Made by a program: the position numbers and the translations under genes. Shown one piece after another: positions 1-64,000 of a stretch of 64,000 nucleotides of DNA. Position 1 is the stretch's first letter. Each line of letters opens with the position of its first letter. The notes beneath the pieces are model-generated. The model made no database searches. It was not told the origin of the DNA and saw only the letters and a list, made by a program, of their open reading frames with translations. This DNA comes from Ilex aquifolium (Eukaryota > Streptophyta > Magnoliopsida > Aquifoliales > Aquifoliaceae): assembly GCA_951799425.1 (NCBI GenBank), contig OX637394.1:16797001-16861000 (forward strand), written 5' to 3'.

Positions 1-438
1 ATATGAGACTTGAATCACAGAAGAACCATTATAACCTAAAAAAGTTTGTCTCACAGATTCGTCCTCATCATAATATGAAGGTGCAAATCTTTCTTTTAAC
101 AAGCGTCTCATCTTTTGCCAAGAACAAACTTTAGATTTTTTTTGACTTGTACGTGATAATTTTACATGCTCCCACCACTGATAAGCCATGCCCTTCAATT
201 TGTATGCCACTAAACCTACTTTTATCTCTTCAAGAATTTCATGATAATCAAAGAATTCCTCAACTTTGGCCAACCAATTTAAAAAGTCTTCTTTATGAAC
301 GTAATCATCAAAACTTTTCATAAATAAATTTCTATAATCATAATCATGTCTTCGATGATATCTAGCATTGTCATAGCTATCAAACATACCTGTACCATAC
401 TCATCATCATCAACAGAAGCAGAATCATATATATGTTG
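1..438 (-). pseudogene. Retrotransposon gag fragment
   Basis: The minus-strand frame is open from 438 to the window edge and reads as a retrotransposon gag core: F-L-N-W-L-A-K-V-E-E-F-F then a K-L-K-G-x-A-x-Q-W-W-E motif and F-x-P-S-Y-Y-D-E-D. These are the hallmarks of the plant Retrotrans_gag domain, which packages element RNA. An in-frame TGA at 439-441 cuts it off from the leader, so either translation starts further in (methionine at 319-321) or the copy is broken. The other long minus-strand frame here (318-851) is not gag and looks meaningless. Confidence 0.65.
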
Positions 439-700
439 TCATTTATGGAGAATAGGATTGAGATCTCGAATAGGTTGTACACGAGCCCTATCATTGTTGC
501 AAACCCTATTCCAATATGGATCCTGGTTTGTTCCAAACGTCGATTGAGCAATCGGATCATGGAACTTATGATAGGTTTGCTAGGATGAACGTCGAGAACT
601 AAAAAAGTTGGATCATGGAAGACCCCTTTCCACATAATCACAGTTATGAGGAAAGTTATCACCACTTCGCTTATTAGAAATAATGCCAGGTTAGTCAAGA

Positions 701-712
701 CTCTGATACCAA
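701..712 (-). other. Primer-binding site (initiator tRNA-Met type)
   Basis: On the minus strand TTGGTATCAGAG follows the LTR end directly. This is the complement of the 3' end of plant initiator tRNA-Met and primes minus-strand cDNA synthesis. It fixes the LTR boundary and the orientation. Confidence 0.7.
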
Positions 713-713
713 T

Positions 714-1078
714 TGACGCAGCAGAACAAAAAAATACGAAGAACACTATGATTCTCAGTTTGTGGGACAAAGGTACTCTGAATCCACCAAGAAACTCCGA
801 AAAATGTATCTTATTTAATAAAATTGCATAGACTCGTAATACATATGACAATTTACAGGAAAAACTAAAATCCTAAGTTTTTTAGAATGGAAACAAATCC
901 TAATCTTAGGAAAATTTCTAAAAACAAATAAACACATGTCTAATTAATTAAGAAAATTAACATGATTTAGGCAACAAATAACTCTAGAATATTTCTAATT
1001 AAAATTTCACCCTAACAAAATAATAAAAATAGAAGACCAAAATAAAATATGAAAAATAGTAATTCTTGTTCTACATCA
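714..1078 (-). repeat. 5' LTR of the left-edge retrotransposon
   Basis: 365 bp between the primer-binding site and the terminal TGATG (minus strand; CATCA at 1074-1078 on plus). Ends are TG...CA. No partner LTR lies in the window, so the outer boundary rests on the terminal motif alone. Confidence 0.55.
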
Positions 1079-2034
1079 CTATGTAATATAATGATTGTGT
1101 AATTAATTTTTACTATGGCTATGGATTGTCAATTTTGGGGATGTTCCTACGGGAATAGGTAATGGTACTTGTATGTTCTTTTTAATTTCTTTGTTTTGTG
1201 TGCATTGATAAAATGTGTGTGAATAGGAGTATTGAATATTCATGTGGATTTTAGAGAAGAGCGAATGATTTTTGGGTATGAATTGCCATAACAAGTATTA
1301 TACCGAACATATTGCAAAAACTATAAACAAATGAAGTCATGAAATGGATGGTATTAGGGATAAACATGTATATTTGCTACATAAGAAGTGATAGAATATA
1401 TAGTTTTTTATGGAACCCACTATAATACATATTGCTCAAACAAATATGAGATGAAATTGCATAGCAATCCCCCAAACAAACACACCCATATAGTACTCGA
1501 ATTGAATTGGAGTTTAAGCGGAAGTTTTTATAATTTGAGTTCAACCCAAAATAACGTCTCAACACATCCAACCTTAGTCACATAATTTGGCTAAACCACC
1601 CACGCTTCGGCGTTCTGTGAGTGAATTCGCACTTTGAGAGCATTTTTTCTGTAAATTCACGCTCTTATTTTGCCAAATTTACGAATTTAATTTATCAATT
1701 CATAAATTCGCCCCCCACTTGTTTCTGTACTTACTCATTATTATTCAAATTCTTATTTTGCAGGTGCAAGTCCATGCGTATAGATATGTATTAAACTATA
1801 ATAATATTTATAATATATGAATGCCATTTTGGGACCTTATAACTAACACATATTTAAAAATTAAATAGTTTATCACATAGTAGTATGTGGAGATTAATAT
1901 TTCAAATTATATTTTATAATTTTTGTGAGTAAATACGTGTCGGTATGCATAATTTAACGCTCTCAAAACACTCTCACTCTACGTGATCTAGTATCCAATT
2001 CCAAACATGACTAAATATTAGTATACTTGGATTA
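1079..2034. other. AT-rich intergenic DNA, nothing recognised
   Basis: Short open frames at 1103-1585 have no recognisable domain and low-complexity AT composition. No RNA gene or repeat structure was seen. Confidence 0.5.
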
Positions 2035-2360
2035 GGGAAAAGCCTACGTTATCGATTTTTTTTTGATACCGTACCGATAGAAAAGTTACACATTTAAAAT
2101 GAGAAGTTATAATAGATACTCATGATCGATCATAGATTTCTTTTGAGCAGTTCTAACTTCCTCCTTATGAGTTGTAACTTGATATTTAAAAGTTGTAACT
2201 TAACATTGAAAGTTGTAACTTTCGATATTGATTCTAGTCTTTTATGATCGATCATGTCATTTATAAATTATAACTTACACCTCAAAAAAATTATAATTTA
2301 ATCTTAAAAAAATTATAATTTTCAGTACCATATCGTCGATGATACCATATAACCTTCTCT
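2035..2360. mobile_element. Possible small non-autonomous Mutator-like element
   Basis: The left end (GGGAAAAGCCTACG) and the reverse complement of the right end (AGAGAAGGTTATATGGTA) resemble the terminal repeats of the large Mutator-like element at 11787-35540. The interior carries the same vocabulary: ATGATCGATCAT near 2125 and 2250, and four GTTGTAACTT-like repeats. Candidate 9-bp target duplication CTTGGATTA / CTTTAATTT matches at only 6 of 9 positions, so the call is weak. A roughly 50-bp direct repeat (around 1990-2030 and 2388-2430) also surrounds it. Confidence 0.3.
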
Positions 2361-2448
2361 CTTTAATTTGAGGCTTGACACTAAATTATCACCAATTCCC
2401 GACATGACTACGCATTAGCATACTTCTAGTACGACCAAAACTCAATCA

Positions 2449-2591
2449 AGGTCTCGAGTTCGAGTCTTGGGAACGCAGCTGCGTTCGGTAGGGAGAGCTT
2501 TGCCGCCCTTGTGGTCCTTCCCGGCTCGAATCCGGATTAGTCGGAGCTCAAAGTGGCTTTCGGATACCGGATGGTCTTACCAAAAAAAAAA
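2449..2591 (+). mobile_element. tRNA-derived SINE fragment
   Basis: A B-box-like segment GAGTTCGAGTC (about 2456-2466) is followed by a GC-rich body, a second GGCTCGAATCC stretch, then a CTTACC-A(10) tail. This layout matches the 3' part of plant tRNA-derived SINEs of the Au type, which end in a short A or T run. The A-box part is not clear, so it may be 5'-truncated. The open frame across it (2467-2724) is incidental. Confidence 0.45.
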
Positions 2592-3982
2592 ACTCAATCT
2601 ATACTCCAACAACCCCCTCTCTCTCTTTCTCTCCCTCTTTTTTTTTTTATTTTTTTTTTACGGTAAGTGCCAACGACTCTCTCTTTATATATGTTTACGT
2701 ATCAGTCTAGAAAACCCACCCTGATGAACATCGTTATTATTTATTTATTTTTCATTTTTTAAGAGTCGTAGGTACAATCAGATAATAAAAAAAAAAATCT
2801 TACCTCATGAGGAGGGCAACTAACCCACTTACTTGAGAGACTGTGTGACGATGATTCAACCACTATGATCATATTTAATACGTATACGGTATATATCTCT
2901 CTCTCTCTCTCTTTTATAAATGGTCAGAGTTGTTCGAATCAGTTTTTGCGTATCTCCATTGATTTCTTCATCGGTTTGATCAAAGATAGGTTATCTACGC
3001 TAGGAATAGAGTATTCATAAGGGATAAATTCTTCAAAACCTAGCCCAACAGATGATATTTTTATCTAAATTCCATCGGTCAAATATATGCTAATATTTTT
3101 TATTAAAAATCCAGTTTTGATCAGAATCCTACTATCTAGATAAAATAACTCGAACTTCTCATCTGCTGGGCCACATTTTCACAAACATATAAAAAATATT
3201 TTCTCTCTCCCTCACATGGTAAACTCATATTGCCTAGAAATAATATTGGGTAGAGTTATTTTCATCATATTTAGTTGTCTGTCTTCAAATTATTATTAAC
3301 CTTTATTTATACATTAGGTGAGATAGGTTGGCTTGTCAGTGTCCCACCTCCTTAATGAGGTGTACCACTTACTTTAAACCAACCACTCTTGTTTTAATAA
3401 AACTGGTCTTATTTGGGGAACCAAGATACAGACTTGAGATGACGGAAAAAAAAAAAAAAAAACAAGACTCACCACTAGGCTTGTTGTGCTTTTGAAGTTG
3501 GGAAGTGGGTCAATTTGGTCTTAACCTAATATTTCGAGCAGCAGGGACATTGAACCTTATAGATGGATCATATATACTAGAGATGTTATTTAAGTCATGC
3601 CGATGGTTATCGACAAGATAGAGTCAACTAGCATGGGTGGCTTTAATGTGGAAGTAGTTGTGAATGAGCAAGTAGGGGGCGACGACTAAACAGGTAGCGA
3701 GACTCGTGAGCTAGAGAAGGGGCGGATTCTTCGAGGGCGTTTCAAGACAATTTGAGGTTTAAAGCAGAAACATTAAATGAAAGTATTTTCATTTTTAGTA
3801 TTATTTTTTTTTAAAAATTAATTTATTTTTAATTTTCTATGTAAACGGGAGACAAAAGAAGGACGTGTTAATGTTGTCGAAAAAGAGATTTCAACTTTTG
3901 TTTTTGTTTTTGTTTTTTACCATAAAGAGGGAGAGAGAATATTTAATTTCAACTTTTGTTTTTGTTTTTTATTTTTTTTTAC

Positions 3983-4029
<47 letters not shown>

Positions 4030-4836
4030 AGTAAATATGAGTTGACTTTTGAATATTTTTTTATTTTTTTAATTTATAAGTTTTTAATGTTATGAATTGA
4101 ATTATAAGCCTAAATTATTGCAATAAAAAATTCGGTTTTGAACCCATTGTCTCACTTTACCTAATCATCAATTAACATATTTCACGTTACAACTGTAACT
4201 ATGTGTATTAATTTTACATTTATCCATTAACTACGAAGTTTCTCCCATTAAATCTCTATCTGTAATTAATGACTTCACATTAATTAATTACAAATATTGA
4301 AAAAGTATAGTTCGCTAAATATTTGAATATTTTTCATCCAATACATAACAAGTGTTTTGTTTTAAGACAGCTTGAGACCACTTCAAAAGTTCAGAGGACA
4401 ATGTGAAAAACTCAATATTAGAAGGAAAAAATGTGATTGGGAGTGCCCTATTCAAATGTTACATTACATATCATAAAACTAAGTAGAGGCCACTATATTC
4501 AAGTGAATTCATGATTAATAATTTAATATGAAATAAAATAAAAATAATATACCTGAGGATATTCCACTAAAATGGTAGAAAACAAAGATAAGGAAACAAG
4601 CAAAGATTGCACAAATCATATTAATGACACCCTTTTCTTTTTCATATTGGTTTCTTCAATGGCATTATGATTTTGTTTTTTTGGTGGTAGTTTCAATGAC
4701 ATCATGATTACATGAAAAATACCACATAATCCTACACATCAGCAGGTGAAAAAAAGCTGGGAAAATTATTCTGGGCTACAATAGCCACTGAAAGTCATGG
4801 GTCTGCTGTATCTTTTTCTAGGTTTCAAGTCTTTGA
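2592..4836. other. Intergenic region with simple repeats
   Basis: No gene or RNA was recognised. It holds CT-rich tracts near 2618-2640 and 2899-2914, poly-A/T tracts, and a (GA)n run at 3984-4025. The open frame at 3865-4095 is generated by the (GA)n run and T-rich sequence. Confidence 0.5.
3984..4025. repeat. (GA)n microsatellite
   Basis: About 20 uninterrupted GA dinucleotides. Another (GA)n tract lies at 40543-40578. Confidence 0.9.
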
Positions 4837-5505
4837 TTTGGATTTGATATCTCCCAATTGGTTAGTTTGTCCAATTTCTTGTCTTAGTTTCACAAGAAAC
4901 CTAGAGGTCAAACCCAACCAAAAAATTCCCACCACTCACAAATTAATAGACTATGTTTCTTTGAATTAAGAGGATGGACCCTCATGTAAGAGAAAATAAT
5001 ATAATGTGACTTATGCATCAAGAATTTTGAGTCACGGAGATAATTCTTTGACATAGTAATAAGACTATGCAATTTGATCCTGGTTACAATTCGCAATAAC
5101 ATATATTTGAAAGATAAATTTGCGCAACATATATATCTTTTGAACTAATTAAACTGCACTTTTATCGGTTTCTTTGAGCTTTTGATGCAATAACCCATTA
5201 GAAATAACTCTGCCTCAGTCTACTAGCAAAAACGAGACTACTACTCATATTATAAGATTTAAGAGGTTAATATCTATAATTTTCAAGTTTAAATCTCGCA
5301 AAAAATGTTTTATTGATATAATGTACGCATTGCTTATGGGGATTGTGTTGATGTAACATACCCATTCTAATTTGTGTATAATGCTGCTGTTAGGGTTTCA
5401 CAAACCAAGGTAATCAAACAGCCTTTCCCTCCTTTGTTCTAGATGATATGAATAAATGATAAAGATTTGTAAATTGCTCGAGCAATATCTTCTCAATAAG
5501 TTTTA

Positions 5506-6058
5506 GGGTTAATTACACAGGAGGTCCTTAAAGTATGAAATTTGTCTCATTTTGGTGTCCAATATTTCAATTGTATCATTTTAATCTCTCAAGTATTGAA
5601 TATATTTTTATGTGGTCCTTTATGCAGACAATGTTCAGATCGTTAACGATTTATTATTATAAACTTGTCGCTTAATATCTAAATATGGACAAAAAAATAA
5701 TTTAGATAAATTTTGACCGAATTTCTATCCAAATTTTGGTCAAAGAGTTGCCCAAATTACATAGTTTTGATCATGAACTATCTAAATTTTGGTCAAGAGC
5801 TATCCATATATGTTACACATTTTTTGTCAAGATCTATCCAAATTTTGGTCAAGAGTTACCCAAATTATTTTTTATCCATATTTACTTACCACGTGATAAG
5901 TTTATGATAAAAAACCGCCAACAATTTAAATTTTGTCTGCTTGAGGGACCACATAGAAACATATTCAATATTTCAGGGATCAAAATGATATAATTGAAAT
6001 ATTATAGACCAAAATGAGATAAACTCTATACTTTAGGGACCTATAATGTAATTTATCC
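5506..6058. mobile_element. Mutator-type MITE with 9-bp target duplication
   Basis: 553 bp with long terminal inverted repeats (about 80-90 bp; outer ends GGGTTAATTACA and TGTAATTTATCC) and a perfect 9-bp flanking duplication TAAGTTTTA at 5497-5505 and 6059-6067. A 9-bp duplication is the Mutator signature. The interior has imperfect repeats of CCAAATTTTGGTCAAGAG (5725-5870) and codes for nothing recognisable. In the duplicated locus near 41430 only the last few bases of the right end survive. Confidence 0.8.
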
Positions 6059-7058
6059 TAAGTTTTAAAACATCTGCATAAAAAATGCGCCAATAATAGA
6101 ATTTAAAAAAAAATTAAGTAATTTTATCCTTATTTTGGAGTGGTGGACAAACCCACAACGTGTATTGCTCTGACAGATGAGCGATAGTTGACGTGCAGAA
6201 TCCATAACCAGGCATAGATTAATGCTCCATATGATGTACAGGGTTTGTGCCTGTGGTTCCGAAGTAATGGAAAATCAGCAGGTAGTTGAAAATGACAGCA
6301 ATTTAAAGAACTTCATGATTTCAAAATGAATACGATTTGTGATTATTTCAATATGGTTTGAAAGTTTCAACTCAACATTTATTTCATTCAGACAACTCAA
6401 ATAAAAAATTATAACTGATTAAAATAATTTATAATTGATCATTGTGAACGATCATAAATTATCTCAAAAAAAAAAAAGATCAAGAAAAAAAAAGATAAAA
6501 TTTGACATGTATCATGTAATTTGACTTTTAAAAGTTATAATTTTTATAGTCGATCATAATTTTTTAATTTGTAAATCGGACCATTTTAAGTTACAATTTA
6601 AATTTTTTTCAACTGTAAACTTAGACTTTTAAATATTGCAAGTTTCAATACGGCAGTTTAGTCGTCCTCCAAATAAAAATGTCAATAGGAAATTCCAACT
6701 TCCAACTAACTTCTGCCGCGACTTTAATTCTTAGAGTTTGTCTAGTGGTTGGGTCTATCTTTTGATAATTCAAATGTTTCAAGTTTAATTTCTTCTCATA
6801 CCCCTTAAGAGTTAGTTACACTTGTCTCTTAAGAGACTTACTCTAACCAACTTATGTCACGGTGACAAGTCATTGAGTTCGAATAAATAATCGATGTAAG
6901 TCTAAACACTCTGTAAGAAAAAAAAAGAAAAACCTTATGTCACGACTTAAAATCAACCAGGTGATACTGTCAGCCCAGATCACCCTTCCTGGATTTTCAA
7001 CCACACCATTGTTAGCATCAAAACTTGAAAATAAAAAAAGCTGCCTGCTTCACAGTAC

Positions 7059-7064
7059 TATAAA
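7059..7064 (+). promoter_or_regulatory. TATA box of BBE-like gene 1
   Basis: TATAAA inside AGTACTATAAAGTAGC, 46 bases upstream of the start codon. In the duplicated gene the same site reads AGTACTAAAGTAGC, a 2-bp deletion that removes the TATA core. Confidence 0.6.
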
Positions 7065-7109
7065 GTAGCTTCATTCTCTGAAGTTTTTGCACAAGAAAAG
7101 CCATTACCA

Positions 7110-8759
7110 ATGATGAAAATGATAACCCCGACAGCTTCTTTGCTTTCACTTTGTTTCCTTTTTCTCTCCTCACTTTCATGGGCAGTTTCAGCTCATGCTA
7201 ATGAAGCTTTTCTTTCATGTCTTTCCAGTCAGTTTCAGAACTCCACCAATATCTCCCAAGTGATTTACACACCCAGTAACCCTTCATATTTGTCTGTTTT
7301 GAACTTCTCTGCCCAAAACCTTCGATTCACTACACCTGACACCCCTCGACCTCTAGTTATAATCACACCGTTGCAAGAGTCTCATATTCAGATAACTGTA
7401 AATTGTTGTCGAAAATATGACATAGAGATACGAACTCGAAGCGGTGGACATGACTATGAGGGTCTTTCTTATGTTGCTCATGTACCCTTTGCCATCATTG
7501 ATCTGCGTAACATGAGTTCAGTCACCGTCGATGTCGAAGAGAAAACAGCGTGGATTCAAGCTGGGGCAACTCTTGGTCAAGTTTATTATTACATTGCAAA
7601 TAAGAGTAGCACTCTTGCCTTTCCGGCAGGTATTTGTCCATCCGTGGGTGTGGGTGGACATTTTAGTGGGGGAGGTTATGGTATGTTGATGCGTAAATTT
7701 GGCCTTGCAGCTGATCATATCATTGATGCTCGATTAATTGATGTCAATGGTAGAATTCTAAATAGAAAATCAATGGGGAAAGATCTCTTTTGGGCCATTA
7801 GAGGAGGTGGAAGTGCTAGTTTTGGGGTCATTTCGGCATGGAAAGTAAACTTAGTTACTGTTCCAAAAACTGTTACTGTTTTCAGAGTAAACAAAACCTT
7901 GGAACAAAATGCGACCATGCTTGTCCATCAATGGCAATACATCGCACCCAAGATTGATGAAAATCTTTTCATCAGAGTCTTCTTAAGTAATGTGAACTCT
8001 AGTATAGATGGAAATAAAACAATAGAAGCTTCGTTCGTTGCGTTGTTTGTTGGTGGGGTAGATGACTTACTTTCATTGATGCAAGATAACTTTCCAGAGT
8101 TAGGTTTGGTACAAGAAAACTGCACAGAATTGACCTGGATTGAATCAGTACTCAATTTGTTCGGTGGAGAATCACTCGATAACTTATTGGACAGGGAATT
8201 CCCCTACAAAAGCAACTACAAACTAAAATCAGATTATGTAAAGGTGCCCATTTCGGAGAGTGTACTTGAAGGAATATGGGAAATATTATATGAAGAAGAG
8301 ATCAATGTGGTTTTAATGGTATTAAATCCTTATGGTGGAGTGATGAGCAAGATTTCAGAATCTAAAATACCTTTCCCACATAGAGCTGGAAACTTATACC
8401 ACATTGAATACCAAGTAGTGTGGGCTGAAGAAGGGACAACAGCTTCAAAAAGGCATATCAATTGGATTCGAAGGCTCTACAAGTATATGACTCCTTATGC
8501 TTCTATGAATCCGAGAGAAGCATATGTCAATTATAGAGATCTTGATATAGGAGTCAACAATGAAGGCAACACGAGTTATGCACAGGCAAGCGTTTGGGGT
8601 ACTAAATATTACAAGAAGAACTTCAAGAAATTGGTGAAAGTGAAGACGTTGGTTGATCCTAGCAACTTTTTCCGGAATGAACAAAGCATTCCACCAAAAT
8701 TTCTGCCATGGATACAGAGAATTGGAGATCATCCTCCAATGGGAAAAGACATTCAGTAA
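7110..8759 (+). CDS. Berberine-bridge-enzyme-like FAD oxidase (BBE-like 1)
   Basis: Intronless 549-residue ORF, the normal length for the plant BBE-like (reticuline-oxidase-like) family of FAD-linked oxidases. Residues 1-30 form a hydrophobic secretion signal ending near SAHA, so the protein should enter the secretory pathway. The FAD-binding PCMH domain spans roughly 75-250. It holds both flavin attachment residues of bicovalent members: His114 in RSGGHDYEG and Cys176 in FPAGICPSVGVGGH. The C-terminal BBE domain includes the catalytic-region motif YVNYRDLD (472-479). Several N-x-S/T sites suggest glycosylation. Known relatives oxidise alkaloids, cell-wall oligosaccharides or monolignols; the substrate cannot be told from sequence. 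The start is supported by the signal peptide and a TATA box 46 bases upstream. It is about 94% identical to the protein at 41984-43633. Confidence 0.93.
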   Translation: MMKMITPTASLLSLCFLFLSSLSWAVSAHANEAFLSCLSSQFQNSTNISQVIYTPSNPSYLSVLNFSAQNLRFTTPDTPRPLVIITPLQESHIQITVNCCRKYDIEIRTRSGGHDYEGLSYVAHVPFAIIDLRNMSSVTVDVEEKTAWIQAGATLGQVYYYIANKSSTLAFPAGICPSVGVGGHFSGGGYGMLMRKFGLAADHIIDARLIDVNGRILNRKSMGKDLFWAIRGGGSASFGVISAWKVNLVTVPKTVTVFRVNKTLEQNATMLVHQWQYIAPKIDENLFIRVFLSNVNSSIDGNKTIEASFVALFVGGVDDLLSLMQDNFPELGLVQENCTELTWIESVLNLFGGESLDNLLDREFPYKSNYKLKSDYVKVPISESVLEGIWEILYEEEINVVLMVLNPYGGVMSKISESKIPFPHRAGNLYHIEYQVVWAEEGTTASKRHINWIRRLYKYMTPYASMNPREAYVNYRDLDIGVNNEGNTSYAQASVWGTKYYKKNFKKLVKVKTLVDPSNFFRNEQSIPPKFLPWIQRIGDHPPMGKDIQ

Positions 8760-9039
8760 AAAGTTCTACTTTCTACTGTTAAATCATCAATAAAGGAACT
8801 ATGAATACGAGAAAGATGTTTTCTCAGGGATCAAAATCATCTTAGTTTTAAATTTTGTCAATTTTCATAAAGTTCAATTTTCTACCATACTAGTCACTTG
8901 ATCCTATTGTTCGGCTTCTATGTATCCCCTTGACACCAAACAGGGCATAACAAAATTTAACGTTGAATGATTGCACGTAATTAAAATTGATGTTATAGAA
9001 TCTATAAAGGTAAAAAATAAACATAAATAAGGTACCTTA

Positions 9040-10103
9040 GGGCCCGTTTGGTAACCACGTGTTTGTGTTTTTTTTTGTTTTTGTTTTCACTTTTTGCTAA
9101 AAAAAAAAATAATAACATGTTTGGAGAGCGTTTTTATTTTTTTTTTGGTTGGTCTGTTTTGTAAAAAACTCCAAATTTTAAAAACATCAAAATAGGTGTT
9201 TTTGAAAACACAGAAACACACGCGCATCTTTTCACAATTTAATGAGGTCTAGCCTTCGAACTCCATTAGCAACAAAAAAAGGATTTTTTTTCATTACCAC
9301 TATAAAAGCTAGCACTCACGAGGCCTTTTCATCTCCCTCACTCTCTGGTTCATCTCTCTCATCATCTCTCTCTCTGGTTCATCTATCTCACGAAGCCAGC
9401 GACTGAGCGACCAAACTTTACCAAACGAAGGATCTCAGATCTCAAGCCTTCGTTCATCTCTCAGATCTCAAGCCAGCACTCCATCGGTGGTTGTGGGGGT
9501 GGATTTCGGGGCTGTTACAGTTGGTTTTTCGGGGCTACTGTGGTGGGTTTTGGGTTTGTGTGTATCGGTGATGGTGGACTGGTATTGGTGGTGGTTTTGG
9601 GTGGGTTGGGTGGTGGGTTTCGGAGTTGTTGCAGGACTACTGTTATGAGTTTTGGGTTTGTGTATGTATCGGTGGGGGTGAGTTGTGGGTTGGGTTTTCA
9701 GGGGTGGGGTTGGGGGTGGATTTTCAGGGGTGGGGTTTGGTGGTGGTTTTCGGTGGTCAGTGGGGGTGGTTGTGCTGGTGGTTTCAATGGTCAGTGGGGT
9801 GGGTTGTTGGTTTCGCACCTTTCGATGGTGGGTTGGGGGTGGGTTTCGGTGGTGGGTTGGGTGGATCAGTTGGGTTGGGTGGTGGTTTTGGGTGGTTAGA
9901 AGGGTTGGGTGGTGGGGATTGGATGATGAATTTTTGTTATAATACCAAACATATTTTTTATTTTTGTTTTCACAAATTTTTAAATATAAATGACTACCAA
10001 ACATGTTCTATATTTTTAATTTTTATCACACAAAAAAACAAAATTTTGTTCTGTTTTTTTTATAGAAAAAAACATAAAAACAAAAACGTTACCAAACGCA
10101 CCC
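9040..10103. mobile_element. PIF/Harbinger-like (Tourist-type) insertion
   Basis: 1064 bp with terminal inverted repeats GGGCCCGTTTGGTAAC and (reverse complement of the right end) GGGTGCGTTTGGTAAC, flanked by TTA at 9037-9039 and 10104-10106. A 3-bp TTA duplication and G-N5-GTT termini are typical of PIF/Harbinger elements. The duplicated locus at about 43905-43925 has a single TTA and no insertion, a natural empty site. No transposase is encoded. The interior has a TATA-like CTATAAAAGC near 9300 and a very G-rich tract. Confidence 0.8.
9487..9920. repeat. G-rich degenerate GGT/GGGT repeat tract
   Basis: The plus strand is built from short variations of TGGTGGGTTTTGGG with many GG and GGG runs, sharply different in composition from the AT-rich flanks. 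It creates overlapping Gly/Val/Trp-rich frames on plus and Pro/Thr/His-rich frames on minus, which I do not regard as genes. Multiple G-runs give potential for G-quadruplexes. Confidence 0.7.
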
Positions 10104-10106
10104 TTA

Positions 10107-11777
10107 GTCAATGAGAGGGAAGTTATATTCCAAGACAATTAACACATTTTTAGATTCTTTATTAACAAAACACCCACAATCATCATACTATTTTAATATT
10201 TGTGAAAAACACTTGTCGATCAAAATTTCGTTTCGGTGCAATATTTTGATCACCTAGAAAACGAAAACGTTTCAACGTGTTTCAGAAACGTTTTGACTTA
10301 TTTCAAAAATAGAATGAAAAAAATAAAAAATTTAAGAATTATTTTTTCAAAACATTGGTTGAAAAATATATCAAAATATCTTGAAATACCGTGAAACATT
10401 CCGAAACAATTGTGCAAATGCATTAAAACATTACAAAACACCTCAAAATATTATTAAATATATCGAATTATTAGAATTTTGATTCCATCACTAATTTGTT
10501 TCGGTCTCCTTAAAAACGGAAATATTTCGAAACAAAATTTTGATCCTTACTTATATTTCAACCTTCAAAGTAATTTCAAATTGGAGCTAAATCTTGAATA
10601 TTTCGATGTTAAGGGAGAAACATATATAGTACAAACTGAAAAAAACACTAAGGGGTAAAAAAAACAGGAAATGAGTGTTAAAATGTTTTTTTCGTAATAG
10701 GCAAAAAAAAAAAAAAAAAGGGTAGAAGTTTCGAAACTTTAGCAGTTTACTAAAGTCACTTACCTATCACTACCAAGTTGTGTGGTTTAGTAGTGCTTAG
10801 TGCCTCATTAAAGGTTTTGTTTGAGGTCAGTAAAGGTTATGTTCTAGGTTCGATTTATGGGCTTAAATTGCTGAATATTTTTAGTAGTTTAGTGCGAATA
10901 AAGATTGTCTACTATGATATGATTACGTCTTGTCTGAGATTTCACATCTAATTGCTCTCTTACACCTTTTTTTTAAAAAAAAAATCACCTACACATCATT
11001 TCAATGACACTATTATTACTGCCACTTTTTTTTTTTGTTGCTTTTAGGACAATTGTTAGTGGTGATTTTGACTTGATAATCCCATCTTGTTTTGCTTAAC
11101 AAATTAATGATAAGGGGAACGACTGATGTATCAAAAACAGAAGGTATAACTTTATGAAAAAAGTGTCCACTATAAGGATCTAAAAAAGCCAACAAACCTA
11201 ATTAATTAAATGTGCTAATTACTGAACTTTGTACAATTTGTATAACCACTGAGCCCTTATAACCAATTTAATTTACTTATTGTGGTGGACCTATGGTGGT
11301 TTTTACACGTTCACAGATTCACTCATGATCTGTATATTATTTGAGTTTTTTTTTTGGTTTAATAGTCTAGGATATTCGGGTTAATTTATGCACATGTCGA
11401 CTAATCTCCTCTCCGATTCGGTAAAAAATACACCATTCATGGGCGGGAATCACGAGAAATTTATCTTTCATGACTGATCTCAAAAAATTATCAAGATTCA
11501 AATTTAGACATCTAAGTTCATAATTGATATCTGTTATCACTTTAATTATTCATTAAGGTTGTACTTAAATTTTCAAATTAATCGTTGAAGCTATTCAAGT
11601 CAGTCTGATCCTTCCCATTAGCCCGGTGGGCCTACCTACATACGATGCCTCGATCTGGCTATGCTTTTGCTAGGTTGTGGGCTAGCTCGTAGGGTCTGTA
11701 GACAAGATTGAGCCGTACTTTCAACCCAACAGCGCAAAAAAGTCCATCGGTCTAGTCAAAAGATGACCTGCAAGAGT
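10107..11777. other. Non-coding flank, mostly shared with 43920-44605 and 54712-55013
   Basis: Up to about 11013 this is the downstream part of the segmental duplication. 11014-11777 is unique AT-rich sequence with no recognised gene. Confidence 0.6.
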
Positions 11778-11786
11778 CCTAATCTC
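11778..11786. other. Left target-site duplication of the large Mutator-like element
   Basis: CCTAATCTC directly before the left terminal repeat. The sequence right after the right terminal repeat is CCTAATTTC (35541-35549), 8 of 9 identical. Confidence 0.6.
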
Positions 11787-11830
11787 GGGGAAGTCTATGG
11801 TACCGTCTGGTCAAATAGCGGTACCATACC
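11787..11830 (+). repeat. Left terminal inverted repeat of the large MULE
   Basis: Begins GGGGAAGTCTATGGTACCG; pairs with the reverse complement of 35495-35540. It has an internal GGTACC repeated at 11799-11804 and 11820-11825. Confidence 0.65.
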
Positions 11831-11927
11831 CAAAAGTTGTTGGGATATTGTTAGAGCAAAAGACAATGGGAAAAAATAGAGCATAAATGGACAACCGAAT
11901 AAAATGATAACTTGTAAGTTGAAAGTA

Positions 11928-12290
11928 GTTTTTGATCGATCATAATGTTAAATGATCGATCGACATTTTCATATGAGTTACAACAAAATAGGTGAAGGTG
12001 GGGGACTTGCTGGGTAACAGTAGATATAACTACGATTGATCGGTATAATTAAGATGGATCACATTTATAAATATGTTCGATTTCAGAAGTTGTGTGATCA
12101 AAATAGTATTATGATCGATCATAATTTAACATGATCGATCGATATTTTAAAAAGAGTTACAACAAGATGGATGAAGGTGGGGGCTTCTTCGAGAATAATA
12201 GGTATAATTGAGGTGGATAAGTATAATTATGATCGATTAGTATAAGTAAGATCGATCATATTTATAAAAATGTTCGATTTCAGAATGAGT
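11928..12290. repeat. Subterminal repeat pair, about 165-180 bp units
   Basis: Two tandem diverged copies (about 11928-12085 and 12110-12285). Each contains ATGATCGATC palindromes, GAGTTACAACAA, GGTGAAGGTGGGG-like and TGTTCGATTTCAGAA segments in the same order. Confidence 0.75.
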
Positions 12291-12298
12291 GATTTTTT

Positions 12299-12929
12299 TG
12301 TGATTAAACAAGTAAATTGTGTTGGATAAGAGACTGAATGTTTTTTGATCGATCTAATAATGAGAGATCGATCAGAAAAAAAAATATGATAATTTACTTT
12401 CAAAAAAATTCGAAATATTGACACTTATTTTAAGGATTGTGAGCGATTCATAAAATTATGATTGATCAACAGAAATTGTTCAATAAAAATACCTTAAATT
12501 CGATTCAAATGTTTTGTGATCGATCAAGTAAATTGGAATGAATAAAATACTAAATATTTTGTGATTGATCTAATAATGGATGATCGATAAAAAAAAATGA
12601 TAATTTACTTGCAAAAAAATCAAAATATTAACCTTTATTTTAAGGATTGCAATCAATTCATAAAATTACGATTGATCAATAGAAATTGTTCAATAAAAAT
12701 ATCTTAAATTCGATTGAAAGTTTTGTGATCGAACAAGTAAATTGTGATGGATAAGAGACTGAATGTATTGTGATCGATCTAATAATGGTAGATCGATCAC
12801 AAAAAATATGATAATTTACTTCAAAAAAATTTCAAATATTAACCCTTATTTTAAGGATTGTAATCGATCCATAAAATTACGATTGATCAACCGAAATTGT
12901 TCAATAAAAATACTTTAAATTTGATTCAA
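12299..12929. repeat. Subterminal tandem array, three units of about 206-216 bp
   Basis: Units start at about 12299, 12515 and 12724. Each runs TGTGAT..., AAGTAAATTG, a GATCGATCTAATAATG palindrome block, ATGATAATTTACTT, TTTAAGGATTG, and ends with CAATAAAAATA-C-TTAAATT. Together with the preceding pair this forms about 1 kb of subterminal repeats, a usual position for MULE transposase-binding arrays. Confidence 0.8.
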
Positions 12930-13179
12930 ATAAAAAATATGAAATTACAAAAAATACCTCAAGTGTGGAGGGACATACTCATTAGCTGTTGGTTATTTTT
13001 GTCATTTTGCACCTTAAGTGCTATCGGCACCCATTGCAGGTGTATTTCCCCCGACATTACTGATTTCTCCCAAATCCTAAACCCCTTTGCTTGAACTAGT
13101 TAAGGAAAATACATCCCCCAAATCGATTGAAAAGCATATGGGTCCTCTGTACATTCAATCAAAGAAGTTGTAGATCGAC

Positions 13180-14334
13180 ATGGCCAGAGGAACAACCTGA
13201 GCGACAAAGAAGAGGAAGGCAGTGAATGGCATGAGTAAGCAATTTGTTATTGCCCAGAAGAAGAAGGATGGTGAAACAGGTAAGAGTTCGAAAGGTGACA
13301 CTGGTTTCGTGAATGAAGAAGCATAAACATTGTTTGAAACCTGTTTTTGTCATCGGCCATTATTAGTGAAACGAGGCGTTGCACTGGGTGAGTTAGTTAA
13401 TACCGAGTGTCCTAAGTTTTTTGGAGGTCGTAATTGGGAGAATATTTTTGATGTTAAGAAGGATGATAAAAACATATAACAACGTAGTTAGATTGTTTTA
13501 TGCAAATTTACATGACCTTGATAAGGTTGGGCACACTTTGAAGTCTGTAGTTAGGGGTAAAGAAATAAAAGTTTTCCCTGATTTTATTTCAAAAATGTTG
13601 AAAGTTCTCAGGCCTGTCATCACTGAGAATACCATTGTATTCCTTACAAAAGTAAAGAGGAAGTATCTAGCATGGAAACGGTTATTGAGACAATTTGTGA
13701 TGTCACTCTCGATTGGGTGGATGAGAACAGTAAAATATATCAGAAAGACCTTCGATTGCCTTATAGGATGTTAAACATAATAGTTGCTTGTAACATTGAT
13801 CCCAAAGGACATACAACTGAACTTGGATATGAAAGAGCTCAACTTCTATATGCGATTGGTAAATGGGCATGCATTGACCTTCCCCATTACATATTCCAGC
13901 TGATTATGAATGCCTATGAGTTGCATGATAGCAGGGGAAGTCTTCCATTTCCTATTTTGATTACAAATATTGTGAAGTTTTATGGGGTTGTGATTGAACC
14001 TGGCGAATCGTATACTGCTGCCATGGGTATGATAAACGAGGGTACTAATGAAAAAAAGTACTGGTCATGCTGGGCCTAGAAATTGTGCCAAGACTGTGTC
14101 ACAGGTGTCTTACTCCCAAACTGAGGGCATTACTGTGACAGAGGGCGAGGGTTCAAGTGCCAGTCCATTCAACATGAATACTATTAGAGAAAAGCTGTAG
14201 CAAATAGTAACTGGGCAAAATTGTTTGGCTACACAGTTGCATGCCATTTAGGAATGCATGAAGGGATCTTTGGAAAAGCTGGAGAGTAAGATTGATGGAC
14301 TTTACAAGGAATTTAAAGAGTATGGGAAGAAGTG
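13180..14334 (+). pseudogene. Broken 'putative plant transposon protein' domain gene
   Basis: Starts M-A-R-G-T-T and continues over several frames with in-frame stops. The recognisable core (about 13350-14050) has V-R-x-F-Y-A-N-L, V-R-G-K-x-I, W-D-V-like leader and R-A-Q-L-L-Y-A-I-G-K / L-P-F-P-I-L-I-T segments, the pattern of the plant-specific transposon-associated domain (Pfam 'putative plant transposon protein'). The C-terminal part (14080-14334) is charged with a possible short coiled coil. Molecular function of this domain is not established. The frame changes near 13480, 13660 and 14080 and stops near 13198 and 13325 show it is dead unless some are introns. It sits just inside the left subterminal repeats of the large MULE. 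Confidence 0.6.
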
Positions 14335-14873
14335 ATGTTGATGGGTTTTGTGTGGAAGAAATTCCTATGAATGGAAATGTGTATATGCCTGTAAATCTTT
14401 TGGGCCATATTAGATTTGGCGACCTTGTACCCTATAAAATGTAATCAATTCTGTTGAATAGAATCTTTTGGCAATGGTATGAAATATTTTGTTGTATGGT
14501 TGATTCGCACTTTTTTGTGATTTGAATTATATTATACACCCAAGTATAAGTGGTCGAATTGTAGTTTTCTCGGTTTAAGTCCAAGTATCGATCCCGCGAA
14601 GAGTTTGAGTAACTTAGAATTTAAAATAAAAACAGTAAAGTTGTTTAAAGCATTATAACAGTTGATAGCTTGTGATGTGAGCTTAGATTGATAACTAGTC
14701 TACTTTAAATTAAATGCGGAGATAAGCTTGTTAATGACAATAATATAAAAGATACCATTCAGTTTAGAGGATCTCATATGCTTTATATCGGTTAAATACT
14801 GGAAATGCTACCTTACAACAATTAACTTCCATGTTACTGGCAAGTCAACCGGTAGGTCTGATGTATATAAACC

Positions 14874-15420
14874 ATCACACAACAACTTCTTAGGTTAGCT
14901 GGTGATATTAGTTATAACACAACAACTTCTTAGGTTAGCTGGTTATATTCACGACAATTGATTAATCAAAGCACACCAAAAGGACAAACCATTCATGAAG
15001 AATACTTGAATTATTCAATTGTCTCGTGATAGTAAGTGCGTACATAATAAACCATAACACAACAACTTCTTAGGTTAGCTGGTTATAAATGTGCCAATTG
15101 ACTAATTCGAGTGAACCAGAATGATAAGCCATTCATGAGGAATACTTGAATTGCTTAATAGATCATATGTGATATATATATACCAGTTAAACATCCTCAG
15201 CGTTCCGGTGAAGGACAAGCCATACCGGTAGGAACACCGTGGTTGTTAGACTGACAATATAGTTATATATAGTAATTAAACAACCCTAATAACCTAGAAG
15301 GACAAGCCATTCATGAGGATCATTTAGGTTTTGTACCATGCATCAGTAGAACATCCTCATCGTTCCGGTGGAGGACAAGCCATACCGGTAGGAACACCGT
15401 GGTTGTTAGACTGGCAGGTT
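14874..15420. repeat. Interspersed short direct repeats inside the LTR-like block
   Basis: ACACAACAACTTCTTAGGTT occurs three times (about 14878, 14918, 15058). GGACAAGCCATTCATGAGGA-like sequence occurs repeatedly (about 14982, 15125, 15300). A 60-70-bp unit around GACAAGCCATACCGGTAGGA occurs twice (about 15190-15260 and 15352-15420). The order alternates rather than being a simple tandem array. Confidence 0.75.
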
Positions 15421-15908
15421 GATGATGCACCGATGACATAATTCCAGGCACATCACCGAAACTACGTACATCGCTGTATCATGCATGAAGCGTATAGTAC
15501 ATATATAGATAAATATATGAATAAAACATCAGCATTTCCATAATCTAACCGATAATATACATATGTTCACCCTTCACCAAAGGGTATAAACGACTACTCA
15601 CACCCCATCGCTACTGACAAGCAAGGAGTGCGGATATTCGTCATTACAACTGAAATAAAAACACAAACTCTAAAACTTCTTTCACAAGGAACACTTGAAA
15701 CACAACCACTTTTATTATTAATCAAAACAACAAAGTGGCGGTAGTTCAACTATCCGAATAGAAAGACTAAACATAAATGTAGAAATACAGAGTATCGGTG
15801 TAGAACAGACCGGCTTTGACTCTCTCTTTTTCTTTCTTTCTTTCTTTCTTTGGAGCTCTCTTTTGGCTCTTGGATGGCCGGCCTTATTGAAATGAAGAAG
15901 GGGAGGCA

Positions 15909-15917
15909 TATTTATAG
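15909..15917 (-). promoter_or_regulatory. Minus-strand TATA box
   Basis: TATTTATAG on plus, CTATAAATA on minus, a consensus plant TATA box. It is followed within about 100 bases by a purine-rich leader of repeated GAAA. Confidence 0.5.
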
Positions 15918-16324
15918 GCAAAGGAAGAAGCACGAGGTGGATGGATCAAGACAAACCACCAAGGTGGCAGTCCGGACCCCCCATCACCATCCGGATGGTG
16001 GTGCCTTGTAGTAGGGCCATGTGTTGCATAATGGAGCTTCCATGTGTCGCTTTCTGGAGCTTCCATGTGTCGCTTTACACTTTGGTCCTTCGTTGTTTCC
16101 AGTTTTGCAAGTTTACCTCATATTCTTCAGTATTTCTGTATTAAACCCTGAAATTCAAACATAAAGTATTTAAAACTTTCATTTACGCACAAACCCTAAT
16201 TCATAATGTTTAATTGTTTTATCTTACAAAGTTGATTACTTAATCATTTTAATTTACATACTAGTTAGGGTTAATCAATGGTGTTGTTAATAGTAGTTTT
16301 TACAAATTCATTATTTCCAGCAAC

Positions 16325-16490
16325 ATTACAGTAGTATCTTAACATCAAAATGTAGTAACCTTACATCAACATGTAGTAACCTTTCATCAAAATGTTATAA
16401 CCTCACCCCTAAAGATTACAACATTACCTCTCCATGTAGTAACCTTAAAAAAAATTGTTAGAATTGCTATAAGGTTACCTCATTCCACTG
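16325..16490. repeat. GTAACC-type short repeats
   Basis: Diverged short units such as ATGTAGTAACCTTACATCAA, ATGTTATAACCTCACCCCTA and AAGGTTACCTCATTCCACTG. The same phrases in the same order and orientation occur at 34400-34600 in the right subterminal region of the MULE. Confidence 0.75.
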
Positions 16491-17189
16491 ACAGAAGTAA
16501 TCCAACAAAGCAATGACCCTTGTATAGAGCAGTAGTTCCTCCCTCTCAGCAATCTTTGTTTATCCCCTAAAATTCCATATACTTCCCCAAACCAAACTAC
16601 CAACTGCACATAAGTGAAATAGTGCATAATATTTGTTAGTTCAACAACAAAGCAGCATACATTGGAAGAAGAAAACAACAACATATTGATCAGTTGGATA
16701 GACAAGCGTCTAGAGGAAAAACATGTAAATGAGATTAGTAATATAACTGTAGGTGAATCCCACCTGATTTGTGTTGGTAATGTAGCAATTGTAGAAGTTT
16801 GTCCAAAATGAGTTGCATACATGAAACTTGTCACTCCTGATTTGCATACATGAAAGTTGTCCAAAATGAGTTTCATACATGAAACTTGTCCAAAAGTGGG
16901 CGTTTTACCCAGTGTAATTTTTTTTTGAATTTTTTAGTCAATTTAATCACGTTGATTATGCAATTTTCCCAGCGATATGAACATGCTCACCTTGACAACC
17001 CTTAAAGTGGAGTGAAGAATTGTCCATGACCACTTGAGTGAAAGTCATGAAAGCCATCCTGAACAATCAATATATCGATAAAGAATGGTCAGTTAAATGG
17101 TGCATTGCTTGATAACTTATAAAGCAGCAAAAAAAAGGGGAACTTTGTGTTATAAAGATGTTATTGAACTCCACCCATGTTTACGTACA

Positions 17190-19498
17190 TGTGCGAAAGG
17201 GTCAAACGGTTCCTGAGTTGGCAATGGTTGGTGGTATCCACTTGCTTGTGAAAAGGGCATGTCCTCATATGGATCAGTAGTCTGGGTAGTCAACAAAGGA
17301 CATTTAAGAATATTATGTCCGGTTGCCTTGCACTTGCTATATATTCGGGACGTAAATGGATTATTATTTTGTGTACGGCCTGGATGTCCCTTTGTTGTAA
17401 CAATATGTGGATCAGCTACCCCAAACTTATTTAACTAAGTAGTCCTATTTTTGTGTTGTGTAGAGGTCTCCTCTGCTCTACCAAGGGATTCATGATTGGT
17501 CTTCATCTGAGAGGTTAATCCATGCAGTGTACTTCTTAGGTACTGAGTTGCTTTGTGACCATGCGAAACATAGTAACACATACGACTACACATGGCCATT
17601 AGTCCAGCATACCGTTTCGAAATGGTTAGAGTGTTACTTCTTGGCGGCATTATCCTCATTTCCTAAATCTCCCTTTGCGAAAATAGTCCAGCACTTCAGA
17701 ATGAGACTCAGAGGGAACCTTTTAATGTGCTCATATTTTAGTACTGTTATGATGTGGCAGCATGGAATACCAACAGATTCCATTTTCAAGCAGTTGCACT
17801 TCATACTATAATTTTGAGGAGAACATATAACATTCGATGTTGATTCTGGTTGCGTGTAGTGAAACAAGTAGTAACTCCAATGGATCCCGTTGTCAATTTT
17901 TTGAACTACAAAGAACATGGATTCGGACTTCAACTTATTGCGCACTTTGAAGAACAATTTTCTTGTATATATAGATGCTGCATGCTCTTCAAGACACCAC
18001 AATTGTGTGGTTGTCACCGGGGATGTGTGTTGGGTATCATGGTCATCATTTGCTTCATTCTCCCTGATCCTTGTCAAATCCCGGTCATATTGTTTCACAA
18101 CTCAAAGAGTCGGAGACGGGTCTTCAGAAAACGATTGAAGTATGAGTTCATACCCTCATATCGTTGTGTACTTTTTATGCCCGCAAAGAATTCACCTCTT
18201 AAATATGCTTTAGCCCACTTTGACCGTTTGGAATAAACTTCTGCTATCCAATTATTATTCTTCAATCCAAATGAATCCACCAACGTTTTCCATCGATCCT
18301 CAAATTTTTTCGGACTATAACGATCACACATACAATGTTTAAATTGTTGAACAAAATTTTCAGCACTAATATTTGACAATGCATTTCTTGTCAAATGCCA
18401 CTTGTATAATCTATGTGTTGCATTGGGGAAAACTTGATCTATTGCTCCTGCCATGGCCTTATCACCATTGATCACAACTGAAATAGACATCTTACCCTCC
18501 ATTGCATGAAGAAAAGTATGCAATACCCACATGTATGTCGTAACAGTCTCATCTAAGAGCAAGGCGCACCCAAAAATTGATGTTGCGTTATGGTTGTTCA
18601 CACCTGCAAGTATAACAAAAGGTTTCTTATAGGCATTAGTTCGGTATGTGGTATCAAATACCAAGACATCACCGAAGCATGCATAGTCAAGCCGTGAGGA
18701 TGAGTCTGCCCAGAACAAACAATTTAGTGAATTATCTTCATGGACACTGTAGTTGAAATAGAACATAGGGTCTGATTCTTTTTTTCCACTAAAGTAGTTT
18801 AACGCCCCCTTTGTGTCACTGTCTTGAAGTTGTGATCGACGTTCTGTTGCAACATCATTGTACAAATCTTTCATGGTAAATCCAACATTATGATAACCTC
18901 CTGCTTGTTGCACCAAAAAATCTCTTACTTGACTTGTATGTATGCCAACATTACACAATGCATTTGTTTGTTCTCTATCGGGACTCTTCACACGCCTATG
19001 CGATCGAAGGAATGGCACACCACATGGTGTAACCAATTGGTGATTATGTTCCTAGATGAATTCCTTTACAACCCATTGTTCAGACCCATTGTCATACTTG
19101 ACACGAAAAGTTGCGTTACATCCCACCCTTGTTAAGCCTCTTGGTTCTCGGATGCGGTCACTACGGTCAAGGTGTTTGGGTGATCGATAACCTTCTCTTA
19201 AACAAACCCACCGTCTTGACACTAGAATTTTATTTTTGTTACACTTCAAGTCATCATTCTGAACACTAAATCCCAAAAAAATTGCGTAATTGTTATAAAA
19301 ATCCCTAGACGCTTCATGTGTGGTGAACATCATTTGCATTACCTCACCCACTGTCAACCCATCGACTCTATTTTCCTCGACACCATGATATGAAATAGTT
19401 TGATCATTTTGCATATGATTCTCGTACTCATCATCTGTTACGACGATATTAAGATCTAGTAGTACACTTTTATCTTTGTCACCGATCGTACCTGCCAT
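17190..19498 (-). pseudogene. FAR1/MuDR-type MULE transposase, decayed
   Basis: Domains in order on the minus strand: an N-terminal acidic region, a FAR1-type DNA-binding zinc-finger domain (19340-19030, ending V-V-K-E-F-I...H-N-H), a MULE transposase core (about 18730-18350; D-V-L-V-F-D-T-T-Y, G-V-N-N-H, T-F-L-H-A-M, T-H-R-L-Y-K-W-H-L), and a SWIM zinc finger (M-K-C-N-C...P-C-C-H-I-I, about 17800). A C-terminal piece resembling a zinc knuckle follows near 17310. Two lesions are visible: an in-frame TAG at about 19050 between E-F-I and E-H-N-H, and a single-base frameshift near 18092 just after L-F-E-L. Everything else reads through, so inactivation looks recent. This is the enzyme class that would mobilise the surrounding element. 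It is divergently oriented to the ULP1-like gene at 19800. Confidence 0.85.
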
Positions 19499-19799
19499 TA
19501 CTCCACATATGGAATTACAAAAATAGGTGGAGTTATAAAATGTTTGCTAAATTTTGAGACAATTTTTACCCGATAATGCATAATCCATGTTCATTGACTC
19601 AATAAAATATTGCATATATTATAAGCAATATAGTACTTGAATAATTATGAAGGATAAACAAACTATTGCATATATATCACAATTATAGTACACATATTGT
19701 TACAAAATGTTTGATACCTGTTAAAACTGAATATAGTTGTATGGAGATTAATTGAATCCAATTCGCATCTTTCCTGCACTTCTATTGTTTTAAAGAACG

Positions 19800-22700
19800 T
19801 TGCATCTTCGCAAGGTGGCAATTCGGGTGTTACTGCGAAGAGGAAACGAAGGGTATGTACTATGAACACATATATTACATGGACCAACTCTGCATTATAA
19901 CATAACTTATATGTTTTGATATCTTTGTTTGATGCATTACATCTATATTCAACTACTAATGGGTACACATTGTTCGCCATCAAGTATCATAAAAGTTGTA
20001 AATGTGTTAACTGTTGATCAGAAACGTGCAGTGAAGGCCATGGGTTTAGAAGGGTTGACCAGCATAAAATGCACTATGGTGAGGAGGAGCTTATGCGAGT
20101 GGTTGGTGAAAAAAATTGATCCCGCAACGGCTGTGTTACCTGTCCATGGTAAATCAATTAAGTTCTCCTCTGAAGATGTTTATTACATAATGAGTTTGTC
20201 AAACACTGGCATTGAGTTGGACACTGCAGATTCTTCAGACCAAACAGAGGAACTTAAAAAATTAATTTTTAATGGACAGAGGGAGCTGTCATTGACTACT
20301 TTGGTTGGTAAACTAAAAGAATTGAAGCACGATTCATTTACTTTTAGGCGCTTATTTGCTCTATTCATAATAGGCCGGCTTCTTTCCCCAACCATGAAAA
20401 TGACAATTAATAGTTTGTACGCCAAGCCCCTTGTGGATGTAAATGCATTATCTTCTATAAACTGGAGCAAATTTGTTTATGATGGTATTATTGAAGGCAT
20501 ACGAAATTTCAAGGAAAAATCAAGGCGTAATATTTGTGGTTGTATCATTGTGCTACATGTATTGCGTTATTTACTTATTTGCTAATTCATTGTACTGCTT
20601 TCTTATTCATACCAGTTGTATTTATTACTTGAACGTTATCCATTTGCAGATTTTCTATTTTGAGCGCGTGACACTAGCTGGGGAATCATACATTCCATTT
20701 CTATCACGACTATTCACTCGGATGGCAGTTTGGGGGGATAAAGAAATAGGCCAGCGCATGACCACACTGAAAAAATTGGGTGGATACAAAAAAAAAGAGT
20801 AACTTATGAAGGATATTATACTCTTTAATTCTAGTTTTATTGTTAATTATTTCATAATGGAAGATATTGTCTACATGACGTGGTATTAACTAATATTTGG
20901 ATTATCGTAGATAATGTTTACAGTTGAAGAGTCACTCAATATTCCTGACCCAGATGAGGGACGCAATGAGAGGACACCATTTGAACATTCAGTAAATGTT
21001 CCTGTCACTGATGTGAGGAGTAAAGTGAGGACAACAGGCGTTTCTTACGCTCAGAACATGTAGGTTACCTTATGTAGGATATATATGGAGGTAGAACAAT
21101 ACATATCATTATTATTATTATTTTCCATGAGTGACACTTCAATGTGTTATGTAGGATTTTGACAAGAGATTGTCTACAGTTGAGGTTGCATTGTCTACAT
21201 TTCGATCGGACCATGAAGCTTTGTCTGCCAAGTTTACATTTGAAGTAAATGAAATTAAAAAGATTCTGGAAACTCTTTCTGAAAAGGTGTGTAAAAATGG
21301 GAGAGAACCACCTACGAAGGAGTATGTCCATGTGAGTACACTATATTGCTATGTAATCCTTTACCATAGTACATGTGTGTGTTACTTTGTATATTTTATG
21401 TGTTGTAAAATGTGAACCAGGAATTATTGGATGACAATGAAATCGAGGTCCGGGCTGACAGCACCAATGAGGTTATTATACACACAAGTTTAAACCAATT
21501 AAATTTTTTACTGCACATGGACCTAAAATGACAGACACTCCACTTTTAGGTTGTTGATGAGTTGGTTCCCCATATTACTGATGTTAGTGATGAAGTAGAA
21601 AATGCAATATGGAACTACATTTTTCATGAGGGACTTGATGCAGAGTATGTCACAATTACTACCATTACAGGGTGTTTATTATTTGCAGTTCTTATGCAAA
21701 TCATACCTTACATGTTGTAGTTTGACAGTGAGACGATTGTTCAGTTTGAAAAAATTCATGCGACAAGAATGACAATGAAGTCATTGGGACCCAGACTTTG
21801 GTTGCCGAGCGAGGTGAGTTATATAATTTTCCCATATTTGTATACCCAATTTTGAATTAACTGGCGACGGATTAAATGTATGCAATTCTAAATATGTATG
21901 ATTCTGTACACAGTTAATCAATGTCGCTGCATGTATTATGCCACCCACAGATATGGGGAACAACGACACACACAAGGCCATGTGGTATATTCCGACTTGG
22001 TTTGCGGTAATACTCCACAATCAAATTTTGGTTTTATGTGATTTTCTTGATTTACGGCCTCATATTGTGTTTTAATGTTCAATATGAACTTACGTGTTTA
22101 TAATTTCACAAATCCTTAAATTGTAGCAAATAATCATTCACTATACATCTGAGGGGAAAATTGATGTTCAAATGCAACGAAAACTCATGCGATTGTGTGG
22201 TCGATACATCCAGGATATCAACATGTGTGACAAGGTATGACTGGATAAAAACTGACAATAGATTCTACATTACAAAGCATAATCTCTCAAATTATGTACG
22301 TCACCATAGTGTACTGACTGCAATTGCCTTATGTAGATATATGACCCCATTAACGACGACAAAAAACATTGGTACTTATGCGTTGTGGACATACAACAGA
22401 AAGAAGTCCTCCTCCTAGATACTCTTCCAAGTCGAACACTGAAGCATACACGACGTAAGCAAGTGGATGATGTGGTATGTGTGATCTAATTTGGAATGCA
22501 AAATATGATCCATGCAACTCATTCGAGGGTGGATTTGCCAAGTGTAACTTATTGCATTGTATGAATGAGTAGGTTGCGTCATTTGGTGAAATTATTTGCC
22601 AGATAAACAAACATTTTGAAAGAATAATCAATACATGGCCCGTGATTGAACCAAGTTGGACACCCAAACAGGTAAATGAATACGATTGTGGAATTCACGT

Positions 22701-22946
22701 TGTCGATATGATCCATCAACCTTGTCTGGGCCAAACTATGAGTAAGGTGTACTATAAATAATGTTTATTTTTCTATTATACTCTCTAATGTTTTGCACAT
22801 GTTATAACACTTAAAATTGTATGCAGGCATTGTCGTCAAAGGTTAGAAAGGATATTGCATTAAAGCTGGTTACCCATCCACACAATACAAAGCGAGATGA
22901 AATAATTGACAAGTCATTGAAGCTCCTGGACATAAACTTTTCATAG
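19800..22946 (+). CDS. ULP1-type cysteine protease-like gene A (MULE-borne)
   Basis: Multi-exon gene; exon limits are inferred from reading frame and GT-AG sites (a first short exon ends near 19850 before GTATGT; the main N-terminal exon is about 19990-20560; small exons follow; the last ends with TAG at 22944-22946). The N-terminal part is a plant-specific domain found with transposon-linked ULPs (S-I-K-C-T-M-V-R-R-S-L-C-E-W-L-V, then F-A-L-F-I-I-G-R-L-L-S-P-T). The C-terminal part is a C48 (ULP1/SENP) peptidase: His at 22367 (K-K-H-W-Y-L), Asp 17 residues later (L-L-L-D, 22418), Gln at 22669 and Cys at 22687 (Q-V-N-E-Y-D-C-G). This matches the yeast Ulp1 spacing of His/Asp and Gln/Cys. ULP1 enzymes cleave SUMO or related conjugates. 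MULE-borne ULP genes are a known class (KAONASHI type). Its role in transposition is unknown. Exact splicing is unverified and hidden lesions are possible. Confidence 0.7.
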
Positions 22947-24402
22947 CTGGATGCATCTTTATATTTTTGAGACAATGTGTATACCGAATCCATAGTTAAT
23001 TGTGCAAAGAAATGTAATGGGACTTTGTCCATACTGTATTGGGACTTTTGTATATCCTAATTTATGTACATGTCTCATATTTTAGCTCGGATTTCAGTTT
23101 GGTATCTCATTCATAACTGTGGTAAATAAAGGTAGAATGAAAAAAATAAATAGAAAAATATGAAACTTGTACAAATCGCCAATCAGGGGCGGCGCCAAGA
23201 ATTTTGGTCAAGGTGGGCAATTTTTTTAGTATATTTTATCCTTATTATATTTCAATAAATTATAAACTTTTTTAAAATCTCTAAAATTTTATATATGAAT
23301 TAAATGTAAATAATTGTTTTTCACTAATTTTCTATCAATGGGGACAATCACAAGTCCGTAGTAAAATTATTCTTTATTTAGTTACAAAATGTAGTTGAGA
23401 TCATTATCAATCTTATAGAGCCAATGATCTATTCGAATTAATTTGAAATATTTATGTGTTACAACCTTTTGTCTTTTGTATACAATCGTATTTTTTAAGA
23501 TTATAGATTACTATTACTAAAAAATGGTAAATGAAAACTAAAAATTGTCGTTAAAAATAAACGAATATTGTGTTTGATAAAGATAAATATTTTATTTTCT
23601 TTAATATACAAATAGATCATTGACTCAAAATTCACATATACACGTTCAAGGTAGTAGGTCATGAAGAAAAAAATAAAGGTTACCTTGCAAAATTATCAAA
23701 TGTTATGAGTAATATTTAATGACCAAAAATTAATAACCACACATTTTGTAACCTGTACATTTCAAGTAGACCATGTCCATGTTAAGGTGATGCTTGTCAA
23801 ATCTCCAACATAAAAAAGGGAGATTTTTGGAGACTAACCAGCATAAAAAGGAGATAGGGAGATTTTGGACAATTCACCAGCATATGCAGTAATTCCCGAA
23901 ACATGAAATTCCCGGACTATTGCGATCACTGAAAAGGCATCAGACACAAGAAGAAAGAGCAACAAAGCTGGCCAGAAAGTTAAAGGTTGCACTTTTTCTA
24001 TCATGAATATTTTTCATTGCTTACTGGCTTTTGAATGTTGCATAGTAGTTGGTGAAGATGGTGTAATAGATTATGTGGGGGTGTTGTGCATATCGAAAAG
24101 TCATGTTACTGCGTTGGGTTTTGATGTGTGTTGGCACAACTGGAATGCAGATGTAGTTTTTGTTCATGTACTTCATATCTTGAACCCTATAAGAACCTTA
24201 GACTAAAAATGTGAGTCAAATATAGGAAAAATCCATATTCATATAAATACATGTTGGATATATATATATATATCCAACATAACAACTTCTGCAATTACAA
24301 AATCCAAAAAACAAAAAAAAAAAGCCAATAGCTTAATCTAAATGACTGAATCAAGGACATGACATCGTTTTTCCACCATTAGCCAATCGCATACTTGCCT
24401 TG
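22947..24402. other. AT-rich stretch between ULP1 gene A and the solo LTR
   Basis: No gene recognised. It includes CAGGGGCGGCGCCAAGAATT at 23186, like a hAT-type terminus but with no partner end seen. It also holds a 30-bp palindrome at 24251-24280 and, at 24351-24402, the last codons of ULP1-like gene B on the minus strand. Confidence 0.5.
24251..24280. repeat. Perfect 30-bp palindrome with (TA)n core
   Basis: ATGTTGGATATA...TATATCCAACAT equals its own reverse complement over all 30 bases. It could extrude as a hairpin. Confidence 0.9.
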
Positions 24403-24407
24403 GCAAC

Positions 24408-26299
24408 TGATTGATTGAAAACTGCGTTGTATCCTAACCTCTAAACATCACCCTCACCCTTAATGTGTGTATGTGGCTTATAGTGATGGGGGAGTGTCAC
24501 TCTCCCTCCGGATGATGCAAGAAGATAGGAAACAACAACAAAATGGTGGTGGAAATTGGAAATGTGATGAACAAAATAGATGGAATGAGATGCGGTGTGC
24601 ACAAAAATGCTCCCCAATCGAAAGGAGTCTTTTGTGGTTGTGTGTTTTACTTGGAAAATATTCCAAGGTCGTCTCCTCAGGGAAGGAAAGGGAGTTTTGT
24701 GAAAGTGATTTTGCAAAAGTGAAAAGAAAGTGTAAAATCTTGTATTTGTGTTTTGTGGTTGTGTTTATGTATGGAAAATGCAAGAAAACAATGTTGGCTA
24801 ATCCAAAGGAAGTCACTCCAATAGGACTACCATTTCAACTCAAATCCCTCCTTAACTCCGATAGAGCATGAATGAACAATTGATTCGGGGGAAGCTAGGG
24901 ATGAGGTTGGTGATGATCTAAGAATAAACCGTGACAAGTCTACGGAATATCAAAGGCACCAATTCATCCACTCTCAACCCCGTCAAACCGAACCGTTGGA
25001 CTCTTAAGGGAGGGAGGAGAATGAGTTAAAATGGAATCCCCAAGAGAAATTTTCCCTTGGATTTACCAACTTAAATCTAACTACTCATGGTAAAATGAAA
25101 GACAAGCATAATAATGTAAATGGATATAATGAAGACATGAAGCATGAAGCATGAAACTTACAACAAGAAGCAAGAAATCTAAAGTTATGAAGGAAAATAT
25201 GCAATACCCATTTTAAGCTAAGAAATGAAGAAAACATGGAAGCAACAATGGTGAAAGCTAAAATGAAAGATTAAACTTGCAATAAACTTGAAATATATGA
25301 GATTAAAGTGCAAGGATTAAGGAATACAAGAAGTTTAAAGCTTACAGCACTTGCAATGGAAAGGAAATGCAAAAAATGAAAATTCCTATTCATCTTCTTC
25401 CTTAGAGCTTTCTATCTCTCTCCTAAGCTTAGGTAGCCAACCCCCTTCAATGTGTGTTGAATGCTAAGTATATGGAGTGTGAAAGACTTCCAATTTCGTG
25501 CATGGTGGTCCCCCTAGCATGTGGTAGGTCTTACACAAAAGGGGGGCTGAGTTGATTGGGTCTTGACAGGCTAGCCTGCAACCCCATATGGCAGCCCACT
25601 TCTCTCTCCTCTTCATTCAATGCCAAGCCTCCTTAGTCTTACAATAGGGTGTAGGAGGGATGTGGTTGTGTAAGGAAATGTTGGGATAGGCGTGGGAGAA
25701 GTGTAGGTGGGACCCCCAAGCAAGTGGAGCAAGAAAGAAGTCGTTCTGGGCACTTCTGGGCAATCAGCTACCGGTAGCTCGTGTGTTACTACCGGTAGTC
25801 ATGACTCCAGTAGCCATCGGCTACCGGTAGTAATGCGGTATCTGGCTTCGCTGGACCAGTTTTGATAGAATCGGCATAACTTTTGATCCAACCGTTGTAT
25901 TGGGCTGAAATTTTGACACAAAATAAAAGACACCCATATCTACAACTTTCATGTTTTTCATTTTTTCAAATTCTGAGTAGATCATGGTCCAAATGGAGGA
26001 ATTCCGAGGCAGTGCTTCCAATTATTGCTGCAGCTGGTGCCCTTGTTCCCAAGCACCAATACCTTCTTGATTTCTTCACTTTTAAGCCTCCAATTCTTCA
26101 TGTATTGTGTCCATGCCTTCACCACACATCCATCAAGGTTGCAATGTCCTAAAATCAAACATTTAAGCTATAACAGGTTGCAACATCAAAATATCAACAT
26201 TATAGTTCAAAACGGTTAACTTCTAAGCACTTATATGCAAAAGTTGAGTTAAAATGCACGTAATGAGCCCTTCAAATATGCAATATTATGTGCTCATCA
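24408..26299 (-). mobile_element. Solo LTR inserted in ULP1-like gene B
   Basis: 1892 bp, minus orientation, ends TGATGAGCAC...CAATCAATCA, flanked by a perfect 5-bp duplication GCAAC (24403-24407 and 26300-26304). The 5' end, with TGATGAGCACATAATATTGC, is typical of a common plant gypsy LTR family. No gag or pol is present, so it arose by LTR-LTR recombination. CTACCGGTAG-type palindromes cluster at 25768-25832. The open frames inside (24441-24871, 25821-26219) are incidental. Confidence 0.85.
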
Positions 26300-29200
26300 G
26301 CAACAACTTGGTTTCTCAATCTGTTGTCATGGTGGGTGACCAATTGAACAGCTAGCTTCTTGCGCATATCGTTCGATTCATCTTGAGACCAATAATATTG
26401 TTAGTGTATGAAATATTATAATAGGTGAAGTTAGTGCATCGTAGATGTGCATCTGTTGTATTACCTTTACAATCCAGGCAGGACCTAACAAAGGTTCCTC
26501 CATGAATTTAATAACGAACATACCACAGTCGTGTCCATCATCTTGTCTTGGAGCCTATCCGGCTTCTATCAAAGGGAATCTGTGGAGAATTGGCTTGTAC
26601 AAACCATCAATACATTGAAGTAACAAATCAAGATATGCAACCACCTTCTTCACGTCGATGAGTCGACGGTCGCTGTCCTTTAATGGCATGGAGTCAAGCA
26701 ATACAACTTCACGCTCAAGTACATCGATCATGCATAAGTACCAATGTTGATTATTGTCGTTCATTGGAATAAATATCTGCATTAATAAGTCAATGACTTC
26801 ATTAATAAATGAAAATGGTAGATGCAATTCAAGCAAAATATATACATGTATATGAAAGTAAGATAGAATATGAAGCACCTTGTCACAATCTTCAAATTTA
26901 TGAATGTAATCAGACAGGTTAAGAAATGAATCATTTGTGCACGGTACACCTGCATTGGACGAGAGTCTTGCAATTGTCTATTGCTGAATATATTCACAAA
27001 TATGGTGCAAACTTAGAAATTTATGCTTGCAACATTTAAAACCATGATAATGCCATTGACAAGGGTTGGATGCATTACCAAATAGTATGTGGGAAGAAAG
27101 CATCTAATCTTCACATTAAATGGATTCGTCTTCCTCCCTTGAATAGTAATGTATGCACCAAAATTTATTATCTTTACAACCAATATACGAATACACACAG
27201 CAATATGCATTAAATACATTAATAGTTGTGTATGCAAAAAAAAAAAAAAATGCAATTACAACATGACCCGTTACCTTAAAAAACTCGTCTGTTGAAGTGC
27301 TGTGATCCCTAAAAATGCGCTTTCTACTTAAATCAATATTCACTTTATCCTTCACATCTTTGTGCTCGGCCTTCATCTGCGATCGACGATTCTATTATAA
27401 TAACTCTTGTCACTACTGTAAATGAAATTTTTTCAAATTTTAATGAGTGTGAATAATTAACAGCATACCTTGGCTACTTCATATGGTGACTTCAACCAGT
27501 TACTTATGGCATCGATGGACGCTGCCAACTTTTCTTCTTTCTTCATTTTCTTATTCAATCGACGATTCTATACATGAAATAAGCAAAGTCGTTACAAATT
27601 GACATGTTTCATACAACACGAAACTTTAAATTAAAAAATATAACGTATATCATACCTTCGGCAGTACATAGGGTGACTTCAACCATTTACTTGGTTTCCT
27701 TTTAGAACATCTACGAAGTATCTTTGCCACTCCTAATTTCTGTGTATAGGAGTATGATGCCGATTGAGGATAATCAATATCTGTGGGTTGAAACAATGCA
27801 AGTGCATTTGAACCAAGTTTGTTAAAATCCTTCGCCTGTATACTTTCAGCCAACTTCACAGCCGAAAACGGTGTTTAAATATGATTATGATTTTCAGATC
27901 CATGCATGGCCCACTCGTTCACTCCAGTACTCTTGCCATTACCATCCTTCACCTCAGTCTTATTAGGGTCAACTTGTGGTATGCCGTCATAATTGAAACT
28001 ATCTCCTAAAGAGGTTTCCATCATTTTTTTCAGAGTGGAAATCAATGAACTGAATTCTACAGACATTTCAGTTAAGTTCGACTGCATTTTGCACACAACA
28101 GCCTCGACATTACAAAGTTTTTATTCAATGGCCTAAAATTATTATTTACATATCATTTCACACATCAATAATAAACTTTGTAATGTCGTAAACTATCAAC
28201 AACACTTACTGTAAATCTTTCATCGCTATTGATTTGAGGTGCCTGAATTGTCGGTATTGCTTTCACAGGTGCGTGTGAAAAACCTTGATTGGTATCTGAT
28301 AATGGAACCTATAATGAACAATTCATATCATTAAATAGTATTTATGAAAATGTCATTCCATAACTGAAAAAATATGATACCCGCATATATAGTAGCCAGC
28401 CTGACTTCTTTAAAAGGATCATTCGGTCATTAATTTCTTGATCACCCCATGCGGCAATTCGGGGAAGGGTTCGACCCATGTATGGAACATCCACAACTCC
28501 ATATGGTGTCACCCGCTCAAGGAAAAACAACTTCACAAAAATATTAGATCTGTCAAACTTTTGGTTGATGACCAATTATGCTATTAATAATAGAATGCAA
28601 ATGTGTAGTAAACAATTAATTACCATTAGGACAAGTATGCACCCACTGATATTGTGCTGATTATTCAGCTTATACTTCTGCACTCCTTTAATAACACCAT
28701 CATACACAAGCTTCGCCCAATTCTTCTTGCCTAAACCTCCAACATCTATTATTGAGTGGATGCAAGATGTGGTAACTGTGGTCTTCATTGTGGGGAGTAA
28801 TAAATAACCAAGTACAAATAAAGAAAATATAAGCTTGAACTCAATAGAATCATCTTTCATTTCAAATAATCTACCCTCCAGAACTTTCAAAGGAATAACC
28901 TTGTGATGTAGATCGTAATAGCTCTGATACCAAATTGATGTAAATCGTAATACCTCTGATACCAAATTGATGTAGATCGTAGTAAGGAAGAATTAGGGAT
29001 GAGAAGGGAAGAAGAAGGGGATGATTCTGCAATTTTTGAAACTTCTGGGAGGAAGATTCTTCAACTTCTGATGGTGGTTTTGCGACTTCTGAAACTTTCT
29101 GGGGTGTTTCTATAATTTCTGGAACAGCTAGGATGTTGTTTCGGTAATTTTCTGAATCTGCTGGAGAGGTTTCTAATAAAATTGTGAACTTTGGGTCAAA

Positions 29201-29496
29201 AACTTAACCCACCAGGCTACTGCTACAACGACGAAATCTAGTAATTTTTTTTTATTTTTATACTAGACAGTGAGATTTTTGTTATGATGAACAGTGAATG
29301 TGAACAGTGCGCATGAAAACAACACATGAACAGTGCGCACGAAATAACGCATGAACAATGCGCGTGAACAGTGATTTCGAAGAACACTTTTTTTTTTTTC
29401 GATGAACAGTGTTGCTGAGATTTTTTGTGAATTGTACGAATCGAAGTTGGGCTCTTATACCAAATTGATGTAAATTGTAATATCTCTGCACCAAAT

Positions 29497-29851
29497 TGAT
29501 GTACATCGTAGTAAGGAAGAATTAGGGATGAGAAGGGAAGAAGAAGGAGATGAGAAAAGAAGAAGAAGGGGATGAGAACAGAGAGAGAATTTGAGGAAGA
29601 ATGATTCAATATCAATAATCAATAATAATCAAAATTCTCCTACAACAAATATGTATTCCCTATATATATAGGAGTTCATAAATCCTATATATATAAGGAG
29701 ATCACAAACCCTAAAATAAATAAATAATCAAAATGACAACTAAACCCTTAAAAGGTAAAAGAAATTACTTAAAAGATAAATACTAAAAGTATCTAAATAA
29801 CTATCATAATTAATCTATAATATTTGTCCAATTCCTACACGATCCCCATCA
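29497..29851 (-). repeat. Full-length LTR inside the gag-only element
   Basis: 355 bp, ends TGATGGGGATCG...TACATCA on minus, nearly the same as 32621-32953. The unknown ORF at 29815-30636 runs into it and stops just inside. Confidence 0.75.
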
Positions 29852-30636
29852 TTCTCATCCGGTTGAAAAAAACTCTCATCTGGAGAGTCTTCAAAGCAGA
29901 AGTACCCTAAGAAAGCAACATGAAGATGGTAGAATGCCTCATCTAGAATGAAAGAACCATCAACACTTTTCCATCGACCAGAATAAATGCAAGAATCTCC
30001 ATCTGTAGCAATGTAAATCTGGTCCCGTAGCACATCATCTATTTGGCCTGAAATATGCGATGGAAGTGGAAAGATAAGAACTAGAGCTTGTGCTGAAAAA
30101 GAAACAATTTCACCTGTAGAAACACTAGATAACAAAATAGGAGGTTCTGGAGTACCTCGATTAAGTTGCATGTCCTCCAAATAAAAATCTGGACTAATAC
30201 TAACATTCAATGAAAAATTAAGCAAATAAGCATTAGATTCAAATTCAAAAATAAGAAAACAATTCCCATCAGACTTGAACAACAAGCATTCAGTGGGACA
30301 AGACTTCAACAATCTTAGATTGACAATAGGCAGAGGAACAAAGTCAACAATCTTAGATTGGGAAGAATCTGTAACAAAGTTATAATGACTTGGACAAGTA
30401 GACACGTAATAGTCACTAGTAGATTCTACAATAAATGATTCGATTGGCTTAATATCTTGCATAGGTGTAGACTCAACAGATTTTTTCACAATTTCCAAGA
30501 CCAATGATGGTTGAAGAATTGACACAAGCAAAGACACACACACTTTCTTTTGATATGAACTCTTGTGGGTACAAAGGAGGAGGACTCTGATCTGATGAAA
30601 TTGAATGAGGGAGTTGGAAGTCAATATGAGTAACAT
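29815..30636 (-). CDS. Unrecognised ORF of the gag-only LTR element
   Basis: A 273-codon open frame overlapping the end of the gag frame in a different register and finishing inside the downstream LTR. It is rich in Ser, Leu and acidic residues with stretches such as S-I-S-P-D-F-Y-L-E-D and Q-P-D-E-N-D-G-D. I see no protease, polymerase or integrase motif. It may be the tail of a gag-pol polyprotein replaced by other sequence, or a captured fragment. The true start is unclear, because the first methionines fall inside the gag region. Confidence 0.4.
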   Translation of the reverse strand: MLLILTSNSLIQFHQIRVLLLCTHKSSYQKKVCVSLLVSILQPSLVLEIVKKSVESTPMQDIKPIESFIVESTSDYYVSTCPSHYNFVTDSSQSKIVDFVPLPIVNLRLLKSCPTECLLFKSDGNCFLIFEFESNAYLLNFSLNVSISPDFYLEDMQLNRGTPEPPILLSSVSTGEIVSFSAQALVLIFPLPSHISGQIDDVLRDQIYIATDGDSCIYSGRWKSVDGSFILDEAFYHLHVAFLGYFCFEDSPDESFFQPDENDGDRVGIGQIL

Positions 30637-31423
30637 TTTTCTTTTTATATGATACTGGCATATCTAAATCCTTTGTTACATTCGGATTAGGAAAGCATGC
30701 AGAAACAACATGGATATCGTTCAAGTAATCATGATACTCATATGTGGTGGAATTAAAATTGGAAGGTATCATTTCACGCTGTTTAGCAGACTGTGATATA
30801 GAACCCATCAAGCTATAGTTGGATTTCTTATGAAACCTCTCAACCTTTAGAGTATATTGATAGGCTGCAACTAAAGTGTTAAAAGTATATTGCTTGACCT
30901 CCCTACTAATTTTTTGTCTCAATCCAAGAATAAACTGATCAATTGTCCAAGGTTCTTCAACAATGTCACACAAGTACATGAGATAATCGAACTGGACAAA
31001 GTAATCAGAGACACTAGAAGAATGTTGTCTAAGATTGAGTCATTGGTCATAAACTTGATCCATGTAGGAAGTAGGCAAACACTTCTCTTTCAATTTATAT
31101 CTCATTTCAACCCAAGTAATAAGTGATTCTCCAAAGGGGTCTAAGCTTCTTTGGATTGTTTGCCAATACTGCTTGGCAGAACCCTCCAACATTAATTTAG
31201 CAAACTGGACGCAATGGGAATCCGACATGTCATGCCAATCAAAATATTCTTCTAAATTAGCTAACCAATCCAAGAGTTTAAAAGGATCTAAAGTCCCACT
31301 AAATATAGAAGGATCTTTGACTCGTTTGGTCATATAGGTTGACTCCATGTAAACATCCCTACACTTCCTATGATGATGACCTCGACAAGAAACTCTTGAA
31401 ACATGTGCATTAGAGGAACTCAT
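30473..31423 (-). pseudogene. Gag of the non-autonomous LTR element
   Basis: Begins at the methionine at 31421-31423. It carries a plant Retrotrans_gag core: F-K-L-L-D-W-L-A-N-L-E-E-Y-F-D-W, then L-x-G-S-A-K-Q-Y-W and L-K-E-K-C-L-P-T-S-Y. A stop at about 31040 interrupts it, after which the same frame continues (Y-F-V-Q-F-D-Y-L, F-I-L-G-L-R) to about 30473. No zinc-knuckle is evident. It would encode the particle protein of the element. Confidence 0.7.
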
Positions 31424-32078
31424 GAGTGACTCTTGAGAGATGAGAATGGTATAAGAACAAATTCAAGAATGCAATTGATAATTTCAAGTAAGTTTAAATA
31501 GAAGAAAATGTGTTTTGGACCCTTTACAAATTCTCTAATTTCCCAATGTATAAAAATATTAGTCTCAAATTCTATGGGAGTATGCATACCATAATCAAGA
31601 GAAAATTCTGAAACTTTTTGGGGATGATTCTGTAATTTTTGAAACTTTTGGAATGATACTTTTGTAATTTTTTGGAATTTCTGGGACTGATTCTACAATT
31701 TTTTGGATTTGTTGGGGATGTTTCTGCAATTCTAGAGCTTCTGAATGGTATTTCTTCAATTTGTTGAAACTTATGGGGGTGATTCTACAAGTTTCTGGTT
31801 TTACTGGGGATGTTTCTACAATTTTAGATTTCTTGCAGTAGATCTTCTTCCCCACATGAAGCTATTGTTCCCAAACAAAACCCTTCCTGATCTGATCGTC
31901 TTCTTCGCGACAATACTGCTTCAAAAAAATAATTTTTTTTTTTACTCGACAGTGAACAGTGCGCGATGAACAATTTTTTTTTTTTTTTTTTTTGTGATTT
32001 GTATGATACCAAATTGATGTAGATCGTAATAGCTCTAATACCAAATTGATGTAAATCGTAATAGCTCTGATACCAAAT

Positions 32079-32357
32079 TAATGTAGATCGTAGTAAAACA
32101 GAATTAGGGATGAGAAGGGAAGAAGAAGGAGATGAGAAAAAAAGAAGAAGAGGATGAGAACAGAGAGAGAATTTGAGGAAGAAGGATTCAATATCAATAA
32201 TCAATAATAATCAAAAGTCTCCTACAACAAATATGTATCCCCTATATATATAGGAGTTCACAAACCCTATATATATAAGGAGATCACAAACCCTAAAATA
32301 AATAAATAATCAAAATGACAACTAAACCCTTAAAAGGTAAAAGAAATTACTTAAAAG
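32079..32357 (-). repeat. Truncated internal LTR copy
   Basis: Matches the LTR up to the AAGAAATTACTTAAAAG segment, then switches to leader sequence at about 32358. The 5' (U3-like) part is missing. It shows a tandem LTR-leader duplication. Confidence 0.7.
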
Positions 32358-32540
32358 TTATTGTTCCCCACGTGAAGCTATTGTTCCCAAACAAAACCCT
32401 TCCTGATCTGATCGTCTTCTTCACGGCAATACTGCTTCAAAAATATATATATATTTTTTTACTCGACAGTGAACAGTGTCGCCGATGAATAGTGTGCGAT
32501 GAACAATATTTTTTTTTTGTGATTGTACGAATCGAAGTTG

Positions 32541-32620
32541 GGCTCTGATACCAAATTGATGTAGATCGTAATAGCTCTTATACCAAATTGATGTAAATCG
32601 TAATAGCTCTGATACCAAAT
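32541..32620 (-). repeat. Tandem repeats of LTR end plus primer-binding site
   Basis: On the minus strand CATCAATTTGGTATCAGAGC is repeated every 32-33 bp, each time followed by TATTACGAT(C/T)TA and another LTR end. Equivalent repeats are at 32003-32078, 29455-29496 and 28904-28970. Confidence 0.8.
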
Positions 32621-32953
32621 TGATGTAGATCGTAGTAAAGCAGAATTAGGGATGAGAAGGGAAGAAAAAAGAGATGAGAATAGAGAGAGAATTTGAGGAA
32701 GAAGGATTCAATATCAATAATCAATAATAATCAAAAGTCTCCTACAACAAATATGTATCCCCTATATATATAGGAGTTCACAAATCCTATATATATAAGG
32801 AGATCACAAACTCTAAAATAAATAAATAATCAAAATGACAACTAAACCTTTAAAAGGTAAAAGAAATTACTTAAAAGATAAATACTAAAAGTATCTAAAT
32901 AACTATCATAATTAATCTATAATATTTATCCAATTCCTACACGATCTCCATCA
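32621..32953 (-). repeat. Outer 5' LTR of the gag-only element
   Basis: 333 bp, starts (minus) TGATGGAGATCGTGTAGG and ends TACGATCTACATCA. Its outer end abuts the CCTTG target duplication. Confidence 0.8.
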
Positions 32954-33957
32954 CCTTGAGTCCCTTAAACAACGATTCACATACCTTAATTATTCTATCA
33001 AGGGCCCCGCTCCTCTCCATTTCTGCCCCTTCATTTCTTAGTCCCATTATCAACTCAACATCTATAGGAGGGAACTTCAACGATTTTTCATACACATTGA
33101 GTGCACAGCCTTTCGGATCAAAGCACTCCACTAACCATGCACACAAATATCTCTTTATTTGTTTACATTTAAGGTTTAACACTCCCCCCAAAACCAAATC
33201 TATGTATTTTTCTTTCTCAACATCAGTCATCTTACGCCATTGCACAACGCAATCTTTCATTGCCTGAAATTACTTCCATTACACTTGATAAACATGACTT
33301 TGCCGAATTACAAATACTAACACGTTAAATATACATACCTCATTTTTTGTTTTCGCTTCTTTGCCACCTTCTATTCTCTTTAAATTGTCTTTGCTGCATA
33401 TGGACAAATGTTAAAGATTTAACCTACATCTTTAACAATCTCGAATGATATGTTAAAGTTTGAACTTATATCTTTAACATTCATAGATCGATCGTACTAC
33501 ATCCAGGTCGATCATTAGGCCAAATATCTTGTGACTCACCAGTAATAAATCCAGACGGTTGATGGCCGAGGTACTTTATTTGCATCCCTTTTACATTCGA
33601 TGTACATCTTCTTTACCCTGAGTATAAACTCTCTTCTATTACGACTTACATATGTCCCAATGTTAGACAACATAAAAAAAGGATATCGGTACTTACATGG
33701 ATATTGATTCAATCGAATGCACATACACAATTATAATGTATCAAAATACCATCAAACAAGACTAACAAGAACAATGGAGTGCTCTGGCATCGCTTACAAT
33801 CGTCGCCCTTTGTTTGGAAGGAGTTGGTGGAGTAAAGGGTAGTGACGAAGGGAAGAGTGCTTTTGGCGGGATCATCTGGGCGAGATACATTCAAAGTGGG
33901 AGGGAAAAAATTATTTAATTATTTCGTTTACATGATGATGGGGTCCATATGTCCCTC

Positions 33958-34235
33958 TATCAAATCCAATAGTATCGATCAGCATTACGTATGATCGATC
34001 GTAAATAATTAAGATCGATCGTAAATAATTAAGATCGAACATAATATTCATTATTTTGATCTCATTAATGGAAATGTATATCCTTTTATGATCGATCAGT
34101 AGTATGTATGATCGATCCCACTGCCCAATTACCTATAGAGGAAAGGCGCTACCCCCCAGTAAGGTTGTAACATAAGTACAAACAAAAAAACAAGATCGAT
34201 CTTGTGAATGTACGATCGATCTTAATTATCAACTT
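33958..34235. repeat. GATCGATC-rich subterminal unit, copy 1
   Basis: Repeated ATGATCGATCG and AAGATCGATCGTAA motifs, a CCCACTGCCCAATTACC...CCCCCCAGTAAGGTTGTAACATAA block, then GATCGATCTTGTGAATGTACGATCGATC. It is repeated almost as a whole at 35085-35345. Confidence 0.8.
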
Positions 34236-35060
34236 GTTATTACGTCACCCCTAAAGGTTACCTCTTTCTCACTGACAGGAGTAATTTTACCTTTATGCAT
34301 TATAACTTTCCCTCAACATTCAATAAACTTACCTTTATTTCAATGAGTAACTTTACCTCAGTAGGTGTTAACCTTATTGTTACGAGTGGTAATCCTACCT
34401 CTAACGATACTAACCTAACGTCAACATGTACTAACCTATCATCAATATGTAGCAACCTTACATCAACATGTTGTAACATTACAACAAAATGTTATAACCT
34501 CAACCCTAAAGATTACAACATTACCTCTCCATGTAGTAACCTGACAACAATTTGTTATAACCTCACCCCTAAAGGTTACCTTTTCCCACTGACAGGAGTA
34601 ATTTTACCTTTATGCATTCTAAGTGTTCCTTTTTAGTCGATAAACTTACCTTTCAATGGGTAACTTAACTACAAATTGGTGGTAATCTTATTATTAAAAT
34701 TGTAATCCTGCCTATAAAAATAGTAACCTTACCTCTCCATGTTATAACCTCACCGTTAAAGGTTACCTCTTTGCCACCGACAACCATATTTTAACCTTTA
34801 TGCATTGTAACTTTTCGTCAATAGTCGATAAACTTACCTTTCAATGGGTAACTTTGCCTAAATATGTGATAACCTTTTTTTTATTATTGTCATCTTCCCT
34901 ATAGAGATTGTAATTTTATCACTCAACATGTAGTAACCTTTCGTCAATATGTTATAACCTCACCCATAACGATTACCTTTTTTGCCACTAACAGGAGTAA
35001 TTCCACCAATTTGTAATAACTTTCTCTCTATTATAGATAAACTTACCAATTAATGGATAA
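34236..35060. repeat. Degenerate GTAACC/GTTATAACCTC array
   Basis: Short units such as ATGTTATAACCTCACCCCTA, AGGTTACCTTTTCCCACTGA and CAGGAGTAATTTTACC recur with about 250-bp higher periodicity (near 34262, 34562, 34750, 34950). One frame is open (34295-34636) only because of the repeat. Confidence 0.8.
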
Positions 35061-35084
35061 CTTTTATTGTTGATATACATTAAA

Positions 35085-35345
35085 TATTAAGATCGATCTT
35101 ATATAATTTCGATCGAACACACATCTAAGATCGATCGTAACTGATTAAGATCGATCATAATATTCATTGTTTTGATCTCAATAATGCAACTGTATATCCT
35201 TTTAGGATCAATCAGTATTATGTATGATCGATCCCAATGCCCAATTCCATCCAGAGGCAAGACGCTCCCCCCAGTACGGTTGTAACATAACCTTAAACAA
35301 AAAAACTAGATCGATCTTGTGAGTGTACGATCGATCTTAATTATG
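35085..35345. repeat. GATCGATC-rich subterminal unit, copy 2
   Basis: Near-copy of 33958-34235 about 150 bp inside the right terminal repeat of the MULE. Confidence 0.8.
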
Positions 35346-35494
35346 CTTTTCATGACCGGTTGAGCAAGTTATATGTTTATAGATACAAAAGTGTAAATAA
35401 ATTAAATCAACAGATGCTGATAAAAAAAAAATTAAATCAACAGATCAATGGTTGTGCACTAATGAGCAGAACATCAATGGCTCCCATCAGTATT

Positions 35495-35540
35495 TCGGTA
35501 CCGCACCGAATTTTGACCAGGCGGTACCATAGCCTTCCCC
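35495..35540 (-). repeat. Right terminal inverted repeat of the large MULE
   Basis: The reverse complement starts GGGGAAGGCTATGGTACCG, matching 11787. It is followed on plus by CCTAATTTC (35541-35549), the right target-site duplicate. Confidence 0.65.
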
Positions 35541-35549
35541 CCTAATTTC

Positions 35550-36480
35550 GGTTTAAAAATAAGAAAAATGAGACATTTGAAAGTCGAAACACGAAATTGG
35601 ACTTAATTGTAAAAAAATACATAAACAAAATATTTTGTAAAAAAATCCACGTAAGACATAGAAAAACTTGAATACCCTTTTATTATAAATAAGTTTCCTA
35701 AAAAATATTTTAGAAAAAAATCCCATATATAAGAGTTCTAATAAAACAAAACCAAAAATTTAGGAAAATCAAAACTCATAGTAAATCCTCTCCATTATTT
35801 AGGGATATGTTTCAAATTTTTTGAAATTTGACAACTAAAATTAAGTAATTTTAATTATCTTATCTTAGGGCATCTCCAAACCTTACTCAAATTTAAACTC
35901 AAATTTAAATTTGAGCAAAAAAGTCTAAAAAACTTTGTTCCAACCCTTGACTCAAACTTATACCAAATCAAGAGAAACTCATTTTTTTACTCAAATCAAG
36001 GGACACTCAAATCTTTACTTAAATCTTTAATGGTGAGATTTTATCATCTTTTAAAGATCCAATGGTCATCCTTACCCCCTTTTAAATTTGGGTTTACCCT
36101 CAAGTATGATAAACAAGAGATAATATTTAATTTAGCTATAGTTAAATATTCATGTATTTTATCAATTGTTTTAACAAAAACTTTCGCATGTGATGAACGT
36201 GGTGCATTGCTAGTATAATAAAAAATACTACCAACAATTTGTTGAGGGGGAGGGGGGAAGAAAAAGTAAGTAGTGGCAACACTAACATACATTGAAAGGA
36301 CTGTAAGGAGATTTGAGTAATGTGCTTTAAGTTTAATGGTGGATAGTTAAACTAAACTTAAAAGGAAAATCGATGCAATTTAAATTGAAAGGATCCATAT
36401 CCCAAAGACAACTTCTCCATGTTCTACATGGTTGTTTTATTGACAACTAAACAATTAAAGACATAACTTTTACGGACAGA
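35550..36480. other. Non-coding region, possible MITE debris
   Basis: TTAGGGCATCTCCAAACC at about 35876 looks like a Tourist/Harbinger-type left end (TTA target plus GGGCATCTCC), but no clear right partner was found. Small open frames have no recognisable domain. Confidence 0.4.
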
Positions 36481-36486
36481 CTTTTC

Positions 36487-38126
36487 TTGCTGGAAGATGA
36501 TGACCAATTCTCTTTACCAATGGGGTGAGAAAGGTGGAATGCTTTGTTTATTTCGGATAAAGTTTTCAGGATCAACCGAGGTCTTCACAACAACCAATCT
36601 TTTGAAATTGTTCTTGTAATACTTAGTACCCTAAATGCTAGCTTTTACATAGTTTGTGTTGCTTTCGTTGTTGACTCCTAAATCAAGATCCCTTTGATTG
36701 ACATAAGTTTCTCTTGGATTTTTGGAAACATAGGGAGTCATATACTCATAGAGCTTTTGGATCCAACTGAGATGCCTTTTAAAAGCCTCTGACCCTTGTT
36801 CCTCCCACACCACCTGGTATTCCATGTTGTATATATTTCCGGCTCTATGAGGAAAAGGTATTTCAGATTCTGAAATTGTACTCATCTTTCCACCATAAGG
36901 ACTCAATATTATTGAAGGCACATTGATCTCTTCTTCATAAAACCTTTTCCATATTCCCTCCAACGCAGTTTCTGAAATTGGCACCTTGACATAATCCGAT
37001 TTTAGTTTATAGTTTCCTATATCTGAAAACCTTCTGTCCAATAAATGATCGAGTGTTTCTCCACCAAATAAATAGAGTATCGATTCAATCCAGCTCATTT
37101 CAGTACAATCTTCTTTCATCAAACCCAGCTCGGGAAAGTTGTCTTGCATCAATGAAAGTAATTGATCTTGTCCACCAAGAAACAAAGAAAGAAATGAAGT
37201 TTGTATAGTTCTCTTTCCGTCTTGACTAGAATTCACCATTCCTATTCACCATTCCTAGGAAGATTGTGATGAAAAGGCTTTCATCACTCTTGTTTGCAAT
37301 GTATTGTCATCGATAAACAAGATTGGTTGCATTCTGTTACAGAGTTCTGTTTACTGTAAAAAAAACAACAATTTTTGGAACAGTAACTAAATTTACCTTC
37401 CATGCCAATATGACCCCGAAACTAACACTTCCACCTCCTCTAATAGCCCAAAATAAGTCTCCCCCCATTGATTTTCTATCTAGAATTCTACCATTGACAT
37501 CAACTAATCGAGCGTCAATGACTTGATCAGCTACAAGGCCAAATTTACGCATTAACATACCCTGCCCTCCCCCACTAAAATGTCCGCCGCCGACACCCAC
37601 TGAACGGCAAGCACCTGCCGGAAAGGCAAGTGTTCTACTCTTGTTTGCGATGGTATAATAAACCTCACCGAGAGTCGCGCCAGCTTGAATCCATGCTATT
37701 TTTTCTTCAGTATTGACGGCGATTGATCGCATGTTTATTAGATCAAGGATGACAAATGGTACCTTGGCAACGTACGAAAGACCCCCATAGTCATGTCCAC
37801 CGCTCTGAATTCTTATCTGTATTCGGTGTTTTCGACAACAGTATATAGTTTATTGAACATGAGTCATGCAGTGGTGTAATTATGAGTAAAGGTCAAGGGG
37901 TGTCTGGTGTAGTGAATAATAGGTTTTGTGCAGAGAAGAGCAAGACAGATAAATACGATGGACTTTTTGGTGTGTACGTCACCTGGGTGGAGTTTTGTAA
38001 TCGAAGGGAAAGACATTGAAGAATATCTTCATTAGCATGAGCTGAAGCTGCCCATGAAATTGATAAGAGAAAAACGAAATGAAGTGAAAGCAAAGAAGAG
38101 CTTGGGGTTAGTGTCTTCATTCTCAT
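36487..38126 (-). pseudogene. Berberine-bridge-enzyme-like pseudogene (BBE-like 3)
   Basis: Inverted relative to the other two copies and more diverged. The signal peptide and N-terminus (from 38126) read like the paralogues up to T-T-P-D-T-P, where a stop at about 37893 is followed by roughly 90 bp of shifted, shortened sequence. The flavin domain resumes with Q-S-G-G-H-D-Y (about 37800) and F-P-A-G-A-C-R-S-V (Cys kept, but the following loop has an extra Gly: V-G-G-G-H). Further stops lie near 37330 and 36640, and a frameshift lies near 37250. The C-terminal motif reads Y-V-N-Q-R-D-L-D, with Gln in place of the motif Tyr. It cannot make an intact enzyme. It lies between the two full-length genes, so the locus held at least three family members. 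Confidence 0.9.
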
Positions 38127-38189
38127 CACTGGCCCTTTGTTTTCAGAACCTTGGAAACTGCAGGTATTTGTAGTGTTGCAAGGCAAATT

Positions 38190-39083
38190 TTTTTTAATTT
38201 ATGTGTCAATGCCATGAATGGCGTTTAAGTGTTTGACATTCAAGAACGCCTGTTAAGTCGTTCCTTAGTTAACAACTGCGTCTAGACGACCCCACGTTGT
38301 AAATTTCGTTGCGTGTAGAATATTTTTGTTTCCTAATTTAATGGCATAATTTATTGCCTAATAAATTTCATCAAACATTGGAACTTGGTGTTTATCAAAT
38401 GATTCCTATGAAACCACATCATTATATCAGCAAATTATGTCAGATTTTTTCATCCAAATAATATTACTCAATTATGTTATACCCCTCTCTAATAGCTTAA
38501 ACTTTTAGATTAAATCGTTGTTAACATAGTCTTAGAGCCAAGAGGTCCTGATTTTGAATCGCACCATGCCTCCTCCCTAAAAAAAATCACTTGGAGGGAC
38601 CACACAAAATGGGGTCACACGTGAGGGGGAATATTAGATAAATACTTATGTTAGTCCCCTCTCTAACAACTTAAGCTTTTGAAGTAGATAGTTATTTAAT
38701 TCGAATCCCTCTAGGCCTCCTCCCTAAAAAAAAAAATCACGTGGATGGACCACCCAAAGTGGGGTAACACGTGAAGGGGACTTATGTTATACCCCTTTAA
38801 GTTTTTGAAGCAGACGATTGTTTAACACAATAAAAATCAAAATGAATTGGTGATTAAATATATAAATTCTTATTTATGTTTGTTTAACACCATGAAAATC
38901 AAAACGAATCGGTGATTAAATATTGAAAATTTTTATTTTTCAAAGCGTTTCAGTATATTCTGAGGTATTTCGGTATGTTTTGAAAATATTTTTTTTTTTT
39001 AGTTAATAGCATTTTTGGTTCCTAAAATAAAAATTTTTGTCAGATTAGTCCTTAATGTATCAATTTTGTCAATTTGGTCCCTA
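38190..39083. other. Non-coding, with a local tandem duplication
   Basis: About 165 bp around CCTCCTCCCTAAAAAAAATCACTTGGAGGGACC (about 38480-38640) is repeated with changes at about 38645-38800. No gene recognised. Confidence 0.6.
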
Positions 39084-40538
39084 GGGTGTGTTTGGCAAAG
39101 CTTTGGGGGATATGATTGGTTTGGATTTTTAATTCAAACCAATCTAATGAAAACTCAATAACTAGGATACCAATGAAGTGGTGTAACCCTATCCCTCATT
39201 TGAAAAGTAATTTCTTATATAATAAGGCCTGCGGTCAAACTATTATTTTTTTGGGTCAAATCTCTTTACTTTCACATGAATTTACAATTTTAACTTTTAA
39301 TCATATTCAAGCCAAAGTCAATGTTGGCTATAGAATTTTATTCATGTTGTCCACATTTATATTTCATAAAAATGTAACAACTGTGTCACCAAGAGAAAAT
39401 ACCGAAAATAATTCGGTTTTCACTATTCCAAAAGTTCACAAATGCGAGCACATTAATTCGGTTTTAATGATTATAAGTTCACAAATGCAAAAATAATTCG
39501 GTTTACACCGTCCCAAACCGTCACCACTAATTCACAACTACATAAAAATATGCATATTAAGTGCAAACCATGCCCGTAAAGATTGTGGATACAGTCAATC
39601 ATCGATGACTATTTTTGGTATTGTATAATAATTCATGGAACCAAATATAAGTCCAGTTAAAAAAAAATAAACCAAATATAAGTCCAGTTAAAAAAAATAC
39701 ACCAAACACAAGTCTTGCCCTTGACCACAAAAAATCCGTCTTCTCCTTTTTTTACCCTTTTCCTTCTCTCTAATTCAACTCCTCAGACTCAACACATCTC
39801 TCTTTCTAACCAACACACATCCATGATCCATCAAGCTCGAGCTTGAGTTCGGGACCTCCATGGGCAATCAAGCTCGAGTTCTCCCTCTCTCGCTCTCTGA
39901 TGAACAGTTGAAGAAGCTCCAATAAAGCTGCATGGACGATCAAGCACAACTTCTTCCAATTACTGCCCCAAAACTTTTTCCCTATCCTCTCACCATTATG
40001 AGGTGAAATTCGTAGGGCATCTTCTGTTTTTCTACCCATGAATAAACAATACGTACAGATACATGCACACTTATATACACATAGAGTCAAATTATTTTTC
40101 TGCAAAATGAGTTGTGACTGTTCATGAGCTCCTCTAATGGCAGTAAAGCTCTTACTTTGTTGACAATTTCTAGAAAAATCGTCAAATGGGTCTATTTGAA
40201 CACAATCTTTCATCTGGTTATGGGAAAATAACATCAATATACTCAATCAACCATAAATATCAAATCAAAATTTTTATTGCTTTGAGATATGAACATGAAT
40301 TTTTATATGCAAATAACGTGAATTTTTATTCTAGAAAAATTTTTATATGCAAATAACATGAATGTTTTGTTGCCTGCTACGAGATCTGAACAAAGACGAA
40401 GACATAGCCAGAGAGATCGAAACAGAGAGAGGGACAAGCCATGGTCTGTTTTGGGACTTCCTGGAAGCAGCTCCTGCTTCACGCCAAAAATGGAGGCGAT
40501 GGGAAGCATTGTAAAAAATGCCTAAAATACAGACGCAG

Positions 40539-40581
<43 letters not shown>

Positions 40582-40935
40582 TCGGATTTGTGAGGGGGGA
40601 CCAGTGGACGCCGATAGCGAAGTGGAGGGGACCAATTTCGCTGAAATGAAGACAAAAGGGGTTAAAAACCCTAGATTTGGTTACTGTTAGAAGGGTGTTT
40701 ATGTAATTACTCCATCAATCCTTTCATTGGGTTTAGATAGCCCAAAGTCCAGGTGGGATATTTGGATCCCATTCAGAGGGGATAAGTGCCCTAAAAACAT
40801 ACGGGCCGATTATTTCAGCCCAACGAATATCCCATCCCATGTGGAGGATCCAAAGTTGGGTTTTGTGGGCCCCCGACTAATTTTATCCAATCCATCAAGT
40901 GTTATCCGCCTTTATCCTTCAAAACAAACACACCC
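39084..40935. mobile_element. Harbinger-like element, non-autonomous
   Basis: Ends GGGTGTGTTTGGCAAAG and (reverse complement of right end) GGGTGTGTTTGTTTTGAAG, flanked by CTA at 39081-39083 and 40936-40938. The 3-bp duplication and G-N5-GTT-like termini fit PIF/Harbinger, although CTA is a less usual target than TTA. No transposase is seen. The interior includes a (GA)n tract at 40543-40578 and a minus frame 39806-40246 of no recognised family. Confidence 0.5.
40543..40578. repeat. (GA)n microsatellite
   Basis: About 18 GA repeats inside the Harbinger-like element. Confidence 0.9.
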
Positions 40936-41983
40936 CTAAAGTATTCGATTTATGTCATTTTAGTCCCCACATGACACAAATTGAATATTTTAGAGACCAA
41001 TTTGATAAAATTAATACATTAAAGACTAACTTGACAAAAAATTCATACTTTAGAGACAAAAAATGATACGATTAAAATCTTTAATTTGGATTTGATATCT
41101 CCCAATTGGTTAGTTTGTCCAATTTCTTGTCTTAGTTTCACAAGAAACCTAGAGGTCAAACCCAACCAAAATTTTCCCACCACTTACAAATTAATTGACC
41201 ATGTTTCTTTGAATTAAGAGGATGGGCCTTCATGTAAGAGAAAATAATATAATGTGACTTATGCATCAAGAATCGAGTCACGGAGATAATTCTTCGACAT
41301 GGTAATAAGACTATGCAATTTGATCCTGGTCACAATTCACAATAACATATATTTAAAAATAAATTTACGGTAACATATATATATCTCTTGAACTAATTAA
41401 ACAACCCTTTTCTACAATGTAATTTACACTAAGTTTTAAAACATCTGCATAAAATATGAGCCAATAATAGAATTTTAAAAAAAAAATTAAGTAATTTTAT
41501 CCTTTATTTTGGAGTGGTGGACAAACCCACAACGTGTATTGCTCTGACAGATGAGCGATTGTAATCGCAGTTGGTCCACCCTTCATAAATCATTATAATT
41601 GACGTGCAGAATCCACAACCAGACATAGATTCAATACGGCATTTTAGTCGTCCTCCAAATAAAAATGTCAATAGGAAATTTCAACTTCCAACTATCTTCT
41701 GCCACAACTTAACTTTAAGAGATTGTCTAGTGAGTCAGTCTATCTTTTGATAATTCAAATTTCTCAAATTTAATTTATTTTCACATCACTTAGAAACTAG
41801 TCAAGAGACTTATTGTCACCACTTAAAATCAATCATGTGATACTGTCGGCCCAGACCATCCTTCCTTGATTTTCAACCACACATTGTTATTATCAAAACT
41901 TGAAAATAAAAAAAAGCTGCCTGCCTCGCAGTACTAAAGTAGCTTCATTTTCTGAAGTTTTTGCACAAGAAAGGCCATTAACA

Positions 41984-43633
41984 ATGATGAAAATGATAAC
42001 CCCAAGAGCTTCTTTGCTTTCACTTTGTTTTCATTTTCTCTCCTCACTTTCATGGGCAGCTTCAGCTCATGCTAATGGAGCTTTTCTTCCATGTCTTTCC
42101 AGTCAGTTTCAGAACTCCACCAATATCTCCCAAGTGATTTACACACCCAGTAACCCTTCGTATTTATCTGTTTTGAACTTCTCTGCCCAAAACCTCCGAT
42201 TCACTACACCTGACACCCCTCGACCTCTGGTCATAATCACACCGTTGCAAGAGTCTCATATTCAGATAGCTGTAAATTGTTGTCGAAAATATGACATAGA
42301 GATACGAACTCGAAGCGGTGGACATGACTATGAGGGCCTTTCTTATGTTGCTCATGTACCCTTTGCCATCATTGATCTGCGTAACATGAATTCAGTCACC
42401 GTCGATGTCGAAGAGAAAACAGCGTGGATTCAAGCTGGGGCGACTCTTGGTCAAGTTTATTATTACATTGCAAATAAGAGTAGCACTCTTGCCTTTCCGG
42501 CAGGTATTGGTCCATCGGTGGGTGTGGGTGGACATTTTAGTGGGGGAGGTAATGGTATGTTGATGCGTAAATTTGGCCTTGCAGCTGATCATATCATTGA
42601 TGCTCGATTAATTGATGTCAATGGTAGAATTCTTAATAGAAAATCAATGGGGACAGACCTCTTTTGGGCCATTAGAGGAGGTGGAAGTGCTAGTTTTGGG
42701 GTCATTTCGGCATGGAAAGTAAACTTAGTTACTGTTCCAGAAACTGTTACTGTTTTCAGAGTAAACAAAACCTTGGAACAAAATGCGACCATGCTTGTCC
42801 ATCAATGGCAATACATCGCACCCAAGATTGATGAAAATCTTTTCATCAGAGTCTTCTTAAGTAATGTGAACTCTAGTATAGATGGAGATAAAACAATAGA
42901 AGCTTCGTTCATTGCGTTGTTTGTTGGTGGGGTAGATGAACTACTTTCATTGATGCAAGATAACTTTCCAGAGTTAGGTTTGGTACAAGAAAACTGCATA
43001 GAAGTGACCTGGATTGAATCAGTACTCAATTTTTACGGTGGAGAATCACTCAATAACTTGTTGAACAGGGAATTTCCCTACAAAAGTAACTACAAACTAA
43101 AATCAGATTATGTAAAGGTGCCCATTTCGGAGAGTGTATTTGAAGGAATATGGGAAATATTATATGAAGAAGAGATCAATGTGCTTTTAATGGTATTAAA
43201 TCCTTATAGCGGAGTGATGAGCAAGATTTCAGAATCTAAAATATCTTTCCCACATAGAGCTGGAAACTTATACTTCATTGAATACCAAGTAGTGTGGGCT
43301 GAAGAAGGGACAACAGCTTCAGAAAGGCATATCAATTGGATTCGAAGGCTCTACAAGTATATGACTCCTTATGTTTCTATGAATCCGAGAGAAGCATATG
43401 TCAATTATAGAGATCTTGATCTAGGAGTCAACAATGAAGGCAACACGAGTTATGCACAGGCAAGCGTTTGGGGTACTAAATATTACAAGAAGAACTTCAA
43501 TAGATTGGTGAAAGTGAAGGCTATGGTTGATCCTAGCAACTTTTTCCGGAATGAACAAAGCATTCCACCAAAATTTCTACCATGGATACGGAGAATTGGA
43601 GATCATTCTTCAATGGGAAAAGACATTCAGTAA
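41984..43633 (+). CDS. Berberine-bridge-enzyme-like oxidase 2, lacking the flavin-linking Cys
   Basis: 549 residues, about 94% identical to BBE-like 1 and intronless. The frame stays open to an ATG at 41900, but homology to the paralogue and the signal peptide place the start at the M-M-K-M at 41984. His114 (S-G-G-H-D-Y) and the Y-V-N-Y-R-D-L-D motif are kept. Position 176 is Gly (FPAGIGPSVG) instead of the Cys that forms the second covalent bond to FAD, and residue 190 in the same loop is Asn instead of Tyr. Family members with only the His link exist, but bicovalent linkage normally raises redox potential and shapes the active site, so activity is probably altered. The upstream TATA motif is also damaged by a 2-bp deletion. 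The unbroken frame argues against simple pseudogene decay or for very recent loss. Confidence 0.9.
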   Translation: MMKMITPRASLLSLCFHFLSSLSWAASAHANGAFLPCLSSQFQNSTNISQVIYTPSNPSYLSVLNFSAQNLRFTTPDTPRPLVIITPLQESHIQIAVNCCRKYDIEIRTRSGGHDYEGLSYVAHVPFAIIDLRNMNSVTVDVEEKTAWIQAGATLGQVYYYIANKSSTLAFPAGIGPSVGVGGHFSGGGNGMLMRKFGLAADHIIDARLIDVNGRILNRKSMGTDLFWAIRGGGSASFGVISAWKVNLVTVPETVTVFRVNKTLEQNATMLVHQWQYIAPKIDENLFIRVFLSNVNSSIDGDKTIEASFIALFVGGVDELLSLMQDNFPELGLVQENCIEVTWIESVLNFYGGESLNNLLNREFPYKSNYKLKSDYVKVPISESVFEGIWEILYEEEINVLLMVLNPYSGVMSKISESKISFPHRAGNLYFIEYQVVWAEEGTTASERHINWIRRLYKYMTPYVSMNPREAYVNYRDLDLGVNNEGNTSYAQASVWGTKYYKKNFNRLVKVKAMVDPSNFFRNEQSIPPKFLPWIRRIGDHSSMGKDIQ

Positions 43634-44605
43634 AAAGTTATATTTTCTACTGTTAAATCATCAATAAAGGAACTATAAATACGAGGAAGATGTTTTCTCA
43701 GGGATCAAAATCATCTTAGTTTTAAATTTTGTCAATTTTCATAAAGTTCAATTTTCTACCATACTAGTCACTTGATCCTATTGTTCAGTTTCTATGTATC
43801 CCCTACACCAAACAGGGCACAACAAAATTTAACGTTGAATGATTGCACGTAATTAAAATTGATGTTATAGAATCTTTAAAGGTAAAAAAATAAACATAAA
43901 TAAGGTAACTTAGCTAAATGTCAATGAGAGGGAAGTTATATTCCAAGACATTTAACACATTTTTAGATTCTTTATTAACAAAACACCCACAATCATCATA
44001 TTTGTGACAAACACTTGCCGATCAAAACTCCGCTGTGGTGCATTATTTTAATCACCTAAGAAATGAAAAACGTTTCGACCTGTTTCAAAAAATGTTTTGA
44101 CATATTTCAAAAATAGAATAAAAAAAATAAAAAATTTAAGAATTATTTTTTTAAAACATGGGTTGAAATATATCAAAGTATCTTGAAATACAATGAAACA
44201 TTATGAAACAATTGTTCAAATGCGTTGAAATATTACAAAACACCTCAAAAAATTATGACATACCTCGAAGTATTAGAAATTTGATTTCATCATTAGTTTG
44301 TTTCGATCTCCTTAAAAACAGGAACGTTTCGAACGTTTCAAAACGAAAATTTGATCCTTACTTATATTTCAAACTTCAGAAGTAATTTCAAATTGGAGCT
44401 AAATCTTGATTATTTGGATGTTAAGAGAGAAACACGTAGAACAAATTGAACAAAAAAACTAAGGGATAAAAAAAAAACAGGGAATAAGTGTTAAAATGTT
44501 TTTTTCGTAATAGGCAAAAAAAAAAAAAAGTAGAAGTTTCGAAACTTTAGTAGTTTACTCAAATCACTTACCCATCACTACCAAGTTGTGTGGTTTAGTA
44601 GTTCT
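43634..44605. other. 3' flank of BBE-like gene 2
   Basis: Colinear with 8760-9036 plus 10107-10800 of copy 1. It holds the empty target site (single TTA near 43910) of the Harbinger insertion seen in copy 1. No gene. Confidence 0.7.
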
Positions 44606-45212
44606 TGATGATGCACAAATTGGGTTTGCACACCACCTGTCAAATAATCAGTGATAAATGCAGTAATCAAGTGGAGAGAGATAATAAGCTAAATGAGACA
44701 AGGATTTACAGTGGTTCGATCAATGTGACCTACGTCCACTTTGAAGGGTTAGGGGTGCCTGATATTTTATTATTTCAAGGAGTATAGGGAGAGGAGGGAG
44801 ATACAAGCAATGATATAGAGAGGAGAGTGATAACAGATGTGCTTAGTTGAGTGTGATGTCCCTCAAGTGTTGGTGGGGCTTACAATTTATAGTTGCCTCC
44901 TAACAGATTGAGGCTATTTATTAATAACTAAATGGCTAATCTGGTGGAGCTGGCGCCCTCTTCTCAACGGGTGAGGCAGTTACGACATTCCTAATAAGAT
45001 TCGGTCAAAGGATAACGTGGTGGTTGACTCTTTCCAAGGCGGCGTAGATGAGGCTCTTGGATGACCCTACTTACTCCCTTGGCGATGACAACCTGATGAG
45101 CTTGACTGGGTGTGGACCTCTCTTGGGCTGGACCCATTACATCTCTTTAAGTTGAGCTCTTAATTTTAACTGAGCTCGTAACATGAGTTGGGCCAGTGGG
45201 CCTAGCTCATCA
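44606..45212 (-). repeat. 3' LTR of the degenerate Tat element
   Basis: 607 bp, plus-strand ends TGATGATGCAC...CTCATCA. A purine tract (minus: TTGGAGGGCAAA) precedes it as the polypurine primer. Confidence 0.85.
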
Positions 45213-45574
45213 TTTGCCCTCCAATTCCATGTGTCCAATGAAACTTGGAGAAGAGGCATTTGGTTGAACCTTGAATCCCGGTTGGCGGAGACCCCTTTTG
45301 ACTGATGACTTTTCCCCTTCGTGATATATCTCACTTGTGCAGAACACCTCAAGACCTTCCCTATTTTTATTTGGATTCTAGAAGAATCCTTGGTTTCAAA
45401 TAGGGACTTTTTTCCTTTTTTCCATTTCATCACTTAATAGGATTTAGAAAACCCTAGGCTATAAATAAGGAGTTTCTTCTCCATTCCTCCCATTCCATAC
45501 AAATTTGAGAGAGAGAGAATGAGATCTCTTTCCTAAAATCCTTCAAAAAGCTTCTTGAGTGGTGCCTAGAGTCC

Positions 45575-48274
45575 ATGGCGAGTGAGGAGGTACAAAGGAC
45601 CGTCGGCAAGGATATCCATGGCAGCGAGGGAGATGATCGAGGGGTTGCAGATATGGTGGTGACTGGAGATGAAGGTGGAACTCGTGCTTTACAGAGCGTT
45701 GGCGATGAAGTGGGGGACCAAGATGGCGAGCATGGGGTGCCTTGGGCGCTGCCTGACGCAGCTGAAGGAGGGCGACAGCGCCATGGCGAGTAAGCTAGGG
45801 ACGCAGGCGGGGCGCCCTCGGTGTTAGGTAGGACGTAGTTGGGCGAGCCTGTTGTGCACGAGGCGATAGCGTTGGGCGCCACTGGTGTGTGCTAGATGTG
45901 CGTGCAGGGGAGGCGGCAGCGTTGGGCGCCGCTGGTGTGCTGGCTGTGCGAGCAGGGGAAGCGGCATTAGGCGCCCATGTAGGTGAGGAGAGGGAGCAAG
46001 ACTAGCTGGGCGAGCCAGCTTTCCGCGCCAAGGAGCTGTCCGCTGTTTGTGCAAGGGGTTTTGCGAAGAAGGTGCCAGATCTGGGCGCCATTAGCCAGGC
46101 GTCCTAGGCACTGGGCATCGAGGCCAAGGCGGCCCAGGCGCTGGGCACCGAGGCCAGGGCGGCCCAAGCGCTTGGCGCTGCGATCGGGGCTACCTAGGTG
46201 CTCAGCGAAGAGCTGCTGGCAGCGGGCACTTTTGGTGGTGACAATTCTAGTAATGTGGTAGATGATCTGGTCCCTTTAGGTGTAACTTCTCAAAGTCAGA
46301 TTCCTCAAGGCCACCTTGGTAATGGCTTGGGCAATTCTTCACGCCCTCGCAACAGAAAGCACCGAGGGAAGGTAGCTCTTGACGACGATGGATCCAAAGT
46401 AAGTACCATCTCTTGTACGCTCAATACTGATGCTGATATTCTGTGGATTGTCTCCGCTTATAACATTTTTCCAATGGTATTGTGCCGGCGAGCTAAAATG
46501 GGAGAGCCTGCTTGTGATGACTACTCTGGAGACATTGCTATCTATGAGGAGATGTTTGAGGCTGGACTCAGGTTCCCAATGTCTTCTTCCTTTTGTCATA
46601 TTCTGCATTACTTTTCACTGACACCAGGGCAGTTGGTGCCTAATGGTTGGAGAGTTTTGCTTGGTTTTCTGGTATTATGGAGGAAGGTGTATCATGAGAT
46701 TGTCTCTCCTGACGAGTTTTATGCAGTTTATTCTTTGAGTAAGACTCCTGCTCCTAATCGAGGATGATACTATTTTACTACGAGATGAGGTAAGTTGATT
46801 ACCAAATTGCGTTACAACTATCATAGCTGGAAGTCTCGCTTCATGTTCGTCGGTAGAGAATGGGCTTCAGAGGCTGATAGGGCTTTGGTACCAACAGGAT
46901 GGGGTACTCCTAAGAAACTTGGTACGCTCTACACTTACTCTCTCTCCTTCGCCCCTTTTTTTTTTGTAACTGTGTACTCATCGCACTCATTGCAGGTTCT
47001 CTTGTGCTCTCGAAGGACCATGAGTGGAAATTACAGGTTGTGAGGGCTCATCCTGTAAAGGACTTTGGGGCTCTCATGCTCAAAGATGGTGGAGCCTGCG
47101 GTTCCCCTACAGTCGGTGCTAGGGCTGGCACACCCTCTCCAAGATCTGGCGGTTCTTTCTTGAAGAGAAAGGGTACGTTGATTCTCTTGTACTTTCCTCA
47201 TTTACTTTGTTTTTCATCTAGATAACATTTTATCTCTTTTGGAGTGGATAGAACAATGGTTGAGTTCCGTTATTCAAGTAGAAGCACTCCTCCTCCTAAG
47301 GTGGCGAGGATGAGTGATGCTTTGGCGAGCTCCTCTCAAGTGTCCCCTCCAGTGGTGCCTCCTCGGTCGGCGACTCCTTCAGATGTGACTGCTACTCCGG
47401 AGACTACCTCGTCAACCACACCTCCTGCCCCCCCATTCATCGACTCCTGTGGGAACTTCTATAGGAGCACCTACTTAGATTGGCTTCATGTTGGTTAATG
47501 TTCGAGTCATCAGGGATCGACTTGGAATGTTTGTGTTTTCGACCGATGTTAATGAGATTAGTGCTCTGGGCACCGAGGGAATCATCAACACTTTTCTGAA
47601 AGGCCTAGCTCAGGTAAGCGTCTACTGTCTCCCTTTCTCCAGTCCCTCCTTAGGCGTTTGACATTCTTTTGCCTTTCGCCTTTTTCAGGTTTCAACTACA
47701 TCTGTGTGTTTATTTTCAATGGCCTTTTATTATAGCTAGATGAAGCATAGTCATGAAGTTGTGAAAAGGAGCTTCTTGCTGCTCAAGGGAGGATTGCTGA
47801 GCTTAAAGCTGATGGTAGGGCTTCCCAGGCTGAGCTTGTGGCGACCCATGAGAGGGTCGTGCTCAGAGAGGCTGCTTGCACGAGGGCTGAAACAGACTTT
47901 TGGCAACCCGTGAGAGGGCGACTGAGCTTGAGGATGAGCTTTTGGCGACCCATGAGAGGGACGCACTCAGGGAGGCTGCCTACTTGAGAGCGGAGGTAGA
48001 GACGAAGGCAGCTCACGAGAGAGCTTCTCGGGCTAAGGCGAATCTACTATTGGCTCGTGAGAGAGTCGTCAAAGCTGAGAATGATTTGGAGAGTGGCCTT
48101 GCAGATGCCTTCATTAATGGTTATGAGGAGTTTCGAGGAAAGATTTCTGCTGATTTTTATAATATTGACCATTCTGGCTTCGTGCCATATGAGGCGCCTG
48201 ATGATAGTGATGGAGGCGCTGACGATAGTGATGCCAAGGGTGAGGAAGATGAGGACAGCCATGAGAGCAGTTAG
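45575..48274 (+). pseudogene. Antisense gene of the Tat element, decayed
   Basis: Plus-strand, opposite to pol. It starts near M-A-S-E-E-V at 45575, passes a GC-rich repeat of GGGCGCC-type units (45840-46200), then a plant-transposon domain (46425-46920: L-R-F-P-M-S-S-S-F-C-H-I-L-H-Y-F, G-F-L-V-L-W-R-K, R-F-M-F-V-G-R-E-W). Further exons with GT-AG borders follow (intron about 46921-46995), then a Ser/Pro/Thr-rich linker and a coiled-coil tail of T-H-E-R repeats ending in an acidic stretch and stop at 48274. Stops near 46767 and 46793 show decay. It is the counterpart of the intact genes at 56376 and 60247. Confidence 0.65.
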
Positions 48275-48514
48275 AGTGCTAGAGACTTTTGATTTTTTTT
48301 TTTTAGAAAGACAGTTTGTAGCCTTACTTTTGTAAAAATGGTTTTTTGCCACTGATGTTCTTTTTGAAATCGAATGCAAAGAACTTTTGAAATCAATTTA
48401 GAAAATTTTATTCATTCACTACTTATGTCAAGCAATAGTAATTAATAACCCCAAAAAAGGTACAAAAAGTAAAATCAAGTTCCCCAACTTTACTACTTCT
48501 ACTATCCTAAGGTG

Positions 48515-51500
48515 TCATTTGTAGTACATCTTCATGTGTTCAGCGTTCCACTGATGGGGTAAGACCTTCCCCTTGGAATTCTGGATTTTGTAGGTGACTG
48601 GCCTCACCACTTCTGTTATGAGGTAGAGTCCTTCCCATTTTGGTCCTAGATTTCCTTCTCGCGAATCCTTTGTCGCGATAATCACTTTCTTGAGGAGCAA
48701 GTCTCTTGGTTGGAAGGAACGAAGCTTTACCCTCGAGTTTTAATATCTTGCATGCGGCGCTTGTACTCCGCATTGCGGATCACAACCATCTCTCTTGCCT
48801 CCTCCACCAAGTTGAGGTTGATGCGGAGTCCTTCCTCATTGGTGATGGGGCCATGGTGTTGGACCTTTAGAGAATGTACCCCGATCTCCACATGTATGAC
48901 TATCTCAGTTTCGAAGGCGAGGGAAAAGGTGGTTTCTCCAGTTGGGGTTCTCGGCGTCGTTCGGTAGGCCCATAATACACTTGGGAGTTCGTTAACCCAA
49001 AAACCCTTCGCTCTTTCGAGTCTTGTCTTTAGGTTGCGTAATACTGTTCTGACCATGACTTTTGCCTGTTCGTTTGCCTGCCTGGGCTGAAATGAGGCTG
49101 CTTTATCTGGAGGTCGGAGAAGAAGGAGTTCAGGAGCTTGTTGTCTAATTGCTTGGTGTTGTCTCTGACTATGGCGTGGGGTATTCCGAAGCGGCAGGCC
49201 AAGTTCTTCCAAATGAAATCCTTGACCTTTGCGTCTGTTATCTTTGCTAAGGGTTCGGCTTCCGCCCACTTAGTGAAGTAGTCGACGACTACCACCACGA
49301 ACTTGCACTGCCATCTGCTTAGAGGTAGGGGGTCCAAGATGTCGATGCCCCATTTGGAAAAGGGCCACGGACTTATGATAACTGTTAGCTCTTCTGGCTG
49401 TTGTCTGGGTACAGTGGCAAAGCGCTGACACTTGTCACACTTCCTGGTGAACTCTTGGGCGTCTCTCACCATGTCAGGCCAAAAATAGCCCTGCACGAGT
49501 GCCTTGTGGGCGAGGAAGCGTCCTCCAGAGTGATTCCCACAAAATCCTTCATGGATCTCTCGTAGGGCATAATTAGCTTCTTCTTGTGAAAGGCACCGTA
49601 GTAGTGGCAATGAGTAACCTTTCTTGCATAAGATGTCTTGTAAGATGGTAAATTTGGAGGCTCTCATCCTAAGTTTCTTGGCTTCCAGGGGTCATCTGAC
49701 AACACACCCTCCTGGAGGTATGCCCTTATCGGGGTCATCTAGTTTGATTCAACAGATGCATAGTTGACGTTTGTGGCTTCCACGTCCAGCTTGCTTGTTT
49801 CAAACTGGTGACCGATGAATGCTAGTCTTGGCGGAGCTTCCGGGGGGTGAGGCAAGCCTGGCTAGTGCATCTGCAACCATATTCTATTCCCTCGAGATGT
49901 TGTAGATCTAAAAGTGGTGGAACTTAGTAAGCAAGGCTAGCACCATAGCAAGGTATCCTGCATTCTGGCTTCTTTTGCTTCAAACTCACCCTTCACTTGG
50001 TTGACTATCAGCTGAGAATTACTATAAGTGATAAGGTGTTGGGCTTCCATTTCGATCGACAACCTTAGGCCGGAGAGGAGGGCTTCATATTCTGCTTCGT
50101 AGTTAGAGGTGGTGAAGTGGAGCTTCACAACATACTTGATGGGAGTGCCATCAGGGCTAATTAGGATTAGGCCTGCTCCACCTTCTTCGCTGGTCGAGAA
50201 GCCATGCACGTAAAGCTCCTATGGTGGTAGAGAGGAGGCCTTGGAGGCCACTGTGGGCATCTGGGCGCCAGGCCTGGCTTGGGCGCCTGACCTGGGTGCC
50301 TAGGTGCCTGATTGGGGCGCCTGGATGTCCTGGATACCCTCGTAGGGCGCCAGGTTTTTTTTTTCGTGCCTGGGCTCGAGGACTGATTGTTTGGGTATGT
50401 TTGTGATGAGGCCTGCTGAAGTGTTGATGGCCCGCTGCTTTCCTCCTCTGCCGGTGTGAACTCTGCAATAAAATCTGCTAAGGCTTGTGCTTTGATAGCT
50501 GCCCTCGGTTGGTACTGGACATCAAGCTCCCCCAACTCCACTGCCCACTTAAAAAGTCTCCCAGACACGTCCGGTTTTCCTAGAACCCTCTTTAGAGGCT
50601 GGTCTATGACAACGACAATGGTGTGACTCTGAAAATAATATCAGAGACGCCTTGTTGTTGAGATGAGGGCGAGCGCCAACTTTTCTAGCCCTGAATATCT
50701 TGTTTATGTTCCTCGGTATGCTCTGCTCACGTGATAGATAGGTTTTTGCACTCCATCGTTGTCTCTGATGAGGGCGAAGCTTATTACCGATGGGAAAGTA
50801 GAGAGGCACAAATATAGTGTTTCACCTGGTGTAGCATGTGAAAGGAGGGGAGGCGTAGTCAAGTAAGTTTTGAGCTTTTTAAAAGCTTGCTCTGCCTTAG
50901 GTCCCTACTCGAAGGCTCTCCGGAGGATCTTGAAAAAGGGTAAGCACTTATCTGCAAACTTGGAAACAAATTTGTTGAGTGCTGCAATTCTTCCATTGAG
51001 GCGCTGGAGCTCTTTGGTTGAGGTGGGTGATTTCATGTCCAGGATGGCTTTGATCATGTTGGGGTTCGCCTCAATTCCCCTCTAGTTGACCATGAAGCCT
51101 AAGAACTTTCCTGACTCGGCGCCAAAGGCATACTTATCAGGGTTCAGCTTCATGCGGTACTACCTGAGAACATCGAAGGTTTCTTGAAGGTGGTCTATGA
51201 GGTCATCTGCGGCGAGGCTTTTTACCAGCATATCATCCATGTATACCTCCATTGTTCTCCCGATCTGAGATTGGAACATCTTGTTCACCAGCCATTGGTA
51301 GGTTGCTCCCGCATTTTTTAGCCCGAAGGGCATGACTCTATAACAGTAGGTTCCCTTCGGAGTGATGAATGATGTCTTCTCTTGGTCTGGGGGTGCATGT
51401 TGATCTGGTTATATCCAGAGTATGTATCTAGGAAGGTGAGAAATTCGTGTCCTGCGGTAGCGTCGATGAGGAGGTTAATTCTTGGCAACGGGTAGCTGTC

Positions 51501-52480
51501 TTTAGGGCACGCCTTGTTGAATTCCGTGAAGTTGACGCAGAGGAGCCATTTCCCATTGGCTTTGGTCACCATCACCACATTTGATAGCCACACGAGATGT
51601 GCTACTTCTTTGATCGCCCCATTCTCTATCAACTTCTCCACCTCCTTGTCCATCACTTGAGCCCTTTCAGTGGAGGCGCTCCTTAGCTTTGGAAAATAGG
51701 CTTGTAATGAGGGTTGATGTTGAGGTGGTGTGTGGCCTACCTCAGGTTCGATGCCTTTGAGGTCTTCATGTGACCATGCAAAAACATCCATATTGCGCTT
51801 CAAAAAAAATCGAAAGTTAGAGGGCTAGATTCTCAAGAAGGGAGGAGCCAATGTACACTCTTCTATCTGGAAGCTCCTCATCTAGGACCACGGGTGTAAG
51901 CTCCTCTACTGGTTCTCCTCTCTCTAATGTAGCATCATCCCTCGGGTCGAGGACCTCCACTTGTAGGGCCTCTTGTGACTTTCTGGTCTTCATGGAGGAG
52001 ACGTAACATTCTCTTGCAGCTACCTGATCTCCTCGAACCTCTCTGATTCCATTTGGCGTTGAAAAATGGGGGATAAGATGGTAGGTTGAGGGCACGACTC
52101 TTAAAGTGTTGAGAGCGAGTTGCCCTAGTATGATGTTGTAAGTCGACGGATAGTCTATCACTAGGAAGTTAACCATGACTGTGGAGCTTTGGGGTGCCAC
52201 GTTGGAGGTGACTGGTAAGGTGATGGACCCTAGGGGATACACCTTCTCCCTTGAGAATCCGATGAGAGGCGACCTGATGGGCTACAGTCTTTCTCTTCCA
52301 AAATTGAGCTTGTCATAGGCTTTTGCGAACAAGATGTCCGCAGAGCTGCCATTGTCCATTAGAATCCTTCGGACCTGCAAGTTGGCGACGGTCATAGTAA
52401 GCACCAGAGGGTTGCCGTGGGGAAACTAGATTCCTTCTATGTCCTTGTTTGAGAAGGATATGACCTCGTTGTTTCCATGC
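48515..52480 (-). pseudogene. Tat-lineage pol region (PR, RT, RNase H, second RNase H, IN), broken
   Basis: Minus-strand domains: aspartic protease (active-site-like D-N-G-S-S-A-D-I at about 52340-52365, then I-I-L-G-Q-L-A-L-N); reverse transcriptase from about 51800 (W-L-S-N-V-V-M-V-T-K-A, F-L-D-T-Y-S-G-Y-N-Q-I, Y-M-D-D at 51232-51243); RNase H about 50960-50500; a spacer of GGCGCC-rich repeats (50220-50350); a second plant-type RNase H (50209-49937; N-Y-E-A-E-Y-E-A-L-L-S-G-L); integrase 49667-48515 with zinc-binding residues (K-C-D-K-C) and core D-Y-F-T-K-W-A-E-A-E. Several in-frame stops and shifts (for example near 51160, 50900 and 49080) make it non-functional. The integrase ends at 48515, about 240 bp from the antisense gene's stop. 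Confidence 0.85.
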
Positions 52481-52811
52481 TTTGGTGCCTTGGACAGGTG
52501 CAAATCGTCGAGGTGCCTAACTTTTCTGGCATGGGCCTTTATAGCGGAGAGGGATTCTCCTCCTCCTACGAGCCCTCTAGAGATGGTGTGAATTTCTTCA
52601 ATGGGTTGTTGGTCCTCCTAATTATGAGGCAGTAATGGTGCCTGACCCCTACCAACAACATACTAGCGTAGATGACCTCGTTGTATGAGCTCCTCAATTT
52701 GTCTCTTGAGGTCATAGTAGCCGTCGGTGTCATGCCCGTGGTCGCAATGGAAACAAAAATATTTTTTTGGGTTCCTGCGGTTTGGGGGAGATTTCATTCT
52801 TCCTGGCCTCA

Positions 52812-54083
52812 TTATTGCAGGGTCATCTTGAATTTGGAATAGGATGTGCCCGACAGCGGCATTGAGGGGAGTGAAGACTTATCAATCTCTCTGAGGGGCA
52901 GGACCAAGCCGGTCTTTGACAGGTACCCTCTCTGTCTTACTGCGCTTGTTGCCACTCTCCTTCTTGTCGTCCCTATCTCTTTCCTTTCTCTTCTCCCCCG
53001 TTTGGGAGGACTCATCTCGTCTGGCCCTTGTAATGTCTTCAACATTTATATACTTCTGGGCCTTCGCTAGCAGCTCTGGCATGCTCTTCGGTGGACGTTT
53101 CATGACTGAAAAGAGGAAGCTTGATGACCGGAGGCCTCCCAAAAAAGGTAGTCATGGTGACCATATCATCGGGCTCCTCGATCTGAAGGACCACCTCGTT
53201 AAAACGAGTGAGGTAACACCTTAGTCTCTCGTCCCGGTCCTGCTTTATGCTGAGCAGGTGGTTGAAAGGCTTCTGGTGGCAGTATCCTCTAATAAAGTGC
53301 AACACGAAAGACCTTCTTAGCTCAGCAAAGGAGCAAATGGAGTCTGGGGTGAGTTTAGAGAACCACTGTCGGGCAGACCCCTTCAAGGTGGTTGGGAATG
53401 CCCTACACATGATTTTCGTCGGGGGACGTTGTGCAGCTGCATTAAGGTCTTGTAGGTTTCGAGGTAATTAAGTGGGTCTTTTGTACCGTCAAAGGTTTCG
53501 ACGGATGACATTTTAAATTTTTGGGGAAGGGGGTTGTTTGCCACATCTGGTACGAAGGGTGTGTCGATTCGCCTTACTAGGTAATCCACGGTCTTGGGGC
53601 CTTGTGTCTTCATGGTATTAAAGACGTCACTTAGTTGATTCTGTACCTCTTTTATTTTTTCGTCCCAGTGATTGGGAGCTCCTTTGGAATTGTCGTGGAA
53701 ATGACTCTCATGCTCCACGCTTTGGTTTTCGCTTCATCCTCTTAGAAATGAGGGTCTCCACCATGAGAAATGGGAGCTGGAGGAAGAGGTGGAGGCCCTT
53801 CATGGTGGGCCCCCCGGTATGGGGCGACCAAATGGGGAGCTCCTTGACGCCCAAGGCGTGGAGCTCCTCTAGCTTGGGGTCCAACAGGCTGTGCTCCTCC
53901 CTGTTGTCCAGCGAGCATCAGTTGTAGGATCTGCTGGTTTTGAGCTACAAGCTGCTGCATTGTCTCCAGTATCTGTTGTGCATTTGGAACGTGATTGGTT
54001 GGTGGAGAAGCACCCTCATCCTCTCGTGATTCATGGATCTGGTGGTGATCGACATAGATACAAAAGAGGATGGTTGAGTGCAA
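52812..54083 (-). pseudogene. Tat-lineage gag, frameshifted
   Basis: Minus-strand. The N-terminal part is Gln/Pro/Gly-rich (54083-53742). The Retrotrans_gag core covers about 53560-53150 (D-G-T-K-D-P, A-R-Q-W-F-S-K-L, F-I-R-G-Y, K-Q-D-R-D-E-R-L-R-C-Y), followed by a lysine/arginine-rich tail (52960). Frame changes near 53730 and 53400 break it. Confidence 0.75.
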
Positions 54084-54095
54084 TCATTGTTGTTC

Positions 54096-54113
54096 TCACA
54101 GACGACGCCAAAT
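54096..54113 (-). other. Primer-binding site of the degenerate Tat element
   Basis: TTTGGCGTCGTCTGTGAG on the minus strand starts immediately after the LTR. It resembles the TGGCGCCGT-type sites of plant gypsy elements. The cognate tRNA is not assigned. Confidence 0.5.
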
Positions 54114-54711
54114 TGATGATGTACAAATTGGGTTTGCACAACACATGTCAAATAATTAGTAATAAATGCAGTAATAAATTGGAGACAGATAATAAGCTAA
54201 ACAAGACAAGGATTTATAGTGGTTCGGTCAATGTGACCTACGTCCACTTTGAAAGGCTAGGGTCGCTTGGTATTTTATTACTTCAAGGAGTATAGGGAGA
54301 TACAAACAATGATATAGAGAGGAGAGTGATAGCAGATGTACTCAGTTGAGTGTGATGTCTCCCAAGTGTTGGTGGGACTTACAATTTATAGTTGCCTCCT
54401 AATAAATTGAGGCGACTTATTAGTAACTAAATGACTAATCTGGTGGAGTTGGAGCCCTCTTCTCAACGGGTGAGGTAGTTACGACGCTCCCCATAAGATC
54501 CGGTCAAAGAATGACGTGGTGGTTGACTCTTTGTAAGACAACGTGGATGAGGCTCTTGGATGAGCCCGCTTTCTCTCTTGGCGATGACAATCTGATGAGC
54601 TTGATTGGGTGTGGACCTCTCTTGAGCTGGACCTATTAGATCTCTTTAAGTTGGGTTCTAAATTTTAATTGAACTCATAACATGAGTTGGACCATTGGAC
54701 CTGACTCATTA
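54114..54711 (-). repeat. 5' LTR of the degenerate Tat element
   Basis: 598 bp, paired with 44606-45212. Substitutions and small indels are frequent (roughly one in ten positions by eye). Confidence 0.85.
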
Positions 54712-55013
54712 GTGCTCAATGCCCATTAAAGGTTTTGCTTGAGGTATGTAAGGGTTATGTTCTAAGTTCGATTTATGGGCGTAAATTGCTGAATATTTCT
54801 AGTGGTTTGGTGAGGCTAAAGTTCGGCTATAGCTGTAGTTGTCATTGGAGAGCGCTTGCAGGTTTTCCCGTCTAGTCCCCTCTAGAGGACTTCTCTGCAA
54901 GTAAAGACTGCCTGTTATTATTACGTCCAGTCAGAGATTTCACATCTAATTGCTCTCCTACACCTTTTTTTCAAAAAAAATCACCTACCCATCATTTCAA
55001 TGACTATTATTAC
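54712..55013 (+). other. 302-bp host remnant between two retrotransposons
   Basis: Matches copy 1 at about 10795-11013, with an extra stretch of about 90 bp near 54820-54905 that copy 1 lacks. Confidence 0.75.
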
Positions 55014-55726
55014 TGATGGTGTAAACCTTCGGGAATGAGCTATGGGATCGAAGTATCTTATCTGGGTGATCTGTATAGGGCTTGATATGGTGTCTGAGCT
55101 ACCAGGCCCATAAAGTGGTGGATGAATGCTATATTTTACGACGTATAGTGTGTGAAATACGGTAGAAGTATAGTGGTTCACCGGCTAGTGAGCTCGGCTA
55201 GTCCACTCTCTAATGGAGGCTCTTACTCCCTTGTCTTTATTGATGAAATTCAATGTGTTACAGTAGAATTATCAGAGTCTTAGGGTTTCTGGTTGTTCTC
55301 CCTCTGGCCATGGAGGTTGTCCTCCCCTTTTATGGCCTCATGCTTACCTCTAACACGGAATTACCTCCTATATTGAAGGGATCGTGCCCTATCTTCATCC
55401 ATAATTCCGGAGTTATCTAAACTCCTTACGGCTGGCTTCAAACAGAGAGATCTTTGCCTTCTTTCGTGGGATTCTCCTTAGCTTTAGGAGGGGATCGTGG
55501 TTGATTGCGGGTCTAATGCCTTGGAATGGTTCTACTTTCTTTTTAGTGATATCCGTAGTTACCTTGCTGTCCTTTCATCATTTCTTAACTCGTGTCCTCA
55601 GCTGGGAGCCCTTAGCGCTGACTAGATGAGCTCTGGCCAATGCCGGATGAGCTCTGCTTCTTCTGTCTGAGCTCCCGACCTGAGCTTATTTCCTGAGCTC
55701 GTGTCTGTTCATTTCAGGTATCATCA
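55014..55726 (-). repeat. 3' LTR of the right-edge Tat element
   Basis: 713 bp, ends TGATGATACC...TTTACACCATCA on minus. It is preceded on minus by the polypurine tract GGGCTGGGGGGCAAC (55727-55741). Confidence 0.8.
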
Positions 55727-55741
55727 GTTGCCCCCCAGCCC
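55727..55741 (-). other. Polypurine tract
   Basis: GGGCTGGGGGGCAAC on minus directly upstream of the 3' LTR; the plus-strand DNA primer of retrotransposons. Confidence 0.65.
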
Positions 55742-56375
55742 TTGCCTTAGGTTAGCCTAGGCAGGGGCTGACCTACACGAACTGAATTAGACCCGCACGT
55801 GGCCAGCATGTGGCTTGAGGATTTTTGACGATTTACAGCAATCATGTCTTTCCTCGATTCCCGCACATGTCTTTACCCACGTCCCTCAAGCTTTAAAGAC
55901 CCAAACGGCTACCTGAACCGTCTCTTCACACTATTCATCTTCCTCGCTGCTCCTCGTCTCCATTCTCTCTGCGATTTCGGACCATTTTGCTTGAGCCTCT
56001 CTGTTTTCTTGCTTGAAATCGACTTCCCTACCCTCGTTTCGAAGATTCGCATCGCCTCCTTCCTCCGATAGTGCTTCAGGCTACCGTTCACAGCTATTCC
56101 TGAGTTAGGTACGTCCTTTGCCCCTTCCTCTTCCTTCCTTTACTCTGGATCCCTCGAATTCGAGGTGGTTGCTGCATTTTTGGGCTTTTCGGTTCTTTTA
56201 TTTTTGGAATCGCGACCATTGCTTAGCCCCCCTTCCTTATTTCGTCGATTGGAGCTCTATAGTTCACATTCTTGCCGTCGGGAGTTACTGTGCTGACCCA
56301 AGGGTTATCAAAGAGTGCCTAACCCGTGCTCCTTTGCTTTATCGTTCCTTTCACCTTCCTTTTTCCCTTCCTATC

Positions 56376-58992
56376 ATGTCTGCCTCCTCTGGAGCCACTC
56401 GCTCCTCTGTTTCACTTTTAGGGTCTAGGTCAGCCGAAGAGGACTCCGAATTAGGGGAGGTAGGCGACGAGATAGATAACTTCCCTGGGGTGGAAACCGT
56501 TGATTCTGAGGTTAATACCGAAGAGCCTCCCTCAGCGTCCCCCTCCTTGCCTCCTAAGCCAGACAAAGGCAAAGGTAAGGTCAGTGGAGTTGGGGTTGAA
56601 GGGAAGACCTCATATTTGGGGCAGGCCTTTAAGCACGCCGAGTCTGTGGGCTACAGCAAAGAGGCCCCTGAGCTAATGAAAGTTTATAAGCTTCGGTATG
56701 GCTTTCCTCCTGGGGTCGAACCCTGGTGCTCAGACAAATCTGTCTACTATGTAGAACAAGTACACAATAGGGTCTGCTTCTTTCTTGCCTCCTTTGAGAA
56801 CGGTCTTCGCTTTCCTCTGCACCCCTTCGTCAAGGCTGTTCTGCAACACTTCCATGTGTGCCCTTCCCAGGTTTCCCCCAACTTCTATGGTGTCATGATT
56901 GGTCTTCTGGTCATCTTTAGGAAGCATAAACTTGGGCTTCCTAGTATTTCTTTGTTTTTAGAGCTCTTCAACGTCAAGACGACCTCTGGAGGCTTCTTGT
57001 ATGCCTCTAAGCGTGCCAACGCTAGGCAGCTTATCTCTAATATTCCGACCTCTCATAAGCACTGGAAAGAACACTTCTTCTTTGTCGGGGGCACCAATTG
57101 GGAGTATAATCCTGCTGATAAGACGGATACTCTTGGTATCCCTACAGCTTGGACTGAACCAGACAACTTGCGTGAGTCTTTTCTTAAGTCAACTGAGCTC
57201 TGATCTGGAACTTGCACACCTTTAGCCTTCTTCTTACTTGCACGCTTTCTTCTTTTCAGGTGATCGTTTTGAGCTTAGCCCTGAGGATAAGAAAGTGCTA
57301 GTGGAGTTGGAGAAGATCAAGCCAGAGAGGTACGCTGACCTTATTGAGTCACGAAATTTGGTGCGGATAGGTCTAAGTCCTCCTGTGGTGACCTTGGCGA
57401 TCCCATTATCGGTTTTAGGGGCTGACGAAGGTACCTTCTTTCTTTTCCTCTTCGTTGTGCTTCCTTCCCCTCTTCTTCTCTTTACGTCTCCCTACTCTCC
57501 CCAGACATTCCAGGTTCTTCTACCATGAAGTCTACTCCAGAAGAGCTCAAGGCCAAGGTGGATGAACTGATGAAAGGTGGTAGATCCAGCAAGCGCAAGT
57601 CTCGGGTTAGTTCTGGGAGTGGTCCAGGTGTCCGGGCTAAAATCCCCAGATTGGAGGTGTCTTCTCCCCCCTCTATAACTGAAGAACAGGTTCCAAGCAA
57701 GGCTCCGCCCTCCTCCTCTGGGACTCCACAAACCGCAATCCCCTCCTCCCCTCCAGTGGCTCCTTCTGAGCTGGCGTCTGCTCAAGAGGGGGGGCAGGCT
57801 TCCCCTTCCTCCTCCGAGGTCGAGAAGGCCTTGAAATTGATTCCCGACCTCCAACCCAGAAATTTCGGATACAGCGCCTCGGGGAAGGTGATTGAGAAAA
57901 AGGGGGAGGATGAGGACTCCTTTTTTGACAACATGGACCTTGCTGTTGGAGCTCTGTCCTCTATTTTTTCTGAATCTGATGTCCTGAAGGCTGCTTCCAT
58001 GCCCCTTGAGGAATCCATCTCTTCAGCTCTTCAGGGGGCGGCTGCTGTAAGTGCTGGCCCCTTTTGCTCTTTGCTTGTTCGCATTTTGTGGTCTGATGTA
58101 ATTTTCTGTTCTTTCTTTATATTCTCAGGCTGCCCTTCATACGAGAGGTCTGCTGCACCGAGTCCAGTCTCAAGAGAGCTCCTTTAAGGTCCTGAAGACA
58201 TATAAGGCCAAAATTTCTGAATTGTCTCTTGAGAACGAAGGCCTTGGAACTCAGAATGAAGACCTCAAAGCTCAGGTGGAGAACCTCAAAGAGCAGTTGG
58301 TGAAGCAAGCTTCCGACCTTAAGCATACATTGACCGTCAAGGTCAGAGCTGAGGAAGGGGAGAAGAAAACTCAAGACGAACTGAGGCTGGTTAAGGAGGA
58401 CCTGCAGCTTAAGGTTGAGGCGTGGACCAAGGCCAGCCAAGAGGCTTTTGACGCCAAGAAAGAGCTCAGCCAGACCAAGCAAGACTATCTCGCCCTCAAT
58501 GAAGCAAATGGCAAGCTCTGTGAGGAGCTTGAGGAGCAGAAAAACTTGGTTACACAGAAAAGTAAGGAGATTGCCGAGCTTAAAGATGAGGCCACCACTT
58601 TGTGGGCTACTGGATGGGTTGCTTTTAGGCGTAAAGCTATCAAAGCTTACCCAGATCTCGAATTCAATTTCTCTATCCCTACTGAGGAGGAAATGGAAGA
58701 ATCTGACTCTAGTGGTGAGGAAGACACCTCAGCTCTTCCTCGTGGAGCTCCCCTCCCAGATGCCTCTGCTTCCCCCTCTACTGTTCTTGCTGTGGCCTCA
58801 TCTGCTGACCTGGTGACTGGGGCACTTGAACAAACATCATTGCCTGGTACGGCAGAGGCTCCTGGGGTCAGTGTTCCCGAAAATTTCACTCCTCCAGCAT
58901 CAGGATCCTTGCCTCCCGAGCCCCAGGGTTCTGCTTCTCTTGTTGATGCTGTGTCTACCGAACTGCAGGGGCTTCTGTCCACTCCCCCTTAG
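56376..58992 (+). CDS. Antisense gene 1 of the Tat element: plant transposon domain plus coiled coil
   Basis: Four exons with canonical borders and matching phases: 56376-57171, 57260-57430, 57505-58046, 58129-58992, giving 790 residues. The first exon has a Ser/Glu/Pro-rich acidic N-terminus, then the 'putative gypsy-type transposon' (transposase_28-like) domain: F-E-N-G-L-R-F-P-L-H-P-F-V-K-A-V-L, S-P-N-F-Y-G-V-M-I-G-L, H-F-F-F-V-G-G-T-N-W-E-Y. Exon 3 contains a basic segment (S-S-K-R-K-S-R-V), possibly nuclear-localising. Exon 4 starts with a long coiled coil (Glu/Lys/Leu heptads, about 58160-58620) and ends in a Ser/Pro-rich acidic tail. The start at 56376 fits the Ser-rich N-terminus, but the frame is open upstream to 56118. 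Function is not known; such antisense ORFs are a recurring feature of Tat elements. Confidence 0.75.
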
Positions 58993-60246
58993 GTCTTCTT
59001 ACTTGTAATTTCTTTGTAAAGAATTTTTGAGATGTAACTTTGACTTGGGCTAGGGCCTTGTGCTACTTTGTGATCGTTCGTTATTTTGTTTTTTCATTGT
59101 TGGTTTATCATATTCATATGTCCCTTTGAATTTCAGCACATATATATTTTTGAATATATCTTTGAATTTGCGCACCTGTATGTATTCAACTTTGTATACT
59201 CCCCTTCCCCCCTTTTGCTTTGAGGGGTGCTGTGCACTTCTTGAAGCAAAATTACTAGATTTGAAGAGTACAGGAGACTTGGTGCTATGCTCAACTGCTT
59301 CTCCTAAGCCTTTTAAGCTCAGTGGTTGGCACCCTAAGGATCCATTATTTATCCTTCTTCGTTTTGAGCTGCTTAGACTGATATTCTGAACTGGCTTGCT
59401 CCTTCCGGGTTGTATAGCTCATGCTTATGAATTCTTGCTGAGCTATGCAGCTCTTCTTTCTGAACCTAAGAGCTCTTACTGCGCTTTTTAGCTCTTTTTG
59501 TTATCTTAAGAGCTCTTTCTGAGCTACTTGGCTCAGTTGTCTGACCTTAAAGGTTATTTCTGAGCTTCATTGCTTTTTCGACAGATCTCTTTCTGGAATA
59601 GATAACAAATCCTGCTGCTCCATTTCTCTGATAATAGAAGACTTTATTCTACGTTTCACATTTCTTTTCCCCCTGCCTTGCTTTGAGGAGTGCTTTAGGC
59701 CTTCTTTAAGCAAGGCTATGAACTTTCACATGCTGTCAAGTTTCCTTGATGAACTGAATAAACTATTAGGAGCTTTTCCTCTTTAAGGTGAACAGGGCTG
59801 TTAGAATTGCAGGCCTTAAAGACTTGCTATACCAGTGTTTTGTTTTTGACTGGGCTGAGCTAAAATTTGGAGGATATGTGGCTTGGTGGGGTCAGAATGT
59901 TCCTTCGTTGTCTTGAATGCAATATAAGGGGCAATTTTGTACCTATTCCTTTTCCCGCGTTTCTCTCTCAACTGCTTCCCATAACCGCCACGTCTTTCAT
60001 GACCGCAACCACTTTTCATAACCGTAGCCACTTTCCATAACCGTAGCCACTTTCCATAACCGCTGCTACTCTCCATAACCGTAGCCACTTTCCATAACCG
60101 CTGCTACTTTCATTAATTAGGAAATTAAACAGGCAACTTGACTCCCTATTTCTTGGCTCTTTGTTTCCTGAAAAGCTCCCAAGTGCATGACATATTCTTG
60201 ACTTTCTTCTTGATTTCTTGCGTCTTTTCCCTTACCAGCACTTTCG
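58993..60246. other. Spacer between the two antisense genes
   Basis: Holds the 3' end of gene 1, then AGCTC-rich degenerate repeats (about 59400-59560), then a promoter-like region for gene 2 with AATATAAGGGG at about 59921 and a short tandem array at 59984-60113. No coding domain recognised. Confidence 0.5.
59984..60113. repeat. Short tandem array, about 18-20 bp unit
   Basis: Seven or so copies of CCATAACCGTAGCCACTTT and variants (ACCGCTGCTACT, ACCGCAACCACT), directly upstream of antisense gene 2. Confidence 0.85.
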
Positions 60247-61346
60247 ATGGCTGCCTCTGCTTCTTCTTTGTTCCAGGAAAGATCCTCCTTTGGAATCGAA
60301 TGGAAGTGGCATTGTCGCTACTTGTCCCCTTCAATACTTGAATCTTCTGATTTGGTGGATATCAAAAAATGGTTTTTCCCTGATCTTGACTTGCCTTTGC
60401 GAGTTTCTTCCTCCGACGAGCCTTGCAACTACTTCCCGCGAGGGGAGGTCTGTTTCTTTGAAGGTGCTATGGACATGGGACTTCGCCTTCCCATTCATCC
60501 GGCCATTGGGCGAGTTCTTGCCTATTATGGCCTGTGCCCTTCTCGCCTTTCTCCACGAGGATGGGCTGCTATGGTAAGCTTCTTCTTGTTCTGCCGCCTG
60601 CATGCTCTTGGCAGGTTCCCCTTTGTCTCTGAGTTCCTGTACTTCTTTGAGATTGAGGAAGATGATGCCCCCTGCTTCAGTTTCTTCCGTTGGAGGGATT
60701 TCAATTTACGCCCTTTGGTTCTAGATCTTCCCTCCAATCCTGAAGGGTGGTTTAAGCGTTTCTTCTTCGCCTCTGGAGAGTCTTGGAGGTCTCCTGAGGA
60801 TCGCTGTCGTAAAGCTAGGATTCCTCGGTCCTGGAAGAGCTTCTCTCGTATTGGTAAGCTCGAGCCGAGCTCTTTTGAGTACTTTTTTTTTTTTTTTTTT
60901 TTAAAGATATGCTCTTATTATGTCCTTGCTGTGCAGATCCGCCTGACCTGGATTTACCAGGGATGGTGAATATCAACGAGATGCTGCTTGTGGAGTCTAA
61001 GACTTATTCCGAGCTGATGACGAGCGCAAACCTCTATTTGCTTGGGGCTGAGGCTACTGAGTTTGAGTTTTCCACTATTCCTTACCCTTCCTGGACCTCT
61101 TTCTCTGATTCTGATGAGGACGGGGATTCTGACAAGGACGGAAACACCGTCACGAGTTCAAGGAAGCGTAAGAGGGATGACTCTCCTTCTCCTGACTCTT
61201 TGTCCATCATTTTCCTTACCTCCATTGGTCAAAAGCTTCTCGACTCGCTTCACAAGGCTGAGCAAGAAAGGGATGAGCTGAAGAAAGAGAATGCTAGCCT
61301 GAAGGGAGAGGTTGCTGAGCTGAGATCTGAACTTAAGAAAGACTAG
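60247..61346 (+). CDS. Antisense gene 2 of the Tat element: plant transposon domain plus coiled coil
   Basis: Two exons (60247-60853 and 60937-61346; GTAAGC donor, a T-tract and GCAG acceptor) giving 338 residues with consistent phase. The N-terminal 200 residues form a plant transposon domain: F-F-E-G-A-M-D-M-G-L-R-L-P-I-H-P, V-L-A-Y-Y-G-L-C-P-S-R-L-S, F-K-R-F-F-F-A-S-G. Then come an acidic Asp-rich segment, a basic R-K-R-K-R stretch likely to act as a nuclear signal, and a short leucine/glutamate coiled coil at the C-terminus. It shares architecture with antisense gene 1 but is shorter and clearly diverged, so it is not a recent duplicate. Function unknown. Confidence 0.75.
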
Positions 61347-61887
61347 GATCTTTGTTCCCTTGCATCTTTCTTTCTTTTCCTGAACGATACCAGACTATGA
61401 CCCCTTTTTTTTTTTTTTTTTTTCCGCACGTTTATTTTCTTGGATATTCTGAATTCTAGTTTGTTCATTCTTGAGTGTGCATGCCCACATACGAGCTATT
61501 TGTGTTTGAAACATGAACGTAGAAGGAAAACAGAAGATCATGCTTGCACTGACCTTAGTTCCTGATTAGTCCCAGAGATCAGACCACAAACATTGATGGA
61601 AAACAGAAAATCAGGTTTGTGCTGACCCCAATTCCCAACTGGTTTCCATTGGTCGCACCACGAGCGTTGATGGAAAACAGAATATCATGTTGGTACTGAC
61701 CTCACTTCCCATCTGACTTTGTGAGTGCTCTCTGCCGTACTGGACGTTTTAGGGTTTTCGAGGGGGTAGGCAGTGCATAAGGACCATTAGTCGCGGGGGA
61801 AAGACTGTTGGTGTCTCCAAGAAGAGTTCTTTCTTTAATTTGACTGTTGGTGTCTCCAAGAAGGGACCAGTCTTGAATTTCACAAAC
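61347..61887. repeat. 3' flank of antisense gene 2 with three ~95-bp repeats
   Basis: GGAAAACAGAA-ATCA-G-TTG...CTGACC...TCCCA-CTG is repeated at about 61530, 61600 and 61672. A second duplicated phrase, GACTGTTGGTGTCTCCAAGA, occurs at 61806 and 61842. Confidence 0.7.
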
Positions 61888-62925
61888 CTAGAAGCTTGTA
61901 CGCGCCGAGGAGCTGTAGAACTCATCTTGCTTTTGGTAAGCTTGGAAGCTTATCGTTTGTATATGAGCTGAAGAGCTCATCTTATATTTATAAGCTTTGA
62001 AGCTTATCGCTTGTTTATGAGCTGAAGAGCTCATCTTGTAGTTATAAGCTTTGAAGCTTATCGCTTGTTTATGAGCTGAAGAGCTCATCTTGTAGTTATA
62101 AGCTTTGAAGCTTATCGCTTGTTTATGAGCTGAAGAGCTCATCTTGTAGTTATAAGCTTTGAAGCTTATCGTTTGTTTATGAGCTGAAGAGCTCATCTTG
62201 CATTCATAAGCTTTGAAGCTTATCGTTTGTTTATGAGCTGAAGAGCTCATCTTGCAGTTATAAGCTTTGAAGCTTATCGTTTGTTTATGAGCTGAAGAGC
62301 TCATCTTGCATTTATAAGCTTTGAAGCTTATCGTTTGTTTATGAGCTGAAGAGCTCATCTTGCATTTATAAGCTTTGAAGCTTATTGTTTGTTTATGAGC
62401 TGAAGAGCTCATCTTGCATTCATAAGCTTTGAAGCTTATCGTTTGTTTATGAGCTGAAGAGCTCATCTTGCAGTTATAAGCTTTGAAGCTTATCGTTTGT
62501 TTATGAGCTGAAGAGCTCATCTTGCATTTATAAGCTTTGAATCTTATCGTTTGTTTATGAGCTGAAGAGCTCATCTTGCATTTATAAGCTTTGAAGCTTA
62601 TCGTTTGTTTATGAGCTGAAGAGCTCATCTTGCATTTATAAGCTTTGAAGCTTATCGTTTGTTTATGAGCTGAAGAGCTCATCTTGCATTCATAAGCTTT
62701 GAAGCTTATCGTTTGTTTATGAGCTGAAGAGCTCATCTTGCAGTTATAAGTTTTGAAGCTTATCGTTTGTTTATGAGCTGAAGAGCTCATCTTGCATTTA
62801 TAAGCTTTGAAGCTTATCGTTTGTTTATGAGCTGAAGAGCTCATCTTGCATTTATAAGCTTTGAAGCTTATCGTTTGTTTATGAGCTGAAGAGCTCATCT
62901 TGCATTTATAAGCTTTGAAGACCAT
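61888..62925. repeat. 54-bp minisatellite, 18 copies
   Basis: Unit GAGCTGAAGAGCTCATCTTG... with ATAAGCTTTGAAGCTTAT; length 54, a multiple of three, so one minus frame stays open for 345 codons (18 residues per unit) without being a recognisable gene. Units at the right and middle are nearly identical; those at the left end (about 61888-61970) are degenerate. It sits between the integrase stop (62987) and antisense gene 2. Tat-lineage 3' regions are known to carry such arrays. Confidence 0.95.
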
Positions 62926-62986
62926 TGAAGGGTGAATAAAAGACTTGCTCTTTCTTATTTAAAAGTAGCTCTATTACAAGTAACAC

Positions 62987-63994
62987 TTACTGAAAAAACT
63001 TCTTAAGGTGCTCGGCATTCCACGAGTGAGGTAGAACCTTTCCTTCCTCTGTTTGCAACTCGTAATTCCCCGGTCTGATTATCCTTGACACGATATAGGG
63101 CCCTTCCCAATTGGGTCCCAATTTCCCATGCGTGGGATCCTTTCTTGCAAGCAGAAGCCTCCTAAGTACCAAATCTCCAACTTTGAAACTTCTGTGTCTT
63201 ACCCTCCTGTCATAATACCTTGCAGTTTTCCTTTGGTAAGTACGGACACGGTGCAGAGCTCTGTCCCTCTTTTCATCCAAGAGATCGAGGTTTAGCAAGA
63301 GAGATTCATCATTGTGCTCGGAATCTGCAAACTCCACCCTTGGTGACTGGAGCCCTATCTCCACTGGGGCCACTGCCTCGGTCCCAAAGGCCAAAGCAAA
63401 GGGGGTTTCCTGAGTCGCAGATCTGGCGGTGGTCCTGTAGGCCCACAATACCTCCGGAATGTACTCCACCCATTTGCCTTTCAGGTTTTCTAGCTTGGTC
63501 TTCAAAGCTGACTTTATGGTTCTTATTGTGACCTCTGCCTGCCCATTAGACTGGGGATGGGCAGGAGCTGAGAAATAGTTCTTGATTCCGAGCTCAGCAC
63601 AAAAACTTTTGAACTTTGAATTATCAAACTGCTTTCCATTGTCAGATACGAATGCTCTGGGAACTCCAAACTTGCAAACTATCGACTTCCAAACGAAGTT
63701 TTGAACTTTTTGCTCTGTGATCGTTGCCAAATGTTCGACCTCTGCCCATTTAGTAAAGTAATCCACTCCTACGATGGCAAACTTGCACTGCCCCACACCG
63801 GTGGGAAGGGGTCCCAGAATGTCCAACCCCCACTGCTGAAAAGGCCATGGGCTTACCACCGAGGTTAGGAGCTCGGGAGGACAGTGGGACATATTGGTAT
63901 GCTCCTGGCAAGTTTTGCATTTTCTTACCAAGTCGGTGGCGTTTTCGAGCATGGTGGGCCAATAATACCCTTGCCTCAGTACTTTTCCTGCCAA
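62987..63994 (-). CDS. Tat-lineage integrase, C-terminal part of pol (partial)
   Basis: Open minus-strand frame continuing to the window edge, with no internal stop over 335 codons. From the edge: zinc-binding segment (R-K-C-K-T-C-Q-E-H), the catalytic core with its three acidic residues (G-L-D-I-L-G; S-D-N-G-K-Q-F-D; N-G-Q-A-E-V), and a C-terminal domain with G-P-N-W-E-G-P-Y that ends W-N-A-E-H-L-K-K-F-F-Q. No chromodomain follows, as expected for Tat. The methionine at 63994 is only the first one inside the window, not the true start. It inserts element cDNA into the genome. Confidence 0.9.
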   Translation of the reverse strand: MAGKVLRQGYYWPTMLENATDLVRKCKTCQEHTNMSHCPPELLTSVVSPWPFQQWGLDILGPLPTGVGQCKFAIVGVDYFTKWAEVEHLATITEQKVQNFVWKSIVCKFGVPRAFVSDNGKQFDNSKFKSFCAELGIKNYFSAPAHPQSNGQAEVTIRTIKSALKTKLENLKGKWVEYIPEVLWAYRTTARSATQETPFALAFGTEAVAPVEIGLQSPRVEFADSEHNDESLLLNLDLLDEKRDRALHRVRTYQRKTARYYDRRVRHRSFKVGDLVLRRLLLARKDPTHGKLGPNWEGPYIVSRIIRPGNYELQTEEGKVLPHSWNAEHLKKFFQ

Positions 63995-64000
63995 GGCCCG

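Follow-up and report, generated by a model that had tools for sequence, protein, structure and literature searches.

A stretch of 64,000 nucleotides from contig OX637394.1 of Ilex aquifolium (hereafter the window) contains a segment of ~24 kb, positions 11787-35540, that is bounded by inverted, matching ends. Is this segment a single Mutator-like element (MULE) that was inserted as one unit, and what might the additional genes that it carries do for such an element? We find that it is one dead copy of a giant Mutator-like element family, and that its insertion as a single unit left a 9-bp target duplication.

Ends, target-site duplications and an empty site

When the right end at 35540 is reverse-complemented, it is equal to the left end at 11787 at 25/27 and 46/60 bases. 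These ends form a 27-bp left terminal inverted repeat (TIR; 11787-11813, plus strand) and a right TIR (35514-35540, minus strand), the latter placed by the end comparison and by a genome search with the right end. The immediate flanks, CCTAATCTC at 11778-11786 and CCTAATTTC at 35541-35549, are equal at 8/9 positions. The same contig also contains a paralogous empty site, which supports assignment of both flanks as target-site duplications (TSDs): there, the two flanks are joined over a single CCTAATTTC, with the left flank aligning over 248 bp at 78% and the right over 29 bp at 93%. The earlier note had looked to related accessions or species for such a site; the predicted single 9-mer was found, but in a paralogue within the same genome. 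No empty site was detected within the window itself, where the paralogous block stops at 11021/55015, short of the insertion point.

Searches of the host genome with the 200-bp ends gave 55 (left) and 42 (right) match rows, with 40 candidates scored for each, and many left-end matches begin at query base 1. Left and right ends could be paired in the correct orientation in 29 cases, the window copy included. Perfect 9/9 flank duplications, with no shift, were observed in 12/29 true pairs versus 0/812 mismatched pairings; in 7/29 pairs the flanks match at no more than 6/9 positions even when a 1-bp shift is allowed. The TIRs are short and degenerate. In the family consensus both ends are similar across ~40 bp, and 16-25 of the first 27 bases are equal (1-bp shift allowed) in 28/29 pairs; the exception is copy E27 (10/27), whose left end was extrapolated. 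At the paralogous site of a further copy, E8, the two flanks are separated by 78 bp, and this site is therefore not a clean empty site. Because end pairs recur with TSDs and a paralogous empty site exists, we conclude that the segment is one inserted Mutator-like element, as the earlier note had proposed from its ends and flanks. The typical 9-bp (8-11-bp) TSD of the MULE superfamily is present, and its TIRs, which may be long, short or absent, are short here.

The 21-bp tandem array past the 3' end of the transposase gene (16331-16501) resembles the array at 34344-34981, a likeness that would also arise if the ends of two elements had been paired by chance, or if one MULE lay within another and the true ends were near 16.3 or 23 kb. 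We regard this as exceedingly improbable. The other copies have the same two ends: six full-size copies (E1, E2, E4, E5, E7 and E8) follow the order of the window copy throughout, except for indels on either side, and the full copies have TSDs of their own. Together with the empty site, these observations refute a chimera of two elements. The array at 16.3 kb was rejected as an element end, being internal in E2, E3, E4, E5, E7 and E8, the copies in which this region is present.

Decay of the window copy

Three nested insertions interrupt the window copy, each with a 5-bp duplication (1777 + 1892 + 4050 bp, 7.7 kb), rather than the two LTR insertions of almost 6 kb described previously. The first (14501-16277, 1777 bp, duplication ATGGT) has TG..CA ends and is solo-LTR-like; its junction is uninterrupted in E2, E3, E4, E5, E7 and E8. 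The second (24408-26299, 1892 bp, duplication GCAAC) also has TG..CA ends. The third (28904-32953, 4050 bp, duplication CCTTG) resembles an LTR retrotransposon: LTR-like blocks are repeated in it, and gag is matched weakly (20 bits against a cut-off of 24.1). About one third of the window copy thus consists of later insertions, and ~16.0 kb is MULE-derived. Sequence is also missing at the 19797/19798 junction, where relatives have ~1.04-1.06 kb (E2, E4) or ~3.4 kb (E18) more.

Relative to the complete frame of E18, the transposase gene (17153-19495, minus strand) is disrupted by two in-frame stop codons, a 1-bp gap and a 1-bp insertion, and the gene that we call ULP-B is split by two of the nested insertions and carries deletions. 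With its transposase stops and frameshifts and its split ULP-B, the window copy is dead and non-autonomous. The term autonomous, used in the earlier note, does not fit this copy; its family includes copies with complete transposase frames.

Four genes in complete copies

Complete copies without nested elements are ~22.6 kb long and have four genes and short degenerate TIRs. A Transposase_32 gene (T32) is convergent with the transposase, and ULP-A is convergent with ULP-B. Copies E18 and E22, which lie on separate contigs with differing perfect TSDs, are 99.04% identical across all 22,646 bp, and both have complete 798-aa FAR1-MULE frames. Among the matches listed, transposase residues 1-798 are aligned and stop-free at 7/23 family places. 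Many copies are broken; E1 is without the transposase, and E4 is without the ULP-A start. E3 (8.6 kb) has no ULP genes and yet shows a 9/9 duplication once its boundary is shifted by hand; the ULPs therefore need not act in cis.

The transposase combines FAR1, MULE and SWIM domains. Its MULE domain (PF10551), diagnostic of the superfamily, was matched at E = 2.6e-20 in the window copy; in E18 the match covers the whole profile at E = 2.6e-26, and FAR1 scored 82.9 bits. SWIM scored 22 bits in the window copy and 18 bits in E18, the latter under the cut-off of 19.6; a CCHC motif was noticed by eye. Candidate DDE catalytic motifs were likewise spotted by eye in the translation. A PDB search with the transposase gave no match at E <= 0.1. 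In a tree built from 36 of the 120 relatives listed, with no Jittery sequence among them, the transposase falls beside asterid sequences. An N-terminal FAR1 domain with a C-terminal SWIM or CCHC, as found here, characterizes the Jittery group (PMC6446971). The group is further defined by one ORF, the number tabulated for its dicot and monocot sub-group (PMC6446971), whereas four genes are conserved here.

T32 (PF20167; 13183-14334, plus strand) is disrupted by frameshifts and stops in the window copy; E18 and E22 have an open frame of 384 aa. An AlphaFold model based on 7 relatives was too poor for use (mean pLDDT 39, pTM 0.28). T32 was also considered, and rejected, as a relative of the DUF1985 parts described below (hhalign probability 0.5% and 0.2%).

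ULP-A (19885-22818, plus strand) comprises a DUF1985-like N-part, a coiled-coil-like middle and an Ulp1-type C-part in which H, D, Q and C were recognized by eye. ULP-B (24359-33269, minus strand) is its inverted paralogue and comprises an HMG-box half exon, a DUF1985-like part and an Ulp1 catalytic part; the HMG-box-like exon (33194-33269, minus strand) is partly deleted in the window copy. The Ulp1 domain scored 51.8 bits in ULP-B (cut-off 20.7) and 35.5 bits in ULP-A, and H, D, Q and C were matched when ULP-B was aligned with yeast Ulp1. DUF1985 scored 24.6 bits in ULP-A, under the Pfam cut-off of 35.1; ULP-B gave no direct DUF1985 match, and its assignment rests on 42% identity to ULP-A. 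A joined-exon ULP-B query was compared with 7994 candidate proteins, none of which reached E <= 1e-3. The gene content anticipated in the earlier note (transposase, two Ulp1-type genes and another transposon-domain gene) was thus found in full.

Are the accessory genes passengers?

The ULP and T32 genes could be captured host passengers, as in Pack-MULEs, with no function for the element. MULEs are well known to capture fragments of genes, among them Ulp1 (PMC2528002 and PMC13317346, available parts). The number of broken copies is consistent with this explanation, as are dN/dS values that are only moderately below 1: medians between copies are 0.53 for the transposase, 0.60 for T32, 0.54 for the ULP-A N-part and 0.64/0.76/0.64 for three ULP-B parts. 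Between the E18 and E22 transposases dN exceeds dS, with few changes. We nevertheless consider passengers unlikely. The accessory values (0.54-0.76) lie below those of five presumed noncoding controls (0.89-1.16), and the ULP catalytic residues are retained. Moreover, the genes recur in sister families: beside transposases that are 62-66% identical, T32 occurs at 25/33 sister places and a same-orientation ULP-B match at 29/33, among the matches listed. In three gene models of Rhododendron, FAR1-MULE is fused to Transposase_32. Near the 56 transposase places listed, T32 occurs within 16 kb at 47 (null mean 0.27) and a DUF1985 match within 45 kb at 51 (null mean 1.0). The arrangement is often retained in sister families, with transposase to ULP-B spacings of 15-36 kb. 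The family end motif was looked for at one sister place, L089, with no match.

Paired palindromes and a possible role for the ULP proteins

The subterminal arrays reported earlier were confirmed, and the subterminal zones hold paired GATCGATC palindromes ~20 bp (about two helical turns) apart. The left zone (11934-12798) has 10 exact GATCGATC with four adjacent pairs 19-20 bp apart, and the right zone (33993-35336) has 12 with five adjacent pairs 20 bp apart; one extra GATCGATC lies at 33486 in the window copy. Genome-wide, 3281 such pairs were counted, compared with 2 for a reversed-pattern control. The GATCGATC arrays extend inward ~1.5 kb (left) and 3 kb (right) within changing tandem repeats; tandem arrays of the window copy include three copies of a ~211-bp period (12296-12931) and 21-63-bp units (34344-34981).

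In the mechanism that we propose, the FAR1-type transposase would move the element by cut and paste. Less surely, ULP-A and ULP-B may function as the VANC/KIU proteins do in VANDAL elements: either or both would recognize paired GATCGATC in the noncoding subterminal zones and relieve silencing there, the Ulp1 domain would strip SUMO from chromatin or silencing factors, and T32 would be a conserved helper. This role for the ULP proteins and T32 is possible but falls somewhat short of probable. DUF1985 is a feature of VANC proteins, one of which, VANC21, binds to a short motif within tandem repeats that are noncoding (PMC5735166, available part). Bearing against a VANDAL-like mechanism, the transposase is FAR1-type, not VANDAL, and the VANC21 and VANC6 motifs are rare: their 8-mers occur 0-3 and 0-2 times per copy in 11 copies, and both were rejected as the repeated site.

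Alternatively, the GATCGATC pairs may be sites at which the transposase, through its FAR1 domain, or T32 assembles the ends of a long element, unrelated to anti-silencing, with the ULPs, for example, stabilizing the transposase by SUMO removal. The pairs are located near both ends. E21, a 4.5-kb derivative with its interior mostly lost and a clear TSD absent, retains 18 GATCGATC, and pairs persist in a sister copy with a ~64% identical transposase whose neighbouring DNA is barely alignable. Conversely, the arrays reach far inward in changing tandem repeats, like VANC targets (PMC5735166, available part). We view end assembly as a serious contender, at slightly less than an even chance. The explanation as a whole (a dead giant MULE inserted as a unit, a four-gene family, a transposase that would act by cut and paste, and ULPs that may counter silencing) is very probably correct.

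Relation to known MULEs

The comparisons below draw on the available parts of the cited sources. In some of the families described as Jittery-like, the transposase is followed downstream by ULP sequence, with melon cited likewise (PMC2528002). Grapevine Jitvine-1 (11.9 kb) and Jitvine-2 (14.4 kb) resemble this family in their Jittery-like transposase group, multiple copies and some complete frames; they are shorter, and their published description does not, in the part available, mention a second ULP, a Transposase_32 partner, arrays of paired GATCGATC or a TSD (PMC2528002). Given that ULP genes in Jittery-like MULEs are already known, the family is a very large new variant.

The Arabidopsis VANDAL/KIU (Kaonashi) non-TIR MULEs have accessory genes with DUF1985, for which the match in the present family lies under the Pfam cut-off, and with Ulp1 in KIU; like this family, they repeat short motifs within noncoding tandem arrays that evolve fast (PMC5735166, PMC10398659, PMC13317346). 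In contrast, this family has short TIRs, a FAR1 transposase, two Ulp1-type genes and GATCGATC pairs; by its TIRs and FAR1 domain it differs from non-TIR elements with a VANDAL transposase, and the 11 copies do not carry VANC21/VANC6 target motifs as repeated sites. CitMule of clementine similarly has FAR1, MULE and SWIM domains, 9-bp TSDs and termini whose similarity is short (17 to 65 bp) and degenerate, but is 6.9 kb with a single predicted transcript (PMC4334395). Barley Hvu_Abermu is also a large MULE with extra genes (one opposite) and a 9-bp TSD; unlike this family it is 8.2 kb, has three frames and is nearer MuDR, and the available text does not mention Ulp1 (PMC9168764). The longest MULEs that we found in the literature, grapevine Mutavine-1 (17.7 kb) and Mutavine-18 (16.2 kb), are MuDR-like and under 22.6 kb (PMC2528002). 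With two 99% identical copies at different sites, the present family suggests that a MULE of 22.6 kb has moved as a single unit, which exceeds the largest length in these sources (17.7 kb).

Thus, the claim of an undescribed type needs narrowing, since Ulp1 in Jittery-like MULEs and MULEs of up to 17.7 kb are published. As far as we searched the literature, what is new is the combination of an un-nested length of 22.6 kb, four genes of which two are Ulp1-type paralogues, Transposase_32 as a conserved partner and paired GATCGATC arrays, and likewise the even wider spacing of the genes in sister families.

To our knowledge, the reason why transposons repeatedly carry Ulp1 genes is an open question. 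Near-identical complete copies, sister families with the same genes and sharply defined GATCGATC sites make it directly testable what the Ulp1-type genes and Transposase_32 do. It is a rather doubtful proposal that a giant FAR1-type MULE lineage (22.6 to probably >35 kb) uses two inverted ULPs, one with an HMG-box, and T32 as an anti-silencing/desumoylation module on GATCGATC. If true, anti-silencing would extend outside VANDAL and would use an unchanging target code, with GATCGATC constant across families while the surrounding repeats are rewritten.

A family of giant elements with shared ends

The window copy, E0 (11787-35540), has the ends that the earlier note named: they match in inverted orientation at 25 of 27 and 46 of 60 bases, and the 9-mers beside them, CCTAATCTC (11778-11786) and CCTAATTTC (35541-35549), differ at a single base, giving a target-site duplication (TSD) that matches at 8 of 9 positions. 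E0 lies on contig C4 of the ~800-Mb host genome, where searches with 200 bp of the left and right ends returned at least 55 and at least 42 match rows, respectively (40 candidates scored for each), some without a partner. Other copies sharing both ends do exist. By joining left and right ends that lay on one contig in matching orientation, we assembled 29 pairs (E0 and E1-E28), 20 of which measure 19.9-25.6 kb, including five at 22.42-22.65 kb. The flanks agree at all nine positions in 12 of the 29 pairs and at eight or more in 15, with zero shift, while none of 812 mismatched pairings reaches eight; allowing a 1-bp shift, the counts are 18 of 29 and 3 of 812. Seven pairs (E9, E14, E15, E16, E20, E21 and E27) agree at six positions or fewer even with this shift.

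Two end pairs are longer, one 40.9 kb apart with a perfect TSD (C2:36195688-36236539) and one 76.8 kb apart with a TSD of 8/9 at a 1-bp shift (C7:27411423-27488215); presumably these are family copies swollen by nested insertions. On C1, two members stand head to head with left ends 8 bp apart (C1:4750710 and C1:4750719), the second having a stop-free transposase frame at C1:4754733.

An empty target site

A search with the joined flanks of E0 identified C4:16868879-16869046, ~36 kb to the right of E0 and 7.9 kb beyond the right edge of the window (81% over query positions 1-170, with the joint at 150). The alignment there passes from the left flank (248 bp, 78%) through one CCTAATTTC and then 20 bases further into the right flank; this right portion, 29 bp including the 9-mer, is 93% identical, and beyond it the sequences diverge. 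Farther out, the right flank of E0 is a repeat with at least 38 other match rows. The single 9-mer joining both flanks, which the earlier note had expected in related accessions or species, is thus found in a paralogue within the same genome, and this empty paralogue supports the view that E0 arose as a single insertion with a 9-bp duplication. No empty site was found inside the window's own paralogy, where the paralogous block already ends at 55015. E8 (C10:12249248-12271710) has a perfect 9-bp duplication, yet in a paralogue of its target site with 91-94% identity (C10:12396600-12397010) the flanks are separated by 78 bp of sequence that is absent at E8 itself. At six further loci the gap between the flanks is 79-93 bp.

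E0 sits between members of a berberine-bridge-enzyme-like cluster, with tandem genes (FAD_binding_4 plus BBE) at 7035-8756 and 41870-43630 and an inverted, ~77% similar stretch at 36365-38132 (reverse). The window also holds a probable gypsy-type retrotransposon in which Transposase_28 is matched twice (55016-61000) and a 356-aa open frame built from some nineteen 54-bp units that are roughly 90-96% alike (61891-62958).

Gene content of complete copies

Copies E18 (C3:47591343-47613988) and E22 (C13:27882441-27905086) are each 22,646 bp long, 99.04% identical end to end, and flanked by perfect, differing duplications, TAAAAAAAA and AAACTTCTT. The order in E18 is left terminal inverted repeat (TIR), a zone of the short motif GATCGATC, T32, transposase, ULP-A, ULP-B, right GATCGATC zone and right TIR, with exons read from open frames. 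T32 (1871-3022, + strand) encodes 384 aa with a Transposase_32 match of 111.5 bits. The transposase (4015-6408, - strand) spans 798 aa from stop to stop and matches FAR1 (82.9 bits) and MULE (92.4 bits); SWIM reaches 18 bits in E18, below the cut-off of 19.6, and 22 bits in the window copy. The Ulp1-type paralogues ULP-A (~10152-13121, + strand) and ULP-B (~19197-15421, - strand) score 35.5 and 51.8 bits for Peptidase_C48, and their DUF1985 parts are 42% identical; in ULP-A, DUF1985 (24.6 bits) and PMD (23.8 bits) both fall below cut-off. In an alignment of ULP-B with yeast Ulp1 (1EUV; E = 3e-4), His, Asp, Gln and Cys are matched; we take these to be the catalytic residues, and the same four are visible by eye in ULP-A. 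An exon ahead of ULP-B encodes one half of an HMG box, scoring 24.4 bits for HMG_box_2 (cut-off 22.4), and it probably forms one transcript with ULP-B.

Nei-Gojobori comparisons between copies gave a median dN/dS of 0.53 for the transposase (36 pairs among 9 copies; E1 has none and E21 was dropped). Medians were 0.60 for T32, 0.54 for the N-part of ULP-A, and 0.64, 0.76 and 0.64 for ULP-B, and five presumed noncoding stretches treated in the same way gave 0.89-1.16; here E3, E21 and any pair with a short overlap or a dS of at most 0.01 were dropped. The pairs share ancestry and are hence non-independent, and because dead copies evolve freely, these ratios understate constraint on live copies. 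Between the E18 and E22 transposases dN (0.007) exceeds dS (0.002), with changes too few to interpret.

Decay of the window copy

E0 is collinear in alignment with the full-size copies E1, E2, E4, E5, E7 and E8. The nested insertions described in the earlier note are present, though as three private ones totalling 7.7 kb rather than two of almost 6 kb: 14501-16277, 24408-26299 and 28904-32953. All three have TG..CA termini, and 5-bp duplications flank them. The first junction was judged in E2, E3, E4, E5, E7 and E8, since E1 is without that region, and the other two in all six full-size copies. Sequence of the relatives is missing from E0 at 19797/19798, near 27207 and at 33194, and its transposase differs from the E18 frame by two stops and two 1-bp indels. 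Given these insertions, losses and lesions, E0 is a dead copy with ~16 kb of MULE sequence; the proposal of one large MULE holds for the unit, but E0 itself is not autonomous.

Paired subterminal motifs

Eleven copies carry 15-31 GATCGATC sites each, almost all of which fall within the outermost 2 kb on the left and 3.3 kb on the right. E0, E1, E2 and E4 hold 74 against 0.8 expected under a Markov model, and E7, E8, E18 and E22 hold 112 against 0.2. Start-to-start spacings of neighbouring sites in seven copies cluster at 20 bp (n=49), 19 bp (n=10) and 38 bp (n=11), cases that depend on one another through tandem repeats and ancestry. Each zone has 1-8 pairs at 19-21 bp, compared with 0.05-0.35 under uniform placement, and in five of 14 zones, all left, a few simulations matched the observed pair count. 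Genome-wide, GATCGATC-N11-13-GATCGATC occurs 3281 times and the reversed pattern twice. Of the 50 distinct pair sites listed, 13 belong to E16 or fall beside the element that stands head to head with it, for which no right end was located.

A sister copy (C10:14650500-14652800), otherwise barely alignable to E18 or the window copy, has 28 GATCGATC sites in 2.3 kb upstream of its T32; 10 of 27 neighbouring spacings are 21 bp, largely within ~179-bp repeats. Its subterminal zone has been rewritten as these tandem units, every one of which carries two GATCGATC sites spaced 21 bp.

Gene association across the genome

The transposase search, in which 56 of 2077 candidates were scored, gave at least 57 rows covering 56 places. 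Among the matches listed, the window copy is accompanied by 22 places at 77-100% identity; a further 33, the sister places, are at 62-66%, many of them stop-free. Searches with T32 and the DUF1985 part of ULP-B gave at least 109 rows (107 of 5394 candidates scored) and at least 150 rows (150 of 714), respectively; we entered 56 transposase, 105 T32 and 150 DUF1985 places, omitting the second row of each of four split T32 matches. T32 lies within 16 kb of 47 of the 56 listed transposase places (random-position mean 0.27), the nearest always convergent with the transposase and on the same side in 44 of 47. A DUF1985 match, ULP-B- or ULP-A-like, lies within 45 kb of 51 (random-position mean 1.0), and both genes are near 44.

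A ULP-B match is positioned and oriented as expected at 21 of 23 family places, in 16 cases at 12.6-15.5 kb start to start, and likewise at 29 of the 33 sister places; 25 of these 33 also have T32 nearby. Sister spacings, also start to start, are 15.2-20.0 kb (17), 31.5-33.8 kb (8) and 23.8-35.7 kb (4); long examples are C4:9476963 to 9508489 and C8:4352123 to 4385176. From these longer spacings, some sister elements would exceed 35 kb, with nested insertions perhaps contributing part of the length; no sister-element ends were located, and the sister copy at C10:14650500-14652800 has no match to the family's end motif. Three ULP-B DUF1985 places with identical scores at 21.74-kb spacing (C14:22028369, 22050107 and 22071847) suggest tandem duplication inside a sister element.

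Relatives and possible function

Protein-search matches to T32 were all from Ilex paraguariensis (7 matches, 40-87%). The numbering of the large contigs up to C20 agrees with x = 20, the most frequent count among Aquifoliaceae (28 of 44 species; PMC11435385), and together these point to a holly or a close relative as host. The two best transposase matches are unnamed ENA sequences (60% over 95%; 88% over 63%), and many others, from Rhododendron, Vitis, Camellia and Citrus, are named FAR1-RELATED SEQUENCE; a tree of 36 of the 120 matches listed plus the query places it beside asterid sequences. Parts of the architecture extend beyond the genus, because three Rhododendron gene models fuse FAR1-MULE or MULE to Transposase_32 and one Citrus model fuses Peptidase_C48 to FAR1-MULE.

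ULP genes in Jittery-like MULEs and MULEs of up to 17.7 kb are already known (PMC2528002). Our literature search, largely of papers outside subscription, found no MULE of comparable composition or size. One report describes PF20167 similarity for a frame belonging to an Athila retrotransposon of sunflower (PMC11728184), so T32 (window 13183-14334) may, like Ulp1, be an accessory protein common to unrelated transposon classes.

Given the family and its TSDs, the elements would move by cut-and-paste through the FAR1-type transposase. As to the accessory genes, reports on Arabidopsis state that VANC proteins carry DUF1985, that VANC21 recognises a 9-bp motif located within noncoding tandem repeats and that VANC expression removes methylation (PMC5735166), with Ulp1 added in KIU genes (PMC13317346). 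The likeness to VANDAL elements is anatomical; the family contains few of the known VANC motifs and has a different transposase, and we therefore do not class it as VANDAL. The main rival reading treats the GATCGATC pairs as candidate binding sites of the transposase or T32. We favour a role for the accessory genes in anti-silencing, by analogy with the DUF1985, tandem-repeat motif binding, methylation stripping and Ulp1 of VANC and KIU proteins.
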